This document shows positions 1 to 64,000 of a DNA stretch of 64,000 nucleotides, piece by piece; positions within the stretch are counted from its first letter, which is position 1, and each line of letters begins with the position of its first letter. A model generated the notes under the pieces. The model did no database searches. It worked only from the letters and a program-made list of their open reading frames with translations, and was not told the DNA's origin. The stretch is taken from the NCBI RefSeq assembly GCF_000240165.1, contig NC_017586.1, forward strand, positions 3,782,001 to 3,846,000. Direction: 5' to 3'. Origin of the DNA: Streptantibioticus cattleyicolor NRRL 8057 = DSM 46488. GTDB taxonomy: Bacteria > Actinomycetota > Actinomycetes > Streptomycetales > Streptomycetaceae. Position numbers and translations under genes: made by a program.

Positions 1-1
1 C

Positions 2-844
<843 letters not shown>

Positions 845-849
845 CGGGC

Positions 850-899
850 CCTCCCGCCGCCGTACCCCGCCGCCTCGGCGGCGGGCCGGCGGCGGGAGG
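850..899 (+). other. Nested perfect hairpin in the rpoB-rpoC spacer
   Basis: Thirteen perfect base pairs (850-862 with 887-899) enclose a second perfect 8-bp hairpin (866-873 with 878-885, CTCG loop). It begins six bases after the rpoB stop codon. There is no T-run, so it is not a classical terminator, but GC-only hairpins of this strength can pause or partly terminate polymerase or protect an mRNA end in actinomycetes. Its role inside the operon is inferred only. Confidence 0.6.
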
Positions 900-976
900 T
901 GACCCAGCCCCGGCGAGGGGCCGGACCCCGACAGACCATGTTTGACTTTCGACCCCGAAAGAGGGATTGACGACCA

Positions 977-4876
<3,900 letters not shown>

Positions 4877-4895
4877 GCCCGACCGCTCGCGTGAA

Positions 4896-4939
4896 GCCGC
4901 AGGGCGGCCGTCCCCCCAACGGGACGGCCGCCCTGCGGC
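4896..4939 (+). terminator. Terminator-like hairpin after rpoC
   Basis: A perfect 19-bp stem (4896-4914 with 4921-4939) with a six-base loop starts 20 bases after the rpoC stop codon. It is GC-rich and lacks a T-run, which is common for Streptomyces terminators. It separates rpoC from the rpsL promoter. Confidence 0.85.
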
Positions 4940-5043
4940 GTTGGACGGCGCGCGGGGGAGACGTCTTCCCAGCGGGCCGCGCGGCGGTTACCGTGGGCTC
5001 AGCGACCTGGGGGCCCGGCGTGTCGTTCGCGTGTGCATTTGTT

Positions 5044-5072
5044 TTGACCGCAGCCCATACGCTAGGTACGCT
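5044..5072 (+). promoter_or_regulatory. Housekeeping-type promoter of the rpsL-rpsG-fusA(-tuf) operon
   Basis: TTGACC at 5044-5049 and TACGCT at 5067-5072 are separated by exactly 17 bp, a very good match to the vegetative (HrdB-type) promoter consensus of Streptomyces. It sits in a locally AT-richer stretch in otherwise about 75% GC DNA. Transcription would start near 5079. No competing promoter of this quality was seen in the 450 bp between rpoC and rpsL. Confidence 0.8.
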
Positions 5073-5078
5073 CTGACC

Positions 5079-5326
5079 TTGTGCCTGGGGTGTCCCCGGG
5101 TCCTTGCGTGCGCGCCTTCAGCCTTCCGGCGGCTGGCGACCAGCGCGGGGCGCCGAGACTGCGACATCCGCATGATGTGAGCCGAGCCCGTTCCGCGGGT
5201 ACCTGCCAAAGGCTCCGACACACCCGACCGCGTGGGTCGGGGAACGTGCCGGTGGCCGGGGCGCCCGGCCGTGCAGGATCCCCAGGTTAGCTTTATCGAG
5301 ATCGGCACACAGAAACCGGAGAAACG
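5079..5326 (+). other. Long 5' leader of the rpsL operon
   Basis: About 248 bases lie between the inferred transcription start and the rpsL start codon. They contain no convincing open reading frame. A 7-bp hairpin (5223-5229 with 5235-5241) is present, and the leader ends with the ribosome site GGAG at about 5318-5321. A leader this long may carry translational or S12/S7-type autoregulation, but I could not identify a known element. Confidence 0.5.
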
Positions 5327-5698
5327 GTGCCTACGATCCAGCAGCTGGTCCGCAAGGGCCGGCAGGACAAGGTCGAGAAGAACAAGACGCCCGCGCTCAA
5401 GGGTTCCCCGCAGCGCCGGGGCGTCTGCACGCGTGTGTACACGACCACCCCGAAGAAGCCGAACTCGGCCCTGCGTAAGGTCGCGCGTGTGCGTCTGACC
5501 AGCGGGATCGAGGTCACCGCTTACATTCCGGGTGAGGGCCACAACCTGCAGGAGCACTCCATCGTGCTCGTGCGCGGCGGTCGTGTGAAGGACCTGCCGG
5601 GCGTTCGCTACAAGATCATCCGCGGTTCGCTGGACACCCAGGGTGTCAAGAACCGCAAGCAGGCCCGCAGCCGCTACGGCGCCAAGAAGGAGAAGTAA
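5327..5698 (+). CDS. rpsL: Ribosomal protein S12
   Basis: 123-residue 30S subunit protein that lines the decoding centre. The start is GTG at 5327 with GGAG upstream. The conserved core [12 protein letters not shown] and the [12 protein letters not shown] loop are intact. Lys43 and Lys88, the positions where streptomycin-resistance changes usually arise, are both wild type, so nothing here indicates streptomycin resistance. It is the first gene of the str operon; rpsG starts four bases after its stop codon. Confidence 0.98.
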
Positions 5699-5701
5699 GA
5701 C

Positions 5702-6172
5702 ATGCCTCGTAAGGGCCCTGCCCCGAAGCGGCCGGTCATCATCGACCCGGTCTACAACTCTCCGCTTGTCACCTCGCTGGTCAACAAGGTCCTGCTGAAC
5801 GGCAAGCGCTCCACCGCCGAGCGCATCGTCTACGGCGCCCTGGAGGGGCTGCGCGAGAAGACCGGCACCGACCCGGTCATCACGCTCAAGCGCGCCCTGG
5901 AGAACGTCAAGCCGACCCTCGAGGTCCGCAGCCGCCGTGTCGGTGGCGCGACCTACCAGGTGCCGGTCGAGGTCCGTCCGGCCCGCTCCTCCACGCTGGC
6001 GCTGCGCTGGCTGGTCGGCTACTCGCGTGCCCGCCGTGAGAAGACCATGACCGAGCGGCTGATGAACGAGCTGCTCGACGCCTCGAACGGTCTTGGCGCC
6101 TCCGTCAAGCGCCGCGAGGACACCCACAAGATGGCCGAGTCCAACAAGGCCTTCGCGCACTACCGCTGGTAG
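5702..6172 (+). CDS. rpsG: Ribosomal protein S7
   Basis: 156-residue primary 16S rRNA-binding protein of the 30S head, which nucleates head assembly and touches the E-site tRNA. The sequence starts [19 protein letters not shown] and has the usual actinobacterial length. The ATG at 5702 lies immediately behind the rpsL stop codon, so the two are translationally coupled. fusA follows after 39 bp. Confidence 0.98.
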
Positions 6173-6211
6173 TCGCTACCCCCATCGAGAACCGAGAGAA
6201 GACTGAGCCAT

Positions 6212-8332
<2,121 letters not shown>

Positions 8333-8352
8333 CGCTGTTCTGAAGGCGTGGC

Positions 8353-8371
8353 TCAAGCCTTAGGCTTGACA
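8353..8371 (+). promoter_or_regulatory. fusA-tuf spacer: small hairpin overlapping a TTGACA box
   Basis: A 7-bp inverted repeat (8353-8359 with 8363-8369, loop TTA) overlaps a perfect TTGACA at 8366-8371. A good -10 box at the right distance is not evident; the sequence 15-19 bases downstream is CATTCCGCC. From family knowledge, Streptomyces tuf1 is transcribed both from the rpsL promoter and from its own promoter in this spacer, so this is the likeliest place. A second small hairpin with a TTCG loop lies near 8462-8475. Function is uncertain. Confidence 0.4.
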
Positions 8372-8546
8372 CTAGGCAGTACGGGGCATTCCGCCGCAAA
8401 CCGTAAGGTGGTGGCGGATGCCCCGGCGGCCGGTAACCCAATCCGCGGGTTGGCACTTGTAAGGCCCTTCGGGGTCCTCACCAACCCGGCAAGTTGAACT
8501 GGCGCCATCGAGTGGCGTTACAGAACCAGTCCACAGGAGGACCCCA

Positions 8547-9740
<1,194 letters not shown>

Positions 9741-9752
9741 CACCCCGCCGGT

Positions 9753-9778
9753 CCGGGTCCGCCCTCGGGCGGACCCGG
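9753..9778 (+). terminator. tuf terminator hairpin
   Basis: A 12-bp perfect stem (9753-9764 with 9767-9778) starts 12 bases after the tuf stop codon. It is GC-rich and has no T-run. Confidence 0.75.
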
Positions 9779-9784
9779 TCGGTA

Positions 9785-9826
9785 CGGAACGGGCCCGTGC
9801 GTCATTCGACGCGCGGGCCCGTTCCG
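9785..9826. terminator. Bidirectional terminator between tuf and metK
   Basis: A nearly perfect 19-bp stem (9785-9803 with 9808-9826, four-base loop, one G-T pair) lies between the convergent tuf and metK genes, ending 20 bases before the metK stop codon. It can serve both directions and marks the boundary between housekeeping and accessory DNA. Confidence 0.75.
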
Positions 9827-9845
9827 CGTTCTCCGGCGGGTGCGT

Positions 9846-11009
9846 TCAGTGGACGGCGGCGCGCAGCGCGGCGGCGCGGTCGGTGCGTTCCCAGGTGAAC
9901 TCGGGGAGTTCGCGGCCGAAGTGGCCGTAGGCGGCGGTGCCGGCGTAGACCGGGCGCAGCAGGTCGAGGTCGCGGACGATGGCGGCCGGGCGCAGGTCGA
10001 AGACCTCGGTGACGGCGCGGCCGATGCGGGCCACCGGGACGGTCTCGGTGCCGAAGGTCTCCACGGCCAGCCCGACCGGGGCGGCTTCGCCGATGGCGTA
10101 GGCGATCTGGATCTCGCAGCGGGAGGCGAGGCCGGCGGCGACCACGTTCTTGGCGACCCAGCGCATGGCGTAGGCGGCGGAGCGGTCCACCTTGGAGGGG
10201 TCCTTGCCGGAGAAGGCGCCGCCGCCGTGGCGGGCCATGCCGCCGTAGGTGTCGATGACGATCTTGCGGCCGGTGACCCCGGCGTCGCCCAGCGGGCCGC
10301 CGGTCTCGAAGCGCCCGGTGGGGTTGACCAGCAGCCGGTAGCCGTCGATGTCGAGCTGGACCCCGGACTCGATGAGCGCCTTCAGCTCGGCCTCCACCAC
10401 GAACTGGCTGATCTCCGGGGCGAGCAGGGTGTCGAGGTCGATGTGGGCGGCGTGCTGCGCGGAGACCACCACGGTGTCCAGCCGGGCCGCGCGGTCGCCC
10501 TGGTAGGCGATGGTGACCTGGGTCTTGCCGTCGGGGCGCAGGTACGGCAGCGTGCCGTCCTTGCGTACCGCGGTGAGGCGTTGGGCCAGCCGGTGCGCCA
10601 GGGTGATCGGCAGCGGCATCAGCTCGGGGGTCTCGGCGCACGCGTAGCCGAACATCAGCCCCTGGTCGCCGGCGCCCTGAGCGGCGACGGCGTCGTCGCT
10701 CGCGGTACGGGACCGGGTGGCCAGCGAGAGGCAGACTCCGCAGGAGGCGCCGTCGAACCCCTTGGCGGAGGTGTCGTAGCCGATGTCCAGGATGGCCGCG
10801 CGGACCACCGAGGGCAGGGCGGGGCGGGCGGTGGTGGCGACCTCGCCGGCCAGCCGGACCTGGCCGGTGGTGATCAGGGTCTCCACGGCGACCCGGGCGG
10901 CGGGGTCCTCGGTGAGCAGGGCGTCGAGCACGGTGTCGCTGATCCGGTCGGCCACCTTGTCGGGGTGGCCCTCGGTCACGGACTCCGAGGTGAACAGCCG
11001 CTCGGTCAT
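9846..11009 (-). CDS. metK: S-adenosylmethionine synthetase, probably a pathway-dedicated second copy
   Basis: 387 residues; forms S-adenosylmethionine from methionine and ATP. It has the N-terminal GHPDK motif (residues 14-18), the ATP-binding [12 protein letters not shown] motif (from residue 112), [10 protein letters not shown] and the C-terminal IAYAIG region. The ATG at 11009 was chosen because the family signature [17 protein letters not shown] starts there and GGAG precedes it; the open frame upstream is only a shadow of the thioesterase gene. At 387 residues it is about 15 shorter than housekeeping streptomycete MetK, and the loop before GAGDQG is compressed. It lies 26 bp after the thioesterase gene in the same direction, and the nearby PKS has at least two C-methyltransferase domains, so supplying methyl donor to the pathway is a reasonable inference. 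Confidence 0.93.
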
Positions 11010-11035
11010 GATGTGTCGTCTCCGGGTCGGATGGG

Positions 11036-11806
11036 TCAGGCGGGGAGCAGCCGGCCGGCGACGACCTCGGCCATGGCGGGCCGGTGCTCCTCGATGAAGA
11101 AGTGGCCGCCCGGGTAGACGTGCATGTCGAACTCGCCCTTGGTGTGCGCCGCCCAGCCGCGGGCCTCGGCGAGCGAGGTCTCCGGGTCGCGGTCGCCGGC
11201 CAGCACCGTGATCGGGCAGTCGACGGTGGCGTCGGGGCCGGCCAGGTAGCCGCCGGCCACCTGGTAGTCGGCCCGGATCACCGGGAGGAAGATGCGCAGC
11301 AGATCGGGGTTGTCGAGGATGGCGGCGTCGGTGCCGCTGAGCTTGCGCAGTTCGGCGACGACGTCCTCGTCGCCGGGGACGCGCTCCCACACCGCGGGCA
11401 GCCGTACCGTCGGGGCGCGGCGGGCCGAGCAGAACAGGGCGGCCGGGCGCAGGCCCTGCTCCCGTTCGAGCCGCCGGGCCACCTCGAAGGCGACCGCGGC
11501 CCCCATGCTGTGGCCGAAGAGCGCGAACCTCCCCGTCAGGTTGGTGTGCAGGACGGCGGCGACGGCGTCGGCCAGCTCCTCGACGCTGCGGGCGGGCGGC
11601 TCCCAACGGCGGTCCTGGCGCCCCGGGTACTGCACCGCGAGCACCTCGACGCCGGGCGAGAGCAGCTTGGAGAACGGGAAGTACGCGGAGGCCGAGCCGC
11701 CCGCGTGCGGAAAGCACACCAGGGTCGCGGCGGCCTCGGGGGCCGGGTGGAACCGGCGGATCCACACGTCGTAGTCGTCGTGGTGGTCGGTCAAGGCGGG
11801 GTCCAC
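11036..11806 (-). CDS. Type II (editing) thioesterase
   Basis: About 256-residue alpha/beta-hydrolase that removes stalled or wrong acyl groups from carrier proteins. The oxyanion motif [10 protein letters not shown], nucleophile elbow GHSMGA (Ser100), acid GDRD (Asp207) and His235 in PGGHFF are all present, and the length fits stand-alone type II thioesterases. The start is uncertain: GTG at 11806 has GGGAG almost touching it, and a TTG 12 bases further in would be better spaced from that site. It is probably co-transcribed with metK, 26 bp downstream. Its place beside a trans-AT PKS/NRPS system supports an editing role. Confidence 0.9.
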
Positions 11807-11883
11807 TCCCTGCGGTGTCGGGGCCGGGGCAAGGCCGCGCGGCGCCCGCCCCGCCGCCGGGCCGGGCCGCCGCCGCGCCCAGG

Positions 11884-12052
11884 CTAGGGTCCTGCTGACG
11901 GATCTCCGTGGGAGAAGGAGCGGCGTCCGGTGCGTGCTCTCGGTGTGCCGGCCGGAAGCCCTCGTACTGGGCGTACCTGGGCTTTCGGCCGGTGCGGCGA
12001 GAGGGCGTGCCGGGCGTCGCGACGCCGCGGAGATCCGTCAGAAGGACCCTAG
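11884..12052 (+). ncRNA. Candidate structured element: 169-nt long hairpin
   Basis: Seventy positions pair across this 307-bp intergenic stretch (11807-12113). The outer helix is 11884-11911 with 12025-12052, there is an internal loop, and the inner helix is 11920-11961 with 11979-12020 around a 17-base loop. By my count there are 57 Watson-Crick pairs, 10 G-T pairs, no A-C pairs and only three true mismatches. All tolerated deviations are G-U in an RNA read from the plus strand, which argues for selection on that RNA rather than a decaying palindrome. The outer ends read CTAGGG/CCCTAG. The basal part of the inner helix is shared with the element at 16094-16215. Alternatives are a MITE-like mobile element or an unusual terminator. 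The rest of the spacer holds nothing I recognise apart from one CCCCTAT at 12085-12091. Confidence 0.5.
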
Positions 12053-12113
12053 GCAGGCGCGACGGCGGTGCGAACCCGTACCGTCCCCTATTGGCGCCCG
12101 GCCACCCGGACGG

Positions 12114-14867
12114 TCACGCCTGCCGGGCCACGTCGAGGCCGAGGCTGGTGGGGAGTTGTTCGCGGTGTTTGATGCGGAACTTGCGGTAGACGCGGGTCAG
12201 GTGCTGTTCGACGGTGCTCACCGTGATGAAGAGCTTGGCGGCCACCTCGCGGTTGGTGAACCCCTGGGCGGCCAGCGAGGCGACGCGGCGTTCGGCGTCG
12301 GTGAGGGGGTCGGCGTCCTGGTCGGTGGGGAGGGTCGGGGCCGGGCGGGCGGAGGCGGGCAGCAGGGAGCGCTGGATCTGCTCGGCGCCGCATTCCTGGG
12401 CGAGCCGCCAGGCCCGCCGGATGAGTTGCCGGGCCTCGGTGCCGTTGCCGAGCTGCTGCTGGGTGTGGCCGAGGTCGGCCAGGACGCGGGTCATGGTGTA
12501 ACGGTCGCCGGCGGTCCGGGCGGCGGTCAGCGCCTCGGACAGCTGCCGTGGCCGCCGGTCGGACGGGCGGGCGGCGGCCAGCAGCCGCAGCGCCGCGGCC
12601 CGGGTGCGCCAGGCCGCGGCGCCGGTACGGGCCAGCTCCTCGGTGAGCAGCGCCACCGCCCGCTCCGGCTTGCCGAACCGCAGCCACACCTCGGCGGCCC
12701 CGGAGCGCCACGGCACCAGCCCGGGGCAGTCCACCCGCCAGGCCGTCATGTCCTCGCCGCAGGACAGGAAGCAGGCCAGCGCCGACTGGTACTGCTCCAC
12801 GGCGAGGTGGTGCAGTCCGCGGGCGTAGCGGTGGTGGAGCCCGAACCGGGTGCGGCCGGTGCCCTCCGGCAGCGGCTGCTCGATCACCTCGGCCGCGGCG
12901 TCGTGGCGGCCCATCGCGGTGTACGTCTCGATCAGCGTGGCCAGCGGCAGCGCCACGCCCACGCCCCAGCCGTGGGTGGGCATCAGGGTGAGCGCGTCGC
13001 GGGCCTGGCGCAGCGCGCCCGGCAGGTCCCCGCGGCGCAGCCCGATCAGCGCCTGGGTGGAGGTGAACAGCGCGTCCCAGGCCGGGGTGTGGTGCTTGCC
13101 GGACTGGGTGAGCAGCCGGTCGAGCCCGGTCTCGGCGGCGTCCAGCCGGTCGAGGTAGACCAGCGCGTGCAGCGCCGACATCGGCAGTTCGAGGGACTGC
13201 TCGCTGAGCCGGACCCGCTGGAGGACGTGCTCGGCGCCGGTGACGACGGCGTCGGCGTCGCCGCCGCGCAGCGCCGTGTACAGGGCGCGGCCGGCGTGCA
13301 GATGGAGGGTGTCGGTGGGGGCGACGGGGGGCACCGGCACCGGCGGGTTGGGGCCGAGCGGGCCGGACATCCGGGCCAGGGCGCCGGGGTAGGTGGTGGC
13401 CAGCCGCAGCCAGGTGGTGAGCAGTTCGCCCGGGTACTCGGGGTCGGCGTCCTCGGCGGGCAGCCGGCCGGTGCCGGAGACCGCCTCCTCCTCCAGCCCC
13501 CACCACAGGAAGGTGCGGATCAGCCGGAGCATCATCACCGAGGGCAGGGTGCCCTCGCGGGCCGCGGTGGCCAGTGATTCCAGCTGGAGCGCGGTGGCCT
13601 TGGGGTCGAGCCGCCAGGTGATGTTGGCGGCGGCGGACAGGTCGGCCAGGCGCTGCTGGTCGTCGTCGGAGCCGCAGCGGCTGGCCAGTTCCAGGCAGCC
13701 GGCCGCGAGGACGGCCTTGCCGTCGCCGAGGTACTGGTCGGCGGCGGCGCGCAGCAGCGGGGCCTCCCACGGTTCGCGCAACGGGCCGCATTCCAGGAGG
13801 TGTTCGGCGACCGCCGTGGCCGGTGCGCCGCTGGTGCGCAGCAACCGGGCGGCGTGGCTGCGCAGTTCGTTGGCGGTGGCCCGGGGCAGGTCGTGCAGGA
13901 CGGCGGTGCGCAGCGCGGGGTGGCGGAAGCGGCCGTCGTCCAGCAGGCCGGAGTCGGTGAGCAGCCGCAGCACCTCCTCGGTGGTGCGCGGGCCGACCCC
14001 GACCAGGTCGCTCAGGAGCGGCACCGGGGTGGCCCGGTCGAGCAGGGCGACGCCGTGCGCCACCCGCACGCTGTCCGGGCCGCTGCGGCGTACGCAGGCG
14101 AGCGCGGCGTGCTGGAAGGCGTCGGCGGGGTGCGGGCGGGGGAAGCCGGGGGCGTCGTCGTGCGCCAGGGTGTCGTTGAGCAGCGCGCGCAGCAGCAGCG
14201 GGTTGCCGCCGCTGACCGCGTTGAACTCGCCGGCGAACCGGTCGGCGGCCTTGGCGCCCAGGGCCTGGGCGACCATCCCGGCGACGCCCGCGGGGCTGAG
14301 CACGCCCAGCATGACGCGCAGGATGCGCGGCTGGTACTGGAGCTCGCCGAAGAAGGTGCGTCCGCCCGGGTCGTGCAGGTTGTCGGTGACCGCCAGGGCG
14401 ATGGCCGAGGAACGGAAGCGCCGGATGAGGTAGAGCAGGCACTGCAGCGAGGCCGGGTCGGCGTGGTGGACGTCGTCGATGCCGATGAACAGCGGCTGCC
14501 GGGCGGCCAGTTCGGTGGCGGTCCGGTGAACGTGGCGCAGAACGCTGGGCGGTACCACCGGGTGTTCGTCCGGGGTTTCCGGGGCGGAATCGGCGGAGAA
14601 GTTCCCGGCGGCCGGCGGGGCGAGCGGGCCGAGGTCGGGAAAAATCTGTTCCAGGAGTGCGTAGGGGAAAGACCGCTCCATGGGTCCGGCGAGGGCGTTC
14701 AGCACCCGGAAGCCGTTGTTCGCGGCCGATTCGCCCAACGCGTGCAGGAGTTCCGTCTTTCCGGTGGCCGTACTGCCGCGAATGACCGCAACGCTTCCTT
14801 CGTGCTTCGCGCATTCCGTGAGCATGGTGTTCAATCGGGATATCGCGGCGTCACGGTCGAATAGCAC
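12114..14867 (-). CDS. LAL-family (large ATP-binding LuxR-type) transcriptional regulator
   Basis: 917 residues, the usual LAL size. The Walker A motif GSTATGKT is at residues 31-38 and Walker B LFIGIDD at 126-132. A long tetratricopeptide-like helical middle follows, and a LuxR-type helix-turn-helix occupies the last 63 residues (LTDAERRVASLAAQGFTNRE onward). The start is GTG at 14867, with GGGAG seven bases upstream. Regulators of this family are typical pathway-specific activators of macrolide and other PKS clusters; the gene is divergent from the transferase/PKS side, so it probably activates that operon. I found no in-frame TTA codon, so bldA control of this gene is not suggested. Confidence 0.9.
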   Translation of the reverse strand: MLFDRDAAISRLNTMLTECAKHEGSVAVIRGSTATGKTELLHALGESAANNGFRVLNALAGPMERSFPYALLEQIFPDLGPLAPPAAGNFSADSAPETPDEHPVVPPSVLRHVHRTATELAARQPLFIGIDDVHHADPASLQCLLYLIRRFRSSAIALAVTDNLHDPGGRTFFGELQYQPRILRVMLGVLSPAGVAGMVAQALGAKAADRFAGEFNAVSGGNPLLLRALLNDTLAHDDAPGFPRPHPADAFQHAALACVRRSGPDSVRVAHGVALLDRATPVPLLSDLVGVGPRTTEEVLRLLTDSGLLDDGRFRHPALRTAVLHDLPRATANELRSHAARLLRTSGAPATAVAEHLLECGPLREPWEAPLLRAAADQYLGDGKAVLAAGCLELASRCGSDDDQQRLADLSAAANITWRLDPKATALQLESLATAAREGTLPSVMMLRLIRTFLWWGLEEEAVSGTGRLPAEDADPEYPGELLTTWLRLATTYPGALARMSGPLGPNPPVPVPPVAPTDTLHLHAGRALYTALRGGDADAVVTGAEHVLQRVRLSEQSLELPMSALHALVYLDRLDAAETGLDRLLTQSGKHHTPAWDALFTSTQALIGLRRGDLPGALRQARDALTLMPTHGWGVGVALPLATLIETYTAMGRHDAAAEVIEQPLPEGTGRTRFGLHHRYARGLHHLAVEQYQSALACFLSCGEDMTAWRVDCPGLVPWRSGAAEVWLRFGKPERAVALLTEELARTGAAAWRTRAAALRLLAAARPSDRRPRQLSEALTAARTAGDRYTMTRVLADLGHTQQQLGNGTEARQLIRRAWRLAQECGAEQIQRSLLPASARPAPTLPTDQDADPLTDAERRVASLAAQGFTNREVAAKLFITVSTVEQHLTRVYRKFRIKHREQLPTSLGLDVARQA

Positions 14868-15135
14868 CTGAAGCTCCCCGTTCCCCTGTGCCGAGGCGGT
14901 GGTGGCGGCAGGACGTCCCCGGAACCGATCGTGCCCGGTCCACCGTCGTCATCTGCGAGGACGGCCGTCGCGGCCCGCCCCCACCCCTCTGAGTGACTGA
15001 TTCCCACCCTAGTGGAGAGTCGTTCCCGCGGCGAAGTGACGCGAATCATGGTGTATATGACGCCGATGCGCGGAACGGAGTGCCGTCGGGAGCCGTCCGG
15101 CGAGGTCGTGCGGGGTGGCGGCCAACCCCGGCGGC

Positions 15136-15164
15136 CCCCTATCCGCGGTGGGCGAACATAGGGG
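15136..15164. promoter_or_regulatory. Inverted repeat CCCCTAT-N15-ATAGGGG in the divergent spacer
   Basis: The roughly 330 bp between the regulator gene and the chosen transferase start hold this perfect 7-bp inverted repeat (15136-15142 and 15158-15164). Related half-sites occur before the PKS operon (CCCCTACCG at 16273-16281 facing CGGTAGGGG at 16319-16327) and singly at 12085-12091. It is a candidate binding site for the LAL regulator or another factor. No convincing -35/-10 pair was found around it. Confidence 0.35.
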
Positions 15165-15199
15165 TACCCGGGGTGGCGGGTGCGGTGTGCAATGACCCG

Positions 15200-16090
15200 A
15201 TGGGTGCCGATTTGCAAAACCCCGGCGGCCGTGCCGGGAAGATCGCGGAGGCGGTACCGGACGGTGTCGCGGAGGGGCGGTCCCCGGGGAATCCGCCGGG
15301 ATTTCCGGGGGTGCCGTGGGCGGTGCGCCGGGTGGACCGGTCGGTGGCCGCGGAGGTCGCCGGACGGTGGCCGGGCGCCGGCGAGGTGCGGGTGTGGGCG
15401 GTTCGCCTGAACTCATGGCAGGACGATCCCGATGCGCTCTACACGGTGCTTTCGGACGAGGAGCGGAAACGAGCCGATTCTTTCGTCTTCGCCCGGCACC
15501 GGCGGCAGTTCGTGATCAGCCACGCTTTTGTGCGCCGGGTGTTGTCCTGGTACGTCCCGGCTCGTCCGGACGAGTTCCGGTTCGGTGCCGGGCGGTACGG
15601 GAAGCCGGTGGTGGCCGGGCCTCCGGCGGGAATTGGTTTGGAATTCAACCTCTCGCATTGCGCGGAGCTGGCGCTGCTGGCCCTGGCCGCCGGGCCGGTC
15701 GGGGTGGACGTGGAGGGGTTCCGGGCGGACCTGGCCGGGCCCGCGGTGGCCGGCCACTTCCACCCCGAGGAGCGGCGCGAGCTCGACGCCCTGCCGCCGG
15801 ACGCCCGGGCCGCCGCCGTCCAGCGCTGCTGGACCCGCAAGGAGGCCGTGGTCAAGGCGGCCGGCACCGGGCTCGCCACCCCGCTGGACTCGTTCCGGGT
15901 GCCGCTGGGGGCCGCCGCTGCCGCCCCGGTCGCCGCGGCCGGCCGCACCTGGTACCTGACCCATCTGGAGCCGCCGGCCGAGGCGGTGGGCGCCGTCGCG
16001 GTGGCGTTCCGCCCGGCCGGGGTGCGCGCCACGCTGCTGACCGGGCCGCTCTTCCCGCAAGTGCCGCGTCGGCCAGGGCTTGCCCGGTGA
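15200..16090 (+). CDS. Sfp-type 4'-phosphopantetheinyl transferase
   Basis: Activates the carrier-protein domains of the adjacent megasynthases by attaching phosphopantetheine from CoA. The core family blocks are in order: LSDEERKRADSFVFARHRRQF, the substrate loop GKPV, FNLSHCAELALLA, VGVDVEGFR and the magnesium/CoA motif CWTRKEAVVKA. From the domain start (VRVWAVRLNSW, about 15390) it is a normal-length Sfp homologue. The start codon is uncertain: the frame is open back to 14993 without family similarity, and neither ATG 15200 nor GTG codons near 15310 has a good ribosome site; I chose ATG 15200. It is followed by a 337-bp spacer and then the PKS operon. Confidence 0.85.
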   Translation: MGADLQNPGGRAGKIAEAVPDGVAEGRSPGNPPGFPGVPWAVRRVDRSVAAEVAGRWPGAGEVRVWAVRLNSWQDDPDALYTVLSDEERKRADSFVFARHRRQFVISHAFVRRVLSWYVPARPDEFRFGAGRYGKPVVAGPPAGIGLEFNLSHCAELALLALAAGPVGVDVEGFRADLAGPAVAGHFHPEERRELDALPPDARAAAVQRCWTRKEAVVKAAGTGLATPLDSFRVPLGAAAAAPVAAAGRTWYLTHLEPPAEAVGAVAVAFRPAGVRATLLTGPLFPQVPRRPGLAR

Positions 16091-16093
16091 GGA

Positions 16094-16215
16094 GCGGCGT
16101 CCGGCGCGGTGCGTCGCGAGGCGCCGGATCGGCCTCGTCCCCTGCCCCGCGGGGGAACCCCCGGGGCCTGCTCGGTCGGTCCGGCGACGCCGCGAGGCGC
16201 CGTGCCGGGCGCCGC
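16094..16215 (+). ncRNA. Second long-hairpin element, related to 11884-12052
   Basis: It occupies the first part of the 337-bp spacer between the transferase gene and the PKS operon. 16094-16134 pairs with 16174-16215: 33 Watson-Crick pairs, five G-T pairs, three mismatches and one bulge, with a further 6-bp GCCCCG/CGGGGC hairpin inside the loop. Its base shares GGAGCGGCGTCCGG (16091-16104 and 11917-11930) and an 18-base right arm with one difference (16202-16219 and 12007-12024) with the first element. The differing base pairs as G-U in one copy and G-C in the other. It could belong to the 5' leader of the PKS mRNA. Confidence 0.45.
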
Positions 16216-16272
16216 GACGGGGTGAACCCCGGCCGACGCGGCACCGGCCCCCGGGGTACGGGTGGCGGCCGG

Positions 16273-16327
16273 CCCCTACCGGGGTGGGCGACGCCCTCGG
16301 CGCGGGGGCAACAAGGGGCGGTAGGGG
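16273..16327. promoter_or_regulatory. Inverted repeat CCCCTACCG / CGGTAGGGG upstream of the PKS operon
   Basis: Perfect 9-bp arms at 16273-16281 and 16319-16327 are separated by 37 bases, about 100-150 bp before the first PKS gene. They resemble the CCCCTAT/ATAGGGG pair at 15136-15164. They could be operator half-sites for the pathway regulator or the stem of a leader hairpin. I could not assign a promoter in this spacer with confidence. Confidence 0.35.
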
Positions 16328-16427
16328 TCCCGTCCGGCGCCGGCCCTCTGGTCGAATACGGCGCGGGGTAACGGCTGGAAACACCGCCTCCGCACGGTGG
16401 CCAGGGTGATGCCTGAAGGGGACGTTC

Positions 16428-17312
16428 ATGGGATTCCGGGAAGTGCGCCTGGCGTTGCCGCAGATGGCGGTCGGCGGGCTCTCCGAGAATTGGCTCTTCA
16501 AGGAAATCGGCGATTTCCACTGGGAATTGCTGGCCGAGCACTTCGGGCGCCCGGTGACGGAGCTGACGGATCCGTCCGGCGACCGGGCGCTGCCGGTGTT
16601 CGTCCGTATCCGGGTGTCCGCCGGGCAGCCGCTGAGCGCGTTCCGCGAGGGCGACCGGCTCCGGCTGGCCGGTGAGCTGGCCCGGGTGGACGACGGCGCC
16701 TACGTCAGCGACGTGGAGTGCCGGAGCGGCGGCGCGGTGCTCACCGCCCGGCTGATGACGGTCTTCGCCAAGCCGGCCGCCGCCGGGGCGCTGGTGCCGG
16801 TCCGCCCGGCGGCCCCCGAGGGGACGGCGGTGCCGGCGGCCGACGCCGGACAGGCCGAATTCCACCGGGAGTTCATGGCGGCCCGGCGGGCGGACCCGGC
16901 CCGTCCGCTGCCGGACGGCGACGGCGGACCCGGCGGCGGCGAGCCGCTGTTCACCCACACCTACCGGCTCAACCCCTACTACGACCTCAACGGCGCCGGG
17001 CTGCTGTACTTCGCCTCCTACCCGCACATCCACGACCACTGCGAACGCCTCCACCTGCGGCGCGCGCTGGCCGCCGCGGGCGTGGCCGAGGGCACCGCGG
17101 AGTGGGCCAGGGCCGCCGCCACCGCCGAGCGGGACGTGGTCTACCTCGGCAACTGCGGCCCCGACGACGCGGTGGTCTTCCGGCTGGACGCCGCGCGGGC
17201 CGAGGGCACCCGGCTGCGGCTCACGGCGACGCTGCTGCGCGAGTCCGACGGCGCCCCGCTGGCCCGGGTCCGCACCGTCAAGGAGGTCACCGACCCGGCG
17301 GTCGCGGCGGCG
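16428..17312 (+). other. Domain: LnmK-like acyltransferase/decarboxylase fused as a loading domain
   Basis: The first roughly 295 residues resemble LnmK of leinamycin biosynthesis, a double-hotdog enzyme that loads methylmalonyl and decarboxylates it to propionyl on an ACP. The signature is GLSENWLFKEIGDFHWELL followed by PVFVRIRV and FREGDRLRL. Here it is fused directly to an ACP and KS at the start of the assembly line, which suggests a starter role giving propionyl, or acetyl if malonyl is used. There is no tyrosine in the first 91 residues, so the Tyr62 reported as catalytic in LnmK has no obvious counterpart. Confidence 0.7.
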
Positions 17313-20300
17313 CTGGCCGGCGCGGCACTGGACCGGGACACCGGCACCGCGGCCCCGGCGCCCGCGCCCCGTCCGGCACCGGAGGCACCACGGGCGGAGG
17401 ACGACGCGGACCCGGCGGCCGACGCGGCGCTCGCGGAGGCGCTGGCCCCCGTCATGGCCGACGCGCTCGGCGTGCCGCGCGACCGGCTCGACCACGGCAC
17501 CGACCTGCGCACCCTCGGGCTGGACAGCTTCTCCCTGACCGCCTTCGCCCAGCAGGCCGCCGAACGGCTGGAGCGTGAGGTGGACCCGTCCCGGCTCTTC
17601 CAGGCGTTCACGCTCGCCGACATCGCGCGGGTGGTGGCCGGCCGCCCGGCCCCGGGGACGCCACCCGCCGCGCCCCGCCCGGCAGTTGAGGACGCCGGGG
17701 ACGACGCCGAAGCGATCGCCGTGATCGGCATGGCCGGCCGCTTCCCGGGCGCCGACTCGGTGGCCGAGCTGTGGCGGGTCCTCGCCGAGGGGCGGGAGAC
17801 GGTCGGGGAGGTGCCGGCCGACCGCTGGGACACCGAGGCGCAGCGCCGGCTGCCGGACGCCCCCGTGCAGCGCGGCGGCTTCCTGCGCGACATCCGCCGC
17901 TTCGACCACGCCTTCTTCCGGATCTCCCGGCGGGAGGCCGAGCTGATCGACCCCCAGCAGCGGCTCTTCCTGGAGGTGGCCTGGGAGGCGTTCGAGGACG
18001 CCGGGCACGACGTGACCGCGTTGCGCGGCAGCCGCACCGGGGTGTTCGTCGGCGTCTGCCACAGCGACTACGCCGCCGTACTGCGCGACCGGCTCACCGG
18101 CACCGAGCCGCACCGGGCGGTCGCCACCTCGCCGTCGGTGGTCGCCAACCGGGTCAGCTACGCGTTCGGCTTCCACGGCGCCAGCGTGGCGGTGGACACC
18201 ATGTGCTCCTCCTCGCTGGTGGCGGTGGAGCAGGCGGTGAACGCGCTGCGGTCGGGCGGCTGCGAGCAGGCGCTGGTCGGCGGCGTCAACGTGATCTGCG
18301 ACCCCGGCCAGCACCAGGCGTACGCCAGGACCGGGGCGCTCAGCCCGGACGGCCGGTGCAAGACGTTCGACGAGAGCGCCGACGGCTACGCGCGCGCCGA
18401 AGGGGTCTGCGCGCTGGTGCTCAAGCCGCTGAGCAAGGCCCGCGCCGACGGCGACCGGGTCCACGCGGTGATCAAGGGCGTGGCCGTCAACCACGGCGGC
18501 CAGGCCCAGTCGCTGACCGCGCCCAACGCCGACGCCCAGGCCGAACTGCTCAAGCGGGCCTACCGCTCGGCCGGGATCGATCCGGCGACCGTGGGCTACC
18601 TGGAGGCGCACGGCACCGGCACCCGGCTCGGCGACCCGATCGAGGTCGCCGGGATCACCGCCGCCTTCACCGAGCTGTACCGGGAGCGCGACACGCCGCT
18701 GCCGGACGGGGCCGGCTGCGCGCTGGGGTCGGTCAAGACCAACATCGGCCACCTGGAGGCGGCGGCCGGCCTGGCCGGGATGATCAAGGTGCTGCTGGCG
18801 ATGGGCCACGGGGTGCTCCCGGCCACCCGCAACGTCGACCGGCTCAACCCGATGATCCGGCTGGACGGCACCCCGCTGCGCGTCCAGCGCGAGACGGCCC
18901 CGTGGCCGCGGCTGACCGACGCGTCGGGACGTCCGCTGCCGCGCCGGGCCGGCGTCAGCTCGTTCGGCATGGGCGGCACCAACGCCCATGTGGTGCTGGA
19001 GGAGTTCACCGAGGAGCCGGCGGCGTGGGCCGGGGCGGCGGACGGGCCGTGCGTGGTGCCGCTGTCCGCGCGGGACGCCGGTGCGCTGCGGGACGCGGTG
19101 CGCGCGCTGCTGGAGTTCCTGGCGGACGAGCCGGCCCCGTCGCTGCCGGAGATCGCGTACACCTTGCAGACCGGGCGGGCGGCGATGGCCGAACGCCTCG
19201 CGGTGGTCGCCGGTTCGGTGGCCGGGCTGCGGGAGCGGCTGCGGGCGTTCCTGGACGGATCGGCCGGGGAACCGGCGGACGACGGCGGCCTCGGCGAGGT
19301 GGCCCGGCGGTGGGCGGCCGGCGGCGAGGTGGAGTGGGCCGCGCTGTGGCCAGGGCGGCGCCCGCGTCCGGTGTCGCTGCCCACGTACCCGTTCCGCCGC
19401 GACCGGCACTGGGTGGGGGAGCGGGGCACCGGCGGCGGGGCGCGGGAGGCGTTCGTGGTGCCGAGGTGGCGTCCGTCGGCCGTGCCGCAGACCGCCGCGC
19501 CGGAGCCCGGGGCCTACCTGGTCCTGGTCAACGAGGCGTCCGAGGCGGCGGCGGACCGGCTCTTCGCCGGGGTGCCCGGGTGCCGGGCGCTGGTGGTGCG
19601 CGCCGACCGGATCCCCGGCGGACCGGAGGCGCTGGAGACCGTCCTGGCCGCGCACGGCGGGCTCGCCGCCGGGGAACGCCTGGCCGCGGTGGTCGACCTG
19701 GCCGACTGGTGGCCGGCCGGCGCCCCGGCCGCCGACACCTTCCGGCTCCGCTTCCCGCTGCTGCGCCAGGTGCTCGCCGGCCACCGGCTGCCCTCGCTGA
19801 CCGTGCTGCGGATCACCCGGGGGACGGTGCCCGGCGAGGCCGCGGGGCTGTACCGGGCGCTCCCCGCCGAACTGCGCACGGTGCGCGCCCGGACGGTCGA
19901 GGTCGACTTCGGCCCGGACCGGGCGGACCGGCTCGCCGCGGTGGCCGCCGCCGAACTCGCCGCCGACGACCGCCGGCCCCGGGTACGCCACCGCGCCGGG
20001 ACGCGCGAGTACGCGGCGCTGGACCTCCTGACCGCCGAGGAGACCGCCGCACCCGGCACCGCCACCGGCGGGCTGGACGCCATCGCCGCGGGCACCGTGG
20101 TGATCACCGGCGGCACCGGGGAGATCGGCCTGGCGCTCGCCACCGAACTCCACCGCCGCGGCGCCCGCCATCTGCTGCTGCTCGGCCGCACCCGGCTGCC
20201 CGCCCGCGCCAGGTGGGCGGCGCTCGCCGCCGACCCGGCCACCGAGCCCCGGCTGCGGCGGCGCCTGGCGGCCCTGGCCCGACTCGACGCGGCCGGAGCC

Positions 20301-22640
20301 TCGTTGGAGGTACGCGCCCACGCGCTGAGCGACGCGCCCTCGCTGCGCCGGCTGCTGACCGGCGCGGCGGAGCGGGGCGGAGCGCTCACCGCGGTCTTCC
20401 ACTGCGCCGGGGCGATGGCCGACAGCCGCTCGCTGCTGGCCAAGCCGGCCGACGAGGTGCGGCGGGTGCTCGACGCCAAGGTGCGCGGGGTCCGCACGCT
20501 GTGGGCGGCGCTGGCGGACCAGCCGCCGCTGGACCTGGTGCTCTTCTCCTCGGTCTCCGCCGCGGTGCCCCGGCTGGGCGCCTCCTACGCGGACTACGCG
20601 GCGGCCAACGCCTACCTGGACGACTTCGCCGCCGTCCACGACACGGACGGCGGCCACCGGGTGCGTTCCCTCCAGTGGCCGGTGTGGCGCGACACCGGGC
20701 TGGGCCGGGACCGCGGCGAGGCGGTGGCCGGGCTCGGCATCCCGGAGCTGCCGGTGGACGGCGCGCTGCGGCTGCTCGACGACGCGCTGCGGATCGGCGG
20801 CCACCCGGTGATGCTGCCGTGCCGGATCGAGCCGGACGCGGTCGACCTGGCCGAACTCTCCCGTTCCCCGCTGCCGCCCGCCGCCGCGCCGGTGCCGCCA
20901 CGGCCCCGTACCGAAGCGCCCCCCGCCGCCGTACCCGACGTCGGCCGGATCACCCGGGTCTTCGCCCGCACCCTGCGCACCACCGCCGACCAGCTGGCCG
21001 CCGACGTCTCCTTCGCCGACCTCGGCGTGGACTCGCTGCTCATGGCGGAACTGGTGCGGGAGCTGGAGGCCGACCTCGGCCGCCCGGTGGACCCCACGCT
21101 GCTCCAGGAGCACCCGACCATCGGCGAGCTGGCGGCCGAGCTGGCGCCCGAGGGGGCCGCGTCCGCCCCGGTGGCGGCGCCGGCGGCGGTCCCGGCCGCC
21201 GCGCCGGCGGTCCCCGGCGGCCCGGTGCCCGTCGCCGTCATCGGCATGGGGTGCCGCTTCCCCGGCGCCGCCTCGCCGGACGCGTTCTGGCGCGCCCTGG
21301 TACGCGGCGAGGACCACGTCACCGAGGTGCCGCCGGACCGCTGGGACGCCGCCGCGCTCTACTCGCCCGTACCGCAGCCGGGGCGCAGCATCAGCAAGTG
21401 GGGCGGGTTCATCGAGGACGCGGCCGACTTCGACCCGGCGTACTTCGGCTTCGACGGGGAGACCGCGCGCCACCTGGACCCGCTGGTGCGCAAGGCGCTG
21501 GAGGTGACCGCCGAGGCGCTGCTCGACGCCGGCTACCGGACCGAGGAGGTCAAGGGCCGCCGGGTCGGGGTCTACCTGGGCACCCGGACCGCCAACTACC
21601 GCGAGTACCTGCGCCCGCTGCCCCGGGAGGCCATCGTCGGGCTGGGCCAGAACTTCGTGGCCGCCCACGTCTCCCACCACTTCGACCTGACCGGCCCCAA
21701 CCTCGTGGTGGACAGCGCCTGTTCGTCCTCCCTGGTCGGCGTCCACCTGGCGTGCCAGAGCCTGGCGCTGGGCGAGTCGGAGATGGCGCTGGCCGGCGGG
21801 GTGGACCTGCTGCTGGACGAGGAGCCGTACCTGCTGCTGAGCCAGGGCAAGGCGCTGTCGCCCACCGGACGCTGCCGTACCTTCGACGAGGCCGCCGACG
21901 GCTTCGTGCCCGGCGAGGGCGCCGGGGTGCTGGTGCTCAAGCGGCTCGCCGACGCCGAACGCGACGGCGACCGGATTCTCGCCGTCATCGAATCGTCCGC
22001 GGTCAACAACGACGGCCGCACGATGGGGTACACCACGCCCAGCGCCCGCGCCCAGCGGGAGCTGATCCAGCGGGCGCTGGACGCCGCCCGGATCGACCCG
22101 CGCGGCATCGGCTACGTCGAGACGCACGGCACCGGCACGATGATCGGCGACCCGATCGAACTCCAGGCGCTCACCGCGGCGTACGCCCGGCACACCGCCG
22201 AGCGCGGGTTCTGCGGGGTGGGCAGCGTGAAGTCCAACATCGGCCACCTGCTGAGCGCGGCCGGGGTCGCCGGGCTGATGAAGGTGGTGCTCACCCTGCG
22301 CCACCAGCAGATCCCGCCGACGCTGCACTGCGCGCGGCCCAACCCGCGGTTCGCCTTCCCCGAGTCGCCGTTCCGCCCCGTCACCGAGCTGACGGACCTC
22401 ACCGCCGGGCCGGCGCTGGAGCGGGCCGCGGTCAGCTCGTTCGGCTTCGGCGGGACCAACGCCCATCTGATCGTGGCGCGCGGCACCGCCGGGACGGGGT
22501 CCGCCGCGTCCGTCCGGCAGCCGCTGCCGCCGCCGGTGTACCACCGGAAGCGCATCTGGGCGCTTCCCCGGCCCTCCCTGACCGACCGGCCCGCGGGCCG
22601 CTCGGCGCGGCTCGATCTGACATTCCTGCCAACCGGTTGA
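16428..22640 (+). CDS. Trans-AT PKS gene 1: LnmK-like loading domain, ACP, KS1-KR-ACP, KS2
   Basis: 2070 residues; starts the assembly line. Domains: LnmK-like double-hotdog domain (about 1-295); loading ACP with Ser367 in GLDSF; KS1 (about 428-860) with Cys593 in DTMCSSS, EAHGTGT and NIGH; the usual post-KS linker ending LPTYPFRRDRHW; KR with GGTGEIG and catalytic Tyr1390; ACP with Ser1536 in GVDSL; and KS2 (about 1600-2010) with Cys1765 in DSACSSS. There is no acyltransferase domain. KS2 ends the protein, and its DH-ACP-KR partners begin the next protein, so a module is split across two chains. KS2 has DPLVRKALE where most KS have DPQQRLFLE. The ATG at 16428 has GAAGGGG upstream. Gene 2 starts 23 bases after the stop codon, so one operon is likely. 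Confidence 0.92.
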   Translation: MGFREVRLALPQMAVGGLSENWLFKEIGDFHWELLAEHFGRPVTELTDPSGDRALPVFVRIRVSAGQPLSAFREGDRLRLAGELARVDDGAYVSDVECRSGGAVLTARLMTVFAKPAAAGALVPVRPAAPEGTAVPAADAGQAEFHREFMAARRADPARPLPDGDGGPGGGEPLFTHTYRLNPYYDLNGAGLLYFASYPHIHDHCERLHLRRALAAAGVAEGTAEWARAAATAERDVVYLGNCGPDDAVVFRLDAARAEGTRLRLTATLLRESDGAPLARVRTVKEVTDPAVAAALAGAALDRDTGTAAPAPAPRPAPEAPRAEDDADPAADAALAEALAPVMADALGVPRDRLDHGTDLRTLGLDSFSLTAFAQQAAERLEREVDPSRLFQAFTLADIARVVAGRPAPGTPPAAPRPAVEDAGDDAEAIAVIGMAGRFPGADSVAELWRVLAEGRETVGEVPADRWDTEAQRRLPDAPVQRGGFLRDIRRFDHAFFRISRREAELIDPQQRLFLEVAWEAFEDAGHDVTALRGSRTGVFVGVCHSDYAAVLRDRLTGTEPHRAVATSPSVVANRVSYAFGFHGASVAVDTMCSSSLVAVEQAVNALRSGGCEQALVGGVNVICDPGQHQAYARTGALSPDGRCKTFDESADGYARAEGVCALVLKPLSKARADGDRVHAVIKGVAVNHGGQAQSLTAPNADAQAELLKRAYRSAGIDPATVGYLEAHGTGTRLGDPIEVAGITAAFTELYRERDTPLPDGAGCALGSVKTNIGHLEAAAGLAGMIKVLLAMGHGVLPATRNVDRLNPMIRLDGTPLRVQRETAPWPRLTDASGRPLPRRAGVSSFGMGGTNAHVVLEEFTEEPAAWAGAADGPCVVPLSARDAGALRDAVRALLEFLADEPAPSLPEIAYTLQTGRAAMAERLAVVAGSVAGLRERLRAFLDGSAGEPADDGGLGEVARRWAAGGEVEWAALWPGRRPRPVSLPTYPFRRDRHWVGERGTGGGAREAFVVPRWRPSAVPQTAAPEPGAYLVLVNEASEAAADRLFAGVPGCRALVVRADRIPGGPEALETVLAAHGGLAAGERLAAVVDLADWWPAGAPAADTFRLRFPLLRQVLAGHRLPSLTVLRITRGTVPGEAAGLYRALPAELRTVRARTVEVDFGPDRADRLAAVAAAELAADDRRPRVRHRAGTREYAALDLLTAEETAAPGTATGGLDAIAAGTVVITGGTGEIGLALATELHRRGARHLLLLGRTRLPARARWAALAADPATEPRLRRRLAALARLDAAGASLEVRAHALSDAPSLRRLLTGAAERGGALTAVFHCAGAMADSRSLLAKPADEVRRVLDAKVRGVRTLWAALADQPPLDLVLFSSVSAAVPRLGASYADYAAANAYLDDFAAVHDTDGGHRVRSLQWPVWRDTGLGRDRGEAVAGLGIPELPVDGALRLLDDALRIGGHPVMLPCRIEPDAVDLAELSRSPLPPAAAPVPPRPRTEAPPAAVPDVGRITRVFARTLRTTADQLAADVSFADLGVDSLLMAELVRELEADLGRPVDPTLLQEHPTIGELAAELAPEGAASAPVAAPAAVPAAAPAVPGGPVPVAVIGMGCRFPGAASPDAFWRALVRGEDHVTEVPPDRWDAAALYSPVPQPGRSISKWGGFIEDAADFDPAYFGFDGETARHLDPLVRKALEVTAEALLDAGYRTEEVKGRRVGVYLGTRTANYREYLRPLPREAIVGLGQNFVAAHVSHHFDLTGPNLVVDSACSSSLVGVHLACQSLALGESEMALAGGVDLLLDEEPYLLLSQGKALSPTGRCRTFDEAADGFVPGEGAGVLVLKRLADAERDGDRILAVIESSAVNNDGRTMGYTTPSARAQRELIQRALDAARIDPRGIGYVETHGTGTMIGDPIELQALTAAYARHTAERGFCGVGSVKSNIGHLLSAAGVAGLMKVVLTLRHQQIPPTLHCARPNPRFAFPESPFRPVTELTDLTAGPALERAAVSSFGFGGTNAHLIVARGTAGTGSAASVRQPLPPPVYHRKRIWALPRPSLTDRPAGRSARLDLTFLPTG

Positions 22641-22663
22641 ACGTGGAACCAGGAAGAGACCCC

Positions 22664-36486
<13,823 letters not shown>

Positions 36487-36490
<4 letters not shown>

Positions 36491-39400
36491 ACGCCGTCGT
36501 CAAGGAGGTCCTCGCGGCGGTCGCCGACGGCACGCTCACCGAGGAGCAGGCGCTGCCGCTGCTGCGCCGGCTCGCCCCGGAGCCCGCCACGGCCCCGGAG
36601 CCGGCGCCCGCCGACGCCGCGCCCACCGGCCCGTACCCGCTCAGCCGGGGCCAGGCCGCGCTGTGGGCGATCCACCTGGCCGCGCCGGAGGGCGCCGCCT
36701 ACAACCTGCCGATGGCGCTGCGGCTGCGCCCCGACGTCGACCTCGACGTGCTGCGCCGCGCGGTGGAGGCGGTGGTCGAACGCAACCCGGGGCTGCGGAT
36801 CAACGTGCGCTCCGGGCCGGACGGCCCCGAGCAGCGGATCGCCGAGCGCGCCTGGACCGTGACCGACCTCGACCTCGGCCCGCTCACCGAGCAGGAGCTG
36901 ACCGAACGGATCCGCGGCCTGGTCCGCGTCCCGTTCGACCTGGAGCGCGACCCGCTGTACCGGGTGTACTTCCTGCGCGGTCCGGCGTCCGGGCCGCTGA
37001 TGCTGCTGCTGTTCCACCACCTGATCACCGACGGCGTCTCCAGCCATCTGATGCTGCGCGACATCGTCGCCGGGTACGCCTCGCTGACCCGCGACGGCAC
37101 CCTGCCGGAGCCCGAACGGCGCACCCCGTACGCCGAGTTCGTGCGGTGGCAGCGCCGGATGCTGGCCGGGCCGGAGGGCGCGGAGCACCGGGCGTACTGG
37201 AGCCGTGAGCTGGCCGGGGCCGGCACCGCGCCGGTGCTCGACCGGATCGCCGACCACCGGCGCGGCGGCGCCCCGTCGTTCCTGGGCCGCAGCGTCCAGT
37301 TCGAGCTGGACCCGGACGCCTGGCAGGCGGTGCGCGGCGCCGCCCGGGAGTTGGGGCTCACCCCGTTCAGCGTGGTGCACGCCGCCTTCGTGGCGCTGCT
37401 GCACCGGCACACCGGCGTCACCGACATCCCGGTGTCGGTGCCCACCGACGGCCGCGCCGACCAGCGGTTCGACCGCACCCTGGGCTACCTGATCAACCCG
37501 GTGGTGCTGCGCACCGGGTGCACCGCGGACACCACCGCCCGGCAGCTGATCGAGTCCGTCCACGACCGGCTGCTGGCCGCCGAGGACCACAGCGCCTACC
37601 CGTTCGCCGCGGTCGTGGACGACCTGCGGCGCGGCGGCCACCCGGAGACCTCCTTCGACATCGGCTTCTACCTCCAGCAGGGGGTCGGCCGCGACCTGGA
37701 CATGGACGCCGGGCAGACGCTCTTCACCGACGCGCTGGCGATCACCCAGGAGGGCGAGTCCGACCTGGTGATGGAGGTCGTGGTCCGCGGCGACCGGGCG
37801 CTGGTCCACCTCAAGTACGACCCCGAGCTGTTCGAGCGGGCCACCGTCGAGCGGCTGGCCGGCCACTACCGGCTGCTGCTGGACCGCATGATCCGCCAAC
37901 CCGACCGGCCGATCGGCGAGTTCGAGCTGCGCACCGCGGACGAGCGGGAACTCGTGCGGCGCGCCAACGACACCACGGCCGGCCACCCCTGCCACCTGAC
38001 CGCCGTCGACCTGGTCCTCGCCCAGGCCGCCCGCACCCCCGGCCACCCGGCGCTGGCCGACGCCGAGGAGACCATCGACTACGCCACGCTCGCGCACCGC
38101 GTCGAACTGCTCGCCGCCCGCCTGCGGGAGCGCGGGGTGGGCCGCGGCTCGCTGGTCGGGGTGGCGGCACGGCGGCGGGCCGGGCTGGTGGTGGCGCTGC
38201 TCGCGGTGCACCGGGCCGGGGCCGCGTACGTGCCGCTCGACCCCGCCTTCCCGGCGGCCCGGCTGGCGTACATCGCCGAGGACGCGGGGCTGGCCGTGGT
38301 GGTGACCGACAAGTCCTCCGCCGACCGCCTCCCGGCCACCGGAGCCGCGCCGGTGGTGCTGGACGACGTCGACTGGACCGCCGCCGCCCCGCCGGCCCCG
38401 CCCGCCCGCCGCCACCCCGAGGGCACCGTCAACCCGGACCCGGCCTACGTGCTCTACACCTCCGGGTCGACCGGGGAGCCCAAGGGCGTCGAGGTCGGCC
38501 ACGGCGCGCTGGTCAACTTCCTGTGCGCGATGGCGGAACGCCCCGGGTGCACGGCGGACGACCGGCTGCTGGCGCTGACCACGGTGAGCTTCGACATCGC
38601 CGCCCTCGAACTGCTGCTGCCGCTGACCCGCGGCGGCACCGTGGAGATCGCCCCGGAGGAGGTGGCCAGGGACGGCATCGCGCTGGCCGAACGGCTCGCC
38701 GCGGCGCCGGTCACCATGGTGCAGGCCACCCCGGCCACCTGGCAGATGCTGCTGTCGGCGGGGTGGACCGGGCGGCCGGGGCTGCGGGTGCTGTGCGGCG
38801 GCGAGGCGCTCACCCGGGACCTCGCCGACAAGCTGCTCGCCCGCGCCGACGAGGTGTGGAACATGTACGGGCCCACCGAGACGACCATCTGGTCCTCGGT
38901 GGAGCGGGTGCGCCGGCACCGCCCGATCGGGGTCGGCACCCCGGTCGACAACACCCGCCTCCACGTGCTGGACGGCGACGGACGGCCCGTCCCGTTCGGC
39001 GCCGTGGGCGAGTTGTACATCGCCGGGCACGGGGTGGCCCTCGGCTACCGCGGGCGTACCGCGCTCACCGAGGAGAAGTTCCCCGACGGCGCCTTCCTCG
39101 GCGAGTCCGGCCGGGTCTTCCGCACCGGGGACGCCGCCCGCCACCTGCCGGACGGCCGCCTGGCGCTGCTCGGACGCCTCGACCGCCAGGTCAAGCTGCG
39201 CGGCTTCCGCATCGAACTGCGCGAGATCGAGGCCGCCGCGCGCCGCAGCGACCTGGTCGAGGAGGCCCGGGTGCTGCTGCGCGAGGACGTCGCCGGCCAC
39301 CAGGCGCTGGTCGGCTTCGTGCGGCCGCCCGCCGGGCGCCCCGTACCGGCCGACCTGGCCGCGCGGGTGCGCGCCGAGCTTGCCGAGTGGCTGCCCGGCT

Positions 39401-41247
39401 ACATGGTCCCGGCCCGGGTGGTGCCGCTGGAGTCGTTCCCGCAGACCCCCAACGCCAAGATCGACACCGGTCCGTTGCAGCGGCTGGAGCTGGACGAGAT
39501 CGTGCGCCGCCACGGCCACCCGGCCGCCCGGCAGCCCGAGCCGGAACCGCCGGCGGCGGACGGCGTGGCCGGCCCGGCCGCCGACGCGGACGCCGCCGAC
39601 CCGGCCGGGGAGCTGCGCACCCGGCTGCGCGGCTGGGTGGCCGAGATCGCCGGGGTGCCGGAGGAGGAGGTCGCCACCGGGGAGCCCATCGGCGACTACG
39701 GCTTCGACTCGATCCGCTTCACCCGGCTCAGCGCCCTGCTGCGCGACCGGCTCGGCGTGACCGTGGCGCCCACCGTCTTCTACGGCCACCCCACGGTGGA
39801 CGCGCTCACCGCCCACCTGCTGCGGCGCTTCCCCGACGAGCTGGCGGCCGTACCCCGGCCCCGTACCGCCGCGCGGGTCACCGCGCCCGTCGCCACCGCC
39901 GCCGCCCCGGCGCCGGCTCCGGCGAGCGGCTACGAACCGGTGGCCGTCGTCGGCATCGGCGGCCGGCTGCCGGAGTCGGAGACGCTGGAGGAGTTCTGGG
40001 ACCACCTGGCCGCCGGACGCGACCTGGTGCGCCCCTACCCGCTCGAACGCGGCTTCTCCCGCGCCCTGTTCGGGCGGTACGCGGACGGCGACCCGGCGGC
40101 GTTCTCCGGCTCGTACGTCAAGGACGTGGCCGCCTTCGACGCCGCGCTCTTCCGCATCTCGCCGCGCGAGGCGGCCCAGATGGACCCGCAGCACCGGCTG
40201 CTGCTGCACGCCGCCCGGCAGGCGATGGAGGACTCCGGCACCGCGCCGGGCGCCCTGTCCGCCACCCGCACCGGCGTCTTCGTCGGGATCAGCGGCGCCG
40301 ACTACTTCAGCCTGCTCGGCCACGAGCGCCGCAGCGACGACCACTTCCTGATCGGCAACGTGGCCTCGGTGGCCGCCAACCGCATCTCCCACCTGTTCAA
40401 CCTGCACGGCCCCAGCACCATCTACGACACCGCCTGCTCCAGCTCGCTGGTGGCCGTCCACCGGGCGGTCCGGGCGCTGCAACGCGGCGACTGCGACGCG
40501 GCGCTGGCCGGCGGGGCCAACCTGCTGCTGTCGCCGTACGGCTTCCTGGGCCTGCGCCGGGCCGGGATGCTCAGCCCGGACGGCCGCTGCAAGACGTTCG
40601 ACGCGCGCGCCGACGGCTACGGGCGCGGCGAGGGCGTCGTCCTGCTGATGCTCAAGCGGCTGGCGCGGGCACGGGCCGACGGCGACCCGGTGCACGGCGT
40701 GATCATCGGCTCGGCGGAGAACCACGGCGGCCGGACGCACTCGCTGACCGTGCCCAACCCACGGGCCCAGACCGACGTCGTCTTCCGCGCCCACGACGCG
40801 GCCGGCGTCCCGCCGGAGTCGATCGGCTACATCGAGGCGCACGGCACCGGCACCGAACTCGGCGACCCGATCGAGGTGGACGGGCTCAAGGACGCCTTCG
40901 CCCGGCTGCTGGAACGCAAGGCCCCGACGACGGGCGAGCCGAGGATCGCGCTCGGCTCGGTGAAGACCAACATCGGCCACCTGGAGGCGGCGGCCGGGGT
41001 GGCCGGGGTGGTCAAGGTGCTGCTGGCGATGAAGCACCGGACGCTGCCCGGCCTGGTCCACCTGACCAGGCCCAACCCGATGCTCGACTTCGACGGCAGC
41101 CCCTTTCGCCTCCAGACCCGCACCACCGCCTGGGAGCCGTGGTGCGACGACGGCGGCACCGCCCACCCCCGGCGGGCGGGCGTCAGTTCTTTCGGTATGG
41201 GCGGCAGCAACGTGCACGTGGTGCTCGAAGAGGCAGAGGAACGGTAG
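36487..41247 (+). CDS. NRPS-PKS gene 3: C-A(Gly)-PCP-KS6
   Basis: 1586 residues. An N-terminal docking-type segment (about 1-30, VVKEVLAAVADGTLTEEQAL) echoes the C-terminus of gene 2. The condensation domain (about 46-490) has HHLITDG at 177-183. The adenylation domain (about 500-1010) has YTSGSTGEPKG and a glycine-type code. The PCP has Ser1075 in GFDSI. KS6 (about 1150-1585) has Cys1317 in DTACSSS, EAHGTGT and NIGH. It therefore adds glycine by an amide bond to the ketide from gene 2 and passes it to KS6. The ATG overlaps the gene 2 stop codon. The frame ends with TAG right after the KS core, and the KS6 linker subdomain starts at the ATG immediately behind the stop, in the same frame, as gene 4. 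Confidence 0.93.
37980..39520 (+). other. Domain: adenylation domain predicted to activate glycine
   Basis: Reading the ten specificity positions by alignment with PheA gives Asp703, Ile704, Leu707, Gln746, Leu769, Gly771, Met793, Ile801, Trp802 and Lys991, that is DILQLGMIWK. The common glycine code is DILQLGLIWK, a single conservative difference. The alignment was done by eye. Confidence 0.75.
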
Positions 41248-41250
41248 ATG
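41235..41250 (+). promoter_or_regulatory. Ribosome site and start of gene 4 at a TAG-ATG junction
   Basis: AGAGGA at 41235-41240, seven bases before ATG 41248, lies inside the end of gene 3. The TAG stop (41245-41247) and the ATG are adjacent and in one frame. The good ribosome site supports real reinitiation rather than a sequencing error. Confidence 0.7.
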
Positions 41251-44200
41251 GAGCAGAAGCAGACGACCTCTGCGCGCGGTGACGTCCTGGTGCTGTCGGC
41301 GTCCGGCCCGCGGCAACTGGCGCAGTACGCCGACGCCGTGGCCCGCTGGATCACCGCCCGCCCGGCCGAGGAACCCCCGGCCGCGCGGCGCACGCTGCGC
41401 CGGCTGACGTACACCTTGCAGACCGGCCGCGAGGAGATGCGGGAACGGCTGGCCGTGGTGGTCACCTCCCTCCCGCAGGCGGCCGAACGGCTGGCCGCGT
41501 TCGCCGCCGACCCGGACGGCGGCCACGGCGTCCTGCGCGGCACGGTGACCGCCCGCCCCGACGACGGGGCGGCGGACGCCGCCGACCCCGCCGCGCTCGC
41601 CGCCCACTGGGTACGCGGCGGCACGGTCGACTGGTCCGCCCTCCACGACGGCGACCGCCCCGCGCGGCTGTCGCTGCCCACCCCGCCCTACGACGCCCGT
41701 CCGTACTGGGTGGCGGAACCGGACGCCGTCGCCGGGCTGTCGGCCCCCGTCGGCCATCCGCTGGCCGGGGCGCCGGACGCGGACGGGACCGCGTTCTCGG
41801 TGACGCTCACCGGCGCCGAGTTCTTCCTGCGTGACCACGCCTTCGGGGAGCTGAAGGTGTTGCCGGCGGTGGCGGCGCTGGAGTTCGCCGTGGTCAACGC
41901 CGCGCGTACCGGGCGGGGTCCGGTGCGCGGCGTCGGGGACGTGATGTGGTCGCGGCCGGTGGTGGTGGCCGGGGAGCCGGTCGAGGTGACGTTGGGGCTG
42001 ACGGCCACGGAGGAGGGCGCCGACTACGAGGTCCGCCGGGGCGGCGAGGTGTGCTCGGCGGGGCGGATCGGGTTCGGTGAGCCGGTGCCGCCGGTGGCCG
42101 GCGAGGACGTGCTCGACCTGGCCGCGATCCGTGCCCGCTGCCCGCGTCCGGTGACCGGTGAGGAGTGCTACGCGCTCTTCGACCGGCTCGGCGGCGGTTA
42201 CGGGCCGAGTTTCCGTCCGCTGCGCTCGCTGGTGTGCGGTGACGCCGAGGTGCTGGCCCGGATCGAGGCCCCCGAGGCGGTCGGCCTGCCGCCCGCGACG
42301 TTCACCCTGCACCCGTCGGTGCTCGACGGCATGCTCCAGGCCGCGCTGTGGACCAAGGCCGACCCGGACGCCGTACGGGAGCGTGAACTGCCGTTCGCGC
42401 TGCGCGAGTTGGAGGTGTACGGGCCGCCGCCGGCGGCCGGCTGGGCGCACGCCGTGCCGTCGGCCGGCGGCGCCGGGCACGACCTGACCCTCACCGACGA
42501 CGAGGGGCGGGTGGCGCTGCGCATCCGCGGGCTGCTCACCCGCGCGGTCGGCCAGGGGCACGCGCTGCGCCCCGGGCAGGAGCCGGCCGCCGGGACGTTC
42601 GCGTTCGAGGAGGTGTGGTCGGCGGCGCCGGTGACCGCCCCGGCCGCGGTGGACGGCGGCACGCTGGTGATCACCGCCGAGCCGGACCCGGCGGCACTGG
42701 CGCCCGGCGCCGAGGTGCTGGCCGTCACCCCCGGCACCGGTTCCGGGGTGACCGCCGGAGGCCGCCGGGTGGCGCTGGAGGGGGCCGGCGACTGGGCGGC
42801 GCTCTTCGCCGACCTGGCCCGCGACGGCCGCCTGCCCGCCCTCGTGGTGTGGGACGGCGTCACCGTCCCGGCCGCCGACGGCCCGCCCGAGGCCACCGCG
42901 CTGCGGCTGACCGCGCTCTTCCAGGGCTGGTCCGCCGCGCGCACCGGACGCCCGGTGCGGCTGCTGCACCTGTACCCGGAGACCGGCGGCACCGACGACG
43001 CGGTGGCCGCCGCGCTGGACGGCCTGGCCCGCACCATCGCCAACGAGCAGCCCGACTTCCTGGCCTGCGCGGTCGCCGTACCGCCCGGCCCGGTCGCGGT
43101 ACGGGCGCGCGCGGTGGCCGAGGAGTCCGGGGCGCCCGAGCACGAGTTCGCCGTGCGGTACCGGGACAGCGGCCGTCAGGTGCGCCGGTGGCGCGCGGTG
43201 GCCGGCTTCGGCGAGGGGACGGTCGCGGCGCCGGAGGTGCGGCGGGACGGTACCTACCTGGTCACCGGCGGCCTCGGCGGCCTCGGCAGGCTGCTGGTGG
43301 GCCACCTCGCGGCCGGCGCGCCCGGGGCCCGGTTCGTGCTGGCCGGACGCTCCCCGCTGGACGCGGCGGGCCAGGCCGGGCTGGCCGCGCTGCGGGAGAC
43401 CGGGGCCGAGGTGGAGTACCGGGTGGCCCGGCTCGGCGAACCCGGCGCCGCCGAGGAGCTGGTCACCGGCGTCCTCGCCGACCACGGCGGGCTGCACGGC
43501 GTCTGGCACCTGGCCGGCACCACCCGCGACGGCTTCCTGCTGGGCAAGGACCCCGCCGAGCTGACCGAGGTGCTGGCCCCCAAGGTGCGCGGCACCCTCG
43601 AACTCGACCGGGCCACCGCCGGGTTGCCGCTCGACTTCTTCGTGCTGTTCTCCTCGATGTCCGGCGCCGCCGGATCCCCGGGCCAGGCCGACTACGCCTA
43701 CGCCAACCGTTTCCTGGACGCCTTCGCCGCCCGGCGCGAGGAGCTGCGCCGCCAGGGCCGCCGCGCCGGGCGCACCCGGTCGCTGCTGTGGTCGCTGTGG
43801 GCGGACGGCGGCATCCGGATGCGGATGGACGCCGCCGCCCAGGAACGCGCCGCCGGCCAGGTGGGGCTGCGCGCCTTCCCGGCCGAGGTGGGCTTGCGCG
43901 CGCTGGACGCCGCCCTCGGCCACGACGGCGACCACCTGCTGCTCGCCCACGGCGACGGGGAGAAGCTGGCCCGGCTGCTGGAGTCCGCCGCCCGCCGCCC
44001 GCTGCCGCGCGCCACCGCACCGGCCGCGCCCGCCCCGCGAGGCCCCGGAGCCGGCGACGACCTCCAGGCGCGCGCCGAGGAACGCCTCAAGGAGATCCTG
44101 GCCGGCGCCTTCGGCATGCCCGCCGAGGAGATCGACCCGGACACCGCGTTCCAGGAGTACGGGATCGACTCCATCCTGATCATGGACCTCAACCGCACCC

Positions 44201-47200
44201 TGGAGGAGCACTTCGGCCCGCTGCCCAAGACGCTCTTCTTCGAGTACCGCGAACTGCGATCGCTGGCGGGCTGGTTCGCCGGCCACCACGCGGACCGGCT
44301 GGCCCCGCCGAGCCCGGCCGCCACCCCGGCGCCCGTCGCCGTCCCCGCAGCCGCGGCCGACCCCGCCCCGGCACCCGTTCCCGCCCCGGCGCCCGCCGAC
44401 GAGCCGGTCGCCATCATCGGGGTCAGCGCCCGCTTCGCCGGCTCCGACGACCTGGACGCCTTCTGGGAGAACCTGCGCGCGGCGCGCGACCTGATCACCG
44501 AGATCCCCGCCGACCGCTGGGACTGGCGCGACTACGACCAGGCCACCGAGGCCGACCGGGAGGCGGTCTACAGCCGCTGGGGCAGCTTCCTGGAGCGCAT
44601 CGACGCCTTCGACCCGCTGTTCTTCGGCATCTCCCCGCGCGAGGCGGCCATCCTCGACCCGCAGGAACGCCTCTTCCTCCAGACCGCCTGGCACACCCTG
44701 GAGGACGCCGGCTACACCCGGGCCGCGCTGCACGGCAGCCGCGTCGGGGTCTACGTGGGCGCGATGTACTCGCTGTACCAGCTCTACGAGGCCGACAACG
44801 GGCGGATCGCCGCCTCCTCCTACGCCGCGATCGCCAACCGCGTCTCGTACACCATGGGCTTCGACGGGCCCAGCATCGCGGTGGACACCATGTGCTCCTC
44901 CACGCTGAGCGCCATCCACCTGGCCATCGCCGACCTGCGCTCCGGCCAGGCCGAGGTGGCGCTGGCCGGCGGGGTCAACCTCCATGTGCACCCGTACAAG
45001 TACCGCTTCCTCGGCCAGGGCCGGTTCACCTCCAGCGACGGGCGGTGCCGCAGCTTCGGCGAGGGCGGGGACGGCTACGTGCCCGGCGAGGGCGTCGGCG
45101 CGGTGCTGCTCAAGCCGCTGTCGAAGGCGCTGGCCGACGGCGACCACGTCTACGCCACCATCCTGGGCAGCGGCGTCAACCACGGCGGGCGCACCAACGG
45201 CTTCACGGTGCCCAACCCGACGGCGCAGGGCGAGCTGATCGGCGAGGCGGTGCGGGCGGCCGGCATCGACCTGGGCTCGGTCTCCTACGTCGAGGCGCAC
45301 GGCACCGGCACCGCGCTCGGCGACCCGGTGGAGATCCGCGGCCTGACCAGGGCCTTCGAGGCGGCCTCGGCGGCCCCGGGCAGCGTGCCGATCGGCTCGG
45401 TCAAGTCCAACCTGGGCCACCTGGAGTCGGCGGCCGGGATGGCCGCGCTCTGCAAGGTGCTGGTCCAGCTCGAACACCGCACGCTGGTGCCGTCCATCCA
45501 CTCCGAGGTGCTCAACCCCAACATCGACTGGCAGACCTCGCCCTTCCGGGTGCAGCGCGAACTCGCCGAGTGGCGCTCGCCGGACGGCGGTCCGCTGCGC
45601 GCCGGGATCAGCTCGTTCGGCGCCGGCGGGGCCAACGCCCACCTGGTGGTCGAGGAGCACCGCGCCGCCCCGTCCCGGCAGGGCACCGGCGGCCGGCAGC
45701 TCTTCCCGTTCTCCGCCAAGACCCCGGAACGGCTGCGCGAACTCGCCCGCCGCTTCGCCGGCTTCCTCACCGCCCACCCCGGCACCGACCCGGCCGCGGT
45801 GGCGTACACCCTCCAGACCGGCCGCGAGCCGCTGGACGACCGGCTCGCCGTGGTCGCCACCACCACCGCCGAACTGGCCGCCGCGCTGGCCGCGTTCGCC
45901 GACGGCGGCCCGCTGCCGGCCGGCTGCCACCAGGGCAGCGCGCGCGGCACGGCCCGCGAGCGCGGCGCCCGGGCGGCGAAGGACGCGGTGCGCTCGGCCG
46001 CCGAACGCCGGGACGTGGACACCCTCGCCGAGCTGTGGGTAGGCGGCGGCGCCCCCGAGTGGCGGCTGCTGCACGAGACCGTGCCCGGCCGGATACCGCT
46101 GCCCGGCTACCCGTTCGAGACGATGCGCTGCTGGATCACCGACGGCGACACCCCGGCGCACCGCAGGACCGGCGGCGCCGCGCCGGCCGGGGCGCCGGAC
46201 GGCGGCCACCCGCTGCTCGGCCCGGTGGACGCGGCCCGCACCCTGGACGCCACCTTGGCCTTCGCCACCGTGCTCACCCCCGGCCACCCGCTCATCCGCG
46301 ACCACCAGGTGCACGGCACCCACCTGCTGCCCGGCGTCGCCGCGCTGGAGCTGGCGGTGGCCGCCGCCGCCACCGCCGGGCTGACCCACCCGTGCGTCCT
46401 GCGTGACGTGCGCTGGCTGCGCCCGCTGACGGTGACCGACGGGGAACGGCGCGCCTGGCTGGAGGTGCGCCGCGACGGCGCCGCCCTCGGCTTCGCGCTG
46501 CGCGGCCCGGACGCGGCCGGCGAGACGGTCTTCGCCGAGGGCACCGCGGAACCGCTCACCGGCGGCGCGGCGGACGCGGTGGTGGCGACCGGCCCGATCC
46601 GCGACCGCTGCCCGAACCGGCACGAAGGCGACCGGCTCTACGCCGACTTCGAGGCGGCCGGGCTCGGCTACGGCCCCGGGCTGCGCGCCGTGGAGTGGAT
46701 CGCGGCCGGCGACGGCGAGGCGCTGACCCGGCTGGTGGTCCCGGCCGCCGCCGACCCCGCGCTCACCGGGTGCGTGCTCCACCCCGCGGTGCTCGACGGC
46801 GCCCTGCACACCTTCGCGGTGCTGCGCGACCGCACCTCGGGGCGGGCCATGGTGCCCTACGCGGTCGGCGCGGTGGAGGTGCTGCGCCCCGCCCCGGCCA
46901 GCGGCTACGCCCACGTCCGCGCGTGCGGGCCGGACCGTTACGAGATCACGCTGCTGGACGACGACGGCCGGGTGTGCGTGCGGCTGCGGGAGTTCGCGCT
47001 GCGGCCGGCCCCCGCCGCCGCGGCCCCGGACCCCGCCCCGGCCGCCGGGGTGGACGGCATGGCGTTCGCGCCGCGCTGGACCCCGGTCACCGAACCGGCG
47101 GCGGAGGCGACCGGCGCGGCCGGCGACACCTGGATCGTCCACGACGACCTGGCCGCGCCGCTCGCCCGGGAACTGGCCGCCCGCTGCCCCGGCCGGGCGC

Positions 47201-50200
47201 TGCTGCTCCAGGCCGGCGACCTCCAGTCACCGGCCGGGCTGGCCGACCCGGCGACGGTCTGGTTCGTCTCCGGAGGCCCCCGGCCGGGCGCCCGCCACGA
47301 CGACGCGCGGGCGCTAGAGGAGAGCCAGGAACGCGGCGTGCTGGCGCTGTTCGGCCTCGTCAAGCTGCTGCTGGAACGCGGCCTCACGTCCCGTCCGCTG
47401 CGCCTCACGGTGGTCACCGAGGACGTGCTCGCCGTCCCCGGCCACCCGGTGCGCGACCCGTTCGCGGGCAGCCTGCACGGGCTGGCGCAGTCGCTGGCCC
47501 ACGAGTGCCCCAACTGGCGGGTGACGGTGCTCGACCGGGCCGGCGGCGAGGAGCCGGGCGCGGCGGCCGGGCGGCTGTCCGCCCTGGCGGCGGCCGGCGG
47601 GCTGCTGGCGCTGCGCGCGGGCACCGCCCACCGCCGCCGGCTGGTGCCGGTGGACGCCACCGCCGCCCCGGCCCGCCCGATCCGCCACGGCGGCGTCTAC
47701 CTGGTGCTCGGCGGCGCCGGCGGCATCGGCCTGGAGCTGACCGACTGGCTGGTGCGCACCTTCGACGCCCGGGTGGTACTGGTCGGCCGCAGCGCCCTGG
47801 ACGGCGACCGGCTCGCCCGGCTGCGGCGCATCGACGCCGACGGCTCCCGGGTGACGTACGAACGCGCCGACGCCGGTGACCCGGCCCAACTGGCCGCCGT
47901 GGTGGGCCGGATCACCGCCGCCCACGGCGCGCTGCACGGCGCCTTCCACTCCACGATCGTGCTGCGCGACCAGTCGCTGGCCAACATGTCGGAGCAGACG
48001 TTCCGGGCGGCGCTGGAGGCCAAGACCCGCACCAGTGTGGCGCTGGCGGCGGCGGTGGCCGGGGTGCCGCTGGACTTCGTGATGTTCTTCTCCTCCGCGG
48101 TGGCCCTGTCCGGCAGCGCCGGGCAGAGCAACTACGCGGCCGGCTCCACCTTCGAGGACGCCTTCGCGCACCACCTGGACGCGGTGCTCGACGCCCGGGT
48201 CCGGGTCGTCAACTGGGGCTACTGGGGCACCGTCGGCATCGTGGCGCAGGACCACTACCGGGAACGGCTCGCCCGCAGCGGCATCTTCTCGATCACCCCG
48301 GCGGAGGGCATGGCGGCCGTGGACCACGTACTCGGACACGACGAGCGGCAGGTGGTGGTCACCAAGGCCACCCGCGCGGTACTGGAGGCGGCCGGCGTGG
48401 ACTTCTCCGGCAACGACTCCTCCGGCAACGACTTCTCCGGCGACCGTTCCGGCGCGGCGGCCACCCCCGCCCGTCCCTCCGCGGCCTTCGCCGCCGTCGA
48501 CGCGCTCGCCGCCGAACCGCCGGTGGACGGCCTGCTGCCGCCCGCCGAGGAGGCCGAACTCGACCGCGTCCTGCTCGACTGGCTCCACCTGCTCTTCCAG
48601 CAGCAGGGCGTCTTCCGCGACGCCGCCGAGCGGTGGACCGAGGAGGCGCTCGCCGCCCGGCTCGGCGTGCTCGGCAAGCAGCGGCGGCTCTTCGCCGAGC
48701 TGTTGCGGGTGCTCACCGAGGGCGGCCGGCTGCGGCAGGACCCGGACGGCGCCTTCGCCACGACGGCCCGCCCGGCCGCCGCCGATCCCGAGGCCGACCT
48801 GGTCGCCCTGTGCGACCGCACCGAGGCGCTGGGCCACTTCGACCGGCTGCTGCGGCCGTGCATGCACCACCTGTTCCCGGTGATGCGCGGCGAGACCCGG
48901 GCCACCGACGTGATGTTCCCCGGCGGCTCCACCGCACTGGTCGAAGGGGCCTACCGGGGCAGCCCGGTGGTGGACCGGGCCAACGTGCTCGTCACCTCCG
49001 CCGTCGGACGCCACCTGGAGCACCTGCGCGACCAGGACCCGTCGCGCACCCTGTCGGTGCTGGAGGTGGGCGCCGGCACCGGCGGCACCACGGCCAGTGT
49101 CCTCCCCGCGATCGCCCGCACCGGCGCCGACGTGCGGTACGTCTACACCGACCTGTCCAAGGCGTTCCTCCAGCACGGCCGGGAACGCTTCGCCGAGCGC
49201 TACCCGTTCCTGGAGTTCCGCACGCTGGACGCCGGACGGGACCCGGCGGCCCAGGGCTTCGAGCCCGGCGGCTACGACGTGGTGGTCGCCGCCAACGTGC
49301 TGCACGCCACCGACGACCTGCTGCGCACCCTCGGCAACGTCAAGTCGCTGCTGCGGCCGGGCGGTTGGCTGGTGCTCAACGAGGCGAGCAAGAACGTGGT
49401 CACCGCCACCCTCACCTTCGGGCTGCTGGACGGCTGGTGGCTCAACAAGGACGCCCACCTGCGGCTGCCCGGCTCACCGCTGCTCTCCGGCGACGGCTGG
49501 GAACGGGTGCTGGCCATGGCCGGCTTCGCGCACAGCCGGGCCGTCCCGGCCGACCGGGGTTCCGCCCAGTGCGTGGTGGTCGCCGAGACCACCGACGCCG
49601 CCCGGCCCGCCCCGGCGCCGGCCCCGGCCCCCGCCGCCGCGCCGCCCGCGTCCGTCCCCGCCCCGGCCGCCACCGCCCCCGCCCCGGCGGACGACGGCGA
49701 CGCGCTGCGCCGGGCCGTCGAGGCGTACGTCAAGCGCGCCTTCCACGAGGTCCTGGAGGTCCCGGAGGACCGGCTCTTCCCCGAGGTCACCTTCGAGAGC
49801 TTCGGCATCGACTCGCTGACCATGCCGCGCGTCATCGACCTGCTCAAGCCGGAGACCGGCGCCCTGCCCGCCACCCTGCTCTTCGAGTACCCGACCATCG
49901 GGGAGCTGGTGGACCACTTCGTGGCCGAGTACGGGGACGTGCTGCGCGCCGCGCTGCTGCCCGCGCCGGACGAGACGGCCCCGGCCCCGGCGACCGCCGC
50001 CGCACCGGTGACCGCGCCGGTCACCGCGCCGGTGACCGTCACGGCGCCCGCGCCCGTACCCGTACCCGCCGCGGCCGAACACCCCGGCGGCTGGAGGAAG
50101 ATCGCGGTCATCGGGGTGGCCGGCCGCTACCCGATGGCCGCCGACCTGGAGGAGTTCTGGGCCAACCTGCGTGACGGCCGCGACTGCGTCACCGAGGTCC

Positions 50201-53200
50201 CGGCCGGCCGCTGGGACTGGCGCCACTACACCGAGGTGGACGGCGTCAAGGTCAGCCGCTGGGGCGGGTTCCTCGACGGCGTCGACGAGTTCGACCCGCG
50301 GTTCTTCCAGATGACCCGCACCGAGGCCGAGCTGACCGACCCGCAGGAACGCCTCTTCCTCCAGACCGCCTGGCACGCCCTGGAGGACGCCGGCTACCCC
50401 CGCGCCCGGCTGCGCGGCGCCCGGGTCGGCGTCTACGTGGGCGTGATGTACGGCCAGTACCAGCTGTACGAGACCGCTTCCGGGCTGGCCGGCAGCATGG
50501 GGTACGCCTCCATCGCCAACCGGGTCTCCTACGCCTTCGACTTCCAGGGGCCGAGCCTGGCGGTGGACACCATGTGCTCCTCCTCGCTGACCTCCCTGCA
50601 CCTCGCCTGCGAGGCGCTGATGCTCGGCGACGCCGACTACGCGCTGGCCGGCGGGGTCAACCTGGCGGTGCACCCGCGCAAGTACACCCAGCTCGCGGCG
50701 GGCGGCTTCACCTCCTCCGACGGCCGCTGCCGCAGCTTCGGCGACGGCGGCGACGGCATGGTGCCCGGCGAGGGCGTGGGCGCCGTACTCCTCAAGCCGC
50801 TGGAGGCGGCCGAGCGGGACGGCGACCGGATCCTCGGCGTGATCCTGGGCAGCGCGGTCAACCACGGCGGCAAGACCGGTGGTTTCGCGGTGCCCAACCC
50901 GGTCGCCCAGGGCAACGTCATCGGCCAGGCGCTCCAGCGCGCCGGGGCCGCGGCGGAGACGCTGTCGTACCTGGAGGCGCACGGCACCGGCACCGCGCTC
51001 GGCGACCCGACCGAGATGGCCGGGCTGGTCCGGGCGGTCGGCCGGCGCGCCGCCGGTGCCCCGCCGATCGCGCTGGGCTCGCTCAAGTCGTCCGTCGGCC
51101 ACCTGGAGTCGGCGGCCGGCATCGCCGCGGTCACCAAGGTGCTGCTCCAGCTCCGCCACCGCGAACTGGTGCCCTCGCTCCACGCCGAACGGCTCAACCC
51201 GAAGATCGACTGGTCCGACGTGCCGTTCCGGCTCCAGCGCACGGCGGCGCCGTGGCGGTCGCCGGACGGCGGTCCGCTGCGCGCCGGCGTCAGCGCCTTC
51301 GGGGCCGGCGGCTCCAACGCCCACCTGATCCTGGAGGAGTACCCGCGCCCCGCGGCCCCGGCCCCGGTGGCCGACCCCGGCACCGCCCGGCTCTTCCTGC
51401 TCTCGGCACGGGACGAGGAACGGCTGCGGGCGAGCGCCGCCCGGCTGCACGCCTTCCTCACCCGGAACGGCGGTACGGGCGCGGCCGGTTCCGCCGCCCT
51501 CGCCGCCGAACTCGCCGAACTCGCCGGGGTCCCCGGCACCACCACCGACGAGCCCGTGGCCGACCTCGGCCTGGACCTGCTGGCGGTGCTGCGCCTGGTG
51601 GAACGGGTCGCCGAACGCCACGGGCTCGACCCCGACCGGGCGGGCCCCGGCGTGCTCCACGAGGAGATGACGCTCGGCCGGATCGCCGCCCTGCTCGCCG
51701 GCTCCGACGCGGTCACCGACCCGGTCGACCCCGACCGGCTGGCCTGGACCCTCCAGGTGGGCCGCGAGGCGATGCCGGAACGGTGGGCGCTGGTCGCCAC
51801 GGACACCGCGGAACTGGCCGCCGCGCTGGGCCGGTTCGCCTCCGGCGAGCCCGTCCCGGCCGCCCGCCGGGGCCGCGCCGCCGCCGACACCTGGCTGCGC
51901 CCCGCCCCGCGTCCGGTGCCCACCCCGGTCACCCGCGCCACCCTCGACGACCTCGCCGCCCGCTGGGTCGAAGGCACCGGGTTCGACTGGTCCGCCCTCC
52001 ACCCCACCCGCCCCCGCCCCCTCTCCCTCCCGGGCTACCCCTTCGCCCGGGAGCGCTGCTGGATCCCGGCGCTTGACCTGCCGGTGGCGGGCGGGTCGTC
52101 GTCGGCCGGGGCGGGATCCCGGCCGGGGGTGGGCGGGTTGTCGTCCGGTGAGGCCGGGCCTCGCCCGGTGGTGACCGGCGGAACGCCTGCCGGTGGCCCG
52201 GCGGCCGAGGCCGGTTCCCCTCCGGCGGCGGCCGGGGCGCGGGGCACGGCCGTCGCGTCGTCCGTCTCCCGGGCGGACGGGAGCGGGGAGCCGCCGGCTT
52301 CGGTGGGGGAGCGGGTGCTCGCGTTGTTGGCGGGGTTGACGGGGTACGGGGAGGCGGAGCTGGACCCGGGGGTGACGTTCCACGCGCACGGGCTGGACTC
52401 GTTGAGCCTGATCAGGTTCGCGGACCAGGCGGCGCGGGAGTTCGGGGTGACGGTGACGCCGGACATGTTGCTGGAGGCGGCGACGCCGCGGGCGTTGAGC
52501 GAGTTGTTGTGGCGGGAGTACGGCGTCGGGGCGGCCGAGGCGCCGCAGGCGCGGGCCGAAGCCGTGGTGGAGCGGCGGGACGCGGCGGACGGCGCGGACG
52601 ATCCGGTGGTGGTCGTCGGCATGGCCGGCATCCTGCCGCGGTCGCCCGACCTGGACGCGTTCTGGACCCATGTGGAACGCGGTGACGACCTGATCACCGA
52701 GGTCCCGGCCGACCGCTGGGACTGGCGGGCGTTCCACGGCGACCCGTCCGAGGGCCAGGACCGCACCACGGTCAACCGGGGCGGGTTCATGCCCGGCATC
52801 GACGAGTTCGACCCGCTGTTCTTCGGCATCTCGCCGCGTGAGGCGGCCTGGATGGACCCCCGGCAGCGGCTGCTGCTGCGTACCGTGTGGAGCGCGATCG
52901 AGGACGCCGGGATCGACCCCGGCTCGCTGGCCGGCACCCGCACCGGGCTCTTCGTCGGGGTGGGTTCGGCCGAGTACGCGGAGCTGATCCAGCGCTCCGG
53001 GGTGAAGGCCGACGCCTACGCCTCGACCGGGCTGACCCCCTCGATGCTCGCCAACCGGATCTCGTACCAGCTCGACCTGCGCGGGCCGAGCGAACCGGTG
53101 GACACCGCGTGCTCCAGTTCCCTGGTGGCGCTCCACCGGGGCGTGGAGGCGCTCCAACTGGGCCACTGCGACACGGTGATCGTGGGCGGGGTCAGCGTGA

Positions 53201-56200
53201 TGCTGTCGCCGGTGACGTTCTCCTCGCTGGAACGGGCCGGGATGCTCGCCCCGGACGGGGTGGGCCGAGCGTTCGACAAGGACGCGAGCGGTTACGTCCG
53301 CGGCGAGGGCGTGGGCGCGGTGGTGCTCAAGCGGCGCAGCGCCGCGCTGGCCGACGGCGACCCGATCCACGCGGTGCTGCGCGGCACCGCCGTCAACCAC
53401 GGCGGCCGGGCCAACTCGCTGACCGCGCCCAACCCGGCCGCGCAGGCCGAGGTGATCGTCGCCGCCCACCAGGTGGCACAGGTGGACCCGCGCACCATCG
53501 GCTACGTGGAGACCCACGGCACCGGCACCGTCATCGGCGACCCCGCCGAGGTCACCGGGTTGCGGCGGGCCTTCGGCGAGCTGTACGAGCGGTGGGGGCT
53601 GCCGGCGCCGGAACGCCCGCACTGCGCGCTGACCGCGCTGAAGAACGTCATCGGCCACCTGGAACCGGCCGCCGGGATCTCCGCCCTGCTGCGCGCGCTG
53701 CTGGCGCTGCGGCACCGCCGGATCCCCGGCAACCCCAACGTGCGGGAGCTCAACGGCTATCTGCGCCTGGAGGGTTCGCCGTTCCACGTGCCCCGCGAGG
53801 CGGCCGACTGGGCCCGGCCGCTCGGCCCGGACGGACGGGAGCTGCCGCGCCGGGCCGGCATCAGCTCATTCGGCTATGGAGGAGTGAACGCGCACGTGGT
53901 GCTGGAGGAGTACACGGCCGAGGAGCCGCCCGCCGGGCCGGGACCGGTGGTCTTCACGCTGTCGGCCAAGGACCCCGAGCGGCTGCGGGCGTACGCGCGC
54001 TCGTTCGTCGAGGCGGCACCGGCCTGGCGGGACGATCCGGCCGGCACCGCCTACACCCTCCAGGCGGGCCGGGCGGCCTTCGCCGAGCGGCTGGCGTTCA
54101 CCGCCGCCGACGGGCGGGAGGCCGAGGCCAAGCTCACCGCGTGGCTGGCCGGCCACGCCGAGGGGGTCTTCACCGGCCGGGTCGAACGCGGCACCCGCGC
54201 CCCGCACGTCGACGCCGGGGAGAGCGACCCGGGCACGCTGGCGGCGGCCTGGGTGGCCGGGGCCGAGATCGACTGGCGGCGGCTGTACGCGGCGGTGCCG
54301 CGCCGCCGTTCGCTGCCGGCCTACCCGTTCGCCGCCGAGCGCCACTGGTTCCCGGCCGGGGACGCCGCCCCGCGTTCCCCGCAGGCGGCCCCCGTGCTCC
54401 CGGACGACCTGGCGCTCTTCGTCCCCGAGTGGCGGCCGGCCGAGGTGCCGGCGGCCGGGGAGGCGCGCGGCACGCTGCTCGCGCTCTGCGCCGACGACGC
54501 GTTGGCCGCCCGGCTGCCGGCCGGCACCGTGGTGGTACGTCCCGGCGCCGGCTTCCGGGAGACCGAACCGGGCCGTGCCTACGAGGTGGACCCGGGGCGT
54601 GCGGAGGACCACCTGGCGCTGGTGCGCGCGCTGCGCGCGCACGGGGTGCGGGTGGCCCGGATCGCCCATCTGTGGCCGCTGGCCGGGGCCGGGTTCGCCG
54701 AACGCGTCACGCACGGCCCGGAGGCGCTGTACGCGCTGCTCAAGGCGGTGCTCGCGGTGGACGCCGGGGCGCTGGAACGCGTCCAGGTGGCCGTCCGGGA
54801 GACCGGGGCGCCGGCGCTCGCCGAGGCGTGGGGCGCGTTCGCCGGGTCGCTGCGGGCGATCGCGCCGGGCACCGCGTTCTCGGCGGTCCGGTTCGCCGGC
54901 GCCGCCGCCGACCGGGCGCTGCTCGCCGAACTCGCGGCCGGGCGGCTGGACGCGGCCGTGGTCCGCCACGACGAGCGGGGCGTCCGCCACGTCCAGCGGC
55001 AGCGGCGGCTGACCGCGCCGGAGGCCGGTGCGGGGACGCGGACCCCGCTGCGGCGGCACGGCGTCTACCTGGTCACCGGCGGCATGGGCGGCCTCGGGCT
55101 GCTGCTCGCCCGTACCCTCGCCACCCGCCACCAGGCCCGGCTGCTGCTGACGGGGCGTTCCCCGCTGGACGCGGCCAAGGAGGAGCGGCTGGCCGAGCTG
55201 GGCCGGCTGGGCGCCGAGGCCGAGTACCGGCAGACCGACGTGACCGACCCGGTGCGCACCGCCGAGGTGGTCGCCGAGGCCCGGGGACGCTGGGGCCGGC
55301 TGGACGGGGTCTTCCACCTGGCCGGCACCGCGGGCACCCGTCCGCTGCCGGACAAGGAACTGCCCGAGTTCCGCGCCCAGTTGCGGGTGCGGACCGAGGG
55401 CGCCCGGGTGCTGGACGAGGCCACCCGGGACGAGGCGCTCGACCTGTTCGTGCTCTACTCCTCCACCTCCGGCCACCTCGGCGACTACGGCCTGGTGGAC
55501 TACGGCTTCGGCGCCCGCTTCCTCGACGGTTTCGCCGAGGAACGGGAGGCGCTGCGGCGGGCCGGGGAGCGCCGGGGCCGCACGGTCGCCGTCGCCTGGC
55601 CGATGTGGCGGGACGGCGGGATGCACGTGGCCGCCGACGACGAGGCGCGCTACCTGGCCGGGACCGGCCTGCGCTACCTGGAGACCGCCGAGGGCGAGCG
55701 CGTCCTCGACCTGGCGCTGTCCGGCGGCCACCCCCGGCTGATGGCGGTGCCCGGCGACCCCGAGCGGGTGGAGCGGCTGGTGGCCGACGCCGCCCTCGGC
55801 GAACGCGACCGTCCCCGCCCGCCCCGCCCCGCGACCCCGCCGGAGCCGGTGGCCGTCCCCCAGGCCGCCGACGACGAGGCCGGGTTGACCCTCGCCGTCG
55901 TGCGCGAACTGCGCCGGATGCTCTCCGCCGTCCTCGGCATGGACGCCGGCACGCTCGACGCCGACGCCGGGTTCGGCGAGTACGGGCTGGACTCCTTCGG
56001 GCTGAAGATGCTCGCCCAGGAACTCGGCGAGGCGTACGCCATCGACCTGGCGACCACCACGCTGTTCTCCGCCAACACCATCGGCAAGCTCGCCGCGCAC
56101 CTGGTGGACGAGTACGGCGCCGAGCTGCGGGCCGTGCACGGGACGACGCCGGCGCCGCGCGCGGAACCGCGTCCGACGTCCGTACCCGCCTCCGTACCGG

Positions 56201-59200
56201 CGCCCGAACCGGCGCCCGCCCCGGCGTCCGCGGCCGTTCCCGACGACGACGCGATCGCCGTCGTCGGGATGAGCGGGCGCTTCCCCGGCTCGCCCGACCT
56301 GGACGCGTTCTGGGACCACCTGGCGGCCGGGCACGACCTGATCGGCGAGGTACCCGGTGAGCGGTGGGACTGGCGGGAGGTGGCCGAGCGCTTCCCGGGC
56401 ACCCCGCGCTGGGGCGGCTTCCTGGACGACGTCGACCGCTTCGACCCGCTGTTCTTCAAGATCTCCCCGCTGGAGGCGGAGGTCATGGACCCGCAGCACC
56501 GGCTCTTCCTGGAGGAGACCTGGAAGGCGCTGGAGGACGCCGGCTGCCGGGCCGACACCCTCGCCGGCCGCCCGGTCAGCGTCTTCGTGGGCACCCAGTT
56601 CACCGACTACGAGTCGATGGTGCTCGGCGGCGGCGAGGTCAACGCCTACTCCGGCGCCGGGCTGGCCCGCACCATGCTCGCCAACCGCATCTCCTACCTG
56701 CTGGACCTGCGCGGCCCCAGCGAGAGCATCGACACCGCGTGCTCCAGCTCGCTGGTGGCCATCCACCGGGCGGTGCGCTCGCTGCGTTCCGGTGAGAGCG
56801 AACTGGCCATCGCCGGCGGGGTGAGCCTGGTGCTCTCCCCGCAGACCGTGGTCAGCGCCCACCAGCTCGGCGTGCTCTCCCCGGACGGCCGCTGCAAGAC
56901 GCTGGACCGCGGCGCCAACGGCTACGTCAAGGGCGAGGGCGTCGCCGCCCTGGTGCTCAAGCCGCTGGCCCGCGCCCTCGCCGACGGCGACCGGGTGCAC
57001 GGCGTGATCCGCGGCAGCGCCGTCAACCACGGCGGCCACGCCACCTCGCTGACCGCCCCCAACCCCGCCGCCCAGGCCGATCTGCTGGTCGCCGCCTACC
57101 GGGACGCCAAGGTGCCCCTGGAGACCGTCTCCTACCTGGAGATGCACGGCACCGGCACCGAACTGGGCGACCCGGTCGAGGTGGACGCCATCCGGCAGGC
57201 GTACCGGCGGCTCGCCGGGGACCGGCCGGGCACCCCGGTGGGCCTGGGCACCGTCAAGAGCAACATCGGCCACCTGGAGCCGGCCGCCGGGGTGGCCGGG
57301 GTGGTCAAGGTGCTGCTGGCGATGGCCCACCGCACCCTGCCCGCCACGCTCCACCTGGAGCGGCTCAACCCGCTGGTGCGGCTGGACGGCACCCCGTTCG
57401 CGCCGGTGCTCGCCGCCCGCGACTGGGCGCCGGCCGACGCCTCCGGCGCGCCGCTGCCGCGCCGGGCCGGGGTCAGCTCGTTCGGCTTCGGCGGGGTCAA
57501 CGCCCACGTGGTGCTGGAGGAGGCCCCGGCCCGCCCGGCGGAACCGGCGGCCGGGTCCGCGACCGGGCGGCAGGTGTTCGTCCTGTCCGCCCGCGACACC
57601 GAGCGGCTGCGCGAGTACGCCGCCCGCACGGCCGCACTCCTCGACCGGAACCCGGACGCGGACCTCGCCGGGCTGGCCCACACCGCGCAGACCGGCCGGG
57701 TGCCGATGGCCGTCCGGCTGGCGGCCGTGGTGGACGACCGGGCCCAACTGCGCGACGCGCTGGCCGCGTTCGCGGCGAGCGGCGAACCGGGCACGCTGGT
57801 GACCGGCACCGCGCGCGACCGGGACGGCGGCGAACACACCTGGCTGGCCGCCCCCGAGGGCCGCGAGTACCTGCGCCGGATCGTGCGCGAGGGCGACCTG
57901 GAGCAGGTGGCCCGGCTGTGGGTGTCCGGCGTGGACGTCGACTGGGACGCGCTGCGCGCCGGCGGACCGGTGCGCCGGGCGGAGCTGCCGACCTACCCGT
58001 TCGCCCGGGAACGCCACTGGCTGCCGCAGGCCACCCCGGCGACGGCCGGGGAACGCGAGGTGCTGCTGGCCAAGTCCTGGCGCCCGGACGGCGCGGCGGA
58101 CGAGGCCGGCGACCCGTCGGCCGTGCTCGCCGCCGAGCGGCTGCTGGTGCTGACGGGCCCGGCCACCGAGGCGCCGGCCCGGGCCGCGTTCGGGGCGGAC
58201 GCCGTGGTGGTCACGGTGGACGAGGATCAGGACGCCGACCCGGAGGCGGGGGAGCGGATCGCCCGCCGGGTGCTCACCGACGACGCCCGGTTCACCGCCG
58301 TCGTCGACCTGGTGGACGCCGACGAGCCGGGCGACCGGGTACGGGAGAGCTGGGCGCGGGTGGTGCTGGCGCAGGAGCTGGTGGCCCGGTTCCGTACCGC
58401 CGGCCTGTGCTACCTGCACGTCACGCGGGGGCTGACCACGTTCCGGGCGGAGCGGCCGAGCCTGCGCGGCGCGGCCTTCGCCGGGCTGGTGCGCACGCTG
58501 CCCGCCGAGTACCGGGGGATGCGCGCCCGCACCGTCGACCTGGACGGCGCCCCGCTCACCGCCGACCGGCTGCGCCGCGTGGTCGCCGTCGAGCTGGCCG
58601 CCCCCGGCACCGACACCGAGGCGTGCCTGCGCGACGGGGTGCGTCATCTGCCGGTGCTGGAGGAGGTGGCGGCCCCCACCGGGTCCCCCACCGGGTCCGC
58701 CGCCGACTGGCGTGCCGGGCTGGCCGGCCGGGTGGTGCTGATCACCGGCGGCACCGGGGCGCTGGGCCGCGCGATCGCCGCCGAACTGATCGACGCGGGC
58801 GCCGACCGGCTGGTGCTGATGGGCCGCCGCCCGCTGCCGGAGCGGTCGCGCTGGACGGAGACCGCCGCCGACCCCGGCACCGACCCGGAGCTGGCCGCGC
58901 GGCTGCGCGAACTGCTGGCGCTGGAACGGCCCGGGGTGCGCATCGAGGTGGTGGCCGGACGGCTGGACGACGCTCAGTGGCTGCGCGGGACGCTGGCCGC
59001 GGTGCGCGCGGAGCACGGGCCGATCCACGGTGTCGTGCACGCCGCCGGGCTGGGGCTCACCGCCAACCCGGCGTTCGTCGGCAAGCGGGTCGCCGAGATG
59101 CGTACCGTGCTGGAGCCCAAGGTCGCCGGGTTGCGGGAGTTGAGCGCGGCGTGCGCGGACGACCCGCTGCGCTTCTTCGTGCTGTGCTCCTCGGTATCCG

Positions 59201-61413
59201 GGGAGGTCCCGGTGCTCGGCGCGGGCATCAGCGACTACGCGCTGGCCAACTCGTTCCTCGACCGCTTCGCCGCCTACCAGGCCGCCACCGGACGCGACTG
59301 CTTCCGGTCGTTGCAGTGGCCGAGCTGGCGGTCGATGGGCATGCCGGAGGTGACCACCGACGCCTATCTGGGCCTGGGGCTGCGCTCGTTGGCGACCCCG
59401 GCCGGGCTGCGGCTGCTGGACCGGGCGATGGCGGTGACCGGGCACCCGGTGCTGATGCCGGCCGTGGTGGACGCGGCCGGGTTCGACGCCGGCCGGCTGC
59501 TCACGGTGCCGGCGGCGCCCCGTACCGCGCAGCCGCCGAAGCCGGCCACGGCCACCGCTCCGGCACCGGCACCGGCACCGGCACCGGCACCGGACCCGGC
59601 CCCGGCTCCGCGCGGGGACGACGGCGCCCTGCTGGAGCGGCTCACCACGGTCTTCTCCCGGCAGTTGCGGCTGGCCGCCTCGGCGATCGACGCCGACGCC
59701 AACTTCGCCGACCTGGGCGTGGACTCCATCATGATCGCCCAGTTGCTGGTCGCGGTGGAGCGCGAGGCGGGGATCACCGTGGAGCCGTCCGCGTTCCTGG
59801 AGCACCCCACGATGCGCCGGCTCGCCGCCCATCTGCGCGACGAGGGCGCCACGGCGGCCCCGGCCGGGTCGGAAGGGCCCCCGGCGGCCGAGCAGACCAC
59901 CCCGGCCGGGGAGACCGCCCCCACCGGGGCGGACGAACCCGCGCCCGCCCCGACCGCCGGCGCACCCGGCGGTGACCGCATCGCCGTCATCGGCCTCGCC
60001 TGCCACTTCCCCGGCGCCCCCGACCAGGAGGCGTTCTGGCGCAACCTGGCGTCCGGCACCGACTCCGTCACCGAGGTGCCCGCCGGGCGCTGGGACGTCG
60101 CACGCCACTACGCCGCGACGTACCAGCCGGGCAAGAGCGTCAGCAAGTGGGGCGGGTTCCTGGACGCCGTCGAGGAGTTCGACCCCGGGCACTTCCGCAT
60201 CGAGGAGGACGCGGCGGCACAGGTCGATCCGCTGGTGCGGCAGTTCCTGGAGGTCAGCGCGGAGTGCCTGCGGGACGCGGGGATCGAGCGGGAGGAGATC
60301 GCCGGCCGCCGGGTCGGGGTCTTCGCCGGCGCCCGCACCTCCACCTTCGGCGCCCACCACACCGCGCCCGGCCGGGACAGCATCAGCGGCATGGCGCAGA
60401 ACTTCATCGCCGCCCACGTCGCCCACTTCCTCGACGTCCACGGCCCCAACATGGTGGTGGACTCGGCGTGTTCGTCCTCGCTGGTCGGCGTCCACCTGGC
60501 GGCGCAGAGCCTGCGGGCCGGGGAGTGCGAGATGGCGCTGGCCGGCGGGGTGGAGATCCTGCTGGACGAGATCCCGTTCGTGGGGATGAGCGAGGGGCGG
60601 GCGCTGTCGCCCACCGGCCGCTGCCACACCTTCGACGAGCGGGCCGACGGCATCGTGCTCGGCGAGGGCGCCGGCGTGCTGCTGCTCAAGCGGCTCGACG
60701 ACGCGCTGCGCGACGGCGACCGCGTCCACGCCGTCATCGAGGGCAGCGCGGTCAACAACGACGGCCGCACCATGGGCATCACCACCCCCAACCCGGACGC
60801 CCAGCGCGACGTGATCGCCCGCGCGCTGGACGCGGCCGGGGTGGACGCCGCCTCGATCTCCTACGTCGAGGCGCACGGCACCGGCACGATGATCGGCGAC
60901 CCGATGGAACTGCGGGCGCTGACCGATGTGTTCCGCCGCTCCACCGACGAGACCGGCTACTGCGGCGTGGGCAGCGTCAAGACCAACATCGGCCACCTGC
61001 TGAGCGCCGCCGGGATCGCCGGACTGATCAAGGTGATCCTCGCCATCCGCCACGGCCAGCTGCCGCCCACCCTGCACTGCGAGACGGTCAACCCCCGGTT
61101 CCGGTTCGAGGACTCGCCGCTGTATCCGGTGCGGGCGCTCCAGCAGTGGCCCGGCCGGGACGGGGTGCGCCGGGCGGGCGTCAGCTCGTTCGGCTTCGGC
61201 GGCACCAACGCCCACGTGGTGGTGCGCGACCTCGACCCGGCGGTGCGGGAACGGTTCCCCGCGCGCCGCGAGCCGCTGCCGCCGATCACGTACCGGCGCC
61301 GCCGCCACTGGTTCCCCGCCCCGGCCCCGGCGGACCCGGTCCAGGTCGTCGCCGACCCCGCCCCGGCCGCCGCCGACGAGCCGGTCACCCCCTTCCTTGA
61401 GCTGCGCTTTTAA
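41248..61413 (+). CDS. Trans-AT PKS gene 4: DH-KR-ACP, KS7-DH-KR-MT-ACP, KS8-ACP, KS9-KR-ACP, KS10-KR-ACP, KS11
   Basis: 6721 residues. Domains: KS6 linker (1-155); DH His197/Asp360; KR Tyr816; ACP Ser975; KS7 Cys1216; DH His1686/Asp1850; KR Tyr2296; C-methyltransferase with LEVGAGTGGT from residue 2605; ACP Ser2856; KS8 Cys3110 with an inactive ACP-like insert (Leu3444 for Ser); ACP Ser3718; KS9 Cys3955; KR Tyr4752 with altered tetrad; ACP Ser4916; KS10 Cys5165; KR Tyr5997; ACP Ser6160; KS11 Cys6408. No AT is present. Predicted outcome: CH=CH next to glycine, then a methyl-branched double bond, an unreduced unit (module 8), an uncertain beta-group (module 9), and a diene begun by the KS10 KR and the KS11/gene 5 module. 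KS11 shares the unusual DPLVRQFLE motif with KS2. The stretch 52080-52570 has many TTG and GGG codons, unlike its surroundings. Gene 5 starts 13 bases after the stop codon. Confidence 0.93.
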   Translation: MEQKQTTSARGDVLVLSASGPRQLAQYADAVARWITARPAEEPPAARRTLRRLTYTLQTGREEMRERLAVVVTSLPQAAERLAAFAADPDGGHGVLRGTVTARPDDGAADAADPAALAAHWVRGGTVDWSALHDGDRPARLSLPTPPYDARPYWVAEPDAVAGLSAPVGHPLAGAPDADGTAFSVTLTGAEFFLRDHAFGELKVLPAVAALEFAVVNAARTGRGPVRGVGDVMWSRPVVVAGEPVEVTLGLTATEEGADYEVRRGGEVCSAGRIGFGEPVPPVAGEDVLDLAAIRARCPRPVTGEECYALFDRLGGGYGPSFRPLRSLVCGDAEVLARIEAPEAVGLPPATFTLHPSVLDGMLQAALWTKADPDAVRERELPFALRELEVYGPPPAAGWAHAVPSAGGAGHDLTLTDDEGRVALRIRGLLTRAVGQGHALRPGQEPAAGTFAFEEVWSAAPVTAPAAVDGGTLVITAEPDPAALAPGAEVLAVTPGTGSGVTAGGRRVALEGAGDWAALFADLARDGRLPALVVWDGVTVPAADGPPEATALRLTALFQGWSAARTGRPVRLLHLYPETGGTDDAVAAALDGLARTIANEQPDFLACAVAVPPGPVAVRARAVAEESGAPEHEFAVRYRDSGRQVRRWRAVAGFGEGTVAAPEVRRDGTYLVTGGLGGLGRLLVGHLAAGAPGARFVLAGRSPLDAAGQAGLAALRETGAEVEYRVARLGEPGAAEELVTGVLADHGGLHGVWHLAGTTRDGFLLGKDPAELTEVLAPKVRGTLELDRATAGLPLDFFVLFSSMSGAAGSPGQADYAYANRFLDAFAARREELRRQGRRAGRTRSLLWSLWADGGIRMRMDAAAQERAAGQVGLRAFPAEVGLRALDAALGHDGDHLLLAHGDGEKLARLLESAARRPLPRATAPAAPAPRGPGAGDDLQARAEERLKEILAGAFGMPAEEIDPDTAFQEYGIDSILIMDLNRTLEEHFGPLPKTLFFEYRELRSLAGWFAGHHADRLAPPSPAATPAPVAVPAAAADPAPAPVPAPAPADEPVAIIGVSARFAGSDDLDAFWENLRAARDLITEIPADRWDWRDYDQATEADREAVYSRWGSFLERIDAFDPLFFGISPREAAILDPQERLFLQTAWHTLEDAGYTRAALHGSRVGVYVGAMYSLYQLYEADNGRIAASSYAAIANRVSYTMGFDGPSIAVDTMCSSTLSAIHLAIADLRSGQAEVALAGGVNLHVHPYKYRFLGQGRFTSSDGRCRSFGEGGDGYVPGEGVGAVLLKPLSKALADGDHVYATILGSGVNHGGRTNGFTVPNPTAQGELIGEAVRAAGIDLGSVSYVEAHGTGTALGDPVEIRGLTRAFEAASAAPGSVPIGSVKSNLGHLESAAGMAALCKVLVQLEHRTLVPSIHSEVLNPNIDWQTSPFRVQRELAEWRSPDGGPLRAGISSFGAGGANAHLVVEEHRAAPSRQGTGGRQLFPFSAKTPERLRELARRFAGFLTAHPGTDPAAVAYTLQTGREPLDDRLAVVATTTAELAAALAAFADGGPLPAGCHQGSARGTARERGARAAKDAVRSAAERRDVDTLAELWVGGGAPEWRLLHETVPGRIPLPGYPFETMRCWITDGDTPAHRRTGGAAPAGAPDGGHPLLGPVDAARTLDATLAFATVLTPGHPLIRDHQVHGTHLLPGVAALELAVAAAATAGLTHPCVLRDVRWLRPLTVTDGERRAWLEVRRDGAALGFALRGPDAAGETVFAEGTAEPLTGGAADAVVATGPIRDRCPNRHEGDRLYADFEAAGLGYGPGLRAVEWIAAGDGEALTRLVVPAAADPALTGCVLHPAVLDGALHTFAVLRDRTSGRAMVPYAVGAVEVLRPAPASGYAHVRACGPDRYEITLLDDDGRVCVRLREFALRPAPAAAAPDPAPAAGVDGMAFAPRWTPVTEPAAEATGAAGDTWIVHDDLAAPLARELAARCPGRALLLQAGDLQSPAGLADPATVWFVSGGPRPGARHDDARALEESQERGVLALFGLVKLLLERGLTSRPLRLTVVTEDVLAVPGHPVRDPFAGSLHGLAQSLAHECPNWRVTVLDRAGGEEPGAAAGRLSALAAAGGLLALRAGTAHRRRLVPVDATAAPARPIRHGGVYLVLGGAGGIGLELTDWLVRTFDARVVLVGRSALDGDRLARLRRIDADGSRVTYERADAGDPAQLAAVVGRITAAHGALHGAFHSTIVLRDQSLANMSEQTFRAALEAKTRTSVALAAAVAGVPLDFVMFFSSAVALSGSAGQSNYAAGSTFEDAFAHHLDAVLDARVRVVNWGYWGTVGIVAQDHYRERLARSGIFSITPAEGMAAVDHVLGHDERQVVVTKATRAVLEAAGVDFSGNDSSGNDFSGDRSGAAATPARPSAAFAAVDALAAEPPVDGLLPPAEEAELDRVLLDWLHLLFQQQGVFRDAAERWTEEALAARLGVLGKQRRLFAELLRVLTEGGRLRQDPDGAFATTARPAAADPEADLVALCDRTEALGHFDRLLRPCMHHLFPVMRGETRATDVMFPGGSTALVEGAYRGSPVVDRANVLVTSAVGRHLEHLRDQDPSRTLSVLEVGAGTGGTTASVLPAIARTGADVRYVYTDLSKAFLQHGRERFAERYPFLEFRTLDAGRDPAAQGFEPGGYDVVVAANVLHATDDLLRTLGNVKSLLRPGGWLVLNEASKNVVTATLTFGLLDGWWLNKDAHLRLPGSPLLSGDGWERVLAMAGFAHSRAVPADRGSAQCVVVAETTDAARPAPAPAPAPAAAPPASVPAPAATAPAPADDGDALRRAVEAYVKRAFHEVLEVPEDRLFPEVTFESFGIDSLTMPRVIDLLKPETGALPATLLFEYPTIGELVDHFVAEYGDVLRAALLPAPDETAPAPATAAAPVTAPVTAPVTVTAPAPVPVPAAAEHPGGWRKIAVIGVAGRYPMAADLEEFWANLRDGRDCVTEVPAGRWDWRHYTEVDGVKVSRWGGFLDGVDEFDPRFFQMTRTEAELTDPQERLFLQTAWHALEDAGYPRARLRGARVGVYVGVMYGQYQLYETASGLAGSMGYASIANRVSYAFDFQGPSLAVDTMCSSSLTSLHLACEALMLGDADYALAGGVNLAVHPRKYTQLAAGGFTSSDGRCRSFGDGGDGMVPGEGVGAVLLKPLEAAERDGDRILGVILGSAVNHGGKTGGFAVPNPVAQGNVIGQALQRAGAAAETLSYLEAHGTGTALGDPTEMAGLVRAVGRRAAGAPPIALGSLKSSVGHLESAAGIAAVTKVLLQLRHRELVPSLHAERLNPKIDWSDVPFRLQRTAAPWRSPDGGPLRAGVSAFGAGGSNAHLILEEYPRPAAPAPVADPGTARLFLLSARDEERLRASAARLHAFLTRNGGTGAAGSAALAAELAELAGVPGTTTDEPVADLGLDLLAVLRLVERVAERHGLDPDRAGPGVLHEEMTLGRIAALLAGSDAVTDPVDPDRLAWTLQVGREAMPERWALVATDTAELAAALGRFASGEPVPAARRGRAAADTWLRPAPRPVPTPVTRATLDDLAARWVEGTGFDWSALHPTRPRPLSLPGYPFARERCWIPALDLPVAGGSSSAGAGSRPGVGGLSSGEAGPRPVVTGGTPAGGPAAEAGSPPAAAGARGTAVASSVSRADGSGEPPASVGERVLALLAGLTGYGEAELDPGVTFHAHGLDSLSLIRFADQAAREFGVTVTPDMLLEAATPRALSELLWREYGVGAAEAPQARAEAVVERRDAADGADDPVVVVGMAGILPRSPDLDAFWTHVERGDDLITEVPADRWDWRAFHGDPSEGQDRTTVNRGGFMPGIDEFDPLFFGISPREAAWMDPRQRLLLRTVWSAIEDAGIDPGSLAGTRTGLFVGVGSAEYAELIQRSGVKADAYASTGLTPSMLANRISYQLDLRGPSEPVDTACSSSLVALHRGVEALQLGHCDTVIVGGVSVMLSPVTFSSLERAGMLAPDGVGRAFDKDASGYVRGEGVGAVVLKRRSAALADGDPIHAVLRGTAVNHGGRANSLTAPNPAAQAEVIVAAHQVAQVDPRTIGYVETHGTGTVIGDPAEVTGLRRAFGELYERWGLPAPERPHCALTALKNVIGHLEPAAGISALLRALLALRHRRIPGNPNVRELNGYLRLEGSPFHVPREAADWARPLGPDGRELPRRAGISSFGYGGVNAHVVLEEYTAEEPPAGPGPVVFTLSAKDPERLRAYARSFVEAAPAWRDDPAGTAYTLQAGRAAFAERLAFTAADGREAEAKLTAWLAGHAEGVFTGRVERGTRAPHVDAGESDPGTLAAAWVAGAEIDWRRLYAAVPRRRSLPAYPFAAERHWFPAGDAAPRSPQAAPVLPDDLALFVPEWRPAEVPAAGEARGTLLALCADDALAARLPAGTVVVRPGAGFRETEPGRAYEVDPGRAEDHLALVRALRAHGVRVARIAHLWPLAGAGFAERVTHGPEALYALLKAVLAVDAGALERVQVAVRETGAPALAEAWGAFAGSLRAIAPGTAFSAVRFAGAAADRALLAELAAGRLDAAVVRHDERGVRHVQRQRRLTAPEAGAGTRTPLRRHGVYLVTGGMGGLGLLLARTLATRHQARLLLTGRSPLDAAKEERLAELGRLGAEAEYRQTDVTDPVRTAEVVAEARGRWGRLDGVFHLAGTAGTRPLPDKELPEFRAQLRVRTEGARVLDEATRDEALDLFVLYSSTSGHLGDYGLVDYGFGARFLDGFAEEREALRRAGERRGRTVAVAWPMWRDGGMHVAADDEARYLAGTGLRYLETAEGERVLDLALSGGHPRLMAVPGDPERVERLVADAALGERDRPRPPRPATPPEPVAVPQAADDEAGLTLAVVRELRRMLSAVLGMDAGTLDADAGFGEYGLDSFGLKMLAQELGEAYAIDLATTTLFSANTIGKLAAHLVDEYGAELRAVHGTTPAPRAEPRPTSVPASVPAPEPAPAPASAAVPDDDAIAVVGMSGRFPGSPDLDAFWDHLAAGHDLIGEVPGERWDWREVAERFPGTPRWGGFLDDVDRFDPLFFKISPLEAEVMDPQHRLFLEETWKALEDAGCRADTLAGRPVSVFVGTQFTDYESMVLGGGEVNAYSGAGLARTMLANRISYLLDLRGPSESIDTACSSSLVAIHRAVRSLRSGESELAIAGGVSLVLSPQTVVSAHQLGVLSPDGRCKTLDRGANGYVKGEGVAALVLKPLARALADGDRVHGVIRGSAVNHGGHATSLTAPNPAAQADLLVAAYRDAKVPLETVSYLEMHGTGTELGDPVEVDAIRQAYRRLAGDRPGTPVGLGTVKSNIGHLEPAAGVAGVVKVLLAMAHRTLPATLHLERLNPLVRLDGTPFAPVLAARDWAPADASGAPLPRRAGVSSFGFGGVNAHVVLEEAPARPAEPAAGSATGRQVFVLSARDTERLREYAARTAALLDRNPDADLAGLAHTAQTGRVPMAVRLAAVVDDRAQLRDALAAFAASGEPGTLVTGTARDRDGGEHTWLAAPEGREYLRRIVREGDLEQVARLWVSGVDVDWDALRAGGPVRRAELPTYPFARERHWLPQATPATAGEREVLLAKSWRPDGAADEAGDPSAVLAAERLLVLTGPATEAPARAAFGADAVVVTVDEDQDADPEAGERIARRVLTDDARFTAVVDLVDADEPGDRVRESWARVVLAQELVARFRTAGLCYLHVTRGLTTFRAERPSLRGAAFAGLVRTLPAEYRGMRARTVDLDGAPLTADRLRRVVAVELAAPGTDTEACLRDGVRHLPVLEEVAAPTGSPTGSAADWRAGLAGRVVLITGGTGALGRAIAAELIDAGADRLVLMGRRPLPERSRWTETAADPGTDPELAARLRELLALERPGVRIEVVAGRLDDAQWLRGTLAAVRAEHGPIHGVVHAAGLGLTANPAFVGKRVAEMRTVLEPKVAGLRELSAACADDPLRFFVLCSSVSGEVPVLGAGISDYALANSFLDRFAAYQAATGRDCFRSLQWPSWRSMGMPEVTTDAYLGLGLRSLATPAGLRLLDRAMAVTGHPVLMPAVVDAAGFDAGRLLTVPAAPRTAQPPKPATATAPAPAPAPAPAPDPAPAPRGDDGALLERLTTVFSRQLRLAASAIDADANFADLGVDSIMIAQLLVAVEREAGITVEPSAFLEHPTMRRLAAHLRDEGATAAPAGSEGPPAAEQTTPAGETAPTGADEPAPAPTAGAPGGDRIAVIGLACHFPGAPDQEAFWRNLASGTDSVTEVPAGRWDVARHYAATYQPGKSVSKWGGFLDAVEEFDPGHFRIEEDAAAQVDPLVRQFLEVSAECLRDAGIEREEIAGRRVGVFAGARTSTFGAHHTAPGRDSISGMAQNFIAAHVAHFLDVHGPNMVVDSACSSSLVGVHLAAQSLRAGECEMALAGGVEILLDEIPFVGMSEGRALSPTGRCHTFDERADGIVLGEGAGVLLLKRLDDALRDGDRVHAVIEGSAVNNDGRTMGITTPNPDAQRDVIARALDAAGVDAASISYVEAHGTGTMIGDPMELRALTDVFRRSTDETGYCGVGSVKTNIGHLLSAAGIAGLIKVILAIRHGQLPPTLHCETVNPRFRFEDSPLYPVRALQQWPGRDGVRRAGVSSFGFGGTNAHVVVRDLDPAVRERFPARREPLPPITYRRRRHWFPAPAPADPVQVVADPAPAAADEPVTPFLELRF
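48400..48444 (+). repeat. Three 15-bp tandem units in the KR-MT linker
   Basis: Three consecutive 15-bp units encode DFSGN-DSSGN-DFSGD, a short flexible spacer between the KR and methyltransferase of the KS7 module. Probably replication slippage in a linker. Confidence 0.8.
51478..51705 (+). other. Domain: inactive ACP-like insert within the KS8 linker
   Basis: Between the KS8 core and its TLQVGREAMPERWALV linker part lies an ACP-like stretch with DLGLDLLAVLRLVE. The carrier Ser is replaced by Leu3444. It occupies the same place as the insert after KS3, and both KS are predicted to receive unsaturated chains. Confidence 0.65.
54390..55830 (+). other. Domain: ketoreductase of the KS9 module with altered catalytic tetrad
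   Basis: The NADPH-binding VTGGMGGLG, the SSTSG serine and Tyr4752 are present. The tetrad lysine is replaced by Arg4715, exactly 37 residues before the tyrosine as in the intact KRs, and the Asn position is Ala4756 (DYGFGARF instead of DYAYANRF). Other KRs here vary at the Asn position but keep the lysine. Activity is doubtful. Confidence 0.6.
59560..59593 (+). repeat. CCGGCA hexanucleotide tandem repeat in an interdomain linker
   Basis: Five copies plus a partial copy encode part of an Ala-Pro linker between the KS10-module KR and ACP. Ala-Pro linkers of this kind separate most carrier domains in this system; this one shows perfect repeat units. Confidence 0.85.
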
Positions 61414-61426
61414 AAGAGGACGAGTC

Positions 61427-64000
61427 GTGAGCAACGCAACGCAACGCCTGGACGGGCTGAAGTGCACCGTGCTGGTCCGCGCCACCGACCCGGTGATGCG
61501 CGACCACACGGTGCACGGCACGAGCATCCTCCCCGGGGTCTCGTTCCTCGATCTGATCCACCGGATCCTGCGGTCGAAGGGCGTGCCCACCGAGACGGCC
61601 GAGCTGCGGCGCATCCTGTTCAAGCAGGCGGTGGCCGCGGGCGAGGACTTCGACACCGAACTGCGGTTCCTGTTCACCGCCGAACCCGGCCGCCACCGCG
61701 TCACCGTGCGCGGCGTCCCGGTGTTCCGGGACGGCGGCCACGGCGAGCCGGCCGACGTGCTGGAGTGCGAACTCCACCTCGGCGAGGCGTTCCCGGTGCG
61801 CACCGTGGACCTGGCCGCGCTGCTTGCCCGGGCCACCCGCACCGCCGACATCGGCGAGCTGTACCGGCAGGTGCGGGCGGCCGGCATCGTGCACGGCGAG
61901 TTCATGCGCGGCCTGGGCACGCTGCACGTGGCCGACGGGGAACTCCTCGCCGACCTGTCGCTCAGCCGCCCGGCCCGCGCCTACCTGGACCACTTCGAAC
62001 TCCACCCGGCCTGCCTGGACTCGGCCACGCTGCTGCCGACCCAGTTCGCCGAGGAGGTCGCCCGTACCCTCGGGGAGACCGCGCCGGGGGACCGCAAGCC
62101 GTACATCCCCATCTACATCGAGTCGTTCCGGGCCCGGCGGCGGCTGGACGGCGACAACCGGGTGCACGCCCGGCCGCCCCGCTACGCCGGCCGCGACGCC
62201 GACCTCAACCGCTGCGACCTGGACTTCTACGACGCCGACGGCGTGCTCCAGATGTGGCTGCACGGCCTGACCTCCAAGCGGGTCCGGCGCAGCGCGCTGA
62301 TCACCCAGCTCACCAGCGTCGCCCCGGCCTCCGCCGAGGAACCCCCGGCGGTGACCGCCCCGGCCCCGGCCGCCGACGGCGACGCCGGCCCCGAGGGACT
62401 GCGGCGGCTGATCCGCGGGCTCCTCGCCGGCCACCTGGACACCACGGCCGACCAGGTCGACCCCGAACGCGGCTTCTACGAACTCGGCCTGGAATCCACC
62501 GCGTTGCTCGCCGTGGTCAAGGAGCTGGAGAACGCGCTCGGCGCCGAGCTGTACCCGACGCTGCTGTTCGAACACAACACGGTGGAAAGCCTCGCCGCCC
62601 ATCTGCACGACACCGTCGGCGCGACGCTCCCGGCCGCCCCGGCCCCCGTCCCCGCCGAGCCGGAAACCGGTGGCGCCGCCGCCCCCGACCTGCTCTTCCT
62701 CGCCGGACACTGGGAACCGGCGGACCCGCCCGCCCCGCACCCGGGGACGACCGGCGGGGTCCGCCTCGTCGTCGACCCGGCGGGACGGCTCGCCGGGGCG
62801 GACCACGCGCCCGGCACCGCCGTCACCGTCGGCCACGGCCCGGCGTTCGCCGAGGACGGCACCGGCGGGTACCGGCTCGACCCGGCCTCCCCGGACGACT
62901 GGCGGCGCCTGGTGGAACGGCTGGCCGAGGAGGACGCCGTCCCGGCCGAGGTGGTGTGGTGCCCCGCCGAGGTCACCGGCGACGGTGTGCTGGAGCGCGA
63001 GTTCACCGCGTTGCTGCACTTCGCCGCCGCCGTGCTGCGCCGCCCCGGCGGCCGGGTGCTGCGGCTGGTGTACTGCCTGCCGGTGCCGGACGGCGAGCGG
63101 GGGTTCACCCCGCTGGAGGCGCTGAGCGGCATGTTCAAGAGCCTGCGCCTGGAACACCCCGGGACGCGCTGCAAGCTGCTGCGGCTGGACGCGGTGGACG
63201 CCGGGGCGCTCCCCGGTGTGCTCGCCGAACTGGCCGACGACACGGCGGTCGACGTGGCCCACCGCGCCGGGCGCCGCCTGGTCCGCCGCTACCGGGAGAC
63301 CCCGGCGCCCACCGGGAAGCCGGTGGCCGCCCCCCGCGACGGCGGCGTCTACCTGATCACCGGCGGCCTCGGCGGGGTCGGCCTGGCCTTCGCCCGCCAC
63401 CTGGCCGCCCGCCACCGCGCCCGGCTCGTGCTGTGCGGACGCTCCCCGCTGGACGCCGAGGGCGAGCGGCGGATCGCCGAGCTGACCGCGCTCGGCGCCG
63501 AGGTGCTCCACCACCGCGCCGACGTCGCCGACGCCGCGCAGACCACCGCCCTGGCCGCCGCCGCCCGCCGCCGCTTCGGCCGGATCGACGGGATCGTGCA
63601 CGCCGCCGGGGTGCTGCGCGACGGCATGGCGGCCGGGAAGACGGCGGCCGACGCGGGCGCCGTCCTGGCCGCCAAGGTGGCCGGCACCGCCCACCTGGAC
63701 CGGGCCACCGCCGAAGACCGGCTCGACTTCTTCGTGCTGTGCTCGTCCACCGCCGCCGCCTGGGGCAACGCCGGGCAGACCGACTACGCCTGCGCCAACG
63801 CCTTCCTGGACGCCTTCGCGGCCGGCCGGGCCCGCGCGGTGGCCGCCGGGGAACGCCACGGCCACACCGTCTCCATCGGCTGGCCCGCCTGGCGGGACGG
63901 CGGCATGGGGCTCACCGACACCGCCGCCGCCGCGCTGCGCGCCATGGGCCTGGAACCGCTGGACGAGGCCACCGGGACCGCCGTGCTCCGCGCCGCGCTG
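61427..64000 (+). CDS. Trans-AT PKS gene 5 (3' end outside window): DH-ACP-KR
   Basis: The frame is open for 858 codons to the window edge. The DH-like domain (about 10-300) has HTVHGTSILPG with His27 and Asp198 in HPACLDSATLL; the Gln or His usually four residues after the Asp is not in its normal place. The ACP has Ser357 in GLESTALL. The KR has TGGLGGVG and Tyr787 in DYACANAFL. The order DH-ACP-KR and the sequence match the start of gene 2, and both genes follow a protein ending in a DPLVR-type KS, so this completes the KS11 module. The start is GTG 61427, with AGAGGA upstream. Confidence 0.9.
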   Translation, partial: MSNATQRLDGLKCTVLVRATDPVMRDHTVHGTSILPGVSFLDLIHRILRSKGVPTETAELRRILFKQAVAAGEDFDTELRFLFTAEPGRHRVTVRGVPVFRDGGHGEPADVLECELHLGEAFPVRTVDLAALLARATRTADIGELYRQVRAAGIVHGEFMRGLGTLHVADGELLADLSLSRPARAYLDHFELHPACLDSATLLPTQFAEEVARTLGETAPGDRKPYIPIYIESFRARRRLDGDNRVHARPPRYAGRDADLNRCDLDFYDADGVLQMWLHGLTSKRVRRSALITQLTSVAPASAEEPPAVTAPAPAADGDAGPEGLRRLIRGLLAGHLDTTADQVDPERGFYELGLESTALLAVVKELENALGAELYPTLLFEHNTVESLAAHLHDTVGATLPAAPAPVPAEPETGGAAAPDLLFLAGHWEPADPPAPHPGTTGGVRLVVDPAGRLAGADHAPGTAVTVGHGPAFAEDGTGGYRLDPASPDDWRRLVERLAEEDAVPAEVVWCPAEVTGDGVLEREFTALLHFAAAVLRRPGGRVLRLVYCLPVPDGERGFTPLEALSGMFKSLRLEHPGTRCKLLRLDAVDAGALPGVLAELADDTAVDVAHRAGRRLVRRYRETPAPTGKPVAAPRDGGVYLITGGLGGVGLAFARHLAARHRARLVLCGRSPLDAEGERRIAELTALGAEVLHHRADVADAAQTTALAAAARRRFGRIDGIVHAAGVLRDGMAAGKTAADAGAVLAAKVAGTAHLDRATAEDRLDFFVLCSSTAAAWGNAGQTDYACANAFLDAFAAGRARAVAAGERHGHTVSIGWPAWRDGGMGLTDTAAAALRAMGLEPLDEATGTAVLRAAL

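What the first reader, a model, noticed from the sequence alone, without database searches (positions are those of the whole stretch)
16428..64000. Module order matches a kirromycin-type elfamycin up to glycine and two units beyond
Before glycine: KR module plus split DH-ACP-KR module (a diene), KR+MT (gem-dimethyl carbinol), KR (hydroxyl), bare KS-ACP (ketone for the hemiketal; kirromycin uses ethylmalonyl here). Then glycine amide, DH-KR (CH=CH), DH-KR-MT (methyl-branched CH=C). This is the kirromycin order in seven ketide steps. KS10/KS11 with gene 5 then fits the later polyene. Modules 8 and 9 differ, so the product should be a variant.
Basis: partly seen in the sequence, partly recalled or inferred. 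Interest (0 to 1): 0.85.

Follow-up and report, generated by a model that had tools for sequence, protein, structure and literature searches.

The report
Elfamycin cluster without its pyridone end
A soil actinomycete carries, right beside the gene for the protein that such antibiotics attack, a gene cluster for a kirromycin-like antibiotic that seems to have lost the machinery for one end of the molecule, which makes it a real but not unheard-of relative of known antibiotics.

Summary
The module order is real and the elfamycin reading holds. All 13 intact ketosynthases of the line, inside and just beyond the window, group position by position with those of an inferred elfamycin (factumycin-type) cluster of Streptomyces globosus and of sister clusters; no outside trans-AT ketosynthase intrudes. 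Genes A-F are collinear with it at 44-59% identity.

Modules 8 and 9 are not variant: the reference has the same domains. Beyond 64000 there is no beta-alanine NRPS, aspartate decarboxylase or pyridone cyclase. The last module is a wreck: KS14 lacks its cysteine, AT13 and AT14 their serines, the final ACP is gone and an amidase gene follows. Streptomyces sp. NBRC 110611 and S. sulphureus share this; in all three the cluster fills the interval between tuf (EF-Tu, the elfamycin target) and rpsJ. EF-Tu there carries Thr375, a kirromycin-resistance residue; 2 of 60 family EF-Tus have it.

Best reading: a pyridone-less elfamycin, released as a polyene acid, with target-based self-resistance. Pyridone-less elfamycins and EF-Tu-linked clusters are already published.

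The parts
8547..9740 (+). tuf, EF-Tu; Thr at the position of E. coli Ala375; directly upstream of the cluster
   Evidence: the gene on the far side of the cluster is rpsJ at 90643 (Pfam Ribosomal_S10)
9846..11009 (-). S-adenosylmethionine synthetase (metK)
   Evidence: Pfam
11036..11806 (-). stand-alone thioesterase (type II by position); 63% in NBRC 110611, 59% in S. sulphureus, 58% in S. xiaopingdaonensis
12114..14867 (-). LAL-type LuxR regulator (AAA_16 + GerE)
15188..16090 (+). Sfp-type phosphopantetheinyl transferase (exact start not settled); 53-54% in the sister clusters, no match to the S. globosus one at 1e-5
   Evidence: Pfam ACPS
16428..22640 (+). PKS A (KirAI-like): LnmK-family loader-ACP-KS1-KR-ACP-KS2
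   Evidence: TIGR04098 187.6 bits, cut-off 100; 53% to S. globosus A
22661..36490 (+). PKS B (KirAII-like): DH-ACP-KR, KS3-KR-MT-ACP, KS4-KR-ACP, KS5-ACP
   Evidence: 53% to S. globosus B
25370..30352 (+). module 3, KS3-KR-MT-ACP (gem-dimethyl carbinol predicted)
34073..36343 (+). module 5, bare KS5-ACP (ketone for the hemiketal ring predicted)
36487..41247 (+). NRPS-PKS C (KirAIII-like): C-A(Gly inferred)-PCP-KS6
   Evidence: 59% to S. globosus C, 74% NBRC 110611, 67% S. sulphureus
41248..61413 (+). PKS D (KirAIV-like): DH-KR-ACP, KS7-DH-KR-MT-ACP, KS8-ACP, KS9-KR-ACP, KS10-KR-ACP, KS11
61397..64000 (+). PKS E (KirAV-like), first part: DH-ACP-KR; continues past the window with KS12-DH-KR-ACP to about 68933 across a frameshift near 67203

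Best explanation
The window holds most of an elfamycin assembly line of the pyridone-less kind. Shown by sequence: an LnmK-family loader, trans-AT modules 1-5, a C-A-PCP module, the modules of KS6-KS13 and KirC-type trans-ATs, all but the loader's family name with best matches in an elfamycin-type PKS cluster. Inferred chemistry: acetyl starter, diene, gem-dimethyl carbinol, hemiketal ring (ethylmalonyl supplied by the KirCII-type AT), glycine amide, methyl-branched diene, furan ring closed by the KirOII-type P450 with O-methylation, then a triene. In kirromycin the module of KS14 would next add a keto group and an NRPS would add beta-alanine for Dieckmann closure to the pyridone. Here that module is dead and the beta-alanine and cyclase genes are missing, so the chain should leave from ACP13 as a polyene acid. 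The release enzyme is a guess: the stand-alone thioesterase or the conserved amidase next to gene F. The cis-AT of module 13 is dead too, so a trans-AT must load ACP13. Self-protection is inferred to come from EF-Tu with Thr375.
For: Position-by-position KS clades, 13 of 13, support at least 0.952. Collinear A-F and matched tailoring genes. Loss of active sites in KS14, AT13 and AT14 and of the final ACP, with differing substitutions in three genomes. Faster divergence of the relic domains (KS14 44-51% with many gaps, against 76-80% for KS13). No panD, cyclase or second NRPS in the tuf-rpsJ interval; no KirHI homologue in this genome or in NBRC 110611, S. sulphureus, S. xiaopingdaonensis and S. 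netropsis, but one in 10 of 14 loader-bearing genomes, which also serves as the positive control. Cluster between tuf and rpsJ in three genomes. Thr375 in the cluster-side EF-Tu of this genome and in the EF-Tu of the three sister genomes, against 2 of 60 in the family (Fisher p 2.4e-5).
Against: No compound is shown. Gene E is frameshifted in this assembly at a run of seven C, so the line may not be functional here. Six of the eight cluster-bearing genomes with Thr375 share one clade of the EF-Tu tree, so 4 of 4 is not four independent events, and two family genomes have it although one search found no such loader in them. Seven of 15 loader-bearing genomes have Ala375. The tuf-rpsJ interval is variable in the family (0.5 to over 20 kb in 18 genomes), so the position could be an insertion hot spot. 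The phosphopantetheinyl transferase shows no match to that of S. globosus at 1e-5, and the MFS pump only 28%. A beta-alanine NRPS elsewhere in the genome was not searched for.
Confidence: 0.72

Rival explanations
1. The cluster is a decaying relic in this strain and makes nothing: gene E is broken and the last module is dead.
For: Frameshift in gene E in the window genome, while E is one open frame in NBRC 110611 and S. sulphureus; dead KS14, AT13, AT14.
Against: The dead module is shared by three genomes whose relic stretches are only 40-57% alike, so it looks old and was tolerated long, and it is not a sign of recent decay in this strain. The frameshift lies in a homopolymer, a usual place for an assembly error. 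All 13 other KS keep the catalytic Cys.
Confidence: 0.2
2. A full pyridone elfamycin is made, with the missing NRPS and cyclase supplied from elsewhere in the genome or by unrelated enzymes.
For: The rest of the line matches a pyridone-type elfamycin synthase throughout.
Against: No KirHI homologue in the genome; the extension that gives the required beta-keto group (KS14) is dead; NRPS, panD and cyclase are missing together while shared functions are kept.
Confidence: 0.05
3. The cluster's place beside tuf has nothing to do with self-resistance; it is a neutral insertion into a variable interval and Thr375 is lineage background.
For: The interval varies from 0.5 to over 20 kb in 18 family genomes. 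Thr375 is shared with S. klenkii, S. roseoverticillatus, S. netropsis and S. kronopolitis, whose clusters lie on other contigs than tuf, and occurs in two genomes of the background sample.
Against: The S. sulphureus and S. xiaopingdaonensis pair carries Thr375 in a part of the EF-Tu tree whose neighbours have Ala. The window cluster has no facT-like pump and none was found in the NBRC 110611 and S. sulphureus stretches beyond 33%, while 7 of the 10 cyclase-bearing loci carry one at 79-93% within the DNA held. A review reports EF-Tu resistance genes inside three such clusters.
Confidence: 0.3

Closest known systems
Factumycin/kirromycin-type elfamycin cluster (Streptomyces globosus LZH-48 plasmid NZ_CP030864.1, product inferred; kirromycin of S. 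collinus and aurodox of S. goldiniensis from papers)
   Same: Six PKS genes in the same order, same loader, split modules, glycine module, KirCI- and KirCII-type ATs, KirM- and KirOII-like enzymes, TetR
   Different: S. globosus has intact AT13, KS14, AT14 and final ACP, a further NRPS, panD, a KirHI-type cyclase, a facT-like pump and ccr; the window cluster has none of these and has an amidase, a LAL regulator and a thioesterase; the S. globosus cluster lies on a plasmid
L-681217 cluster of Streptomyces cattleya (pyridone-less elfamycin)
   Same: No Dieckmann cyclase; no pyridone (passage of a review, PMC4979870)
   Different: The review gives it a conventional TE domain; Pfam found none in gene F. 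I could not compare sequences
Phenelfamycin cluster (Yarlagadda et al. 2020, seen only through passages of the review PMC8625390)
   Same: Found through EF-Tu A375T, with EF-Tu resistance genes inside three clusters, one of them from a phenelfamycin producer
   Different: Phenelfamycins are recalled as glycosylated; the sugar genes and glycosyltransferase seen in the S. sulphureus sister cluster have no match in the window cluster. Not compared by sequence

Membership tests
Elfamycin polyketide synthase (KirAI-AVI type) | KS domains that group by position with those of an elfamycin synthase | tested here: met
   13 of 13 KS positions; the yardstick is the S. globosus cluster, whose product is inferred
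Elfamycin polyketide synthase (KirAI-AVI type) | Collinear module order with split DH-ACP-KR modules and an internal glycine NRPS module | tested here: met
   glycine specificity inferred
Elfamycin polyketide synthase (KirAI-AVI type) | Discrete KirCI- and KirCII-type acyltransferases | tested here: met
   58% and 49% to the S. globosus proteins; at 79308-82613 and 83631-85598, beyond the window
Pyridone elfamycin (kirromycin, aurodox, factumycin) | Beta-alanine NRPS (KirB) and aspartate decarboxylase (KirD) in the cluster | tested here: not met
   tblastn of the S. globosus proteins against the tuf-rpsJ interval: panD no match at 1e-5, NRPS only the glycine module at 33%; same picture in NBRC 110611 and S. 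sulphureus
Pyridone elfamycin (kirromycin, aurodox, factumycin) | KirHI-type Dieckmann cyclase | tested here: not met
   0 matches in the genome; the same query matched 10 of 14 loader-bearing genomes
Pyridone elfamycin (kirromycin, aurodox, factumycin) | Working last extension module | tested here: not met
   KS14 and AT14 without catalytic residues, no ACP
Pyridone-less elfamycin (L-681217, phenelfamycin) | No Dieckmann cyclase | tested here: met
Pyridone-less elfamycin (L-681217, phenelfamycin) | Terminal TE domain on the PKS (reported for L-681217) | tested here: not met
   No TE in gene F; a separate thioesterase lies at 11036-11806
Pyridone-less elfamycin (L-681217, phenelfamycin) | Product is an elfamycin acid acting on EF-Tu | not testable with these tools
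   needs chemistry and an EF-Tu assay

The most novel reading that the evidence does not exclude
A separate lineage of elfamycin clusters has settled in the ribosomal-protein region between tuf and rpsJ, gave up the pyridone by killing its last module and both cis-ATs (so that the hybrid line became entirely trans-AT), and replaced Dieckmann release by a new release step that uses the amidase encoded next to the dead module. The window strain would make a member without sugars.
Probability: 0.3. Interest if true: 0.62.

Novelty: new member of a known kind. Interest (0 to 1): 0.46.

Why it matters
If right, four genomes (three with the tuf linkage seen, one placed by gene order) offer a natural experiment on how an assembly line loses one end of its product, and a set of EF-Tu inhibitors whose self-resistance gene sits beside the cluster. 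The amidase as a possible off-loading enzyme is directly testable. Pyridone-less elfamycins and EF-Tu-linked clusters as such are already in print.

Tried and rejected
Modules 8 and 9 as the variant part: rejected, because the reference has the same domains. An S. netropsis cluster as a second pyridone-less type: it lacks the cyclase, but its gene E stops after KS12 and no gene F was found in the 120 kb held, so it looks truncated and was set aside. Thr375 as a mark of this subgroup alone: rejected, because 8 of 15 cluster-bearing genomes carry it, four of them with clusters on other contigs than tuf. The idea that the tuf-rpsJ position is in itself telling: weakened.

The loader scan used two exact peptide patterns and returned 14 loci; S. 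collinus, S. cattleya and the window's own genome were not among them, so it is not a census. The paper on the phenelfamycin cluster is not held. Searches for print on elfamycins and pyridone-less members. Multi-genome searches with long PKS queries gave no usable answer.

Rows dropped before counts: three second EF-Tu copies in G006, G020 and G049 and the window's own two copies were left out of the 60 background EF-Tus; KS fragments under 90% of the profile were left out of the tree, which removes the relic KS14 domains.

Full report
What is there. The window is C2:3782001-3846000 of an 8.1 Mb genome in two contigs. The genome is in the same family as G180, whose contig length equals that of an S. 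netropsis record, so it is read as Streptomycetaceae; no other species of its genus was among the 100 relatives searched. I took 60 kb downstream and 20 kb upstream. The left end is core genome: rpoC, rpsL, rpsG, fusA and tuf, then the biosynthetic cluster, then rpsJ at 90643 (Pfam). Coordinates above 64000 continue the window numbering.

Cluster content. After tuf: metK, a thioesterase and a LAL regulator on the minus strand, a phosphopantetheinyl transferase, PKS/NRPS genes A-F (16428-76568), an amidase (76565-78019), a P450 (minus, 78081-79304), an AT-AT-ER protein (minus, 79308-82613), a methyltransferase (minus, 82568-83536), an AT with what looks by eye like a KS remnant at its N-terminus (minus, 83631-85598), a second P450 (86510-87841), a TetR regulator and an MFS pump.

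The observation. The loader is a member of the LnmK acyltransferase/decarboxylase family (TIGR04098, 187.6 bits against a cut-off of 100); it is shared with S. globosus (50% identity) and S. netropsis (49%).

Is it an elfamycin synthase? A tblastn of gene C against 72,556 plasmid records gave one record with 80% or more coverage, a plasmid of S. globosus. That cluster has a pump that a resistance-gene predictor calls facT at 97.5%, ccr, panD, two P450s, a further NRPS and a gene that I read as the KirHI-type cyclase, so it serves as the reference; its product is inferred, not shown. Best alignments of window genes to it: A 53%, B 53%, C 59%, D 58% and 56%, E 50% and 47% (two pieces), F 57% and 44%; AT-AT-ER 58%, P450 58%, methyltransferase 54%, AT 49%, TetR 56%. 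The phosphopantetheinyl transferase has no match to that of S. globosus at 1e-5, and the pump matches facT at only 28%. A tree of 130 KS domains (13 window, 14 S. globosus, 13 NBRC 110611, 13 S. sulphureus, 12 S. netropsis, 65 from 11 other trans-AT loci) puts each of the 13 window KS in a clade with the same-position KS of the other elfamycin-type clusters and nothing else, support 0.952-1.0; S. netropsis contributes to positions 1-12 only. An independent check on the loader scan: it returned Saccharopolyspora sp. NFXS83, whose cluster a paper reports as kirromycin-like with 61% to KirAIII (passages of PMC10145562).

Modules 8 and 9 have the same domains in the reference and in the two sister clusters. 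The variant part is the end of the line. In S. globosus gene F is 3100 residues, with intact AT13, KS14, AT14 and a last ACP; here it is 2518 residues. In the window, NBRC 110611 and S. sulphureus the AT13 and AT14 serine motifs and the KS14 cysteine are gone, with differing replacements, and the last ACP is missing. The relic KS14, AT13 and AT14 stretches are 43-51% alike between the three where KS13 is 76-80% alike, as expected after loss of function. The pyridone branch is missing with it: in the tuf-rpsJ interval panD and the cyclase have no match at 1e-5 and the S. globosus NRPS matches only the glycine module at 33%; no KirHI homologue in the genome. The KirHI query found its target in 10 of 14 genomes with this loader and not in NBRC 110611, S. 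sulphureus, S. xiaopingdaonensis and S. netropsis.

A sister group beside tuf. In NBRC 110611 and S. sulphureus the same genes fill the space between tuf and rpsJ: 81 kb in the window, 83 and 90 kb in the others. S. xiaopingdaonensis has the same thioesterase-LAL-PPTase-gene A order on a short contig, with tuf on another contig. In all 10 cyclase-bearing genomes tuf lies on another contig than the cyclase. Of the cluster genes compared the amidase is the best conserved towards S. sulphureus (69%) and second only to one P450 towards NBRC 110611 (80% against 81%). The sister clusters differ in decoration: S. sulphureus has a glycosyltransferase, two genes of the dTDP-sugar type, a further epimerase-family gene, a phytanoyl-CoA dioxygenase, a P450 and an aldo-keto reductase; NBRC 110611 has a membrane acyltransferase, a further P450 and ccr. 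None of these has a match at 1e-5 in the window cluster except the P450s, at 32-39% to its own two; ccr was tested with the S. globosus protein.

EF-Tu. Numbered on an E. coli EF-Tu, position 375 is Thr in both EF-Tus of the window genome and in the three sister genomes; in a sample of 60 family EF-Tus it is Ala in 58 and Thr in 2. Of 15 genomes with a loader-bearing cluster, 8 have Thr (Fisher p 1.4e-5; 4 of 4 against 2 of 60, p 2.4e-5). A tree built without that codon shows six of the eight in one clade and the S. sulphureus pair apart from it, so the p-values overstate the case. A375T as a kirromycin-resistance mutation (in Salmonella) is in PMC5485169 (passages). A review (PMC8625390, passages) reports that a search with A375T EF-Tu found such genes inside three Streptomyces clusters, one of a phenelfamycin producer. 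The other resistance positions I checked (recalled: 120, 124, 160, 316, 329, 378) are as in E. coli.

How it likely works. Shown: the domains, their order, the dead sites and the gene set. Inferred from kirromycin work (PMC5818483, sections 3, 14, 17; PMC9361827, section 4 part 1 and section 9): the chemistry of each step, the furan ring by the KirOII-type P450 (closest solved relative EryF; the paper names EryF as the closest characterised homologue of KirOII) and O-methylation by the KirM-like enzyme. Since AT13 is dead, ACP13 must be loaded in trans; which extender it gets is open. Release as a free acid follows from the missing last module and NRPS; which enzyme does it is a guess between thioesterase and amidase.

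Novelty. A review states that the pyridone-less elfamycin L-681217 has a cluster without Dieckmann cyclase but with a TE domain (PMC4979870, passage). So pyridone-less elfamycins are a known kind. The lack of a TE domain, the relic module and the amidase may set this group apart, or may be what the phenelfamycin cluster looks like; the paper that would tell is not held.

Noticed in passing
window numbering about 67203-67209 (L001 3203-3209): Gene E changes frame at a run of seven C; the sister genes in NBRC 110611 and S. sulphureus are single open frames.
   Followed up: partly
window numbering 67344-68180 and the matching part of 71472-73840 (L001): The KR domains of modules 12 and 13 are nearly identical in DNA (97-100% in five of the 120-base steps, one exact run of 309 bases) although the flanks are 53-68% alike: recent gene conversion or an assembly effect.
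   Followed up: partly
KS1, KS3, KS7, KS8, KS12 of the window line: These KS domains have Met instead of Ala before the catalytic Cys (DTMCSS); the same positions show Met or Leu in S. globosus, NBRC 110611 and S. sulphureus.
   Followed up: no
83631-85598 (minus, beyond the window): The KirCII-type stand-alone AT carries about 200 residues that look by eye like a shrunken KS at its N-terminus, as if it came from a cis-AT module; the motif GHSMG is kept.
   Followed up: no
G000:C2:3354520-3355704: A second EF-Tu gene, 93% identical to the one beside the cluster, also with Thr375.
   Followed up: partly
G000:C2:5236872, 3433735, 137257, 6187502: Four crotonyl-CoA carboxylase/reductase homologues (83, 82, 75 and 55%), a possible source of ethylmalonyl-CoA.
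   Followed up: no
S. netropsis, G180:C2 about 161300-215200 (L019-L022): An elfamycin-type line 72-87% like S. globosus that stops after KS12 and lacks gene F and the cyclase: apparently a truncated cluster.
   Followed up: partly
tuf-rpsJ interval in 18 family genomes (L151-L168): Its length is about 0.5 kb in 5, 3 to 19 kb in 12 and over 20 kb in 1, so it is a variable site between two conserved genes; none of the 18 stretches matched the cluster genes listed in that script.
   Followed up: partly
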